Source of the DNA: Todiramphus chloris collaris
Lineage: Eukaryota > Chordata > Aves > Coraciiformes > Alcedinidae
Length of the DNA stretch: 64,000 nucleotides
Assembly (NCBI GenBank): GCA_025345505.1
Contig: JANVCC010009967.1
Coordinates: 155,832 to 219,831 of the forward strand
Reading direction: 5' to 3'
Shown: one piece after another, positions 1 to 64,000 of the stretch
Numbering within the stretch: position 1 is the stretch's first letter
Layout: the number at the start of each line of letters is the position of its first letter
The notes under the pieces: model-generated
Told to the model about the DNA's origin: nothing
What the model saw: the letters and a program-made list of their open reading frames with translations, nothing else
Database searches by the model: none
Position numbers and translations under genes: made by a program

Positions 1-289
1 ATTTTTTTTTTTTTTTCCCCACCCTGTTTTTTACCCTAGGGATAACCTGCATGTGCCAGTAAAGACACGTTTTGACAGTCCTTCAAATAAGCTGTCTGAC
101 CATCATTGTGGTACCTGCAGGTGATCCCTGAGACCAAAGCATCTCCTTCCCATGGACTTTTGTTGGTGTGACTTGCATGCCTGATGGAGCTGCTCTTGAT
201 GGGTATTGTGCAGGGAAGGGGAGAGGAAGATGAACCCCATGTGGCTGCTGCTGGTTGAAAAAGGGGAACACATGGGGTTGGGATAAGGA

Positions 290-420
290 GGGTTGGTTTG
301 TGTCCCCGCCACCTCCTGGGTTGCCCCACTCTGTATTTGCATATCCAGTCAGATCCTGGCCTGTTAGCCTTGTGACTCTGCTGGCTCTATCCAGACAACC
401 AATAAAGGCTTGTGGTTTGG
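290..420 (+). other. 3' end of a further upstream receptor copy (3' UTR and poly(A) signal)
   Basis: An AATAAA hexamer at 401-406, followed by GGCTTGTGG and a TTGGAGG block, matches the 3' end of gene A at 10314-10340 (AATAAAGGCTTGTGG, TTGGAGG). Similarity continues patchily downstream, with CTGGTCCC, TCATT and a GGCCACAT/GGTCACAT block at about 450-485 versus 10370-10400. I infer that a paralogous gene in the same orientation ends here and that its coding exons lie to the left of the window. No coding exon of that copy could be recognised between 1 and 300, which holds a T-run at 3-16 and otherwise unique sequence. Confidence 0.5.
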
Positions 421-1559
421 AGGGTGCTACTCAGCCCCTCCGAGCATTTCCCTGGTCCCTTCATTACCACTGTGTGGCCACATTCCCTGTGCAGGGCTGA
501 GCTAGCAGCACCTCGCTGAGGGGGAGTCATAAGCAGGGCTGCTGTGGTCTGGAACTGTGGCTGTCAGCCTCTCCAGGCCTCCAGGGCTGTCCTGGGCTGC
601 TCTGACATGCATTTCGATGGGGTCTGTGTTGGGACCCAGTGAGTGGTGATGCTCCCTTCTTTATTCCTGGGCAGGACTGTGTCCTGTGCATGTATCCCAG
701 CCAAAGCTGAGGGACAAGCATGGTGTTTCCTTCTCCACAGCCCCTGTGTGTGATCACCGAGCCCTCCGGGATCTGAGGCATCCCAGGTGGGCCCAGTGTG
801 AGTTTCTGGAGGAAGAGAGAAGCAGGAGTTGCTGAGGAGCAAGGATGGTGGCTCTGTAGCTCTGAGGGTTTCCCCTGACACTCAGCTGGCACTGGAGAGC
901 AGAGCGGTCTGCACACTTGGGGATAGAGGAGAGTTGCCAGGCTGGGGGCTGGAGGTTAGGGGCAGGAGAAGGCAGCTGTGGATGGAGGATCAGGGAAGAA
1001 CAAGAGAGGGTGTGGGTTGAGTGAGTCTTTCAGAGGGGCCAAGGACTGTTCCAGGCTTTGAAGTACTCCTTGAGGTATACATCCCCCTTCCTGCCCCTGC
1101 TTCTTGACAACTCTTTACATGCTTTCAGAAGTCCTCCACCTCCTGTGACCATTGAGGGGAAGTGCAGTGACTCATCACAACTTAAAACCCATGCAGTGAC
1201 ATTAGGAAGCGCGTGGATGTTGCCTCAGAAACAGGGAGCAGTGCTTCTTGAATGCACTCTGGAAACCATGAGTGGTTTGGGGGGAAACCTGAGGATCTGG
1301 TCACAGGAATTCTTCTGTTGAGTACAAGAGCCTGGACACCCCTGAGGAAAAAAAGGCAGCAAAAGGCAGCAGCACTGACACTGAAAAGAGGTTTCCTCCC
1401 CAAAGAGGAAGCCTCCTATATCTTGAGAGATCTTGAGTGGTGTTCTCATATGTCTGTTTCCTTCCTGTGGTTGAAAGACAGTTACGGATGCCTGGGTTCA
1501 GACACAGCAACTGGAACTGAGATTTCAGTCCCATCCCTGTCTGAGGACTTCATGATAAC
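421..1559 (+). promoter_or_regulatory. 5' flank and probable promoter region of gene A
   Basis: No exon was recognised here. A purine-rich ETS/PU.1-like element, AAAGAGGAAG, sits at 1402-1411, about 150 bases upstream of the gene A start codon. Gene B has the related AATGAGGAAG (36500-36491 on the - strand) at about the same distance from its own start codon, and both are followed by CCTC and, further on, by a TTTCCTT block. Shared position suggests a conserved core promoter. PU.1-type sites are typical of myeloid and B-cell genes, so expression in blood cells is a guess from this motif. No clear TATA box was seen. Confidence 0.4.
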
Positions 1560-4500
1560 ATGGACCTTCAGTTGTTGTCTCTGAGGTTTCTCCTGGTCCT
1601 TGTAGGTCTTCTGGCAGCACAGGGCCAGGAAGAACTTGATCCGAGGGTCCAGCGAGTGCCCTGGGAAACAGGTAAGAAGTGGTTCCTCCTCTTCTCTGGA
1701 GAGATTTTGCTGGTCCTCCTGCAAGTTTGATATGCATCTTACTGCCTGCAGCCCTGGGCTGGAACCCAGGAGGACCCCTGAGGGCTATGTCAACCTGGGG
1801 ACCTGCTGCCTCTGGGAGACCCAGGGCAGGAAGCAGGAGATGTGGTGAGGTGTGGGTGCACTGGGGGTGCTGTGGGAAGGATGGGACATGCCCTGCACCA
1901 GTCCAGTTTACCAGTTGTTTCCTGCAGGCATGAATCAGGCATGATGTCATGCATCATGGATCAGAGGAAGGGTCTTCAGGGAGCAGGGCTACCACTTTCT
2001 GTAGAAGCCCTATGCCCAGGTGTGCCCAAGGAACACCGTGTCTGCTGAAAGCAGAGCAAAAGCAAACTTGCTGCCACCTTTCCAGCTGGATGGCCCTGGG
2101 CATGGGGAGTGGTGGGTGCCTGTGTGTGGGTAGGTTGTGGCTGTGTGTCAGTAGGACAGAGCTGCTGGTTGCAGTGCTCAGCTGGGCTTCTCTGATGGAC
2201 CTGATGGAGTGGGTCCAGAGGAGGGACCCAAAGATGCTCAGAGGGCTGGAGCACCTCTCCTACGAGGACAGGCTGAGGGAGCTGGGGTTGTTCAGCCTGG
2301 AGAAGAGAAGGCTCCAGGGAGACCCCCTAGCAACCTTCCAGTACCTGAAAGGGGCCTACAGGAAGGCTGGAGAGGGGCTGTTTACGAGGGCCTGGAGTGA
2401 AAGGATGAGGGGTAATGGGTTTAAATGAGAGAAGAGTAGATTTATATTGACTGTCAGGAAGAAGCTCTTTACATTGAGGGTGGTAGAAAAGTGGAATAGG
2501 CTCCCCAGGAAGCTGGCTGAGGCCCCATCCCAGGAGATGTTCAAGGTGAGGTTGGACAAGGCTCTGAGCAGCCTGGTCTAGTTGAGGGTATCCCTGCTCA
2601 CTGCAGGGGGCTGGACTAGATGACCTTCAGAGGTCCCTTCCACCCCTAGCCACTCTGTGATTCTATGCTTCTATAATTCTTGCCTTCTGCAGTCAGGGTT
2701 GTTTGAGAGCAAAGCCTGACTGTAAGTGGCTTGTTCACTAGCATGTCTGCACTTCTTTGTGGCTGCTCAGAGAATGGTCTGAACCTTGTGAGATCCCTCC
2801 TCTGACCCTTTGGGAGAAGGAAGATTGTATTTTAAGCACTTTGAGGCTTCCCAGAGCCCCTTGCAGAGGCTAGAAGTGCTCCTTCACAGGTGTCAGCATC
2901 TATGCCTGTAGGAACCATTGTCACAAAGCCTCTCCATGCAGCACTCATCAAACTTCTGGGACAGACTGTGTTTGCTCAGCCTAGAGGATGGTGAATGTGA
3001 TGAGGAGGGGATGTGGAGGAGAGAGTGCAGCTTGTGGCAGCAGAAAAGGGTCAGGGTCTGTGTTAAAGCAAGATATGTGAATGGAGAAGGCATTGCTCAT
3101 CCCTGTGTCCCACTGCACGGTGGTGTGGGAGGAGGAGAGTAGCCCAGGGACTGACTGAGCCATCACAGGGACCCCAGTGTCATCTCTGATCCCTGTGGGA
3201 GGGCTGAGCCATGGACGAAGAGACATGCATCCCAGCAGGGCTCGTGGTGACATGACTCGGCAAGGGCAGCCTGAGCTGGGGGGGTGACATGTCTGAATGA
3301 GTGGCTGGAGGAGATCTCCTAGTGCAGGGGTGATTGTCTTGGGAAGCTTCCTGCTGTGGGCTGCAGAGGAAGGAACATAACGTCCCTGCATACAAGGCTG
3401 CATGAAGGAGGTTCATTCACGCTTCAGGTGCAAAAGGAGAGCACATTCCCAACAAGAGGGAATGGCCTGAAGTTGAACCAGGGGAGGTTAGGAATATTAG
3501 GAAGCATTTCTTTACAGCAAGGGTTGTCTGGCATTGGAATGGCCTGCCCAGGGAGGTGGTGGAGTCACCATCCCTGGAGGTGTTTAAGAGGCAGTTGAAT
3601 GTTGTGCTTAGGGACATGGTTTAGTGGTTTTTGACAGGGCTAGAAGTAAGTTGATGATCCTGAAGGTCTCTTCCAGATGGAACAGTTCTATGATTCTATG
3701 ATTTTAAGTCTTGCCTGCAAGTCACATCCTGGTAGATGGATGTGTCCTATTCACTCTACTTTCTGGGGCTGAAGGGTTTGCTGGGGTTTTCTCTCCCACC
3801 ACCCACCCATGCCCCACCTCATCACCTCCCAGACCAACTAACACCCCATTTCACCTCTGCCAGAAATCTGCCAAAGGCCTCGGTGGGACACCAGTCTCCA
3901 ACTGGCACCAGACCAGGACAGTTACAAGAAGAACGAAGATGTGATGCTGAGCTGTCCTGAGGGTTTCCAGCCATCCTTCACCCACGTCAAATGTTCAAGC
4001 AAAGTCGAGTCCATCAGTCATGGGAAACCTGTATACAGAGAAGTCTGGCTTAGAAGGGACAGCGGAGGCTACTGGACCCCCATTCAGTCCCATGTGAGAT
4101 GCATTGGTAAGGGAGGCAACAGGAGGTCTCCTGGCTGCCCTGCTCTGCCCTTGCTGTGCAGGGGAAGGCAGGCTGTGCTTGCACAGGGGGTTTCAGGCTC
4201 TCTGCCTGCCTGGGGAAATGGTAGGTGCTGCTGAAAGCAGCGTTGAGGCAGCTTCTGAGACTGCCCTGAGTCCAGTGTGCTCTGAGTCCAATCCTCCTAC
4301 CAGTGAGTGGGAGGTTCTTGTTGTAGGTGTGGGTGATAAGGGCCTCCCTGAAGGCTTCTGGCAAGAGTTTGTGCACAAAGAGAAGAGAGCTATGTGTGGA
4401 GGAGCTGGTGATGTGCTTGGCATCAGAGCTGGGGCAGGATGACTAGAGGGCTCAGATGCCTGCATCCTCTCAAACCATGCAGCTCTGAGTTCCACAGCTT

Positions 4501-7500
4501 GCTCCCCTTAGACTGGTTTCCTCCAGGCTCTGTGTCATAGTAGGCACAGGATTGGCACCATCTTGTCACAGCTTGGGGCACTGAGATGTCCTCCAAGGAA
4601 GAACAGGTCAACAGTGGGCTGATTTGTGAACCCAGTGGGAAGTCCCTGAAGTTTTGAAAGCAGTCCTCTGCTGCTCCCCAGACTCACCGAGTGCCCCAAG
4701 ACCTGGGCCACAGCAAGAGCACCTGGGGCTCATTCCTGCAGCAGCTCTGAGCATGGGTAGTGTGGGGAGGTGTGTGGGAGGTAAGGGGATGTTTCTCCTG
4801 TGGTGTCTACCCCGGAACAGTTCCATGCACGGTCCAAGGTTTCAGGGTTTGCTGCCTGGCCCCTTTGGGTGCTTTCCTGACTTCACGTGGCAGACTCCTA
4901 AGGCATGAAATAACCCTGGATTCTTAGATAATGCCACACGGCAACAGGACCAGCTTATGCTCCATCAGTTTCTGTGCAGGCTTTGTGCAAAGTATGATCC
5001 CCATGTAGGTGCCCCATAAGTCCCTCAAGTTCCTACTCTTCTAGTATTTACTGGGTGGGTTGAGGGAAGCAGAATAGGGCCCTTGTTCCCCTCACCCCCT
5101 TTGGGCTTATGTGTATCAGGAGTATACACTCTGTATGGTGTCCTAGAGCTTGATCTCTTACTGGGCTGTCAGGGAAAATGAAGCTTTCCTCTGGGGACTG
5201 TGCAGAGCAGGAAAGGGCTAGATCTTTCTAGGAGCTGCATCAATTGGACTGTACAGATGCTGGCACCTACAGACCTCAGTATTGACTCATTGGGGAAAAC
5301 TGTGATGAACAATAGTAGTCCACAATTCACCCGCATTCATTGCTGTCCAGACTCTTTCTGGTCCCCTAACCAGAAAGATGAAGTAACCAGTTTCAGCCTC
5401 CACACTTCCCCTCCCACCCAGCTGGGCTGTCAGGCTGCAGCACACTTGCAAGGCTGGGGAGGGAAGGAAGTCACTCTCTCTTTTGCAATGTTTCCTTCAC
5501 AGAGGTCCTCCAGGTTGTACCCGGGACCTTGGAGACTTCCAGCACCAGCATCAAACTGAACTGGACCTGCAGGCTCCCCGATGCCTGTCAGCATATGCGG
5601 GCCATGTGCCGTCTGGCAGAGCCTTCATCCCCTACCTGTGAGGCTGAGGAGGCAAAGGGAGAGGAGATGTTACATGGCCAGGAGGGAACGTTCACCTGTC
5701 TCCATCTGCAGCCCTTCACTAACTACGATATCACCATCTCCCTGCCACCCAGCACAATCCTTTTCACATGGCTGGTCAGGACCAAGGAAACAGGTACGTG
5801 CACACAAGCAGGGGAGAGAGGAGGGACAGTCCTGGGCTTTGTCACAGCAGGTGAGTAAATGTCCTCTTCACCCAGCAGCTCAGCCTGTGTCTGCTCCCTG
5901 CTGTGATGGCCCTGGGCTCAGTGCTACTCAGGGCTTGGGCTGTGCAGGGCCCTGGGGCAGAACACATCCCCTCCTCGCCCTTCCCCACCTCACCACACCA
6001 CTGCTGCTGCTGCCGCACACGCAGCTTCTGTGGGGAACAAACCCTGACCTGGGGATCCCTCTGTGGCCTGTCCCCGGGGCCAGGAGCTGCCTGTCCTCTG
6101 CCCTGGGCTCAGCCTCTCCTCACCGCCTTCCTGCGTCACCCGTCCTCCTGTGCTTCCAGTGCCGGACAAACCGGAGAAGCTGTGGCTGGATTCCACCACG
6201 GGGTTCCTCAGGTGGCAGGCGCTGCCCTCCTGCAAAGGGGAGATCATCGGATACCAGGTACCAGGGGACCACACACTGCCTGTGGCCCCCTCCCCTTGCC
6301 AGGAGCCTGCAGCTCTGTGCAGGCGGCCTGGGTAAAGTGCGGAAGGGAAAGCAGTTTCCAGTTCCCAGCCAGGGCAGGTGAATATCTGGCTCTGATGAGC
6401 AGGAGCATTTTCTCTCTCATCCTTGATATTCCTTGTGCTCTGGAGTTGCCCAAAGGGGTGGTGGGTGCTCTCTGCCCTCTGGGGGTTGACAGTGGTTTGA
6501 TGTGCAGCACGCAGGGATGTAGCTGATGGGGGGGGGGGAGCATCCCAGGGTTTCCTGTGGCTCCTCTATGCTTTTTTTCTGGTTCCTGACACAGAGAAGC
6601 CTGTGGTTTGAATCATTCTCTCAAAATCCCTCCTTCTGGGAGAGTTGCACCATTCCTTTGAGTCTTCCTCAGCGCATGGCTTTAACTGCAGTCTCTGTCT
6701 GTGGCTTGGGGCTCTCTCCACGATACAGTCCTGCTTTCTAGCACTGAGGGAGGGGTGAGACCCTTACCAGCGTGCTATACCCTATACCCTCCCCGAAGCC
6801 AGACCTCTCTGCAGTGGTCTTCATGCCACTCTTAGCTCTTTCCTGGAGAAACCGGCAAACAGGGTCCCTGAGGACATTGTTTATGGGTGTGCTCCAGTCG
6901 GTTCCCTGCTTCCAGACACTTCTGTTCAGGAAAAGAATCCTTTTTTCCTGCTTTCAGCCGGCTCCTTTTTTGTCATATTCCCAATAGTCCATTTAACAAA
7001 CACTCTGACAGCAGTCAGAATGGCTCATGAGAAATTCAGAAGATGTATTGGGAATGAGGAGTCTCCCTCTGTCTCCCTTGTGGAAACTGTCCTCCTGTTT
7101 CCATGTAGACAAAGCCTTCAGAGACCAACCTTGCCTAGGAGGGAGAGAAGTTTGGGGCCATCTCACAGGTGATGCCAACACAGTGCCCGAGGTGGCACAA
7201 CACCAAACCGGCGACCTGGCCTCGGGCTCCTGCAGTATATACACCTCTCCAAACGAAGAGCCCCCCTCTTGCCCGCAGCCCTTCACACAGGCTTGGTCCT
7301 CTGCTCACAGAGGCGGCCGCTCCGAGTCTTGAGCGTTGGCTCCAAATCCCTCCTCTCCTGCTCTTGTCTGCCCCGAGCTCCACGCACGGATGGGCCCAGG
7401 CTGCTGCTCCCTGGGACCCTTCCACGGCTGGGGCGCGCCGAGAAGGGGAGACGTGCAGAGGGGCTCCGCTGTGTGCCGGGTGGGGCGGGCAGGTCCCCAG

Positions 7501-9887
7501 GGGGCAGGGGGCAGCTGCTGCCCTCCAGCTCTGTGCCCTGTCCCCAGCTGAACGTCACGGCCAGGAGCGCGCAGGACGGCGGCTTCCTGGAGATGGAGCG
7601 GCTGCGGCTGAGCAGCTCTGCCACGGAGCACCGGCTGCCCGAGCTCGGCCCCGGCAGCAGCCTCGCCGTGACGCTCCAGGGACTCACGGCCGCCGGAGCC
7701 GGGGCCGCGTCGCGCTGGGAGTCCCCGGCCAACAGCTCGGGTAGGGCTCGCCGTGTCCCGGGCCCCCGGCGTGCGCCCCGGCTGAGGCGGCTCCGTCCCC
7801 AGCCGCCTGCCCTGCCGCCCGGCGTCCCCCGGCCTGGGCACGAAGGAGCCGAGCTCTGGCGGCGGGCCCGCTGGCGCTGACGCTCCTGCCCGGGGCCTCC
7901 CCCTCCAGACACCCCGCACCCTCCCGGCCTCAGCTGCCGCAGCGTCCGCGACACCTCCCCATCCCAAGGGACGGCCGTGCTTCCCCTCCGCCCCATCGCC
8001 CGGCCCCACGAGCCGGCCAGGTCAGTGCAGCGCCGGCAGCTCCGCTCTCCGCGGCCCCGGGGCGGGATTCCCCCGCGCTCGCCCGCGGCCGCCCCGTCCA
8101 GCCCGCGGTCCCCGGGCCCGCGGCCCCCGGCCCTCTCACCGCCCCGGCCCGGCCCGCCCCGCCCCGCAGGGAGCTGCAGCTGCTCGTGGCCGCCACGCAC
8201 AACGGCACGGCGCTGGAAGACGCCTGCTCGGGGCAGCCGCGGCCCCCCGACGGCAGCCGCCAGCCCGGCGTCTACGTGGCCACCGTGCTCAACCTCAGCG
8301 CCGCCGCGGACTTCGTGCTGGGCGACGGGACCCGCGGGCGCGGCTACCACAACGCTGCGCTCCGCCCGGGCTGGGACTACACGGCCCTTCTGCGCCTCGT
8401 CCGCCGCTCGCAGCAGGTACCCGTCGGGGGGGCTGCCAGTCGGGGCCGCGGCCCTCGGCGGGCTCGGGCAGTGCCGCGTGGGCCGCGCCGCCAGCCCCGG
8501 CCCTGCGAGCCCGGGCACCTTGGCAGCGTGGTGGCCCCAGCGTCTCTGGCCACGACCTGGGCGTTGGGTGGCCGTGGGTGGCTTGCCCGACCTCGTCCGA
8601 GCGAGCGTGGGGCAGGAGCAGCCTGAGCTCTCCCTCCGTCTCCACCAACAGGCAGAGAAGTTCACCTGTGTCTGCTACAGCTTCTCCGTTGGTAAGTGCG
8701 CTCCAAGCTCCCTGCTCCCAAGCCTCTCTGCTGCACCTTCCCTTTCCTCTGCCTGGCCACTTCTTGTGGATAGGACCTGTCTGAGCACAGGAGCAGCAGG
8801 GTCTTGTGAGGGGCAGAGAAAAACATTTTGCATACATGGGGTGATACTCCATGCTGGAAGAATCCTAAGCCAACATACACATCTAGACACTTGCACATAC
8901 CCTTTGCCATCGTGTGGCCATTCGCAGAATGTGGTCCAGGCTGTGGCACCCACTCTTGGCTATGTGTTAATTGCAGGGCAATCTCCAGGATCGTGGCATG
9001 GGACTATAATTGGGGTGGTTGTTCTGTTGGCAATCCTTCTTGTGTCTGCAGGGATCCTCTGGTTTGTGCTTTCCAGGTAAGTAGTGAGGGGGCAGGTTCA
9101 TCAGGGCCATGGTCAATGCCTGCATCTTACTCGGGACTCTGCTTTTCCTTTCCAGGAAGTGGAAGTCTTTGCCTAGCAAAGCTAAGGCGGATAATCAAAA
9201 AGGTAGGAAAATACAATTCCCTCATCCACCATCACAGATGGGGCTGTAGGTCTTGGTGGTGGCTAGGAGGAGAGCAGATATCTCTCAAGAGAAACATCTG
9301 CTCATCCTCGTCACTGACACATCTTCCCATTTGCCCTAGCCATGTGGTGCTGGGGATGGTCTAGATGGCTCTGCCTGCTGAGCCTACGTGGTAGCAAAGT
9401 TTATCTTCAGGGAGTTCTCCCAGCCTGCAGCAGGGGCAGTGGGAAGCAAAGACCGGGCATCCCAAAGGGTGGATTATGGCTCAGCAACTCAGGGTCCCAT
9501 GGCCATGTCACCCCCCCCTAGGGGAGAGATCTGCTGGGAGGGCTCTCAGGAGTGTCAGCCTGAGCGATTGCTGCTCTCACCTGGGCACTGCAGGGCACTT
9601 CCAGGGACTTGTGGTTGAGCACAGCTGAGATGAAGAGGTTGGGCTGTGGCAGGTACTGTCCTGTGCTCCAGCCTGTCTCAGGCACTTGTGTGTGCAAGCA
9701 GCTGCGGTGGTGTCCGTTCCTCGTGCAGCCAAGGACATGCAGCAGCTTCTGAGTGCCCTTGGTCTTCACAGGTGATGGTGGCCAGGCTGGAGATCAGTCA
9801 CTCCAGCCCCTGCCCAGGGACACAGGAGACATTCAGAGCAGTGAGGGAACAGAGAAGATGGGGAGGATGACCCCAGCTCCATGCTAA
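1560..9887 (+). CDS. Gene A: phosphatase-less sushi/fibronectin III receptor related to type IIB RPTPs
   Basis: Eleven exons splice in phase with GT-AG borders and no internal stop: 1560-1671, 3864-4106, 5503-5793, 6160-6257, 7548-7740, 7909-8020, 8170-8416, 8652-8691, 8977-9076, 9156-9202 and 9772-9887, giving 532 residues. Residues 1-22 are a signal peptide; 38-118 one sushi-like domain (four Cys, Trp before the last Cys); 119-215 and 216-312 fibronectin III-like; about 313-445 correspond to the membrane-proximal part of PTPRM-type receptors; 454-477 are the membrane helix, with no charged residue. The tail (479-532) has no tyrosine and hence no ITIM, ITAM or phosphatase. The outside is nearly identical to gene B over exons 3-8. 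Likely a decoy or competitor of gene B, or a ligand-type molecule. The start follows from the signal peptide and from homology with gene B exon 1 (both end ...ETG at the same splice phase). Exon calls are from reading, not transcripts. Confidence 0.8.
2190..2680 (+). repeat. CR1 LINE 3' fragment
   Basis: Typical avian CR1 3' sequence in intron 1 of gene A: the end of the ORF2 tail (GGCTGGAGCACCTCTCCTA), the GGAAGAAGCTCTTTAC block, the GGACTAGATGACC block, and an end at TTCTATGCTTCTATAATTCTT. It is 5'-truncated, as most avian CR1 copies are. Confidence 0.9.
3445..3705 (+). repeat. CR1 LINE 3' fragment
   Basis: A short CR1 3' end (AAGCATTTCTTTACAGCAAG, AATGGCCTGCCCAGGGAGG, ATTCTATGATTCTATGATTTT) lies just upstream of the sushi exon of gene A. 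It belongs to a different CR1 subtype from the copy at 2190, having the 'GGGACATGGTTTAGTGG' block. Confidence 0.9.
3864..4106 (+). other. Sushi-like exon of gene A
   Basis: This 243-base phase 1-1 exon encodes 81 residues beginning [10 protein letters not shown]. It has the layout of a complement-control (sushi) module: Cys near the start, LSCPEGF, a third Cys in THVKC, a Trp and a last Cys shortly before the splice site. It is closest to gene B exon 5 (27563-27805), from which it differs at about seven residues, most of them charge-changing (S/R, H/R, R/E, TP/IT). The flanking intron upstream (about 3745-3863) is also closely similar; the downstream intron diverges after about 18 bases. Confidence 0.8.
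5340..8810 (+). repeat. Inverted segmental repeat, arm 1 (gene A ectodomain)
   Basis: This arm is nearly identical to the reverse complement of 23722-27165. From about 6560 to 8430 the two align without any indel (coordinates add to 32474), and the introns are as alike as the exons; sampled stretches of 50-80 bases are identical. From 5503 to 6381 the coordinates add to 32507, with a 33-base length difference between 6381 and 6526. Similarity ends at about 8808, in the intron before the membrane exon. Confidence 0.9.
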
Positions 9888-10335
9888 TTTCTGATGGTCC
9901 CCCTGGTTCTCCTGTGACTGTGACCAACACTGTGGGTCCCATTCAGTTCATCAGAGCAAGAGAGAAACGAGAGGCCAGCGATGGTTGTGAGCTTTTCCTT
10001 TCCTCATCCTGTTCACCTCCAAGCTTTCACTTACTGCTGGTTTAGGTCTTTGAATGTGACTTTCTGTAGTTCCTTTTTTTTTTTTTTAAATTTCACTAGT
10101 CTTTGCTTTAAGTTTTTCATTCCTGGAAGCTGGAACATCAGGTCTCCCAGTACCTTCCTCACACAGGCTCAGGCTGAGGAACGGTCCATGCTCATGCCAT
10201 GTCATAGGTTCCCAACCCCTGTCCCCACTCTGTCTGCTGATACTTATCTAAACCCAGGGCTCTGCTGGAGCATGGCCCAACTGGGCTGCCTTGGTGAGCC
10301 TGCCTGGACAGTCAATAAAGGCTTGTGGCTTGGAG
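9888..10335 (+). other. 3' UTR of gene A
   Basis: After the TAA at 9885-9887 there is about 430 bases of non-coding sequence, including a T-run at 10073-10087, ending in AATAAA at 10314-10319 and a GT-rich stretch (GGCTTGTGGCTTGGAGG) that suits a cleavage site. The terminal block resembles the one at 401-440. Confidence 0.6.
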
Positions 10336-10661
10336 GTGGCTGCCTGTCCTACTACAGCTGCCGACTGGTCCCCTCATTGCCCTTGTGGGGTCACATCCTC
10401 CTGCAAGGAGCTAACTATGCCTTGTTGAGGGGAGGCTGTGACGGATGCACTCAACGGCCCTTAACCAAACCAGTAGCAGTTTGGTACTGGCTTCAAAGGA
10501 GCAAAAGGCCTGAGCCATAGCCAAGCCAAGAACTCCTCTAGGAAGCCCACAAAGGAGCAGAACAAAGAAAAACAGTTGTGGGTACAAGGAGTCTTGTGCA
10601 AACCTCTCCCATTGTATGCAGTTGGGTTACAAAACAACCATTCTATCCCATAAATATAATC

Positions 10662-11612
10662 AGGTGGTGTCCCTCAGGGGTCACTACTGGGAACAATGTT
10701 ATTTAATATCTTTGTCAATGACATAGTGGGACTGAACGCACCCTCAGTAAGTTTGCAGACAACATCAGGCTGAGTGGTATAGTTGACATGCCTGAGGGAT
10801 GGGGTGCCATCCAGAGGGACCTTGACAGGCTTGAGAAGTGGGTCTTACGTGAACCTCATGAAGTTCAACAAGGCCAAATGCAAGTTCCTGCACCTGGATC
10901 AGGGCAATACCAAGCACAAATACAGGCTGGGGAATGAAGGGATTGAGAGCAGCCCGGTAGAGTAAGACTTGGGGACACTGGTGGATGAAAATCAAGACAT
11001 GAGCTGGCAATGTGTGCTCACATCCCAGAAAGCTGTTTCCTGGGATAGATCAAGAGAAATGTGTCCAGCAGGTCAAGGGAGGTGGTTCTGCCCCTCCCCT
11101 CTGCTCTGCTGAGGTCCCACTTGGAGTACTGTGTCCAGCTCTGGCGTCCTCAGCACAGGAAACACAGGCCTTTTGGAGCAGGTCTAGAGGAGGACCATGA
11201 AAGGCTAAGAGGGCTGCGGCACATCTGCTGTGAAGAAAGGCTGAAAGTGTTGAGGTTGTTCAGCCTGGAGAAGGGTCTGGGGAGACCTTTTTGCAGCCTT
11301 AAAGAGGGACCATAGGGAAGATGGGGACAATCTTTTAACAGGGCTTGTGACAGACAAGAGGTAAAGGTTTTAAACTAAAAGAGGGGACATTTAGACTAGA
11401 CAGAAGGAAGACATTTTTTACCATAGGGTGGTAACCACTCATCCAGGTTGCCCAGAGAGGTGGTCAATTCCCCACCTCTGAAACTGTTCCAGGTGAGGTT
11501 GGACGGGGCTCTGAGCAACCTGCTCTAGTTGCAGATGTCCCTGCTCACTGCAGGGGGTTTGGACTAGATAACCTTTTAAAGGTCCCTTCCAACCCAAACC
11601 ATTCTATGATTC
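10662..11612 (+). repeat. CR1 LINE 3' part with end of reverse transcriptase
   Basis: The copy starts within the reverse transcriptase region (GGTGGTGTCCCTCAGGGGTC, then TTTGTCAATGAC) and runs through the maturation of ORF2 (GAACCTCATGAAGTTCAACA, TGCAAGTTCCTGCACCTGG) into the 3' UTR, ending at CCATTCTATGATTCCATATG. The reading frame is broken by stops and indels. It lies between the 3' ends of genes A and B. Confidence 0.92.
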
Positions 11613-12309
11613 CATATGACAGCTGAAGTGAGTGGCCTTTTAGCTCTCACCATGAGGCAGCTCAGGCAGCTGCACAGCACCAAGTTCCAGTAATGACATC
11701 ATTGACCAACCACAGATCGGTGGATGAGCCCAAATTCAATTCTCCCAGGACAGCCACCGCCCTGCATGCCAGGCAGCTTACCTCTTGAGCAGGGAAGCTT
11801 TTCAGGCTTAGGAGATACCAGTTGTTTATCTTAAATAGGTAAGTTTTAAATGGAATGTATCAGTGAGATACATTCCATGTGGTGTGACTGATGCTGTTTG
11901 CTTGTCTGGACATACTTAGTGTGAGCAGCTTGATTGGCTGAAGCCCTGGGCCACAAGCTGTAAATTGACAGTTAAAAAACTTAGAAACTTTGCAAATCTT
12001 GCTGAATGGAATAAAGGTTCATTCCAAGTCAATTCTAACTTGGTTTTCCCTGGTGCATTTCCTCCGTGCAGTATGTAATAGAGTGAACCTTGCCACTGAG
12101 CTCTGTTAAGTAGCACTTTCACCAATTCTTTAAGTGATCAAAAGCACTCATCCACGTCACAGGCCGTGAACCATGACCCCATGGCACTGAGTGGTGCCTG
12201 ACAGCCTTTCTGATCCCCAGGGCTGTGCTGGGCAGCACTCAGGTGAGTTTGCATGGTGTGTGTTGTGGGAATGAGTGGAGGATGATGTCTCTCAATGCAC
12301 ATCTTGAGC
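11613..12309. other. Intergenic stretch between genes A and B
   Basis: No gene was recognised. The only structure is a perfect inverted repeat: TGGAATGTATC at 11851-11861 and GATACATTCCA at 11867-11877 around a 5-base loop. The rest reads as unique sequence without long open frames. Confidence 0.5.
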
Positions 12310-12935
12310 AGGAGTGTGTTCTGTGCCAAGTCTGTGGTTAGCTGGCAGATAAATGGAGGTAAACAAAGAAGGAGCTGAAGGACTTATGAAATACTGCTTA
12401 GGAATTTAGCTAGGCACTATTAGTGCACATAATGAGGAGACTATCTGTGAAGAGTCTGACGTAGTTAATCTGGGAACTTTTAATCAAGAATCGGCCATTC
12501 TTGAAGAAGAGACACCCTGGAAAACATATAAACCAAACAGACTTAAGAGATTATATTTGTTTTATGTAGTTTTGTATTGTCAGCTAAACAACAATTAGTG
12601 CTATTCTTAGGTGAAGAATCTTCATGATAGTAATAAAAATAATGCCCATTAGTCAAAAAGACCCTTGCCCAGGTGAAGACCCTTCCCCTGAGCATATATT
12701 GCAGTGGAAGTATGGAGTCAGAAGCACTATAATTGTATGTAAATTGCTAACCAATCACTGTAAAGAGGGTGGGCTTGGAAATGACTAACTTTGTAATAAA
12801 TATAGCACAGAGAGTTTCATTTGGTGTACTTGATTTGTGGGAAACCACTGAGCACCCACAGCTTGTGGAACCCTGAAATAAATAAGCAACATCTCTCCTG
12901 AGAGTGTGAGAACCAGACTTACTGCACACCAGGCC
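12310..12935 (+). mobile_element. Probable solo LTR of an endogenous retrovirus (fossil)
   Basis: An AT-rich block ends with the signature of avian retroviral LTRs: AATAAATA at about 12795, a second AATAAATAAG at about 12877, GCAACATCTCTCCTGAGAG and GTGTGAGAACCAGAC. No internal coding region or second LTR was seen near it, so it would be a solo LTR. Both borders are uncertain and no clear target duplication was found; family and age cannot be fixed by eye. It lies just beyond the poly(A) signal of gene B. Confidence 0.45.
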
Positions 12936-13049
12936 ACAAATCTTCTTTTTTGGCCAACACTGTGGCCAGAACTGAGGGACCTGTGTGCTCTTAGCTCCTT
13001 TGTATCCCCTGTGCCAGGTCACACCTGGAAGAAAAGTAAGGATTGAGAT

Positions 13050-13889
13050 CATCACCACCACGGCCAGCACAGTCTTTATTGGTGAGACATACAACAGAGC
13101 CGTGGAGTCAGTCCTGGCTTTGAGGCCCCTTGCCCTTGAGCAGCAAAGGCAGAACCAGTCTCCATGGTGCAGCAGCCCCTGCGGGAAACACATCCAGGAT
13201 ACCTATGTTGACCCACTTCAACCTGGGACTGGAATGGTGGACCCAGGCAGGCTAGTGAAGGAGCATCTCCAGACCTGGCAGGTCTTTGGCATCTGGATCA
13301 GCATCAGGAAGATGGAGCTACAGGAAGGGATTGTGTGGGGTGGAAAGGATCAGGACAGCCCTACAGGACTGTGGATTGTCCCTGCCTGGGCTCTTGTTGG
13401 CCCCGAGCTTCACACTTCTCTCAAAATAGGAGAGGTAATCTGTGCCTCTGAGTCCTGGGGATCTTACAGTGGTTTGATGTTCCCCTGGCAAAACACAGTT
13501 TGGGTGTTGGAGCTACCACACCTTCCCTGGAGCTTCCCGAAGGGACATGGGAACCTGGATGGGACAACTGGTTCTCTTCATCCCTGGCGCAGACAGGTCA
13601 AGTCCTGGTGCCTCTGCTCTGGTCTGCATACTTGGTCTATGATTCCAGATAAGTTCCTGCACAAACTGTGGTCAAAGGGTCGTGTTCCAGCTTCAGAACC
13701 TGACCACAATTTGGAGACAGTCCAACCTGTGCTCTCTAGGTACAGAGGGCTCTTGGAGTGGCTTGTCAGGGGAGTAAAGCATCATGGGGCTGTGCACACC
13801 CCTCTTGTCTCCTCTGGTTTCCACTGTTACTGATGGAGGGCTTTCAAGAGTGTCAATGTCCTGTCCAGAGATGGGTTGTGGCCATGACT
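13050..13889 (-). other. 3' UTR of gene B
   Basis: Downstream of the gene B stop, the - strand has CCAATAAAGACTGTGCTGG with the AATAAA at 13078-13073, similar to the poly(A) block of gene A (TCAATAAAGGCTTGTGG). The UTR would be about 830 bases. It contains one copy (about 13500-13740) of a direct repeat whose other copy lies in a gene B intron at 15311-15561. A long open frame on the + strand across this stretch has no recognisable product and is taken as chance. Confidence 0.55.
13500..13740 (+). repeat. Direct repeat, copy 1 (gene B 3' UTR)
   Basis: About 240 bases match 15311-15561 closely, including GGAGCTTCCCGAAGGGACAT, GGGACAACTGGTTCTCTTCA and GACCACAATTTGGAGACAGT. An 11-base length difference lies in the middle. 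Confidence 0.85.
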
Positions 13890-16800
13890 CTACTTGAAGT
13901 TCCCATAGGTTTCAAATGAATTCAGGTAACTGAGGGCTAGTTCGTAGCAGAGCCCATACTGCTCCTGTGGACAGAAAGGTGCACATGAGAACCTGGTACA
14001 CCAACACCTGCAGTGGAAGGACAGTCTACAGTGCCAACAGCTTCCTGAGCAAGCCACATAGGTATAGCCCACTCTCCTCTGCCCAATTGCAACCCAGCTT
14101 GCCCCACTGAGGAATCACAGGCTTGTGTTCCGGTAGCTACCCCAACACTGTAGTCAGCTAGTCCTGGGAGGACAGCCAATGTCTATGGCTTGAAGCGTCT
14201 GCTGCTCACTCCCATCTGGGGTGCTCGATGGCCTCTAGCATGCAGGCTATGTGGTGAGATGTGTGCAGGACAGGGACTTGAGCATCCACCAGTGCAGCCC
14301 CCCTGTTGAGTAGGTCAGGTGGACCAGAAAGTGGCAGCTCAGCCTTCAGGATGCTTCAGTGCCCATCTGGTTCTGCAGAACCTGCCTCAGTGGGTGGGTA
14401 CATCCCACTGGCAGAAAACAGGCTATGTCTCTTGCTCTGATGTTGCCATCCCAGCACCTACCACGTCTTCAATCAGTTGTCTCCTCCGCCTCTTCAGCAC
14501 CCTCACAGCCTGGGACACATTCACTAGCCCCTCACTTTGGATCTGCTCACACAGGAAACCAGCAGCACAGAAGATCCCACTCCGGCTGGCACCATCCCTG
14601 GAGAGGAGAGCAAGGCAATAGGATCAGCTGGCAGGGATGAGCATCAGAGGTGTCTGACTAGACAGACAAGCAGGCTCTCAGGATGATCTTGTCCACAGAT
14701 CCTGCATCCAGCCAGCCTCCATGGGGAAGCCTTCTTCCCTGAACACAGCTCAGTTCACATCCTTATGTCCACCCAAGATGGAGCTATCACCCAAGTTCAC
14801 TGATGCAGCATGGGCTGAGCCAGCTCTGTGCCACAGCTGATCCTTTGAGAGACATCACTCACCAGCAGGTAACAAGGATATGTCCATCTTGGTTCTGCCG
14901 ATGGTGTGTCTCCACCTTCCCTAGCAGGCTGATGATGGTGGCAGGGTGTGGGGGAAGATGCTGCTGAATGGGCCAGTCCTGCAGTTGCCAGAAACGGACT
15001 TCCAGCGCAGACTTCTTGGGCTAGTGGGAAGAAAAACAGTGGGTTGGACAGAGAAGAAACCTTTTGGTTTAGACATGCACACTGGATTGAGGGAGCAGCT
15101 TCACAGTGGGATGCCCCAGTCACAGACTTTGCCCTTCTCCTTTGAGTGTTTTGAGACCAGCAGAGGGACAGAGCACAAGGTAAGAGCTAAGCACCAGATG
15201 CAGCTCAGACTGATGCCAGTCAAGGGTCCAGCTACGTGTAATAGCTGTCTCCATCCAACAGCCACCACCAAGATGCACAAACTCTATCCACAGCTGCTGT
15301 TAGAAACTCCAATTGGTGTCGGAGTTACCCCACCTTCCCTGGAGCTTCCCGAAGGGACATGGGAACCTGGATGGGACAACTGGTTCTCTTCATCCCTGGC
15401 ACAGCTTCCTGAGCAAGTTAAAGTCCTGGTGCCTCTGCTCTGGTCTGCATACTTGGTCTGTGATTCCAGGTAAGTTCCTGCACAAACTGTGGTCAAAGGG
15501 TCGTGTTCTAGCTTCAGAACCTGACCACAATTTGGAGACAGTCCAACCTGTGCTCTCTAGGCACAAATGTACCTCTGCCTTGTACCACTGCCTGCAGCCT
15601 CACACACTTGGGACTAACCTCTCTGCAAGGTGAAAGGCACTGCTCTGGCCAGGACCCTTCCTGGACCCATCAGATCCTTCTGACTGTTGTGTCCTCTGCC
15701 ATCCCTATCTGTGTCTTTGACCCTGAATCAAAGCCTGATGATGCTGGAGCCTGGCCAGTTCTCGTAGCTCTTGCAAAGGCTGCACTCAAAGGACTTTGCC
15801 ATCTCTGTGCAAAGAGCCCACCTGCTGCCTGTTCGTGAGGGCAAGTGTCCACGCTGTGAAGCCAACTCCAGGCTCCTCTGAGATCAGATGAACATCGAAA
15901 CGGCCATAGGCAGCTTCACCCTGGGTGGGCCAGAACTCCACGTATGTCTGGGAGGGGAAGGAGACACATGTGATCACACACAGCCCCATCTTGTATGTCT
16001 GGCAGAGCTCTGCACCTCACATGGGTGTACTCATACCAGCCCCTCACCCATAAACCACATCATGCACATGGGCCCTCTGCCTGCCATTTGCTGGGGACCA
16101 TTTGCTGGGGACCATTTGCTGGTGCTGCATCCAGAAGAGTAACACTCCTGGATGCAGGTCAGTTGGACAGGGGTAAGCAAAACCTGAGGGATGCTCCCAT
16201 GCTGTTAAACTGGGGACAACCCACTGCTGCAATTCCATGGTATGGGGGCTGTCCTCAGGGCCCTCCCAGGTGGACCCCACCAGCTTGCAGTGGGCTCCTG
16301 CAGCAAGCAGGGCTCTCATGAGAAGAGCTGTGTGGTTTGTGGAAAGCACACTCCTGGGCACCACGGAGAGCTGGGAGAAGGGAGGGTTGTGCGTGTGCTG
16401 CTGACCTTGTCCAGCTCCTGGAGCTGGTTCAGCACAACCACCGATGTGCAGGTGTAATCCCAGATCAGAGCCCAGAAATCCACCAGCGTGGTGGCAAAAG
16501 GCAGCTGAGTGATGATGAGTCTGTCCTCCTCGGTGTATGTCTGCAAAACACAGTGGAGCGTGGGGAAGGAAAAAGTCACGCAATCCACCCCCTGACAGCC
16601 CCTCCAACAGCGGGGACGGCTCCCTGCCTCCCCACAGCCAGGGCTCTGAAGGCCCAGGGCAGAGCCGGAGGATACGCAGGGCACCCAGCCCTGCTCAGAG
16701 CAGGCTTCCACCCCACTGTTCTCTCAGCTCCTCACAAATAGGCTCTGCTCCCAGCAGGCAAAAGCCAGCAGCTTTGGCAGCCTGCTGTGCTGCCAGTGCA

Positions 16801-19800
16801 GTGGGGCTTAGGCTGATCACGGGAGCCATCTCCTGGCAGAAGAGATGGAAAATAGTTACTGTGAGGAAGCCCCAGGGCTGGGACACCTCAAACCAGGGTG
16901 GCATGGTCTACTCCTGCCTTAGGCAGTGGTGCCCAGGAGGATCTCTGCTGCTCTCAGCAGCTCCCACTCCCCCACGGGGGCTGGATCCTTACATCGACAA
17001 ACACGGCGTTGATGTAACCTGGTGAGCCATCTGCATTCAGTGAGGACATCAGGATGGGCCTGAAGCAATCCGCTATGGAGGTAAGGGGTAGAGAGAGATA
17101 TGATAAGCCAAACTTTTCCCCACACAGAGGCACAGAGTTTTCCTGAAAGCGGTTGGGTCAGTGTGGCTTCCTGTATCACAGATTATTGAAGCTTGGATGA
17201 ACTGGCACCACCAGCCCCATGGCCATGACAGCTCCGGGCTGCCTGACACACAATGTCCAAAACCCCATGGGCAGAGGAACAAGTGAACTGCAGGTCCACC
17301 CTCCTCATTGCTCCCTGATGCCTCATCTAGGCTCCTCCACTGAGAAAGATCAGACCCAGGGACATGTTTATGCCAAGTGTACCCCATAAATGTATGCCTC
17401 CAGCAAGGTCAGAAGGAAGCAGGGATGAGGTCTTGTTCCTACGGAGGTACCAGCCTGATTTATAATTAACAACCAGAAACTGACAACTGGACCTAGGAGA
17501 GAACCTCCCAGTGGCATGGTGCTGGGGACAGAATCAACTGGGCAGCATCATCTTCTCATGCTGCTCTCAGGTGCTGGGTTTCAGGGCAAGGGATTGCTCC
17601 ACCCTGCAGTGGTACCTGGCAGGATCTCTGGCTTGCGATTCTTGGGCTGGTTGCTGGGTTTCTCTGCTTCTCTGCATGGCAGGAGCTCGAAGAACTCGGA
17701 AAACTTCTGCAGGGCCTGTAGGGATGATTCAGGCGAGGAAGTCCTGCTTGTCAGCTGCTCCCCTCTTCACACACTCCAGAGAAATGCTCCTCCATCTCCA
17801 ACTCACAGATGGGGAGGGAAGCAATAGTGGGGAGGCACCACAGACCCACCCCTGCAGCACTAGACCTAGTGCACCAGATCCTTGTGGTACCTTGAACTCC
17901 TTCTCAATGACCTTGTCGTGTCTCAAGGTCTCAGATTCTTGAAGGGAGCAGACATGGCGGGTGATGCTCTCCACTGGTACCCTGGTGCTGCCACAGAGCA
18001 AGCCTTCAAGCAGTGCCTCATACAAGAAGATGTACTGCTCCTGCATGAGAGCATGTGTCAGCTGCACAGTCTGGAGCAGCTTCATGAGGAGACCTGGGAC
18101 TCCAGACCACCAGATCAATGGCATTGACCTGTGCCAGGAATGAGCCATGTCCAGCATTCATTTTCCTGCTGTGGGGCGCTGAGGCCAGACACCTCTCAGT
18201 GCAGGCAGCCCTGCTCTGAGAAACAGCCAGCCCTTGCAACAACCTAGACAAGACCATCTTTACCCTCAGATCAGACCCCTGGTCTGGGGAAGGAAGCCCA
18301 GAAAAATAGTGAGCTAGTTAGTCCTACAAGCCTGCAAGACAGCCCTTTACACCAGTATGACTGGTTCTTATGCATGCTGCTGGAACCCCAGAGGGTCTTG
18401 GGGGAAACCTGGATCCTGACTCGGTTTGGACACAGCACTGAAAACAAGGTCTCCTGCAGACCACCTGGCAGTTCCAGTCCCTGTGGCTGGACTATGAACA
18501 GTATGGCCAATGTGGCTTTGCATGACACATCCCTGGGAAGGGTGGGAAACAGATGTGCAGCCTGAAACCATGCAGAGAGCAGGTAAGTCTCCTCACCTTA
18601 GTCTGCACCATGCTGACGCGCTGTTCCCGCAGCTTCTGCACACAGTGAAACACATCCACCTTCCCCTCAGCCTTACCCATCTTCAGGAGGAAGTCCAAGG
18701 CGATGAAGGTGCCTGTACGCCCGATCCCTGCGCTGAGGACACAGAAAACTGAGGGCTAGTGCTGCCCTGGCCAGCTTTGCTCCGACACCCAAGGGCTCCC
18801 AGCCCAGTACCTGCAGTGCACCAGCACGGGTCCAGAAGCAGCTTCCAAACCCCTCTTGTTCACCACCTCCACTAACCACAGGAGCTGAGCAGGGTTTCTG
18901 GGGACCCCATGGTCTGGCCACAGAAGGTACTGGAATTGTTCCACCACTCTTGGGAGAGCACATCCTGCCTGCAAAGAGGGAGACGTGGCTGGGATCAGGG
19001 ACCAACCTGGAAACTGGCGCAAAGTAATTTCATGCCAACACATAGGGATCTGTGGAGAAAACTGCTTTGGGGGGCTACTGGCACACAGTGTTCCCCCCAG
19101 CACCCCCACTGCAATGCCTGTTCCACTACAGTTCAACAAACAGCAAAGGCCACATTCACCCAGCACATAACTCACTCTGTTCTCTGCTTCCCCATGCTGC
19201 GAACAATGAACTCAGAGCAGTAAATGCAGAGGGAAAAAAAATTTAAACCATAGTTTAGAGTGTTTCTATAGTCATTTAAAAGCCCTGGCTTCCCCAGAAA
19301 AGGTATTTCCTAAGGCTGGTATTGCACTGATGTGAATGTAGTCACTTCTGTTAACACCCTATCATGTATTTTTCCCTAACTGTCACATTGACTTGGCCTG
19401 AACTAATTAACTTCTATGTCGCACCATCAGGTGCTTTACCTTTCAGATAGGCAAGACAGAAAAAACAAGAACACGCATAACTGTGATTTCTTTATATTGA
19501 ATCTGTTTTCCCCTCCTTGCACCTCCTTATTATTCGAGGTTTATTCAGCAGAGATTCCTGTCTTCAGAAATGCCATTATGTAAGTTATCTTAAACTGTAA
19601 ATTATCTGCTCAGGTTTAGGAGCTGTAAGTGACCACAAAGTGAAGCCTTTGCAACTTGTCCCAGGTGACACAAGAACACCTGTCCCATCATCCTGGATGT
19701 ACGGAGATGTCATTTTATACCCTTTAACTGCTTTCACACACTCTGTCATGACCTCATCCAAGGCCTAAAGGATGCACAATCTGCCCATGTGCAATATCAG

Positions 19801-22800
19801 TTCAGGCTCAGCTGGGGTGACCACTGGAGCTGACTGTGCCTTTGCTGGCACAGAAACCTGGGGCTGATGCTCTGGCACGGCATGCAGTGATAACAACTCT
19901 GCCTTGCTAGTGCTGCAGACCATGCAGTCTTCCCAACAGAGCCTCTTGTCTGACAGCTCCCACCAGCTGCTGAAACCCCAAAGCATCCTGCATTCCCATC
20001 TCAGCTACACACCAGGCTTACCTTCTGCAGAGAGAAGATGCGTGTGACAAGGCCTGTGATGGTCCTGGTGTTATTAAGTGTCACAGTGAAGTCCCCATAG
20101 ACCTGCTCCTGCTCTGGCCAGTACTGCTCGCACTTGATCTGTCAACAGCAGCGAGACCACTAAGCACTAGCAAATGCACGAGGTGAGTGTTGCAAGCCAG
20201 CAGTGGTGTGGAGCTGCTCTCTGCCCTCACTGACAGCTGCACTGGGAGCAAAGCAAAGCAAGCCAGGCAAGGAAGCCTGGGATCTGGGGAGGTCCAAGCT
20301 GAGCACTGGCTGAGATGGTTTCCATACCTTGTTCTGCTCCACTAAGCCCGTCAGCATCACAATGACTGAGGTCTTCTCCTGCCAGATCATCTGCCAAAAA
20401 TCCACCACTGTCCCAAGCAAGGGGCCTTGGGGAGGAAGAGGAGAGCCCTTTGACACTGTCCAAACTGTGGGGGTGTAGCTGCTCCCAGGCACAACTCAGA
20501 TATTTCAAAAAGCAGCCCTGAGCTTCCCTCTGCCCAGTAACCAATACTGCACAGCGTGGGCACAGTAGCACCTGGCAGGGGGTGCTGGGCACCTTGGCTT
20601 CACCACCCATGTTAGAAACTGGGACAAGGAAGAGTAAGGGCAGGTGACCCTAGGATACATCAGGGATTCATTGCTGCTTTAGGGCCTTCCCATCCAGGCT
20701 CTTAAGATGACCATAAGCTGCTCCCACATTTAGGGCCCTGTTGCCTGAAGAGCATTTCTGCAGCTTTGCAAAGAGAGGAGACCTCATTGCAAGCTGCACA
20801 GAGCAGACTAATCGATACCAGCTTTGCACTGTTGGAAGGTGCCCATCTCCAAGGGCACTGAGTGCAGACATGTCAGGCATTTGCAGGTTTGTTCCTGTCA
20901 CGCTATCCACCAAAGGGAACAAACTAGACTTGTGGGTGGAAGAACCATGTCCTCAGCCTGGGCAGCACAGGGACCAGCTCCAGCTGGCCACAGACAAACT
21001 GCCACTGAGGCCTTCTATGCCCTGTAGCACCTGTAACTACCATCTAAGACAGAAGCCCAAGAGGTGCAGGACCCTGGACTGAGCCATTAACAGCTCCTAG
21101 GCTGCTGTCCCAGTTCCCCACTTGACAAAGTTCTCAGGGCAGCAACTGGTGTCTCCTGAGCATGAGGTTTGGAAGCACCCACCTTGAGCTGCAATGAAGA
21201 AGCGTGGGCTCCGGTAGCTCTGTGGGGGAGAGGTTCAAACAGCTCAGATCGCATGGCTTAAACATTTAACAGGAACTAAAATAAAGGACCCATCTCCACA
21301 GGCAGCAGAGCCCAGAGCCCTCAGCACAATGTGTCCCACAGCACCACTCCCAGACAGAGTGGGTACCCAGGGCTGCATCTCAGCTCCTGTCCCCTCACTC
21401 AGGTCCCTGTTTGCTAGAGGTAAGAATTGATCGCACACCCAGAGTACTCTGGGCAGCTCATAGAGAACGCATGGAAAGGGACATCCCAATATCTGCCAGC
21501 CCTTTAGGGCAGCAAATGGCAGACCTCTGGGCCACCCAAGCAAGGAGGTCTGTCCTCACCCAGCACAGCCAGGCAGCTTTCCTACCCAGCCTAGGCACCT
21601 CTACCCAGCCCATTGCTCACATCCACGTAGCTGGCATTGATGTAGTCATTGCCTGTGTCAGAAGGCTGCAGCACCACACGGCAGTGATCATCTGAAAGAG
21701 AGGGGAGGTGGGAGTTGGTGAACTGTCTCTTTGGGGCAGCAGTGAAGTGACTGTTTAAGACGGGGAATGTGATGAAGGAAAGTGCGGAGCCATCTGCTCC
21801 CTCCTCAGCAGCACTCCAGGCCTCAGGACATGTTCAGAGGTAAAGAGCAGCTAATGAGACAAAAGGCACAGCAGGAAATTTAGTGTTCTTAGGAAAGACT
21901 ATTAATGCAACGGCCAAATGTTCACACCATGTGGGGCCCAGAGGAGCTTTAAGTTTTGACAGAAACTGGGTCACTCCACTTTCCACCAAATAGCCACCTG
22001 TGGAAGGGGCATGGCAGTGTTCAGCAATGACTAACATCAGGAATACCGTGATGAGTGATTAGGCTTGCTAGGAGATTTGAGGAGAAGAACAAGGATTCTC
22101 TGACTGGATATAAAACAATGGGGCCAACATGATGATTTTGGAAAATCTCTCTGGGTTTCAGTTGCCACAGAGGATGAGATGAGGAGTGTAGCATTGCTGA
22201 AGAGCTGGAGAAGCACCTACACCAGCCCAACACCCTGTACTGCCCAACCACTTCCAAGTGCCTGTGCCAACCCCTGGAGATCTCTGCTTACATGGGATGA
22301 TGCTCTTGTAGCGGTTCTTGCTCTGGTTACACAGCTCAGTCCCAGCATTGCAGGGATGTGACAAAGTGGAGGACAGTTGCTGCAGAGAAAGAAGACAAGC
22401 CCACTCTGCATTGGCACATGTTCTGGGGCTGGACAAGGACAACTGCATCACACACCCAGCGAAGGGGTGAGGGTTGGGTGGACAGTGCAGCCGTGTGGGA
22501 AAGTTAAACCAGACCTGATACTCTTTCAGACGCCCAGCATCTTGTCTGTCTACAGAGTCATCCTCTGCCTCCTCTGCCTCTATTTCTGCCCTCTTAAACT
22601 TCTTCAGACTCTCCAGCAATTCCTCCACTGGGATCTCTGTGTTCAGCTTACACATACCTGCACAGACCATGAGGGCAGGAGTTTAGCATGCACATGATCG
22701 CTGACCCTGGATCTCTGCACCTGGGCCCGAGCTGTCATTGAAGTTGTCAGGACCCCACCAAACCCTAGACTGTCCCTCGCCATGAAGATTCCTATCTCCT

Positions 22801-25800
22801 TGGAGCTGTCACTTTCCCCATGCCAGCCAGCTCTGATCCCCGTGTTCCTGTAAGGACCTTACAGAGCCTGTAAGCACCCTGCCTGTGCTTTTAACAGCAG
22901 CCTGTCCAGACATGGCACGAAGGGCCTCTGCTCATACTGCACCTTCTCGACACCTCCGCAGGGCGATAGTGTTGCTGTTCTCCAGGGGTTTTGAACCATT
23001 GTACTTTCGCCTGCAAAACAGCAAGTCAGGTCCATAGACCAGCGGAACAGAGAGACAGAGAAGAGGCTGCTGCTCACGTAGCAGCCCTGCCTCCCATGTT
23101 GCTTTATTTCAGGGTCCACTTGGACACTCCCTGGCAGTGCAAGGTGCTGAATGCCTCACAGACAGTAGGAGAGGTGAAGCATATACTGACCTGAAGAGCA
23201 CAAAGAGAAGCAAAATTCCCAGCGCCAAAAGTACAATGACCAGAGCTACTGCCAACAGCACAGGCATCCAGTCCTGCAGAGGCACTGTCTTCTGTTCTGC
23301 AACCAGCAAAACCCAGACTCAGGCTCCTGAACAGCCTGAATCAGGCATCAGGGGATGTCAGAGGGGCAGGGAGTGAAAAACAGCTTCCTTCCAAACTACA
23401 GGCTTTGCATTGGAGAATATGTAAGCTGGTGCAGAAGTAAGTACTTGGTTGGTGTGACAGCCTCCAGCATGGGCTGTGTCTTCCTGACTGCTCCAGGCAC
23501 AGCCTTCTGAGATGTTTGTATTTCTGGGGTTACAGACACACAAGGCAGTGCTAGGACTAAGATACAAGATGTGACGATGGCAGGCATCATGAATATTGTC
23601 CAGCTGCCATTGGTATCACATTTGTACAAGAGTCCTGAGGTAGCTCAAAGCCCATCTACCACAGACAACCTCAAGACCCAGAGAATGTCCATGAAGATGG
23701 AAGTAGGACAATGAGACCTCACTGCTCCTGTGCTCAGACAGGTCCTGTCCACAAGAAGTGGCCAGGCTGAGGAAAGGGAAAGTGCAGCAGAGAGGCTTGG
23801 GAGCAGGGAGCTCGGAGCGCACTTACCAAGGGAGAAGCTGTAGCAGACACAGGTGAACTTCTCTGCCTGTTGGCGGAGACGGAGGGAGAGCTCAGGCTGC
23901 TCCTGCCCCACGGCTCCCTCGGACAAGGTCGGGCAAGCCACCCACGGCCACCCAACGCCCAGGTCGCGGCCAGAGACGCCGGGGCCACCACGCTGCCAAC
24001 GTGCCCGGGCTCGCAGGGCTGGGTCCCTGCAGGACTGGCAGCCCCCCCGACGGGTACCTGCTGCGAGCGGCGAACGAGGCGCAGAAGGGCCGTGTAGTCC
24101 CAGCCCGGGCGGAGCGCAGCGTTGTGGTAGCCGCGCCCGCGGGTCCCGTCGCCCAGCACGAAGTCCGCGGCGGCGCTGAGGTTGAGCACGGCGGCCACGT
24201 AGGCGCCGGGCTGGCGGCTGCCGTCGGGGGGCCGCGGCTGCCCCGAGCAGGCGTCTTCCAGCGCCGTGCCGTTGTGCGTGGCGGCCACGAGCAGCTGCAG
24301 CTCCCTGCGGGGCGGGGCGGGCCGGGCCGGGGCGGTGAGAGGGCCGGGGGCCGCGGGCCCGGGGACCGCGGGCTGGACGGGGCGGCCGCGGGCGAGCGCG
24401 GGGGAATCCCGCCCCGGGGCCGCGGAGAGCGGAGCTGCCGGCGCTGCACTGACCTGGCCGGCTCGTGGGGCCGGGCGATGGGGCGGAGGGGAAGCACGGC
24501 CGTCCCTTGGGATGGGGAGGTGTCGCGGACGCTGCGGCAGCTGAGGCCGGGAGGGTGCGGGGTGTCTGGAGGGGGAGGCCCCGGGCAGGAGCGTCAGCGC
24601 CAGCGGGCCCGCCGCCAGAGCTCGGCTCCTTCGTGCCCAGGCCGGGGGACGCCGGGCGGCAGGGCAGGCGGCTGGGGACGGAGCCGCCTCAGCCGGGGCG
24701 CACGCCGGGGGCCCGGGACACGGCGAGCCCTACCCGAGCTGTTGGCCGGGGACTCCCAGCGCGACGCGGCCCCGGCTCCGGCGGCCGTGAGTCCCTGGAG
24801 CGTCACGGCGAGGCTGCTGCCGGGGCCGAGCTCGGGCAGCCGGTGCTCCGTGGCAGAGCTGCTCAGCCGCAGCCGCTCCATCTCCAGGAAGCCGCCGTCC
24901 TGCGCGCTCCTGGCCGTGACGTTCAGCTGGGGACAGGGCACAGAGCTGGAGGGCAGCAGCTGCCCCCTGCCCCCTGGGGACCTGCCCGCCCCACCCGGCA
25001 CACAGCGGAGCCCCTCTGCACGTCTCCCCTTCTCGGCGCGCCCCAGCCGTGGAAGGGTCCCAGGGAGCAGCAGCCTGGGCCCATCCGTGCGTGGAGCTCG
25101 GGGCAGACAAGAGCAGGAGAGGAGGGATTTGGAGCCAACGCTCAAGACTCGGAGCGGCCGCCTCTGTGAGCAGAGGACCAAGCCTGTGTGAAGGGCTGCG
25201 GGCAAGAGGGGGGCTCTTCGTTTGGAGAGGTGTATATACTGCAGGAGCCCGAGGCCAGGTCGCCGGTTTGGTGTTGTGCCACCTCGGGCACTGTGTTGGC
25301 ATCACCTGTGAGATGGCCCCAAACTTCTCTCCCTCCTAGGCAAGGTTGGTCTCTGAAGGCTTTGTCTACATGGAAACAGGAGGACAGTTTCCACAAGGGA
25401 GACAGAGGGAGACTCCTCATTCCCAATACATCTTCTGAATTTCTCATGAGCCATTCTGACTGCTGTCAGAGTGTTTGTTAAATGGACTATTGGGAATATG
25501 ACAAAAAAGGAGCCGGCTGAAAGCAGGAAAAAAGGATTCTTTTCCTGAACAGAAGTGTCTGGAAGCAGGGAACCGACTGGAGCACACCCATAAACAATGT
25601 CCTCAGGGACCCTGTTTGCCGGTTTCTCCAGGAAAGAGCTAAGAGTGGCATGAAGACCACTGCAGAGAGGTCTGGCTTCGGGGAGGGTATAGGGTATAGC
25701 ACGCTGGTAAGGGTCTCACCCCTCCCTCAGTGCTAGAAAGCAGGACTGTATCGTGGAGAGAGCCCCAAGCCACAGACAGAGACTGCAGTTAAAGCCATGC

Positions 25801-28800
25801 GCTGAGGAAGACTCAAAGGAATGGTGCAACTCTCCCAGAAGGAGGGATTTTGAGAGAATGATTCCAACCACAGGCTTCTCTGTGTCAGGAACCAGAAAAA
25901 AAGAATAGATGAGCCACAGGAAACCCTGGGATGCACCCCTCCCCCATCAGCTACATCCCTGCGTGCTGCACATCAAACCGCTAAGTCTGTCAACCCCCAG
26001 GCAGAACAGAGGTGGGGAGGATGCCCAGAGGGCAGAGAGCACCCACCACCTCTTTGGGCAACTCCAGAGCACAAGGAATATCAAGGATGAGAGAGAAAAT
26101 GCTCCTGCTCATCAGAGCCAGATATTCACCTGCCCTGTCTGGGAACTGGAAACTGCTTTCCCTTCCGCACTTTACCCAGGCCGCCTGCACAGAGCTGCAG
26201 GCTCCTGGCAAGGGGAGGAGGCCACAGGCAGTGTGTGGTCCCCTGGTACCTGGTATCCGATGATCTCCCCTTTGCAGGAGGGCAGCGCCTGCCACCTGAG
26301 GAACCCCGTGGTGGGATCCAGCCACAGCTTCTCCGGTTTGTCCGGCACTGGAAGCACAGGAGGACGGGTGACGCAGGAAGGCGGTGAGGAGAGGCTGAGC
26401 CCAGGGCAGAGGAGAGGCAGCTCCTGGCCCCGGGGACAGGCCACAAAGGGATCCCCAGGTCAGGGTTTGTTCCCCACAGAAGCTGCGTGTGCGGCAGCAG
26501 CAGCAGTGGTGTGGTGAGGTGGGGAAGGGCGAGGAGGGGATGTGTTCTGCCCCAGGGCCCTGCACAGCCCAAGCCCTGAGTAGCACTGAGCCCAGGGCCA
26601 TCACAGCAGGGAGCAGACACAGGCTGAGCTGCTGGGTGAAGAGGACATTTACCCACCTGCTGTGACAAAGCCCAGGACTGTCCCTCCTCTCTCCCCTGCT
26701 TGTGTGCACGTACCTGTTTCCTTGGTCCTGACCAGCCATGTGAAAAGGATTGTGCTGGGTGGCAGGGAGATGGTGATATCGTAGTTAGTGAAGGGCTGCA
26801 GATGGAGACAGGTGAACGTTCCCTCCTGGCCATGTAACATCTCCTCTCCCTTTGCCTCCTCAGCCTCACAGGTAGGGGATGAAGGCTCTGCCAGACGGCA
26901 CATGGCCCGCATATGCTGACAGGCATCAGGGAGCCTGCAGGTCCAGTTCAGTTTGATGCTGGTGCTGGAAGTCTCCACGGCTGTGGGGTCAACCTGGAGG
27001 ACCTCTGTGAAGGAAACATTGCAAAAGAGAGAGTGACTCCCCTCCTGTCCACTCCCTTCCCTGTCTTGCAAGTGTGCTGCAGCCTGACAGCCCAGCTGGG
27101 TGGGAGGGGAAGTGTGGAGGCTGAAACTGGTTACTTCATCTTTCTGGTAGGGGGCCAGGAGGAGTTTGTTGTCATAGTGTGCTCAGAAGCTGGATGTCAC
27201 CATTTGGGAGAGGTTCACCAGTGAGAAAACTGCCCCCATTTATTTAAAGTTCAGGACATGGCAAGAGGAATAGATGGAACTGCAAGACAGTGTGTCTCCA
27301 GCTGGACTACCTCACAGCTTACAGGGAGCTAACTAGGTATTCTGCCCTCACACCCTCTGAGGGTTGTCATTGCAGTCATCCTTAGGTGTCAGGGGAGAGC
27401 ACAATAGGACATATTTCATCGTGGTCTTGAAAGAGCTGCTTCCACCGTCATCGACCTCACAGCACTGGCCCCAAGGGAAAATCACGTCTTTCCCATGTTG
27501 GCTCTCACACAGACATGCCCTGCCCCTGCAAAGGACTATCATGCTCCCGTTGCCTCCCTTACCAATGCACTCCACCCTGGACTGAATGGTGATCCAGTAG
27601 CCTCCGCTGTCCCTTCTAAGCCAAACTTCTCTGTATACAGGTTTCCCATGACTGATGGACTCAACTCTGCTTGAACATCTGACATGGGTGAAGGATGGCT
27701 GGAAACCCTCAGGACAGCTCAGCATCACATCTTCGTTCTTCTTGTAACTGTCCTGGTCTGGTGCCAGCTGGAGTCTAGTGTCCCACCGAGGCCTTTGGCA
27801 GATTTCTGGCAGGGGTGAAATGGGGTGTTAGTTGGTCTGGGAGGTGATGAGGTGGGGCATGGGTGGGTGGTGGGAGAGAAAAACCCCCAGCAGCCCCTGA
27901 AAAGAGAGTGAGGGGGACACATCCATCTGCGAGGACATTACCCATAGACAAGGCTTGTTTGGAGGGCACTTCTCCTTGTTCATCTATGAACCTTCTCAAT
28001 CCACCCACTTTTGTCCATGGACATTCTTAGCCAGTTCCCACAGCCTCAAGCAGGGAGGTTCCCACCTTGTCTCCCCCTCCCAGTTCCTCTGAGCACTGAG
28101 TTGCCTGTGTGTGGCCATCCCCACACTCAGCACAGCTCTGACCCTGCCTGGGGCAGGCCCACATACCCATTACCTAAGGAAGTACATTGCTTTTCCACCA
28201 GGTACATCCCCACAGCCTCCAGTCTCCATGCCAAGGACTTTCCCAGCACCAGCACTCAGGGCTCCCTTCAGTCCCTTCCCCTTCACCTTCTGGGGTTGCA
28301 AGAGATGTCCCCAGGTTCCCTAACCTGCATGGGCAGGCAGGCAAGCAATCAGACCTGTGCACTCTTGGGAGGAACCTGGAGGCACAGCATGAGCCAGGGC
28401 ACCTCTGTGGTCATCTCAATGCTGCCCCTGGATCCTGCCCTAGGGCCTGTCACCCATCTGCAGGGCCCAATGCTTGGGCTGCTCAGGAAATGCTACAGGA
28501 GATGCCTGTAGCTGCCTGGCTGGCCCTTGCCTCCTGGATGGACTGCCCTCTTCAACAGTTTGCACAGGCAACACAGCACCAAGGAGGGACTGTGGTGTGG
28601 CTGCAGCTTGGCCAGGCAACTTCACAACTGGCCATCAAGGGTGAAGGTAGAGATGAGACATGGAAATCTGCTGCTGCTTCACTTACCAAGACACCCTACA
28701 GCCCCCTCAATGCGTATCCAGGCATCTGTGCTGTCCCTGCCCCACCAGGCACCTCGGTAGACTGGTTTTCCATAACTCATTTTCTCAAATTCCATTGTAC

Positions 28801-31800
28801 ATATGATGCTACGGAAGGATGGCTTGCGATCTCCATGGCAGATCAGTCTCAATTCTTCATTCATTTGATAATTTTTTTTGTTTAGTGGAGATGGAAGTCG
28901 AAACCGCTGTAATTTTGGGCACTTTCCTATCAGGGAGAAAAAGTGAAATTCCTTCTTGGGGACGGGATGATCAGGCAAGAGAAGGACTAAGGCTTTGCCA
29001 TGATTGACTGTGGAGTCAACATTCAACACCATAAGAAAACCCAAGGGACCCCAGCTGCAGGAAAGGAGCATGTGCCTGGTGCAAGGTGGTGATACAGAAC
29101 AAAGGGAAAAAGATGAACTGAGGACCAGGATCTGGCCTCCTCCAACTTCTTTATGTTCTGCAACCCAGGAACAGGCTGGGAGGAGATGCAGAGACTTTGA
29201 GAAAACCTGTTCTGCATTGAAGGCTTCTGTCACTCCCCATCTTAGAGACTGCTCCTAGCTGGGGCCTGTCTCTAAACTGTGGCCAAGTCATCTCATGGAT
29301 ACAGCAGGAAGTCCAGAGTCCCTTCTTGGGGAGAAGCATGTGTAGCAGGGGTGACCTCCTGCTTCCCCACTTACCAATGTTGCAGGTCAGATTCTTTGCC
29401 ACCCCATGCCATGTTCCCAGAGGGTCCTTCACTTCCCAAGCATCCTTCCAACCTGAAGACATCTCTCTTGCACATCTGATCACAGCAAGGGGAGGAAAGT
29501 CCTTGCTTATGCAGCTCAGCGTTACCTCTTCATTGAGTCCATAAAACTCCTGCTCTGGAGTAAAGTGGAGCTGCCTGTCCCACTGGGGCTGCCGACATAT
29601 CTCTGCACAGAGGAGAAGAAGGAGCAGGTGTAAGCAGGATGGGAAAGGGCTGCTGTGTGGTCTATTGCCCTGATTTGGAAACTGTCCAGCTACTTTGGCT
29701 ACCACATTCAACTCCAAATCCCTCTCTTTCAGCCTAGATCTGAGTTCAGGATGGCAGCAAACCACCCCAAAAGCAGTCCCATCTGTCCCTACAGATGTGT
29801 CAGGTTCCCCATTCAGGCTCCATCATGGTAAGGCTGATCAGGGACTGAGTGAAGGCTCTAGCCTTCACACAGAGGTACTTCCATTCCCGCCACCTCAGCC
29901 ATATGCCCAGGTGCTGTTTGAAGGCATGGTTCTTACAGTAGTTCCCAGTGCCAGGACACTTTTTCCTGTCTTTGAATTTCTCCCAAGGAGCACAGAACCC
30001 AGTAGCTGCTCACAGCAAGGTGCTGAGACAAAAGGGTCTGTGGCACTGCCAGGACAGGAGGGAAAGTCAAGGCATCGAGGTCTCCAATTCCTGGACTGTC
30101 ACCCAGGTGGGGCTGAAGCACGAGCATGTCACAGAGGGTCTGTCACCAGCTCAGGACACTGAGGTTGAGGTGATGCAGGGCTGTGCTTACCATTACAGGT
30201 GGCAGTCCCGTTCCACGAGGCCTGGGTCCCGATGGAAATGCATCTGATCTGGGGCACCGATGGCACCAACTCCTCCCCAGAACAGCTCAGCTGCACCAAA
30301 TCGTTCAAGGCGTAGCTGCTCTGGTTGGGGGTAAACTGCAGCTTGGGGTCCCAGTCAGAGGGAGCTTTACATCCTCCTGTGTGCAAAGGCCATGAAGGAG
30401 AGCCCTGAGGATCACTGGGCTCTGGGGGTGTCCTCAGGGGTGAGGAGGCCCCATCCAGAGGGGTGCTGGTCCCCCTCACTTCATAGGAGTGGCAGAGGTG
30501 AGCACCTCCCAGGATGAGGCTCCAGACCCCAGGTGAACTAACCCTTCTTGAACCCTCAAGTGCAGTGCAGGAGGGTTACCCGCAGGCCCCCTGCCCACCC
30601 ATGTGCTGCGGAGGGATCCCAGGCAGAGGATCCAGCAGCCTGGTGGATGCTGCTCTCTCCTGTGCTCCATCCCCCAAAAGATGTGGGCTGGGGCAGTGCA
30701 CCAGCCGCAGTGAGTCTCTTCTGCCATTGCACACCACCCAACCTGGCCTCACAATGCAGCTGACAGCACCAACAGCCTGCCCTCAGATGTCCATGTCTAC
30801 ATTCTGCAAAGCTCACACCCCCTCTGTGCACCTAGCCTTTTCTCTGCACTTCACCCAGAATGATCCTGCCTTGTCCTACCCTGGCAGACATATCACCCAG
30901 ACTTGCTCACCCAGTGCAAACTGACCCCATAAGGAGTCATCAGGGTAGGAGGTGCCCTCTCCTAAATTAGGATTAAACACCTCTCTTCAGCTACGTGAAT
31001 CTCTAGAGCTGCCCACTTCCTACCAGCCAGCACTTGTGGGGCTGGACTTCCTTACAGTGGAACAGGGCCATCACCATGCTTCCCTTACCCGCAGGCCCCC
31101 TGCCCACCCATGTGCTGCGGAGGCATCCAGCAGCCTGGTGGATCACAGAATTGTAGAATCATAGAATGATTTGGGGGTTTGTTGCTCTTCCTTTTAACTG
31201 CTTCCATACCTCCTGGTAGCTATTACAGTCCACTCAGTGACACAAACCCCCCTGGCAGCACAGGACACAGCAATCTGCCGACCAGGAAATGAGGAGGAAA
31301 AGAGAAATTCTCTTCTGCATGCAACCTGCTGACAGACGTTCAGATTTCTAGAGATATCTGGGACAGATTGTCTTCCAAGAAACACTGATGCTCTGCTGGC
31401 AACGGTGGTTGCAGCTGTATACCAGAGTTCTGCCTTGCTCCCAGCCCTCCTTAAGCCTTGCACCGAAACTTCTAGTGCCCTTCATGTAGCAAAGCATTTG
31501 CTTCTGATACAACCCTGAATGAACATTTCTAGAGGTTTCTGGTGCTTCCTTACAGAGGTCGGGGTAATGCTTTGTTTATAAAGGCCACATCTCATGGCTG
31601 CTGCTTTAGAAGTGTAATAAAGTGCAGACTTACTGTAGCACAAAGGAGAATTAGTCTTTGTTTAAAGTTCTTGGTATTTTTTTTTTTCCTAAAAGGTGAA
31701 TGTTCTGCACACTGCAATTAGGCATATTCAGCATTATACTAATTATCATTGACAGGCACTTTGGGTTGATTCAGCCTTTCCCTTAATTATGGTCAGCTCA

Positions 31801-34800
31801 CTGAAGTACAAGTACATAGATTCAGTGTAAGGCTTCTGGGATGGAAGTGGGTATGCAGGGATCTCTCAGAATGAGCTGTCACAACAGCCACGCATTTCTA
31901 ACTACACTGGCCACCTCCATCAGGACTATCAGCCCTCATCCTTTGCCAGAAACATCAGCATCTTTTCCATTTTCTTTTTTTTTTTTTTAGGTGAAAAGGG
32001 TCTGGCAGAGGCATAGTTTTGCTCCAGGGCTTCTCAGTCCTGTTGTTGGTGTCTGGTGGAAGGAAGTGGCAGGATGCTGCTGTAACCCAGTGTGACTTCC
32101 AGTGGTATCAGCCAAGGTCAGATGGCTGAATTGTGCTTCTGTGAAGACAGAATGTGTATCAGCGGTGTCTTTTTGCCCATGTCTGTCCTGCTGGCACAAG
32201 GACTACACCAGCAGGCAGTCCTGCAGGCAAACCCTCTTGCTCTATCCTTGCACAGAGCCCCTTGCAAGCACCAGCACTGGAGAAATGAAGCCGTGACTGA
32301 TTTGTGCAGTCGAGATGCACAGGCTGGGGGGAACATCTCTGTCCTCTCCCTTTCTTACACGCCTTCCCCAATCAATCTAACATTTGCCATGGAAAGAGTG
32401 CTCCTTGGAGCAAAGTAGCTTTTGCTCTACTCTAGGCTGTCTGTTCGTGTGTTTTGGTGGTGGCCCTGGGAAGCTGTATGGCACATGTGAGTCAGAGGGT
32501 GTTGGATCTTCACCAGGCTGGAGCTCAATGCTTGTGCAAAGCAGACAGATGCACATGCCTATGAATGAGGGAACAGGGCACTTTTGGAGAGGGGAGGGTG
32601 CTCAGAAGAAAAGGTAAAGAAACACTCATCTTCCAGCCTTCTAGGGACTACCAGCATCTGGGAGAATAAAGGAACAGTCATCAGACACTGGTTTTTACCC
32701 TTTACTGTAGTATGCAGAGTCACCCACAGGCCCTCCGCCCCCAGCCATAGGAAAGAGTCTGAGATAAGTGAAATTTCAGCATGCAAAATACTGTGCACAT
32801 CTTGTAACGTGCGATGTGTGCTCGCTGCAAAACGGAAAATGCTGAATGCCTAGGTGAGAGTGGTAACAAAAGGTTATTCTATCTGCCTCATATAGTCACA
32901 GATTAACTGTTACACTATTTTTTTTCCAGTTGATGTTATTAAATGAATACCCTCCTTGTTAATATTGTTTAATACTCATAAATACGGAAAGCATTTTACA
33001 GAAATACCTGGACTGCCTGTCCCTGCTGCAAAGGAGTTATGAATCTGACAGGCAAAACAAAGCCTCAGCATGCCCCAGAAGCAGATGTCGGGTAGCATCA
33101 GAAGAGAAATAGCTATGCTGGTAATTCAGGTCAAGCTCCTGGGTTCAGCCCTTTGCTTACCAGCAAAAGATGTACTTTCTTACATTGTATTATCCTATAG
33201 ACAAAGAATAAAACACACGGTTTAAACCTAAGGAGCAGCAGGCAAAGCCCAACCCTTTTCCCATGGCAGCTCAGCAGCTAACAGAGGTGACAGCAAAGTG
33301 CACTGGAGTCTTGCTGAGTTTGATGCTCTGTGCTCGATGAGAGGAGCTAAGAAAAGCAAACACCATTTCCACCAGTGGAGAGTCATATTGCAAGCCACTG
33401 AGAAGACACACAGATAAACAATGGCACTTTAGCCTGTACTGCTCTGCCATGCAGGAGGGCATCTAACAGGATTTTAAGAACAGGAGGTGACATACTTTTT
33501 TTCCTGAACGTGCTCCAGGAATGGAAACCAGGAGCATGGTGATGTACACAGTTCACAGCGCCAGGGGTGTCAAGCCTGAAAACACTCCTCTGCAGTATCT
33601 CGGTGTTTGTGTTGCCCACAGGATTTACAATATGCACGGTTTGGAATCCAAGCCCCACTGACATAATCCTTTCAGATTGATTGCAGCCTTATTTTACCTA
33701 GCCCCTTTCTATGTACTGGGCATTGCAGCTACACTACTTAGGCCTCCTTGTCATCTGCAATTAAATCACTTCAGAATATCAAGCAAGGCTGATGAGAAAC
33801 GGGCCAGGGACAGCCTGCACCACAGACCGTGTCTCTGCAGGGAAAACATCCCCTAGAAGTTTCTCCACCTGCCTCCCAGGGCACTGGGCCTGTAAGGGAA
33901 TGAGGCTTTCTTACAGGTACAGAAGCTCAGTGGAGAGAAAAATCCCTGTAAGAACAGCACAGCAAGACAATAAGGTGACAATAGGACAGTGAGACAATGC
34001 ACCCTGATCAGCACACAGTGCTCCCGTGATGGGGTGAGCAGAGCAGCAGTGCTCTGCTGGCACACACTTGCACCATGTGCACCGACCACATCCTCTGCCT
34101 GCGGCTTCTCTGCTCTTCCCTGGGCTCCCAGCAGCACCACATGTGCCCTCAGCTCCTGCCCAGAGTTGGAACATGGCTCTGCCATCTCTCCTCACTTCCT
34201 CAGCAAGTCCTGGGCCCCATGGCCCATGGCCCTTCCCCAGAATTACTGCCATTCCTGCGTATTTTCAGGATCTGGTGCTGCCAGTGCTCAGTGTTGGAGT
34301 GGGACAGGGTCAGGGGGGGAAGCTGGTTCAATGATTTGGGGACACAGCAGCCCTACTGAGTGTGGACAGACCCACACTGCTTGGTGAGTGCCTAGAAGGG
34401 GACAGCAATGTGCAGTGGGAGCAGCTTGTCTGCTGTCCCCACTGGGCCATTTCCTCTCCTCATCTGTACATTACATTTGCCACAGTCATGGGAGATGCTG
34501 AGGGATCCCCAGTAAGGAAAACCCTTGAGTCATGTCCCCATCTCTGCCCAACAGCTTTACCCTGCCCAGTTGCCACTGTCTGCTCTACAGGGATGGGAGA
34601 GACCTTCCAGCCCCATCCTGGATGCCCCACACGTCCTGTCCCTCAATGAGAAAAGGCCCCATATCCACCAGGTGTGGACCTCGGCACAGGTCCCAGGATG
34701 GGACGAGCCCCCATGCTGAGGATACAGGCAGGGCTGCCCGCACTGCTGGGTGTGACTGCTGAATGTTTTTTGTCTTGCTTCCTCTTTTCACAAACACCAA

Positions 34801-36356
34801 GGTGCAAACTCAGCAATACCATCTCTGCTGCAGGCAGCTCCAGGCTGCTCCAGGGGCAGCTGGGTGACTGAGATGTGCAGCACGTACCAAAACTCTGTCG
34901 ACCACCAGGTCCCCTCTGTGTCCCAGCACACACAGTACAACCAGGTCCTGGCCTTAGTGTGCACTGTGCAAACAAACTGAAGAGCCACCCAATGTGTGGG
35001 CATGGTTGCATATGCTGGCCTGGAAGGACAGCTTCAGTGAGGGATCTGTGCTGGAGATACCCTCTGTTACAGGTTTAGCCCTTGATTTTTGAGTGGCTGT
35101 GCGCTGTGCTTGTGATCCCTGCGCATTTCGCCTGGGAATGCACTCCTGTGGCCCATACCATTAGGAAAATAGAACATTAGGAAATTTTCTTTGCATCTTA
35201 GGAAAAATTTCTTCACTGAAAGGGTTGTTAAGTACTGGAGCAGGCTGCCCAGGGAACTGGAGGAGTCACCAACCCTGGAGATATTTAAAATGTGTGTAAA
35301 TGAGGTACATTGTTTAGTGTTGGACTTGGCAGTGGTGGGTTAGTCATTGGACTCATGATCTTAAAGGTCTTTTCCAACCCAAGCAATTTTATGATTCTTT
35401 CATGCAGTATAGACTCTACTGTCACTTCACATCAGCAACTAAATATCCTGGTCCCATTCCCTGGCCTCTGTCATAGCCAGGGTTCATAACCAGCAGGTTT
35501 CTCTAGCCTGTGTCAGCCCAGACACATTCCTGCAGTGGACTGGGACAACATGATTTTATGCTAGTTTAATGATTTTTATCACCTAGCTTCAGCAAGATTG
35601 GTTTAGAGAAGTACTCTGATTCAGATGGGTGCAGAGCAGCTGAAGGTCACAGCCCCTGGACCTCAGACAGCACAGACCCCTAGGAGGTCAGATAAGTGTG
35701 AGCCTGCAGATATCCACAGACTGACTCTGCTGGAATGGATGTGTGCAGCCTGCATAGGAAGAGTCCTGCAGAGTCCTGGGTGTGCCCTGGACTTCCAGCT
35801 CCAAGGATTCCTATTAAAGAGCTATCCCAGCACATCTTAACTTCTGCCCACTAGGATCTCCTTGACACAGAGGTGCTCAGCTGTCAGCTTCCCAGGTCTT
35901 CGCTGAGCACCAGCACCCATCTCCACCCCGGCGAGGACATAGCATCTGCACACTGTGCAAAGAGAGATGGCCACCACATGCTCCCAGGAACACTGCCCAC
36001 CCCGAGGAGGAACATTATGGCCCCTGCAGAAGCTTTCCCAGCACAAGGAGGTTTGCTGCCCTCCACCAGCAAACAGCTTCACTCCACCACAGTCCAACTA
36101 ATGCTCGAGTGTCTTGGGACCTGCTACGGACATCAGATGCAGTCCTCTGTCGTATCGCTACTGCATCCCGCACGCGGTGAAGATATGCACCAGACTTGCA
36201 CCAGGACAACTGCGAAACCTTCTCTTGCGGGCAGAGGAGTGAGCACTTCTTACCTGTTTCCTGGGATTCTCCGGAGGTCTCAGTGTCTGTCTCTTCCCCC
36301 TCCTGTGTTGCCAGAAGAGGTGTGAGGAGCAGGAGAAATGTCCATCGCAGGGACAT
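13890..36356 (-). CDS. Gene B: sushi/fibronectin III receptor tyrosine phosphatase, type IIB-like
   Basis: Twenty-nine GT-AG exons join in phase to 1320 residues: 36356-36254, 30376-30191, 29602-29375, 28926-28687, 27805-27563, 27004-26714, 26347-26250, 24926-24734, 24565-24454, 24304-24058, 23866-23827, 23296-23191, 23010-22943, 22657-22515, 22379-22292, 21691-21621, 21219-21183, 20425-20328, 20138-20022, 18968-18811, 18732-18597, 18040-17891, 17715-17616, 17072-16993, 16540-16406, 15947-15822, 15020-14863, 14597-14462 and 13964-13890. Order: signal peptide; four sushi-like modules (35-333); fibronectin III-like domains (334-527); membrane-proximal domain with PTPRM-like spacing (528-660); membrane helix 673-695; juxtamembrane acidic segment; phosphatase D1 (about 767-1050); D2 (about 1052-1320). 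D1/D2 joins and the C-terminal [13 protein letters not shown] (PTPRM has FCYEVALEYLNS) place it with PTPRK/M/T/U. MAM and Ig domains of that family are absent, replaced by sushi-like exons. It would remove phosphate from tyrosines at the plasma membrane. Substrate and ligand unknown. Confidence 0.85.
15311..15561 (+). repeat. Direct repeat, copy 2 (gene B intron)
   Basis: Partner of 13500-13740, in the intron between exons 15947-15822 and 15020-14863 of gene B. It has a CAGCTTCCTGAGCAAG stretch in the middle that copy 1 lacks; the same word occurs at 14037-14052. Confidence 0.85.
16084..16123 (+). repeat. Short tandem repeat, three units of 14 bases
   Basis: CCATTTGCTGGGGA is repeated twice exactly and a third time in part, in a gene B intron between exons 16540-16406 and 15947-15822. 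Confidence 0.8.
17891..22379 (-). other. Catalytic phosphatase domain D1 of gene B
   Basis: Eight exons (22379 to 17891) hold a complete PTP domain. Visible landmarks: phosphotyrosine loop KNRY with Tyr790; DYINASYVD; the FIAAQG segment; DFWQMIW and [14 protein letters not shown]; the WPD loop WPDHGVP with the general acid Asp922; the P-loop [11 protein letters not shown] with nucleophile Cys955 and Arg961; and the Q-loop region MVQTKEQYIF. The P-loop codons are split by the intron between 18811 and 18732. Everything needed for catalysis is present, so D1 should be active. Confidence 0.9.
23722..27165 (-). repeat. Inverted segmental repeat, arm 2 (gene B ectodomain)
   Basis: Reverse-complement partner of 5340-8810, about 15 kb away. 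A further similar piece without full continuity covers the sushi-like exon and its upstream intron (27545-27930 against 3745-4126); between the two pieces the introns differ in length and sequence. Confidence 0.9.
23827..27004 (-). other. Fibronectin III-like and membrane-proximal ectodomain block of gene B
   Basis: Six exons (27004-26714, 26347-26250, 24926-24734, 24565-24454, 24304-24058, 23866-23827) encode residues 334-660. The first is a one-exon fibronectin III-like domain ([18 protein letters not shown]). The next two together form a second one ([17 protein letters not shown], then LNVTARS). The last three align with the membrane-proximal part of [25 protein letters not shown] against the family's NGYWNTPLLPYKSYRIYFQ, and KFTCVCYSF against KIDCVQVA. 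Exons from 24926 to 24058 and their introns are extremely GC-rich. The whole block is almost the same as gene A 5503-8691. Confidence 0.8.
27563..30376 (-). other. Four tandem sushi-like exons of gene B
   Basis: Exons 30376-30191, 29602-29375, 28926-28687 and 27805-27563 are all phase 1-1 and of 186-243 bases, so they can be gained or lost without breaking the frame. Three share a pattern: Cys-x-x-P/Q-x-W-D near the start, then a P-x-Q-x-x-Y segment, N-E/D-x-V-x-L-S-C, I/V-R-C, a Trp and a final Cys. The module from 28926 is the most diverged (starts GKCPKLQRF; lacks the WD pair but keeps LIC and the final Cys). The pattern fits complement-control modules, though loosely. They probably bind the ligand. 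Tandem origin by exon duplication is likely. Confidence 0.75.
30576..31143 (+). repeat. Short direct duplication flanking about 440 bases
   Basis: The segment 30576-30647 (TTACCCGCAGGCCCCCTGCC onward, ending CAGCAGCCTGGTGGAT) recurs at 31085-31143 with a 14-base deletion. Confidence 0.75.
31143..31180 (-). repeat. Tiny CR1 3'-end remnant
   Basis: TCACAGAATTGTAGAATCAT followed by AGAATGATTTGGGG is the reverse complement of a CR1 tail. It begins exactly where the second copy of a short local duplication ends. Confidence 0.6.
35165..35402 (+). repeat. CR1 LINE 3' fragment
   Basis: A diverged CR1 3' end: AAAATTTCTTCACTGAAAGG, CAGGCTGCCCAGGGAACTGG and the tail ATTTTATGATTCTTTC. It is in intron 1 of gene B. 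Confidence 0.85.
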
Positions 36357-36700
36357 GTTTGGTTCAGCTGCCAGGGCAGGACCGAGGTCTCAGCCCCGCT
36401 GGCTGCCTCACACCACACCTGTCTGATTGCAAGAGGTGCAAGAACAGAAAGGAAACACCCACACAGAGCTATCACGTATGGTGCAAGAGGCTTCCTCATT
36501 GGAGAAGGAACCTCTGCCACTGCCAGCACAGCTTTTGTTCTTCTCTGCTGTTCACTGGGGCATCTTCACGCCCCTTTTGAAATCCTCTTGCTTTCTGACT
36601 GCTTCTCTGAAAACCACAGTTTTCAGGCTCTCTGTCAGAGCAGCTACTAGCCACAACAGCTGGGTTGCCTACTCTCCCGGCACAGACCTCAGTGGTCCTG
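36357..36700 (-). promoter_or_regulatory. Probable promoter region of gene B
   Basis: On the - strand an ETS/PU.1-like AATGAGGAAG at 36500-36491 lies about 135 bases before the start codon, matching the placement of AAAGAGGAAG upstream of gene A. A TTTCCTT block follows in both genes. No TATA box was seen. Transcription start is unknown. Confidence 0.4.
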
Positions 36701-39600
36701 GAACAACTTGTAAGTTGTGCTGGTTTTATGAGTTTTGCAGGAAGATGTAGCTTGTGAAGTCAAGCAGAGACTACATCAGGACAACCCTTACCTTGCTACT
36801 GTCTGATAAAGATTGTGATATAAAGGACTTCTGAATTGTGCTGATGATCTTAATTCCCTGGCAGTGCATGCCATGGGTGGGAAAATCAAGGTTTTGGCAG
36901 AAGTGGCTGGGCTCTCAAGACTGGGCTGAGATCAGATGTCCAGGAATAAGGTGATGAGAGAGCCCTGCAGACCTGGAGTCCAAGTGTTGTGTTGGCAGGT
37001 TGTGTAGCCATCATGAAGGTGAGAAGGCAGCAGAAGCATGGCAGTGAGTGGGGAAGGGGCTGCCATTGAGTCTGTCCGTCTTGAGACTGGTGGCACTAGC
37101 CATACAGCACATCTGTCAGAGGTGGCTGAGGCCAGGAGTTGATGAATTTGTGCTCTAGCTTCCCCAGCCACCCATCAGCCCTTGCTGGACATGCTTGGCC
37201 CACATCACAGCTGAAACACACAGCTGGTAGAAAAACAAGCCCTGAAGTCTTTTCTGAGGCTTCTTGGTAGGGCTGCAGCCCCTTGTGATGGCCTTCCTCT
37301 TTATTGTGCTTTTCAGCAAGGCCCTGCACTTCCAAGCCTGTGGTCACGCTCTGCTTTCTGCTGATGCTCATCCTTTGCTTGATTTGAATAACCTGCAACA
37401 CCTTTACTCAACAGCATTGAGCAGGCCAGTGCTCTTCCCACACTCTTCCCAGCCGCCCCAAAAATCTGACCTTGAGCAAAATGTGGTAGAAGTCTTTGTT
37501 TATGGTGCTTGAAGGCAGATACTCCAGCAGTCTTTAACCTTTCATGGACACAGGTGGTATCTGCCTGACCACCTTCCTTGTGCCCTCCTATGCTCAGAAA
37601 AAACAGCCTCAGCCTGTTGTCCCTTGTCTGTGTTTCGTCTCTTCCAGCAACAGAGAGTGCAGGGCTAGCGGTCCCCTCCAGGAACCTGCCTCTTTGTTTC
37701 CTTTGCTCAGATATGAAGCTCACCCATAGAGAGTTTACCATAGTCAAACACAGTTGCCTTGGTGGAAGTGCCCTGGGGCTGCAAGTGAACAGTTAGGATC
37801 CTGACATCACAGCAGGGCACAGCCTGGGAGGGAGCTGGGAGGTAGCTGTGCTCTGCCTCTGGTGGGAGGTTTGTAGAGGGGGAGGAATCAACTGCTCTTC
37901 TGCCTCTAGCAACAGCTGCAACTCAGCCATCAACTCTCCCTGCCCCTCGGTGTTTCTGGGTCTTTCAAGAAATAATTAGAGAGCTGCAAAAGCAAACTGT
38001 ATCAGTAGAAATAGCATACTCATTTGGTGGATCTTTGGAATGGGTAGGGAAATTCCATAAACTACAGTAGACTTCTAAAAAAAAATCACACCCCCAGTCC
38101 CTCTGTGCACCTCCCAGCACAATGGTTGTCAGGTCATGTGCAAACAGCATGCAACATCTCCAAAAGCCCTTCATTACCCCATCTGAAACCTCAAAAGCCA
38201 TGGAGGAACTATGACCCAAACAGCTGCCAGGAAGCTCTCCTGCTTTCTCACTCTCTCGCTCTTCACACTTCCCCTTTCTCCATATCAGAAAAATTCAGCC
38301 TTGAACATAACCCAGCTTCTTGCACAGAGGATGGAGGGTTGTTGCAAGCCAATGCCACCTTCCCCAGCAAGTCCAGAAGTTCTGCAGTCTGGTCAAACAA
38401 AGCAAACCCAAAGCCACCAAGACAGCTTTGGCTTCTTTGCAACAAGACAGGACGTGGGTGTCCCTGGGCTTCTTGGTTTGGCAGGTCCCCTTGCCTTGCC
38501 CGTGTCACTCTATCACAGAGTGCAGCTGGCAGATCTGGCACGGCTGGGAGGCTGGTCAGGGTGCATTTCAGCAGGGTGTAGGCAGGGACCTGTGCCCTGC
38601 TGCAGTGACAGGATACAGGCACTCTGCCTTGCAACTGTCCCATTTTGTCACAAACGTCACCGTGCGCTGGCATTTCAGCCATCTTTTGCAGCCACCTTGG
38701 CACCCTGGGGAACATCAGCCCTCCGCTGCAAGGGCACGCTCTCCTACTGACCCTACAGACTTGTGGCAGATTTGAAGCTTTTGAAGTGTTTGCAAAAAGA
38801 AAGGGCTGCTGGCTGCTTCTATAGGTCGTTCTTCGCTCTCTCTTTTTTTGTTGTTTAAGCTTTTACATCTTACCTGTCTGATGCTATTTTTTTGCCACCT
38901 GGATGTGACTTCAGCTCTTTGAAGGGGGCTCTCTCTTTCGAATAACCTCTGGCCCTGGTGGCAGCCCTGCTGGTTCCTCTGTACCTTTTGACACCAGGAG
39001 CCCTGAAAGGCTGCCTTAAATCTTTGCAGGCTTGCTGGACACTGTGTGACCGTGCTTCTTCTTTTAGCTTCATTTTATCCAAGTTCCCTCATTTCATCCA
39101 TTTCCCCTTTCTGAAGCTGAACAAGATGCCTCTGGACTTTTCAGTTTTTGGTGATTACGCAGGGTCATGGAAACCAAGCATGCTGTGGCTATCACCAGCG
39201 GACATCCCCTTCCTGGGAATGTGTTCAGACCAGTCCTGCACAGAGCTTAGATCCCCATCTTCCTCCTTGGCCTTGTGGTGCACTTGGAGGAGTCACACAC
39301 CAGTGCCTTGCTTGCTTCTGCCTGGTATTGCAAACCACCCATCGGGATACTTGCAGACTGGCAGCAGTAGCACTGTACCTTGCCACTTCCTTTTGTTTGG
39401 GTTCCCAAAGGTTTATCTGTGGTGCAAAGAGGTCTGTATCCCTTTTCCAAATTGGGGACTTCATTGCTGGGGCCACACCTTGCAGAAACATCTCCTGCCT
39501 GCTGCTTGGCCTCCTGCCTGCAGCTGGAAGATGGTCCTTGCACCCCCTTGCACTACTCCCCTGCATGATGCTCTCCAAGAGCAGCACCTGGCTTGCCAGT
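36701..39600. other. Intergenic stretch without a recognised gene
   Basis: About 2.9 kb between the gene B promoter and the CIMIP2B-like region. Open frames are short and match nothing I recognise on either strand. No repeat with a clear identity was seen. In human the neighbourhood beyond CIMIP2B holds TESK1 and CD72; neither is recognisable here. Confidence 0.5.
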
Positions 39601-40345
39601 CATAGAATCATAGAATTGTTTAGGTTGGAAAAGACCTTTAAGATCACTGAGTCCAACCATTAACTCAGCACCTCCAGATCACCACTAAACCATGTCCCTC
39701 AGCACCATGGCTTTTAAATCCCCCTCAAGGGATGGTGACTCCACCACTGCCTTGGGAAGCCTGTTCCAGGGCTTGACAACCCTGATTTTTCCTAATATCC
39801 ATCCTAAGCCTCCCCTGGCACTACCTGAGGCCATTTCCTCTGTCCTGTCACTTGCTGCTTGGAAGAACAGACTGATTCCCACCTCTCTACAACCTCCTTT
39901 CAGGGAGTTGTAGAGAGTGAGAAGGTCTCCCTTGAGCCTCCTTTCCACCAGGCTGAACAACCCCATGCCCCTTGGCCATTCCTCAGAAGACTTGTATTCT
40001 AGAACTTTCACCTTCTTCATTGCCTTTCTTTAGATATGCTCCAGCACCTCAGTGTCCTTCTTGGAGTGAGAGGCCCAAAATGGAACCCAGTATTTTACAT
40101 GAGGCCTCACCCACACAGGTTGTTATGACCCAAGTGCAGGGTCTTGTTGAACCTCATCCCACTGACCTCAGCCCATTGATCCAACCTGTCCAGGTCCTTC
40201 TGTACAGCTTTGCTACTATTGAGAAGATCAATGCTCCTGCCTAGCTTGGTGTTTTCTGCAGCCTTACTGAGGGTGCATTCAATCCCCTCATCTAGATCAT
40301 TGATAAGGATCCTAAAGTCCTCACCTAGATCTCCCCTCCGCTGTC
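39601..40345 (-). repeat. CR1 LINE 3' part, reverse orientation
   Basis: It starts with TCATAGAATCATAGAATTG, the reverse complement of a CR1 tail, and continues through GAAAAGACCTTTAAGATCAC, CCTCAGCACCATGGCTTTTA, AGCCTGTTCCAGGGCTTGAC, and up into the end of ORF2 (CCATTGATCCAACCTGTCCA, ATCATTGATAAGGATCC). The frame is broken. Confidence 0.92.
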
Positions 40346-41989
40346 AGCCATGGGCTGCACATATCTGCTGGTGCACAGATGGGTTCAATCAACTCTTGCT
40401 CTGTGAGCAGCGTCACAGCAAGAGAAAATAGGGTCTCTGGGCCATGAAGGCTGATAGTGAGCAGTGTCGCCACTAAAGTTCACTCAGTGGAAACCTGGGT
40501 TTCACTGCAGGCACTGAAGCAGAGAGGGAGTCACCAAAGGTGCTCAGGAAGGAAGTCTGCACAGCAGACACCAATTTGTGCGTGGAGTCCCAGGACAGTG
40601 CTAAAACCACTGTTCTTCCTCCATCTGAAAGAGAACCGGCATGCATGCCAATGCCTGGTCTTGCCCCAGCGTGCCTGGGCTACTATGATGAGTAAGGTCA
40701 TACCACCTGGGGACCTGGGAAGCAGTTCCTGTGACCCTGGACGGGGACAGCCACCAGGGAGCTGGCCAGTGGCCAGGCTACACTGCAGTAGGCCTATCCT
40801 GCAAGATGGGTGTTCAGCTGTTTTGAGCATGCACAAAGCTCTCAGGGCATAATAAGAGCTCATACACGGTTTGATGTCCTCAAAGCAGTGGTCACGGAGG
40901 TGTCAGAGCCACCTGCATGACCATCTCCAGCCTGTCAGCCCCTGCCTTGTATGGCATGGCTGCTGCACAGAGCCTTGCAGGGTTTGAGGATGTGTCCTTA
41001 CCTGCTGGACACTGGCAGGGTGAGCACCGGGTCTGGCTGCCAGAAGGAGCACTGGAAGGAAGCGTATTCCCTCCTCTCCCTCAGAATGTGGGCCTTTCTT
41101 TGGACAGACTTGTTCCCACTTGTGCCCTATGCTTCCTTGTCTGCCCCTCTTCTGCTCTCAAACTCAGTGCTGCCTGTAGCCCTTAGAAGAGAAGGGTCAA
41201 TCCCAGCAGACCATTTTCTTGCTCAGCTTTTAGTACTTTGAAAAGCTGCCATGTTAATGCGGCACCTTCTTTGTTCTCTGTCAAATGCCCTGCGGTCACG
41301 GTGATGACTCTGCCAGGCCTGATACTGGCTGCTATCGAGTCTGTTTGCTCAGACACCCTATGCTTTCCTGTGAGTCTTGCTGGCTGGCACAGCTTGCAGG
41401 TCTGTTTGTGACATCCTGGATCAGTCATAGGGTTCCCTCTCTGAAGACAGCTCTCCTGCTGAGGCTGCAGACCCCCAGGGCCTTGTGCTCACCCTGGGGC
41501 TGCCTGTTCTGACTCCTTGTACATCCCCACCTCATCTCTTCCTGCCTGTCCTGACTTCATGTGCATCCCTGTCCCACCTCTCCCTGACTGCTCTGACCAA
41601 ATGTGCATTCTCATCTCAGTTCTCCCAGCCTTTCCCTAGGGCAGCTTGACAGTTTGCTGGTGCTCAGGTGCATCCTCCCTTCCCAGTCTCCCAAAGTAGC
41701 CTCTGAGAGCTGCCAGTGCTGCTTCAGCCCTGTCAGACATCCAGGGACATGGCCACAGCCTTTCTTCTGAAGATGAGCCAATTTCTGACAACCTGGGCAG
41801 AGAAGGTCCAAGCGGACCTGCCAGACCCCCTAGCACTTGGCAGCATCAAGTGTCAGCCTCTCAGCTGGTGCATGTCCCTCAGGTTGACATGTGCGTCTAA
41901 ACTCTCACTTAATCCGCCCCCATCCATGCTGTCAGCCCCTGCCTTTACATTCCCCACCACAGTGTCCCACAGTCCCCCACCACCACTCC

Positions 41990-43063
41990 GAAGCAGAACC
42001 CTGTACCGGGAAGCTGGGATGCTCCTTGAATCCCGCATGCTGGATGCATTATTCCCAGGGTTCATCCCCAAACTCCAGCAGTTCTTTGCTAAGACCTACT
42101 CCAAGATCTGCAAGAAGACTTTGCCAAGCAGTGATTGAGAGCTGCCTGCAAGGAGGAGGAGTGAGGGACACTGCCACTGCTCCAGGACCTGCACAGGTGA
42201 CACGCAACAGGCAGGACTGACTGTCCATCTTGCTGCTGGTCCAGAGCTGCCCCTGGCCTTGCTGTGCACCTCTGGACATACGAGGTGGACACCTGAGACA
42301 GAGTGGGCACTGGTGCTGGGGTAGCACTGGTTCTGGGGCTAAAGACCGGTCTGCTTTGTGCCTGTGGAGGGCAGGGGGATGCCTGCCACAAGGAGATTGG
42401 GAACGTTCTTTAGTTGGTGTAATAACAAGGCCAGGGACCTGCACTATTTGCTAGTGCAGAGTTGCTGTGTTTGAGTTCAGGGAAGCACTCAGGGGGGGTC
42501 ATGCATACAGCATGACCACCTTACGTGTTTCTGACACCTCTAGAGGTGCTCACAAGGCTGTGGGCCAGCACCCATCTCTCTCTCCATCATCACCCACACT
42601 CCACAGCACCCACCTTCTTGCTGCCATGTCCCAGTTGTAGGGGTGCCAAGGGTTGCTGAGCTCCCTGTGTTGGGGGCTGGATGAGCTGCCTGCCCCAGTC
42701 CGGGGTTGGCTTCAGGACACAGCAGTACCTGTCAGCTCCTCTACCTGTTCAGTCTGCCCCAGCTGGCATTCACAGCCCCATGTCCCCATCAGAACCCTGC
42801 AGCTGATCCACTGGGACCAGGCAGGGACACCTAGCCACAGCAGCAACACTGGCAGCCACTGCCTCATATATATTGCTGTGTGTGTGACTTCCAGCCTCAC
42901 AGGGTTCACGGGCTTTGCATCCCATGGCCAGCTCCTGACTGAGACAGGTTATCTGGTAGTCACCAACCACAACCAGGCTGAGTTTAACCAGATGACCCTG
43001 AAGAAGACTTCAGCAGCTGCAACGCTGCAGCAGCAACCCCAAGTTCAGCCTCTGATGCCCTAA
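41990..43063 (+). pseudogene. CIMIP2B: CIMIP2B (FAM166B)-like gene or remnant
   Basis: Two short frames resemble the repeated motif of the FAM166 family of ciliary microtubule inner proteins. At about 42050-42138 PGFIPKLQQFFAKTYSKICK resembles the family's PGYTGFVPRAQFIFAKNCSQ. At about 42895-43000 GFTGFASHGQLLTETGYLVV then TNHNQAEF resembles GFTGYVPCARFLF, PVLTNQALQEF; the VP pair is lost. A stop lies at 43061-43063. I found neither a convincing first exon nor the last YGGYVPGYKF-type exon. Orientation and position (convergent with RUSC2) are those of human CIMIP2B, which supports the identification. It may be a fast-evolving gene with exons I missed or a decaying one. Confidence 0.4.
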
Positions 43064-43810
43064 CCATCCCAGTATGCCTCCCCTGCATCCAAGTCTGCCC
43101 TGGCACAGCAAGCACCCAGCAAGCTGCTCCGTGTCAGTATTGACAGTGCAAGCAGCTGGAGATCCCCTTTCCTGCCCCAGGGCTGACTCAGCACCCCACG
43201 GGGCTGCTGCACAGCACACAGTCTTATTCTCCATTTGGGCCAGCCCGTGCACATGGCGAGAACAGCCTGGCTCTGTGCAATTTTTTAAACAACCCTGATG
43301 ACCACCCCTTCTGAGGGACTAATTAAAGCAGCCCATGTGCAAGCCCTGGCTGCTCTCTGCCTCTCCAAACCAGGACAGGGGCTTATGCTGCTTAATTTCT
43401 GCTTTTTTTCCAACTGTTTTCATTCCATCACTGCAGGCTGTTTGTCCACATCGTTGCAAAAAACTCCAGTGAGGTATCCTTGCAGCAAAGGCTGGAGCCT
43501 CAAGCAGAGTTTTTCCCTTCTTCTGGGTGCTACCGGGGTGTAAAGGGACGGCACGGGCTCTTGGACCTCATTCCTGTTGGACTTGGAGGTCCAACACTTG
43601 TGCAAGTCTAAGTTTAAAAGCCCCAGAGAGCTTCTTGTGAGTGACCCACAGTCACTAAGCCCCATGGCCAATTTCTCCCAGGCTGTTGGCTGTGGTGGAG
43701 TCAGGATGAAGCCTGCAGTGGTGTGTCTCAGCAGAGGCAAACCTCTGACCCTTCCCAGGGATGGGTTGAAATCACAAGTCTGCAAAGCAGGGAGCTCAAT
43801 CAGCACCTTT

Positions 43811-45261
43811 TTTATTAATATGCATCATAAATAAAGAAATAAATAAAGGCGAGACACCTTGTTCTAACAGGGAAATACAAATTAAATATGGTGCAACGTC
43901 CGCTAAGCGATGTACAAGCAGGAGGTAACCTTGCAAGACCAGAGCCCCTTGCCATGGGGAAGCCAGCCCAGGCACGATGCTACGAGCAGTGTCAACATGG
44001 CCAAGGCACCAAATACTGGCATGGCCTTTTATTAACACTGTTCCCCACCTGATGGGCAGGTAAAGATCCCCACTTCGACGGGCGGCATTAACATGGCAAG
44101 GAAGAGGCTACCTGGCATTGCTCTACGGAGGACCCCAGGACCCCCAGCAGCCCCTTGTGCTCGTGCACAACACTTGTCCCCCCACCCCCCACCCCCCACC
44201 CCAGCACTGCTCAGCAAGACCAGAAACCCAGTACCAAGGGGAACACCACCCCTCCCTCCCCGTATCCCCAGCTCCATCTGGGAGCATCCCCAACCTATCT
44301 GCCAGGAGCACTGCCCCCAACTCCCCCAACTGGAGAGCATTCCTAGCCCAGTCAGGGACCCTGCCCTCACCCCATCCCCTCCAACCCTCCCCACTGAGCA
44401 TCCCAGTGCTTCCCAGGCACTGTCACCCTACTCAGTGTGGAGGGCTTGAAGCCAACCCCAAAAGCACCCATCTCTGCCCAGGGTGGCACTACCCATCCTG
44501 GACCTACGTAATACTGAACATCCAAGCGCCTTCCTCACGATCCCACGCACCCCTTTGCTCCATGCGCATACACATACCCTGTCCCCCTCCCCTGGACATG
44601 GCCAGGCACAGCCCCAGCCCTGCAGCGTGGCAGTGTCCGGCCATTTGACTCAGTACAACCCACCAGGCACCACTACAACATGTTAGGAGAGGGCTGCTCC
44701 AGCATGGGGGAGCCTATCTTGCAGTCCCCCATCAAGCCACAGTGCAACCCACCTGCCCAGCTTTGAAGAGACCTGGCACTGCATGGTGCTCCCACCCCTG
44801 CAGCTGATCACACCAGGGATGCTGAAGGATGCAGACTGCACTGCCACCCCCCCAGGGAGGGGATGGCCTGTATCCTGCACCCTCCAGTGTGAAACTAAGC
44901 TGGGCAGTGGGGCAGCACTGCTCTGGCAGGGACTGCTTGGGTTCCTGCTATGTATGAGTCCATGGCCTACGGGTGCTGGAGATGGCGTGGGGCAGAGGGG
45001 GCTCAGGCAGTCCCCAGTGTGGCTGCATGCATGGTGATGCCTGGCAATACGGGGTGCAGCTTGCAGAAGACCCTGGGGGCCAAATCGGCCTTTGGCAGCT
45101 GCACGAGGAGGAGCAGGAAGGAACCACCTATGGTTACTGTATTCTGTAATGGCAAGAAAGGTAAGAAACTAGCAAGAAGCTGTGTCTGTTCCTCTGGCAG
45201 GATGGGCTTCCCCAGAGGAGCTTCAGCAGCCCACGGTACTGTGCTTGGCCTCCCAGCCACG
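43811..45261 (-). other. RUSC2: 3' UTR of RUSC2 with poly(A) signal
   Basis: From the RUSC2 stop to AATAAA on the - strand at 43816-43811 there is about 1.45 kb without other coding sequence. The + strand has AATAAA at 43830-43835 and 43842-43847, so transcripts from both sides may end here. A C-rich run on the + strand at 44178-44203 becomes four G-runs in the RUSC2 message. Confidence 0.6.
44178..44203 (-). repeat. G-rich simple repeat (GGGGGGT units) in the RUSC2 3' UTR
   Basis: On the + strand the sequence is runs of six or more C separated by single A. In the sense of RUSC2 this is four runs of at least four G with one-base loops, a classical G-quadruplex pattern. Confidence 0.7.
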
Positions 45262-48200
45262 TCAATAGTCCTCGTCCTCCGGGTGGGTGACGTACATGAT
45301 GGGCACCAGTCCCTTCTCGGAGCCGAGGCTGCACTGCAGCCAGTCACCATCCACCTTGGAGATGACCTGCAGGATATCCCCTTTGTTGAAGCTCAGCTGT
45401 CCTGCCTCAGTGGCGATGTGATGGCAAAGAGCTTTCACCTCACTGCAGGCAGAGGGAAGGGAGGAAGGGTTAGCTCATCACAGGACACTCATCCTGCTGA
45501 AGCCCAAGGATCACCAGAGGCACAGAGGACCAAGGAAAACTCCTATTTCCCCACCCAGCCAGGCTCCCAGCTGCCCCCCAGGTCCCCCTCACCTGCAGAT
45601 AGCAGAGTTGGGGTGAATGGATGCACAAGGTGCATCTTCCCTGGTCCCTGAGTACCAAGGGTACCAGGTGAACTGCAACAGGCAGAGCCAGGTCAAACCC
45701 AACCCACCATGTCCCAGCACCTGCAGAATGGCCCCACGGTGCCACTCACCAGGGAGGGTGAGGAGACAGACCCCGGGCTGGCCGCTCCGTGGGGAGCACT
45801 TCAAGTGGCTCTGTCCGAGGGGGCTCCGTCTCAGGGCCTGCTTCTCGCCACATGCTTGCCCCAACCGTCTGGGCCACCAGCTGGAATACAGACTTGTCCA
45901 AGCTCAGCCAGCCAGAGGGCAACCTGAAAGAAAGAGAAAGAAGCAGGCAGTGGCAGGGAAGTGTACCTGGAGGCAAGGAGAAACCATTCTCATATCTTAG
46001 AGCTGTGGCTCCAAGCACAAAGTACACTGTTGTATCCATGCTGTCTCCTAGAGGGAAGGGCTCAGCATCCTCCAGACACAACATGGCCTAGACTGGGAAG
46101 GACATTGCCAGTGGCCACAGAAGCAAGAAGGGTGCAGATGGAGGAGCAATGCAGGGATGCCTCAGCTGTATGGGGCAACTTCACGCCTCCTCACGTGTTG
46201 TGTGCAGCAGGGATGGCTCCATGTTCTGTTCTCAATACATGGTTTTGGGAGGGATAAGGTGATTATGGGGCCCATGAAGCAGAAGCCCTTTTGCCAGAGC
46301 GGAGGCTGAGAATCCAAGGCTGTGGTATGGCTCAGTCAGGAGAGGACAGCCAGTGAGGTGGATTGAACAAGGGCAAGAGCTGAAGAGGGGAACAGTAGTG
46401 TTGTAGGAATTAAGGCAGGCCAGCAAGCTGGCAGGGCTGGGCAGGGGCAAAAGACCTCTCTGTTCACACACTGCCACTGGTGTACCACCATGATGTAGCC
46501 CAGTGGCTGGCTATTGGCCTGACTTCACCTGCACTCCTGCAACCCCAGGTTAGCCAGCCCTCCCCAGCCCCACACTATCCCTTGCCCCTTACCTGTTAGG
46601 CTGCCTGGGCTCCTTCTGCACCTTCCTGGACCCAAACAAGTGTCCCCACTTGATGGGCTGGTTGCCCTCTGATGCACTAGTGCTGCTCTCCTCTTGGGGG
46701 GCTGCTGCTCCCACTTTTTGTTGAGTCCCCGCCTCCTTCTCCTTGCTGCGCTTCAGCTCTGTAAGCACCGAGTCTGGGGGGCTGCCCATCCAGAAGGGCC
46801 AGCTCCTTTCCTTTACCTCTTCACTGACCAGTACCTGCTGAGGCTTTTCCAATGGCTCTTCCACAGCTTCAGGACTCGGCTTGCTGGCAGCCTTGGGCCT
46901 CTCCTCCAAGGTGCCCTCAGCAATGGGGCAAGCCTCTGCACCCTCCACCACCCCTTCGCGGGGGGGTGGTGCCTTGCGGGTCTCCACTGACCTGGGCACA
47001 GCATTCAAAGCCTTCTTCTTCTCATAGCGGATGAACTTTGAGCCTTCAGCCGAGCCCTCGATGTAAATCTGAGAGCTCTGCATGAGCTGGTACCACCAGC
47101 CTGCCTGTTTGTCCTTCTTCCCCTCCCATGTGCTCTCTTGCCCCTTATTCTGCTCTTCCTCCCTGTCACCATCTCCGTAGGAGGCCCCCACCCCCTTGAC
47201 TCTCTCATTCTCAGCTTGCTGGGGGCTGTGGTGTGGTGAGATATCACCACCTCTGGCACCCATTCTGCATGCTTCAGGGGCAGTGCTGCAGCCATCGGGA
47301 TCCTCACTGCTGCCCCGTGTCCGCATCAGCTGCAGAGTGGAGTGTGCGGAAAGCAGCAGGTCCTGCTTCACACGCAGCAGCTCCTTCTGCTGCTGCTGCT
47401 CCTTGCCCATCTGCATCAGGTGGTGCTCGAAAAGGAGGTCTAGGTTGAAGGGCAGCAGGGAGAGAGGCTGGAGCAGGAGCAGAAGCTCCTCGAAAAGAGG
47501 CTGGCACACGCTGTGAGACAGGCACAAGAAGCCCACGGGCTGGTAGTGTGCCTGGATGATATCTGTAGGGCAAGAGACATCAATTAGAGAAGAGGCCATT
47601 GCTACCTTTGTGAAGCCACCAAGAGTCTAGTGAAGCTATAGGGAAAGGAGCTGGACACTGCAGTGTGAGGCTCAGAACTGGGTCAGGAAGCATCATATAG
47701 TCTGTGAGCTCTAGGCAAACTGGCCCAGGTCCTGCACCCACTCATGCCTGAAGTCAGGACCTGTTTGTCAGACTCTCCACCAGGATGACCTCTGCCAGAA
47801 AATGCCACAAGAATAGGGTGGAAATAAAGAGCATTAAAGGGCTGGCACACATTAAAATTTCACATCTCCTGGACATGATCAAGAAACTACAGATCTGGTG
47901 GACAAGAAGTTATCCACAGGACAGCAATGTGCCCTTGTGGCCAGGAAGGCCAATGGTGTCCTGGGGTGCATAAAAAGAGTGTCCAGCAGGTCAAGGGAGG
48001 TTCTCCTCTCCCTCTAATCCACACTAGTGAGACCACATCTGGAGTATTGTGTCCAGTTCTGGGCTCTCTAGTTCAAGAGGGACAAGGAAATACTAGAGAG
48101 AATCCAACAGAGGCTAGGAGGATGATGAAGGGACTGGAACATCTCTCTTATGAGGATAGGCTGAGAGACCTGGGGCTGTTTAGCCTGGAGAAGACTGAGA

Positions 48201-51200
48201 GGGGATCTTATCAATGTTTACAAATATCTGAAGGGTGGGTGTCAAGAGGCCAGTCTCTTTTCAGTGGTGCCCTGTAACATGATGAGGGGCAATGGTCACA
48301 AACTGGAACACAGGCAGTTCCACCTCAACATGAGGAAAATCTTCTTTACTGTGAGAGTGATGGACCCTGGAACAGGCTGCCCAGAGAATGACCTGCGCTG
48401 GGTGATCCTGCTCTGGCAGGGAGGTTGGACTTGATCTCCAGAGGTCCCTTCCAACCCCCACCATTCTATGATTCTATCATCTGGCCAGTACCAGTGCCCT
48501 GAGAGAGGGGTGTCAGAAACAGCTGAATACAGTTTTTCTACAGATGTGGCTGGGCTGAACTGTGGATCCTAACAGAAAATGGACTAGCATTTCTACCTGC
48601 AGCATTCATCCTTCACTTCATTTGACCACAGCTGTAGTGCCCTCCCTCCTAGCTTTTTGGTCTCAATCCCAGGTGAAGAGGTGGGAACAGGATTTGTGGC
48701 CATTTGGCCCCAGAGAGGTAACAGACCACAGACAGGACTTGCACCTTATCTCCAGCCCCTTTGCCTACCCTTCACCATCCTGGCTTTAGCTCATACTTCC
48801 ATCTCTCAATGATGTCTTGAAAGAGATGGCTTCCTTCTCCTCCAGAAATCCAGGATGCTTCCTCTTGCCACACTGATCAGTAAAAAGGCCAGCCTACTCC
48901 AGAGAGAAGTGCTGACTGCACACACAGACCTCGGCAGTGCTTGCTGTCAACCCCCAAACCTGACAGAAGATATGGGGCTGGGCTTGCAGTGCATGGGGCC
49001 CTGGGCTGAGCACAGGCTAAGCCAGCAGCACTCTGTATGCTCTAGAAACATTTCTGGTTGAAAAAATAAACAGATACATGCAGTAAAATCTGCTTTTTCT
49101 TTGTCAGGAGGCTTTCCTTTCCCTTTCTTTCCATTTTCCATGCCTGAAGGGTTTCAGTCAAGCGTGCACACCCACAGTCATACAAGGCTCTCAGGTACTC
49201 AGCAGGGAACACAGAAATTTGGGGAAGGTTCGATCTGGTCTCTTGTGGGTAGGCTGAGAGATCTGCATTGGAGCTGACAGCCTTGGGTACTACCTGCAGC
49301 TGGGAAGGATGTGGCTGGCCAGGCTCAGGGAGAGGTTGCTGCATGGAGCTTGGACTTCTACCTGGGACTTCCCTGGTACACTGGGGCTTTGTATAGTCCA
49401 GTCCTTCAGCTCAGAACAAAGACAAGCAGCCTAGGCTGGAAGACCAGCAAGAGAAATGCATGTCCCTCCTGTGCTCTATGTTGTGCAGAATTTGGCCCCC
49501 ACTACAGCCCACAGCCCTCATGCTCTTACCTTCATGGTTGTAGAGGTGGTTGAACCAGAACTCCAAGGACCGGATACTGGAGGAAGGGAAAACAGGGAAA
49601 GAAAGAGTGAAAATTGATTCACCTCCACCCTTGCTGTTCTACAAAAAGAACAGTGACTACAAAAGGGTACTGAACACAGCATGAACTTGTGAACCCCAAG
49701 ACCTAGTGAAAGGGTATTGTCTTACTCCCTTCAGCACACACGGACCATAGACACCCAGCCTTTCACAGAGCCATCCAGTTTGTTTTACATCAGGCATCGT
49801 GCAACTGTAGCCCCTAGCAGCCATGTTTCCAGCAAGTTTCCTCACCATTTAGCTCCTATGTCTATGGCTTAGACATAGGTGACAAGGACTCATGTAGAAG
49901 AGGAAAATCATCTACAAAAGTTAAACCATTGCTGGAGGCTTGGCCCAACATATGCTGGTATTCTGTGCCAGCAGAGGAGAGCTGGGCCAGCCTAGGTGGA
50001 GAAAGGGCAGAGCTTTCTCCTGCTTGTAGGCATCCTCCAACATTTGGAAATCTTGGGGACTTGCTACTGCCAGAGTTCTTGCTGACCACTGGAGAAGAGC
50101 TGGGAAATACCATGCTAGCAGCATTCATCCCTTCACCAGCAGAGAGACATCACTGCCACCTTCTGTTTAACACTGAGTGTAGTGTGCACACTCCTTATTC
50201 AACTTGGAAGGGCCAGTCTTGAGTCCTGGAATAGGGCAATTTCTTCTTCAGAGCTTCTTGCCCTGGGATTCACTGCAGCTCCAGGAAGCAGTGATTTCAG
50301 AAGGGATTTCCAGGAGTAATTTATGTTTATGTTATGCCTAACCTTGTAAGAATCCTGACAGACAGACTTCCCATATATAGCCACCTCTTCTCAGTCCTGG
50401 CCTTGTAGGGTAAGTTTTGATCCTCCTGGAGAAGCTTACAGCTTCTTCTCTCCCTCACCTACAGCTGGGGAGTGTCTGCCCATGTTTCTTAAGACTTTTC
50501 ACTGGCATCTGTGCCCGGCTGCAGTCAAGGACCAGCACCTGCTTCCAGCACTGGGCAGTGACACGAAGCCAGCCCAGAGAGCCTGCTTACTTGAGGAGGC
50601 CAAAGATGAAAGCGTTGAACCTCATGGTGTGGTTGGTGAGCTCTGTGTACTGGCTGATCTTGCTATAGAGGCTGTGCAGCAACTTGGTTGAGGGGCCTAT
50701 GGAGAGAAACAAAATGTTGAGATTATCTGTAGTGAGCAAAGCCAAAACAGCATCATGGGAAGGAGCATCAAAGCAAAGACAGATGTTGGCTGGAGGACCA
50801 TGCATACATGTGAATCGCCCTTCCATCAAACAAGAAGATGAGCTCACTCATCCCACCAGTTAGACTTACACAAGGGAGATGGGTTGTGGTTTGCCCCAGA
50901 CTGCTACTGCAAAACTTTGGAAGAGTTTCAATGCCACAAGGGCCGACCTCCCACTTCAGGGACAATCACAGCCCTTGTCTGAAACCCCATGGGTAAACAG
51001 AACATTGTGGTGGGTGGTGATAACCCATATATATTTGGGGGTGTCTGCAACCACAGAGATAACCTCAGAGCGGGAAGTTTGCCACAAACAGCTAAGAGGC
51101 TTCCCAGCCCAGTAAGAGCCACAGCTCTTACTGATGCAGAAATCAGCATGGTCCTGCAATCTGTAACCTTGGAAAGGAGTTATCCTGGATGGTGGCTACT

Positions 51201-54200
51201 GCCACGTTCCAGGGCGCAGGCTGGTACTAGTGGAGGGAGGAGGTGGTGTGGGCATGCTTGAGCCAAGTGAGCTCTGAGTGTGTAAATTTTCTTACAGAGC
51301 ACGCTAGAGCAGTCTTTCTACAGTAGCTGTGCAGGGCTAAAGATGAAGGTCTGGAAACACCTTGGAAGCTTAGAGGTGGGGAAATAGCCATTCTTTTTTT
51401 TTTATTTTGTTGGGTTTTGTTTGTAGTTTTATTTTGTTGTTTGTTTGTTCTGTTTTGTTTTGTTTTATTGCTAGGGCTTTTTATAGGAGAATTTGGAAAT
51501 TTCAGGGGAAACGGCAATAAATATTTAGCAGAATAGGCCAGTGTCTCTGCAGTGAGACACATATTCCTCTGCATTCCCATTCTTACAGTCAACCTTCCCC
51601 AGCATGTCCCAGGTGCAACACAGAAGTACCGCAGAGTGATGGGCATCGCTGCACACCCTCCATACCTAGCTGGGTGGATGCCTCCACCACGCTCCAGGGG
51701 ATGTTCCTCCTCTGGCCAATGATCATGTCTAGGACGTAAGCCTTGAGCCCATCACTCAGAATGTCCCGGACAGCAGGGCACAGGTATTTCAGGATGAGAT
51801 GCCCCACATTGGGGCTCACAGAGCTGTTCCCAAGTTTGGCCTAAGAGACAACAGGCAACATGGACAGTGTTGGTAACTGATATGCAAGGTACAGATGCAT
51901 GCAAACAGTCCAGCCCCACTTGCCTCCCACAGACATCCAGTAGGCACTATCCAGGCTACAATGATGATCAGCAGCTCCCTTAACTGGAGGGCTCTTCCCT
52001 TTCACCCCTGCTGCCTCATACACCAGTTCCGGATTGCTCCCTCTAAGGTCTGCCCCAGGCTGGGATGTGGCAATAGCTTGGGAAGAGAATATGCCAGCTT
52101 GGGAAAAGGATATCCAAGTTTGGGAAGAGGATTTGCCAATTAGAAGGGATGCCTGGTTCTACCTACAGGTGTAACAAGGCTGTCCTGCTGGAGGAAGGAA
52201 AGAGTAGGGATTTTTCTGCTGCTGTAGATTTCTTGTTGCTATTTTTGAAGCAGGAAGCAGCAAGCCACATAGGAACTACCAGCCCTGAGGGGTTAAGGAA
52301 CACTTAACTCTGTGACATGCTGAGCTATAATTCCTAGGGATTACTATAAATAAACGGGGTGAGGGCAGAATAGATGGACAGAGCTCAGGTTGAGATGGGG
52401 AAACATGTAAGAGCCCAGCACCAGCACAGTGGGGATATATCCTGCTGCACACAGTCTTTGAGGAGTCAAGGGGTTTATTCAAAGGGGTCAGCCCAAGGCC
52501 TTGAACGTCATGTTGGGGGTCCCAGGTAGTTGTGTTCAAGGCACAGATTTTACCAGCTGAGCTGGAATTATACTGGCCAGTTGGCACAAGGCCCTGAACT
52601 GAGACTGAACTTCTAGGTCAGGAATAATCCTGTCAGATCCATTGAGCATGGGAGCATCAGGGATGGGTGCTGCCTTTTGACAGGTGAATGCTCAGACTTT
52701 GGCACTGTTGCATAAGAAAACCCCACCTCAAAACCATGGCATTGTCTAGGAAGTAAAGCAACAGCGGAATGTTGCAATTATTCCCCAAACCAACACTGCA
52801 AGAACAAAACTCACAGCAAAGCCTTAATAAAGCTGTGGGAATCGCAACAGCTCCAGTTACACTGCACAGCAATCTCTGCATTGGCAGCAATTGTAATTAG
52901 GGGCAAATTACCCCAGGCTCTGAGATAAGATTGAACAGGCTTGGAATTTGACTCAGTCAAGTCTCTCCTTGGGGATGGCACTTTGGGGTAGTTGCCATGT
53001 CCAAATAGTGTCACCCCAGAGTGCCCTGACTGAAGCAGAGAATTCACCACCGAGAGACAGGAGGCACCACAAACATGCTGGGTGTCACTGGACTGCAAAT
53101 GTTGCGTGGTACAAACAGAGGCAAACTTGTTCTGCTTCTGTGTCATTACAGAAATGGGAGATGAGGGGAGCACAGGCCAAAGACAGTCAGCCCGACAGGT
53201 AACCTAGATGCACAGTGAAGCTAGAGGGTTCCTGGTTACAGCTATAGGGTATGCCCACCTGCTCCAGATGGACAATGACTGATGCACTTTTTTTATCACT
53301 GTGGAGGCCTGTGACACATGAGGGAATGGGGACACTGCACAGTGTCCAGGCACCAGTGGCAGAAAAGAAACATGGGAGATGTGGCAGAGGAGGACACAGC
53401 TCTCCACTGCATGAGAGAAAAACAGCTGCTGTACTGCATCAGATCGCAAATACCACTGGCCTGGCATTCTTTCAAAAAAAAGAGCCATAAGTACAAAAGG
53501 AAGAGTCAGCCAAAGCAAACATATATGGTACTTGCCCTTGATACTCTTGCAGCCTACAACTACTTTCAACTCAGAGACTACCTAGGCTGGACATTATTCC
53601 TTTGTGTTTAGTAGACCTCAGTGAATTTCCCTTCCCTATGCTTTTCTGGTCTTCCCGTAAATCCACTTACTCTTTTTGCACCCCAGCATCATGCATCAAG
53701 AATTGTCACAGACTTATTATCTGCTGCATGACATATTATTGCCTTTGTTTGGTTTGTTCCTGGTACTACTGCCTTCACTGGATATTCTGTAGTTTTTGAC
53801 TGGAAGAGAATGGAGATGCAATCTTTCTCCATCCTCTCCATGTCACTCACAATGTTGGTGACATAGGCAAGACATACCTTCACCCCTGGATCCCTGCTGG
53901 TTCCAAAGTGAGCCACAATCAGGTCAACAGCAGTGTTGATCGCCTTCACCAGACCTAAAGGGAGAGAACAAGTCAGAAAGCTGCCTGAGGGTCTTCAAGG
54001 ACAGACCCTGACCAAACAACTCACATAGAAATCAGGCATAGACATTTCAAGCCCATGTCAGATCATGTGCCCTTTGCCTCCTAACTCCTTGCTACATCTG
54101 TCCCTGCTGGTTCCAGCACTTACCTATCAGTCCAACAGCAGGACAACCTTTAGAAGTGGCTGAAGCGTAACAGACTCTGTCAATATTCCCAAGGGACATG

Positions 54201-57200
54201 GACCATCACCTCCATGCACCACCCCCTAAGGGAGCAGGGATGGGGTCTGATGCAAAGAGGCTTTTGCTGCTTTGTTCCTACAAGGTGTCAGGGCAGAGGC
54301 CATGCATTTGGTAAGTGATATAATGACTTTAAACAAGCCAGTGGTGGGTAAACTGACATCTGCATCAGTATGATGCAAGAACAGAAGTGGAATAAAGGGG
54401 AAAGCTGCCATCTGGTAATCACCAACACACGGCCGGCAAAGTCACGGGAGCCCTTCTGCACACCTCTTGCCTCTAAAATTATACCCAGTCAGCTATCAAC
54501 AACCCAGATCCCAGTTCTTCCTCTGGCATGGGTCTCATCACAGCTGTATCCTGACTTGCTTTGAAATCCTTTCGCCCACCCTTTTATGCAAATAATTTAC
54601 CATGTAGCACCCAACAGACCTTTTGCCTGAATGACAAAATCTCAGGCTAGCATATCTGCAACGTCACACAGATACACTGGTCTATCCTTGAGTCAGGGAG
54701 GGCTACATGCCCTGCCTCAGGGTCATAAGCCTGTGACTGACTCCTCTCTCTGTCCTTTTTTGTGGATTTAATATTCCTTCCTGGGACAAGCAGCTCAAAC
54801 ATACTCCATGGAACATTGCATGGTGCAGAGAACTCAAGAACCTGCTACGGAAACAGACAGCATTCCAGGTGGACATATAGTTATGATGCTACGGTAAAGG
54901 GCAGGGGAAAAAACCATTAAGTCTATATGATGTCTACCATTATGTCTACAGAAATGAGACAGAGAGAAACGTGATGCACGTTTGCATCATGCTGCGCTAT
55001 GTCACACCCTCATCCATGAGAGATGCACAGACTCACCCTTCTTCTGCAGCAAGTCGATGGAGATGGACTCTGTGTTGCCATCTGGCGAGAGGCAGAACTC
55101 AGCAGGGGGTTTCTCTGCTAGTGAGAAGTAGTCAGGGAAGAAGTCAGTGTAGGTAAGCTGGAGTTGCCTCATAGACTGTCCTGCAGGGCCAAGACAGGAG
55201 GAAGAAGGATCAGCCCCAAGCCCTTACACCAAAGCCTCTCCCATATTGCTTGCTCTTCCCCAAAGCAGCCTGCACCAGCAGCAGTCTTCACCCCAGCCTG
55301 TCCGAGCCTGGGACAGCAAGGCTACAGGCTTCTTACACTTGCAGCAATGGTTTGCGACGTGAGCCTGTACAGTTCACCCCACAGCCTGCCCAACACCTAG
55401 CTCCAGCTTAACTGGGGGCACTGGTATATGCTGTGCTAGGTTCACCCTCATGGGCTGCTGCTAAGGTAAACCTTGCTGCACCAAACCCTGAGGGCTGCTG
55501 TGCAGATAGCTCCACAAAGTGGGGCCAAAAGTAAAGCACAGAGGGAATTCCTACTTGTCACATAGAGACAACAAACTACGTATCTTCTGCCTGTTCCCTG
55601 GGATGGCCTCTGTTTCCAAAGGGTAACTTCAGCGGGCACTCTTTCATATGCTTGATTTCCATCTGGCTAACTCTGTGCTAGGCATCATCCCATGAAGGAG
55701 AGCCAGAGAACACCTCTGGATTGGCAGAGTGAGGTGTAGAGCTTTGGGGAATTCCCTCCACAACTTGAGGCTGGCCTGAAGAATGATCTCCCTCCCATAG
55801 ATAGGCCACACTTCTCTTCCCAGAGGACTCTCAAAGGTTCAGCTAAAAGCAGGCTGCTCCTCTCAGCTTTCCTGCGCAAGTTTTGGAGGACAGGGATGAC
55901 CTTAAGGGTAAAGCATGGAGGAGACAGAGCTTTGTGGAGCCCTACAGTGTTGCCAGCTGCCTCATGAAACCTAGAGCCAGGCACCTAGCACAATGCCAGG
56001 GTTGGCAGATGGGTAGACACTGTCATGCACAGACAAAAGATCTCCAAGGGACACAGCTCCTTTGTGAGACATGAACTACAAGCCAGACACAGTCCAGGAG
56101 CACTTTCTGAGGTCTGAGCAGGCTCTTGAGCCATTCACTTTCCTCTTCAATCCACCCCAGAGCTGGACCTGACTGCTCTCAGATCGTGGAGAAGGGAGGT
56201 TCCACACAGACTGTACCCATCAGTGAGGCAGTTTTCACCTTCCTCTTGTACCCTCTGGCCCCACCGTGAGCAGATACATCACCCCTCCTTCTTGGAGCAG
56301 GCAGAGCAGTGATGGAGCCAGCCCGAACCTGTGCCCCAAGGGATACTGAGGCTGAGCCCAGGGCCACCTCCCAAGATGCCCCAGCAGAAAGGTGGTGCGC
56401 ACCGTTCAGCTTGCAGTGGAAATGGCTGGCGTTGAGAGTGCCAGGGAGCTCAAAGATGGGGTTCCCTCGGTTCAGCCGAGGCTCTTGCTGCCTCCTGTCT
56501 AGGCTGCCTGCTAAGCTGGGCAGCCCTGAAATTCGGTCCAGACCCAGGGGGTTCCTTCGCCTGTACTCCCGCCACTTCAGCGCTTGGGGAGAGAGGTGGT
56601 TTGCTAGGATGCCGCAGGCAGTGAGGATGTGAGCAGGTGGGAGGATGTGGAGGGGAAATGGGGAGAGAGAATATGAGAAAGAGGAAGGACAGAGAAACAG
56701 AGACAGCACATTAGTTAAAAGTCCAGCAGCGTTTCAGGACATTAGCACACATACATGGAGCGAGTGGAGGCCACAGCCTGGCAGGGCAAGGCAGGAGCCT
56801 GGGTGGCCTCATGGCTGCAGTCACAGAGGGAGCAGGTTTGGGGTCCAAGCACCTGGCACAGTGATCTTACAGCAACCCACATTGTCCTTCCTGGACACAC
56901 AGTCTAGGAGTCTGGACTGAAGAGGGTAGGACTGTCTTCTGCAAGAAAGAAACCCCTGTAGTAGGGGCTGTTGGGTACTGCAGCATCCAGAAGCAATTTT
57001 TTGTCAGGCTGTGGCTACAAAAGAGGGTGATACTATAGGGAGCAGCCATACCCTTAGGGAGCTGGAGCCGTTCAGCCTAGCACATGCTGGTGGATGAGTA
57101 CCTACCGTTGAGGGGCCGTATTCCCACGCTGCTCAGGGGACCAGAGCTGCTGGTCTCACTGCCACTTCTCCAGTGGGGATCTGTGTGGCCTCCTGCTCTG

Positions 57201-60200
57201 CTCATGGGCATACCACCCACTGAGAGGGGTGGGAGGGACCCACTGTGGAGTCGATACTCGGAGAGCAGTGGGCTCGGCTCCAGTGATGACTCCTTCTTGG
57301 GAACTGGCTTGGCATTCTCCTTTTGCCTCAGGGCATCAGCTTTGGTGGCTTGTGAGGGCTGCATGGCACTGACAGCAGGGGAAGACCTTGTAGGAAGCAG
57401 GCTGGCAGAGATGGGGCAGGACCTGCTCCTGGGGGGCTGGCTCTCTCCAGCTCTCTCCATGGTGGGCGAGGAAGAGGAGTCCCCGCTTTGAAAGAAAGGC
57501 ACATTGCATCGTACAGGAGAGTAACTCCCCAGGGGGGACGGGCGGGTTGTCTCAGGGACGGGCTTCTTAACGCAGCCATCACTGCGGGAAGCAGCTCCGT
57601 CCACTGCTCGCTGGGTGAGGAGCGCGCTGTGGGCTTGGCTCCCCGCCACCGCTGCCTGCTCTGCCGAGGTGGCTAACGGCTGGGAACTGGAGATCTGTTG
57701 GCTGGCAGGCCGGTTGCTGGATAAGCTGTAGAGTTGGGAAAGGCTGGAGGCAAAATGGCTGTGCAGGGCACGGGCCTTGGGTGGCTTGCTGAAATGGTGC
57801 TGGAAAACAAAGGGCTGAATGGGCAGAGTCGTAGGACGCTGGTCCTTGCTGTAGCGTACCACAGGCTTGCTGTCTGTGCCACCACCTTGGAGAAGAGAAA
57901 GGGGGACAAGGTATGAGGATGGGCAGAGGGACAATCACTGTCAGCCCAGCAGATCGCAGGCACAAGGGAATGTGCTTTCATCTGCGGGAGGAAGAGGAAG
58001 AGCTAGAGGCCAGTGACACATGCAGAGTGGTTCAAGTCTGAACTGGTTACACACATCGTGAGCTGGCAGGCTAAAGACATGCGTCCCCAAATGCAGAGTT
58101 TCCAGCTACGGACAGTTGTCTGGAAGAGTAGACCACTGCATCAGGAGCTTATCTCTCCTTGTAAGAACACCAGCTTCACATTCCTTCCCCATTCCCTGCC
58201 TCCCAGGACAGCACAAAGATACAGCCTCAAGGGTCTGCCCTTGATCTGCCTCTGCCCAGGCATTGCCAAAAGGACAAAGCCTAATGCACTGTGGGACAGC
58301 AAGATTTCTTAAGTCTGAGGACTGTCCCCTCCCACATGTGCTGAGAACTCACACAGCTGAGCACCAGCATTACATGTCTTTCAGTACTTGAAGAGGGCAT
58401 ATAAGAAAGATGGAGACAATAATTTCAGCAGGGCATTCTGCAACAGGGCAAGAGGTGATGGTTTTAAAATAAAAGAGGGGAGATTCAGACTAGGTAGAAG
58501 GAAGACATTTTTTACCATGAGGGCGGTGGAACACTGGCCCAGGTTGCCCAGGTAGATGCCCCAACCCTGGAAACATTCCAGGTCAGGTTGGATGGGGCTC
58601 TGAGCAACCTGCTCTAGTTGCTGATATTCTGGCTCCCTGCAGAGCGGTTGGACTAGGTGAGCTTTAAAGGCCCCTTCCAACCCAAAGCATCCCATGATTC
58701 TATGATTCTATGAAGAAACACCACAACTCTGCATCCCACATGGCACTTGGTGCTGTCAGAAAAGCTGCTTGCTTCTCCTTCTCCTTTCTCCTGTAACTGT
58801 CCTCCCCCTGAACACACAGATCCCTTCATCCCCCTAACTGTACCAAAACTAAGCAGCATGTTCCAGTCAAATCAGGAACACAGCATAAGCAGACGAACTG
58901 GAAAGAGCAGGTCTGCTCCAGCAAATAATGGGCAGGGATGTCCTAAGGGAGCATGCTGAGCTGATCTCCTAGGCGTACATGCCTCCAGCTCCTAGTCAGG
59001 CCAAAACACACAGAGGAACACAGATGAAGCATGACATACTGTGCACTCAGTTCATGACACACACAACAGTGGATGCTCACACATGACTGACTGGGATCCC
59101 TCATCACAAACCAAGCGGGCTGTTCCCATGCTGTCTTCTCCCAGAAGAGAACTGCCTTCCCTACTATCCCACAACAGGCACACGTTCAAGACTCAATAAA
59201 CAGGACAATACCAAAATAATTCTTGCTCCAAAGGCCAAAATCTCTCCCACATCTGCCATGGCAATGAACGACATGTTCTTCCCATCTCCTGCCAGAAATC
59301 TTCAGGGAATTAAATGTCTGGTCCTTGGCACGTTAGGAGCTATCTACCACAACAGTCTGGTCAGAGGTATTTTAGACAGGCTCTTACCTGTGAAGCAGGT
59401 ACAACAACTGTCTAGGGCAGAGACAAGAGGTTTCTCGCCATGCTGGAGAAATGTCCACACCTCTGATCGGACTGCCGCACAGCTTCCTCACCAGGCCAAG
59501 CAATGGCAATATCAAGGTGGAAAGCAATGCAAGTATTACAGCCTTTCCTGCAGAGGGACTCGGACAGTTATCCTCCACAGGAACCTTTGCTGCAATCCAA
59601 TGCACCGTGGATGATATGCTCAGGATGTTCCAGCTCCTCTAACCTCTGCAGGACTCATGCTGTAAGTCCCAGCAGAGACTGTGTGAGCTCCCTGACTCTG
59701 CCTTGAGAAGAGACTGCTGACTATGTCTCTTCGCTCTCCAAACCTGACCCATGTAGCTCCCAAGAAAGGCTAAAAACTTCTCAATGGTTCCCTTCCCTTC
59801 ATCTGCTGGGAACATGACTCTGCTGAGCATCTTCACCTATCTGTCTTAGGAACTAAAGGCAGGTGAGTCTCATGGATTGGGGGAGTACAATGCCCTGGAA
59901 TGCCTGCACAGACCCTATGTGCTAATGCCATGTCTTTCCTTACATGATATGAGAGGTTTACACAAAACCTCAAGTGGCTTTAGAAATACAAGGATAAGAC
60001 ACTTGCACTGATCCGGGTCTAAATTAAGAACAGCAAGGTTTTGTTCCGGGGAGTGGCAGACCAGGAAACAAACTGCACAGGTCTCCCATCACCACACAGG
60101 TTCCTCTGCTGTACCCCTCATGTCCCAAAGAGCAGCCTTTCCTTTTGCTTCTCCATTCTGCCTAGTTCAGCTCCTTACCGTCTGCTCGGGCTCTAACATC

Positions 60201-62150
60201 TCTTTGTCCGTGGCTGCTGGCAGAGCCACCTGAGAAGCTGGCATCTGCCTCCGTCAGCAGGGAGAGAGAGGCTTGCTCACCTGCCCCATGACCACTGGGG
60301 ACCTTCTCACTGGAGACTGAGTCTTTGGTGGAACACAAAGCCTGGCTGTCCCCAAATGCATGATTCAGACAGAAGTTCTCGCAGCTCCTGTTCAGGCCAT
60401 GGATGAAGGGCATGGGTGGAAGACTCTGGCTGCGGCGAGCTCTTTCTTCAAGGAAGGTTGGGCAATCCCGCTGTGTCTCAGGGATAGGGGAGAACTCCAA
60501 AGAGGAATCACCACTGGACCGGAGTGGTGGGGAGGTGCCATTCTTTTTCCGTCCTTTAGCCAGTTCAGCAAAAGATGTCACTCGCTTTGGAGGAGAACTC
60601 TGGATGGGTATTGCTGGACTTTCACTCAGCTTGACCGGACAGCTCACCATGCGCTCCAAGGAGCCCAGTCTGCTGCTGGGACTCCTGTCCAGGTTCTGAT
60701 CATAGCTCCTGGAGCGTTGCCGGCTTGTGTTGAGGTTAGGTGGTGACACATTCACATAGACCTGACCCTCAATCGTGTTCTGTGTGGATTCTTGCTTTGC
60801 CTCCTCTTCACTGCATTCTGCATTGTTCTCTTCTTGTCTCAGGTCAGGCCTTCTAAACAGATAGTATTCAGTGGCCTGGGCTGGGCTGCCTTTGGTATGG
60901 TCTTCCGAGCAGCTAGTTATGGAAGATCCTGCCGGGCTGGGGGATGACTGGGAAGACAAGTCACATGTGACTAACTTATAATAATTCTGAGTAGCCACAA
61001 CGAGCCGTGCTTGGCTCTGGAAGCAGGCAGTGAGGTCTGAGCTCTCCGAAGTGCAAGGCTCACAGTGGAGGTGGTAGGAGTTGCAGTTAGCATCAAGGAC
61101 AGGTGAGGAGGAGTGCTGACACCCACACACCTTCTCTGAACTCTCTGGGTGATGTGACTCGCAAGACATCTTGGATTCTGTGGGTGATGAATGCAAATCC
61201 AGGTAAAAGGCTCCTGTGTCTGAGTGGCTGCAGAAGGAGGAGTCACAGGACAGGTTAGCTGAATTCAGGTTAGAGCGAGACTGACCATTCATTTTGTTGT
61301 AGAGAGCACTGAAGTTCACCAGCACGCCATCAGAACTGTTGCAGGAAGAGTCACTGATGTAGCCCATCTGTTGGTCAATCACTTCAGACTGACTTGATGA
61401 ACTGTAGCAGCGACAGTGCTGGAGCTCTGAGCTGGAACAGCTGCATGTTCGGCTGTGCAGGGCATCCTGATTCCTCAGGGATTCTCCTGCGTTCTGGTTC
61501 CACTCCTGGTCACCACCATTGAAGGAGAAACTGGAGGAACTGCCGTGATGGCAGCTGCATTCATCCAGCTCCATGCGTTCTGAGGCCTGGTGGCACCTGT
61601 TAGCATTGTTCCTCTTCTGGACGTCATCACTGCTGACTTTGTCTTCTTGCCCATCTACCACACCGGATCGGCTGGCCATGTTCCAGGATTTCACAATGTG
61701 GTTGGAGTCGTGAAGATGGAAAGGGGGCAAGGCCAGCTCATGCAGATGAAAAGGAGGTTTCCCAGCCACAATTGAGTTGTGAAGGTGGAAAGATTTTTGA
61801 CCGAAGTCATCCCCAAAGACGCTGAGTTCTTCACCCTCACTCAGCAGGAAAGGGTTGTGTCGCTTACTGACACCAGGGACAATCAAATCCCTCGCTTTAC
61901 CTTCTTTGTTGTCTGAGGCTTCTGCTGATGTTTCAGAGGTCTGGAGAAAGCTGCTGTATACCAAGGAGTCAGTCTGTGATAGGTCTCTGTCTGGAAGGGC
62001 AGAGTTCCGTGTAATGCTGAGCTCTGGCTGGCAGAAGGGGTTGGTCCTTTTGCTCACGGAGCAGCACTGTCTATCGGGGACCTGGCAATGCACCAGGGGA
62101 ATGTGATGGACAATCAGTGTCTCACCAGTCAGTTTGGGTGGACTATCCAT
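45262..62150 (-). CDS. RUSC2: RUSC2 (iporin), RUN and SH3 domain protein 2
   Basis: Eleven coding exons with GT-AG borders join in phase to 1608 residues (human about 1516): 62150-60179, 57885-57106, 56603-56403, 55180-55037, 53954-53878, 51840-51666, 50696-50591, 49576-49530, 47562-46593, 45923-45750 and 45442-45262. The N-terminus [20 protein letters not shown] is the RUSC2 start. A long Ser/Cys-rich, low-order region (1-917) is followed by [20 protein letters not shown], the RUN domain (about 1025-1200, with [18 protein letters not shown]), [17 protein letters not shown], and a C-terminal SH3 (about 1550-1605, [11 protein letters not shown]). RUSC2 binds Rab1 and GM130 and works as an adaptor for AP-4/ATG9A vesicles and kinesin-1. 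Residues match the family throughout; no break was found. Two exons (57885, 20425-type acceptors) use AAG rather than CAG or TAG before the exon. Confidence 0.95.
47845..48478 (+). repeat. CR1 LINE 3' fragment in a RUSC2 intron
   Basis: The copy runs from the CAGGAAGGCCAATGGTGTCC block through AAGAGTGTCCAGCAGGTCAA, GGAGTATTGTGTCCAGTTCT and GGAGGTTGGACTTGATCTCC to CCATTCTATGATTCTATCAT. It is antisense to RUSC2, between exons 49576-49530 and 47562-46593. Confidence 0.92.
51394..51472 (+). repeat. T/G-rich simple repeat (TTTTG-type)
   Basis: A run of T followed by irregular TTTTG and TTTG units, in a RUSC2 intron. Seen as the reverse it is A-rich with AAAAC units. Confidence 0.8.
52073..52140 (+). 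repeat. Short tandem repeat, three units of about 23 bases
   Basis: Three imperfect units of the form AGCTTGGGAAGAGAATATGC, AGCTTGGGAAAAGGATATCC and AGTTTGGGAAGAGGATTTGC follow each other in a RUSC2 intron. Confidence 0.7.
58380..58713 (+). repeat. CR1 LINE 3' fragment in a RUSC2 intron
   Basis: CAGTACTTGAAGAGGGCATA, GGAAGACATTTTTTACCATG, CTGAGCAACCTGCTCTAGTT and the tail CCATGATTCTATGATTCTAT. It is closely related in subtype to the copy at 10662-11612. Confidence 0.92.
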
Positions 62151-62258
62151 GGTGAGGAATGCTCTTCAGAACATCAGTTAAGCTGGTGCTACCCATGAAA
62201 AGGTAGGGCTGCACATGAGAGACAAAGAGGGCACTTCTCATGAGGGAATTCAGATACC
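62151..62258 (-). other. RUSC2: 5' UTR part of the RUSC2 first coding exon
   Basis: Upstream of the start codon the - strand reads back about 110 bases to TCTCTTCAG, a good splice acceptor, so translation probably begins in exon 2 and the non-coding first exon and promoter lie further right, perhaps outside the window. Confidence 0.45.
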
Positions 62259-62595
62259 TGAAGAGACAAAAACACAAGAAAGTCACGTCTCAGGAAAGGC
62301 AGTGACCATTTAAAGTATCCTTGGTTTGGCTGAAGATTTCATGTGCTGACAAGGACCAAATAGATTGTCCCTTGTAAGCACTAGTACCTGAGCACAAGGG
62401 CCTGAATTGTTCTTCTTCAAAGAAAGCATCACAGTGTAAGACACCCTGAAGACTCCTTTCAACATTATCTAGTGTAACTGATTTCACTCAAGTGGCCAAA
62501 GGGCTGCACAGACTTTGGGCCAAACGAAGACCTCACTGTGGATGTCACTGTACACACACAGGAAAACACGCAGACAGCACAAGGTCTGAAATTAA
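62259..62595. other. RUSC2 upstream stretch, nothing recognised
   Basis: Probably part of the first RUSC2 intron. No exon, repeat or regulatory site could be supported. The same holds for 63781-64000. Confidence 0.4.
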
Positions 62596-63780
62596 GTCAC
62601 AGAATCATAGAATAGTTTCAGCTGGAAGAGACTTTCAAGATCATCAAGTCCAACCTTATTCCCAGCCCTACCAAAACCACTAAACCATGTCCCTAAGCAC
62701 AACATCCACCTGGCTCTTAAACACTTCCAGGGATGGTGACTCCACCACCTCCCTGGGCAGGCCATTCCAATGCCTGACAACCCTTTCCATAAAGAAATGC
62801 TTCCTGAGATCCAGCCTGAACCTCCCCTGGTTCAACTTCAGGCCATTTCCTCTTGTTCTGTCACTTGTCACCAGGAGAACAGACCAACTCCCACCTCGCT
62901 ACACCTTCCCTTCAGGGAGTTGCAGAGGGCAATAAGGTCTCCCCTCAGCCTTCTTCTCTCAAGGTTAAACAGCCCCAGATCCCTCAGCCTCTCCTCATAA
63001 GACACCTGCTCCAAACCCTTTACCAGCTTGGCAGCCACCTCTGTACCCTCTCCAGCTCCTCAACGTCCTTCTTGTAGAGAGGGGCCCAAAACTGGACCCA
63101 GTACTCGAGGTGCAGCCTCACCGGAGCCGAGTACAGAGGAATGATCCCCTCCCTGCTCCTGCTGGCCACACTGTTCCTGATCCAGGCTGGGATGCCAATG
63201 GCCTTCCTGGCCCCCTGGGCACACTGCTGGCTCATGTTCAGGGGCTGTCAGTCAACACCCCAGGTCCTTCTCTGCCTGGCAGCTCTCCAGCCACTGCTCC
63301 CCAAGCCTGCAGCGCTGCTCAGGTTGGTGTGGCCCAAGGGCAGGACCTGGCATTTGGCCTTATTGAAACTCCTGGAATTGGCCTTGGCACAGTGACCCAG
63401 CCTGTCTAGAGCCCTTTGGAGAGCTTCCCCACCCTCAAGCAGATGGACACTTCCACCCAGCTTGGTGTCATCTGCAAATTTACCAGGAGTGCACTCTATC
63501 CCCTCATCCAAATCACTGATGGAGATGTTAGACAGGAGTGGCCCCAGTACTGAGCCCTGGGGACACCACTCGTGACCGACCACCAACTGGATTTAACTCC
63601 ACTGGCCACAACTCTTTGGACTCACCCATCGAACCAGTTTTTCACCCAGGAAAGCCCATGCCCATCCAAGCCAAGAGCAGCCAATTTCTCTAACAGAAAG
63701 CTGTGGGAAGCAGTGTCAAATGCCTTACTGAAGCCAAGATAGACAACATCCACAGTGCTGCACTTTGATGAGAGCAGTCC
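62596..63780 (-). repeat. CR1 LINE, 1.2-kb 3' part with reverse transcriptase end
   Basis: It starts with TCACAGAATCATAGAATAG (reversed CR1 tail) and reaches into the reverse transcriptase: on the - strand around 63590-63250 the frame contains PQGSVLGPLL and FADDTKLGG, the hallmark motifs of LINE reverse transcriptases. It then continues to about 63780. It is truncated at its 5' end and inactive. It lies upstream of RUSC2. Confidence 0.95.
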
Positions 63781-64000
63781 ATCTTCTCAAAGTGGATTGA
63801 AACTTTCTGCATCCCTTTACGTACCTTGAACTTTCCTTTAAGAAGCAAACACTGAACTGCTCTTCCAGGCCTTGCAGCATTAGAGACACCCAAGTTTAGG
63901 CAGAGACTGGAAAGCAGGAACAGACTGGAGTGGGAAAGCAGTGACAAATGTTCCTCTCCAAAATCCAGGAGCCCCCAAGAGGTCCTGACTTCTTTTAATG

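Follow-up and report, generated by a model that had tools for sequence, protein, structure and literature searches.

What keeps part of the ectodomain nearly identical in two receptor genes whose signaling ends differ, and does that likeness serve the pair? The question is raised by two intact genes lying tail to tail beside RUSC2 in the window, the whole 64-kb stretch of DNA analyzed here. Gene A (1560..9887, plus strand; ATG at 1560, stop at 9887) has 11 exons encoding 532 residues, and gene B (13890..36356, minus strand; ATG at 36356, stop at 13890) has 29 exons encoding 1,320 residues. Every intron has GT-AG ends, and the frame is kept throughout with no stop, which bears out the first-pass annotation in its description of two in-phase genes that look like working ones.

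Homology and synteny identify A as Trojan and B as Mystran, two members of the avian Trojan family. A shares 67% identity with the chicken protein P0051 (494 residues) across 92% of A, and B shares 64% identity with chicken P0181 across 98%; 494 residues is the length given for chicken Trojan by Petrov et al. (2015, PMC4372362). The same report maps the family to chicken chromosome Z, flanked by RUSC2 and TESK1, with Mystran first and then, on the opposite strand, Trojan and Thracian (PMC4372362). The window follows this family layout, with RUSC2 as the neighbor and Mystran and Trojan facing each other tail to tail on opposite strands. RUSC2 spans 45262..62165 on the minus strand and was recognized by an SH3 exon (45262-45474; SH3 domain match), a piece at 46589-47626 that matches RUSC1 (1e-7) and Iporin (PDB 6if2, E 2e-17), which we take to be RUSC2, and a large ORF at 60162-62165 without a family match. 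On the side where Thracian and TESK1 are expected, the window shows only an A-like 3′ end at 394..483 (plus strand, cut by the window edge). It is identical to A 10307-10396 in 70 of 94 columns (74%, E 5e-8), and the neighbor just left of the window is thus likely to be another member of the family, either Thracian or a second Trojan.

The first-pass annotation knew of no description of this layout; it is the Trojan/Mystran pair of Petrov et al. (2015, PMC4372362), alike in order and orientation by RUSC2, domain plan, phosphatase versus short tail, and conversion. That two such receptors may compete for one partner was also proposed there (PMC4372362). With the pair and the competition idea already in print, the finding as first given is no discovery. 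What is added here is the species-wise conversion of A residues 119-447, the CpG islands, the patch around W208 and the probable stop loss in the tail of A. Petrov et al. was the only report on this family that we found in literature, little of it from subscription journals, on the family or on phosphatase paired receptors.

Three further features of the locus were observed. A 29-base element containing GAGGAAGCCTC, which we take to resemble a PU.1 site, precedes both genes (1387-1415 and 36487-36515, 25 of 29 bases matching) at roughly 150 bases 5′ of each start codon. A direct repeat of 250 bases (92%) links 13503-13744 in the B 3′ region with 15315-15565 in a late B intron. Between Mystran and RUSC2, gene-like plus-strand reading frames occur at 41707-43063, possibly the remnant of a small neighbor gene; Pfam yielded no convincing family for the four right-hand ORFs.

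The Trojan gene begins with exon 1 (1560-1671) and a CCP-like exon 2 (3864-4106), continues through exons 3 (5503-5793), 4 (6160-6257), 5 (7548-7740), 6 (7909-8020), 7 (8170-8416) and 8 (8652-8691) to the membrane exon 9 (8977-9076), and closes with exons 10 (9156-9202) and 11 (9772-9887); an AATAAA lies on its 3′ side near 10314. A Pfam search found no phosphatase in A. At E 0.1, fn3 was matched in both A and B and Sushi (CCP) in neither, the latter being matched in chicken Mystran P0181; the Mystran CCP fell below threshold in Petrov et al. too (PMC4372362). BLASTP aligned A to B with 400 of 448 residues identical, membrane segment included. The near identity claimed for the two ectodomains holds over A residues 119-447 (97.3% identity to B) but not beyond, as B possesses three CCP-like modules more than A and the signal-peptide exons share only 73% of their DNA.

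The minus-strand Mystran gene encodes a signal peptide, four CCP-like modules, as against the one of the described chicken Mystran (PMC4372362), an FN3-like block and a membrane segment. Pfam found two Y_phosphatase stretches, D1 in exons at about 22379-17891 and D2 at about 17715-13890, on the minus strand. D1 keeps WPD and a 10-residue motif, both of recognized catalytic meaning in protein tyrosine phosphatases, so that the two phosphatase domains with an active-looking D1 described at first pass are borne out at the level of predicted motifs. D2 carries WPI, TCWDGASRSG and a degenerate KNRY loop and is thus probably inactive. The earlier assignment to type IIB fits the catalytic half only: by bit scores alone, D1 is closest to PTPRK/M/T/U (best single-domain chains PTPRK 269, PTPRT 265 and PTPRM 260 bits, against 239 for PTPRS D1), with D2 nearest PTPRA and PTPRS. 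In contrast to type IIB ectodomains, B gave no MAM or Ig match in Pfam at E 0.1, and Fn3_PTPRU, which matches one turtle and one kiwi homologue, matched neither A nor B. A fair reading is that Mystran would descend from a type IIB-like gene while standing outside type IIB itself.

What, then, accounts for the likeness between A and B? The FN3-like exons and stalk of A (5348..8804, plus strand) form an inverted repeat of 3.5 kb with B 27168-23714 (the block 23714..27168, minus strand), 96% identical with introns included and far beyond chance. Within it, A 6843-8092 matches B with 0 mismatches over 1,250 aligned bases, exons 5 and 6 are 100% identical, and introns 3-6 are 99.2-100% identical. 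Identity drops to 95% in intron 7, 90% in intron 8 and 73-83% around the membrane exons, which themselves are 73-81% identical; on the other flank, exon 2 stands at 95% and exon 1 at 73%. Since the introns are as alike as the exons, the likeness argues for copying rather than protein-level constraint. The base differences between A and B are even in direction (19 versus 18), and so provide nothing for GC-biased repair there.

Measured in 500-base bins, each arm of the converted block in this window carries a CpG island of 1 kb, at 7501..8500 on the plus strand in A exons 5-7 (GC 0.78-0.81, CpG o/e 0.78-0.99) and at 24001..25000 on the minus strand in B exons 8-10 (GC 0.78-0.80, CpG o/e 0.76-0.96). 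The remaining bins examined have GC of 0.43-0.62 and o/e of 0.00-0.27, with 0.38-0.45 in the shoulders beside the islands, and GC3 is ~0.94 in the island exons versus 0.52-0.88 in other measured segments. Birds lack PRDM9, recombine near CpG islands and keep stable hot spots (PMC5519329); judged from the window DNA, the likely engine of copying would thus be a hot spot fixed within the coding exons. These same observations feed a serious rival, a conversion hot spot without selection: a CpG-island hot spot in two inverted copies would homogenize them mechanically and repeatedly, the match would have no selected role, and Trojan would act apart from Mystran. The overlap of the identity peak with the CpG island and the equal match of introns and exons are what this reading expects.

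The very high identity, together with an apparently lost stop codon in A, could also suggest that A is a duplicate in decay or that misassembly produced the match. Against this speak the frames, open across 11 exons in A and 29 in B, the different flanks, the single contig and the full-length relatives in many birds, as does chicken Trojan, which was cloned as a cDNA and whose protein is found at the cell surface (PMC4372362). Given the open frames and the relatives, a pseudogene or artefact is an unlikely source of A or B, and we regard decay or misassembly as highly improbable.

Across birds, we compared predicted proteins, with Trojan/Mystran pairs made by hand from species present in both match lists (the Trojan list being the best 120 of 271). 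In 27 of 31 pairs from the matches listed, ostrich to songbirds, Trojan and Mystran of one species were more alike over A 119-447 than either was to its best same-gene counterpart in any other species. The first pair set had given 25 of 29, before Lonchura and Hirundo were added; the Hirundo Mystran covers part of the block. The pairs that failed came from two parrots (Ara, Guaruba) and two eagles (Harpia, Morphnus). Morphnus, with a truncated Trojan row, and AnasPlat, with a Thracian-like membrane segment, were kept in the identity tests and omitted from the per-region, patch and FastTree counts; the Harpia and Anomalospiza Trojan rows are without a membrane segment. Setting these four aside, 25 of 27 pass, the exceptions being Ara and Guaruba.

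Trees led to the same picture. All 13 complete pairs in the careful tree (12 species plus the window) were sisters, the window pair at 100/100; four further rows in this tree stood without a partner that the cutting pattern had missed. With FastTree and 27 pairs, sisters numbered 25 for residues 119-447, 27 for 249-390, 21 for 119-180 and 13 for 181-216. Fifteen of the 27 pairs are identical over 249-390, and these are the pairs without a support value in the FastTree core. The membrane segment behaves in the opposite manner: its median identity in the 27 pairs is 33% within species versus 62.5% (Trojan) and 66% (Mystran) across species, and in 0 of 27 does the within-species value rise above the Trojan-Trojan median. 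For the CCP adjoining the block, the best cross-species Trojan identity is beaten in 9 of 29 pairs only. With a block that is species-specific and membrane segments and tails that are gene-specific, gene conversion keeps renewing the match; recurrent copying of the membrane-proximal block between Trojan and Mystran has taken place in most birds examined.

GC-rich exons are known to be lost from bird assemblies. Petrov et al. found Mystrans (87%) and Trojans (63%) mostly in separate clusters (PMC4372362), and the use of whole proteins with conserved phosphatase domains, along with older assemblies losing GC-rich exons, may account for the difference from the trees above. In Table 2 of that report, conversion links Mystran to Trojan in five birds, namely duck, crow, chicken, ground finch and hoatzin (corrected P 0.02-0.24), and Trojan to Thracian in two, duck and cuckoo, at corrected P values of 0.09 and 0.12 (PMC4372362); the conversion seen here extends to many more birds than those five Mystran-Trojan cases. 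Thracian was not homogenized in our five comparisons (four within species, one within a genus; 73.5-78.1%, against 67.5-93.6% for Thracian across species), and its ectodomain, as read from the sequences, ends without the stalk, in line with a purely mechanical process. Against such a process stand borders that are sharp at the membrane exon in every examined species with a Trojan-type segment, and a block that changes fastest between species: over residues 249-390, with the 27 pairs pooled, within-species differences are lowest (0.45-0.69%) and cross-species Trojan differences highest (30-35%). A small patch that escapes in many birds also argues against it. Weighing both sides, we regard homogenization without a selected role as a real possibility, short of probable.

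That patch lies within residues 181-216, where Trojan and Mystran differ by 15% within species, between better matched stretches on either side (27 pairs). Around W208 the two genes stay different in 17 of 27 species; W208 is present in the Trojan of 26 of 27 species and in the Mystran of 10 of 27, and Y206 in the Mystran of 14 of 27 and the Trojan of 2 of 27. At A residues 206-213, many birds set a Trojan-type LFTWLVRT against a Mystran-type LYxRLLRT in an otherwise homogenized block. The Mystran of the window carries the Trojan form of the patch, which suggests that Trojan was the donor and Mystran the recipient. The patch may be under selection or may simply have been passed over by conversion tracts.

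The genes part again at their cytoplasmic ends. Provided exon 11 is used, the last 54 residues of A, read from the translation, are without tyrosine, in agreement with the tail described at first pass. Where most Trojans end, in exon 10, the codon following ADN in A is CAA, and the reading frame continues into exon 11. Among the best 120 of 271 Trojan-like proteins listed, 56 end ~14 residues past the membrane, 12 have an ITAM, three rows from two songbirds continue beyond the common end point, and the remaining 49 are of other kinds or incomplete. A therefore departs from the usual short tail as a variant, with no reason to exclude it from the family, and its 54-residue tail looks like a lineage-specific extension and not a family hallmark. 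Exon 11 resembles the end of crane Thracian (59% over 32 residues, E 2e-6) and that of Zosterops P0044 (74% over 23 residues), and the shag protein model P0049, inspected by eye, apparently joins the same two exons in another frame. The first-pass annotation proposed to look for the tail exon in other birds; a search for the tail with 85 residues matched 9 of 98 candidate proteins, each over about half of that length and all short-tailed, and returned no second copy. The songbird Trojans P0044, P0054 and P0060 have altered or extended ends, which suggests that the exon 10 stop was lost more than once. Judging by the protein letters, Q in A and L or E in songbirds would each be one base from TAA. 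In this one assembly, the long tail of A is probably a recent, lineage-specific stop loss into an exon resembling the last exon of Thracian.

Could Trojan instead signal through a tail of its own, basic and with serine motifs and here of the longer Thracian type, so that the pair would have two active outputs? MAPK, 14-3-3 and PKA motifs are predicted in chicken Trojan (PMC4372362), and the Thracian-like exon 11 would fit. The tail without tyrosine does not, nor does the membrane segment, in which no charged residue was seen by eye; the ITAM-like pattern Y..[LI].{6,12}Y..[LIV] was absent from the three plus-strand frames of window positions 1-12000, and a tail of ~14 residues is found in 56 of the 120 relatives counted above. 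Own-tail signaling is, in our estimate, improbable.

From these observations, a model of a matched pair can be put forward. Mystran, a phosphatase, and Trojan, without an enzyme, would constitute a receptor pair whose membrane-proximal faces match, and the CpG island would act as a lasting conversion hot spot. Trojan would tune Mystran either by association in cis or by competing for whatever partner the FN3/stalk region has; since the CCP beside the block is homogenized in a minority of birds only, a membrane-proximal or cis contact seems somewhat more probable than a distal ligand in common. In chicken, macrophages have the highest RNA of all three genes (PMC4372362). The paired-receptor reading of the first-pass annotation, with a layout and a competition idea already in print and dimerization as its other proposed route, fits a near-identical part of the ectodomain, different signaling ends and a likeness kept by conversion, and concerted evolution across birds supports it more strongly than the window alone. 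That Trojan modulates Mystran through the shared, conversion-renewed block, with loss of the usual stop codon and gain of a longer tail in this species, is a proposition on which we are evenly divided. More tentatively, the arrangement may be bird-wide, with sharply bounded conversion at a stable coding-exon CpG island matching the fastest-changing part of the ectodomain, and the patch at 206-213 (W208 in Trojan) held different so that the two faces are distinguishable; the result could be a self-matched cis module tuning leukocyte phosphatase signaling.

By analogy, the nearest evolutionary parallel is SIGLEC11/SIGLEC16 of primates, in which the ectodomain-coding region was reported as converted in every primate examined and the signaling ends differ (PMC5701461). 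Those receptors are lectins of the Ig type whose outputs are inhibitory and activating and whose class of ligand is known, and the converted part includes the ligand-binding domain (PMC5701461); Mystran, by comparison, has its own phosphatase and Trojan no known output. A second parallel lies with CEACAM1-type paired receptors. These differ in having ITIM and ITAM tails and no phosphatase domain. Their activating and inhibitory members are described as coevolving (PMC2832619, PMC5112662).

For the Trojan family, the membrane-proximal block has been recently copied in most birds tested and the membrane and signaling parts have stayed separate, which amounts to a natural experiment. The shared block points to a place at which to seek contact between the two receptors, and tests for selection or co-evolution on Trojan and Mystran may give misleading results if they leave conversion out of account. 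Two explanations stand opposed here, a recombination hot spot fixed in avian coding exons and selection for matched receptors.
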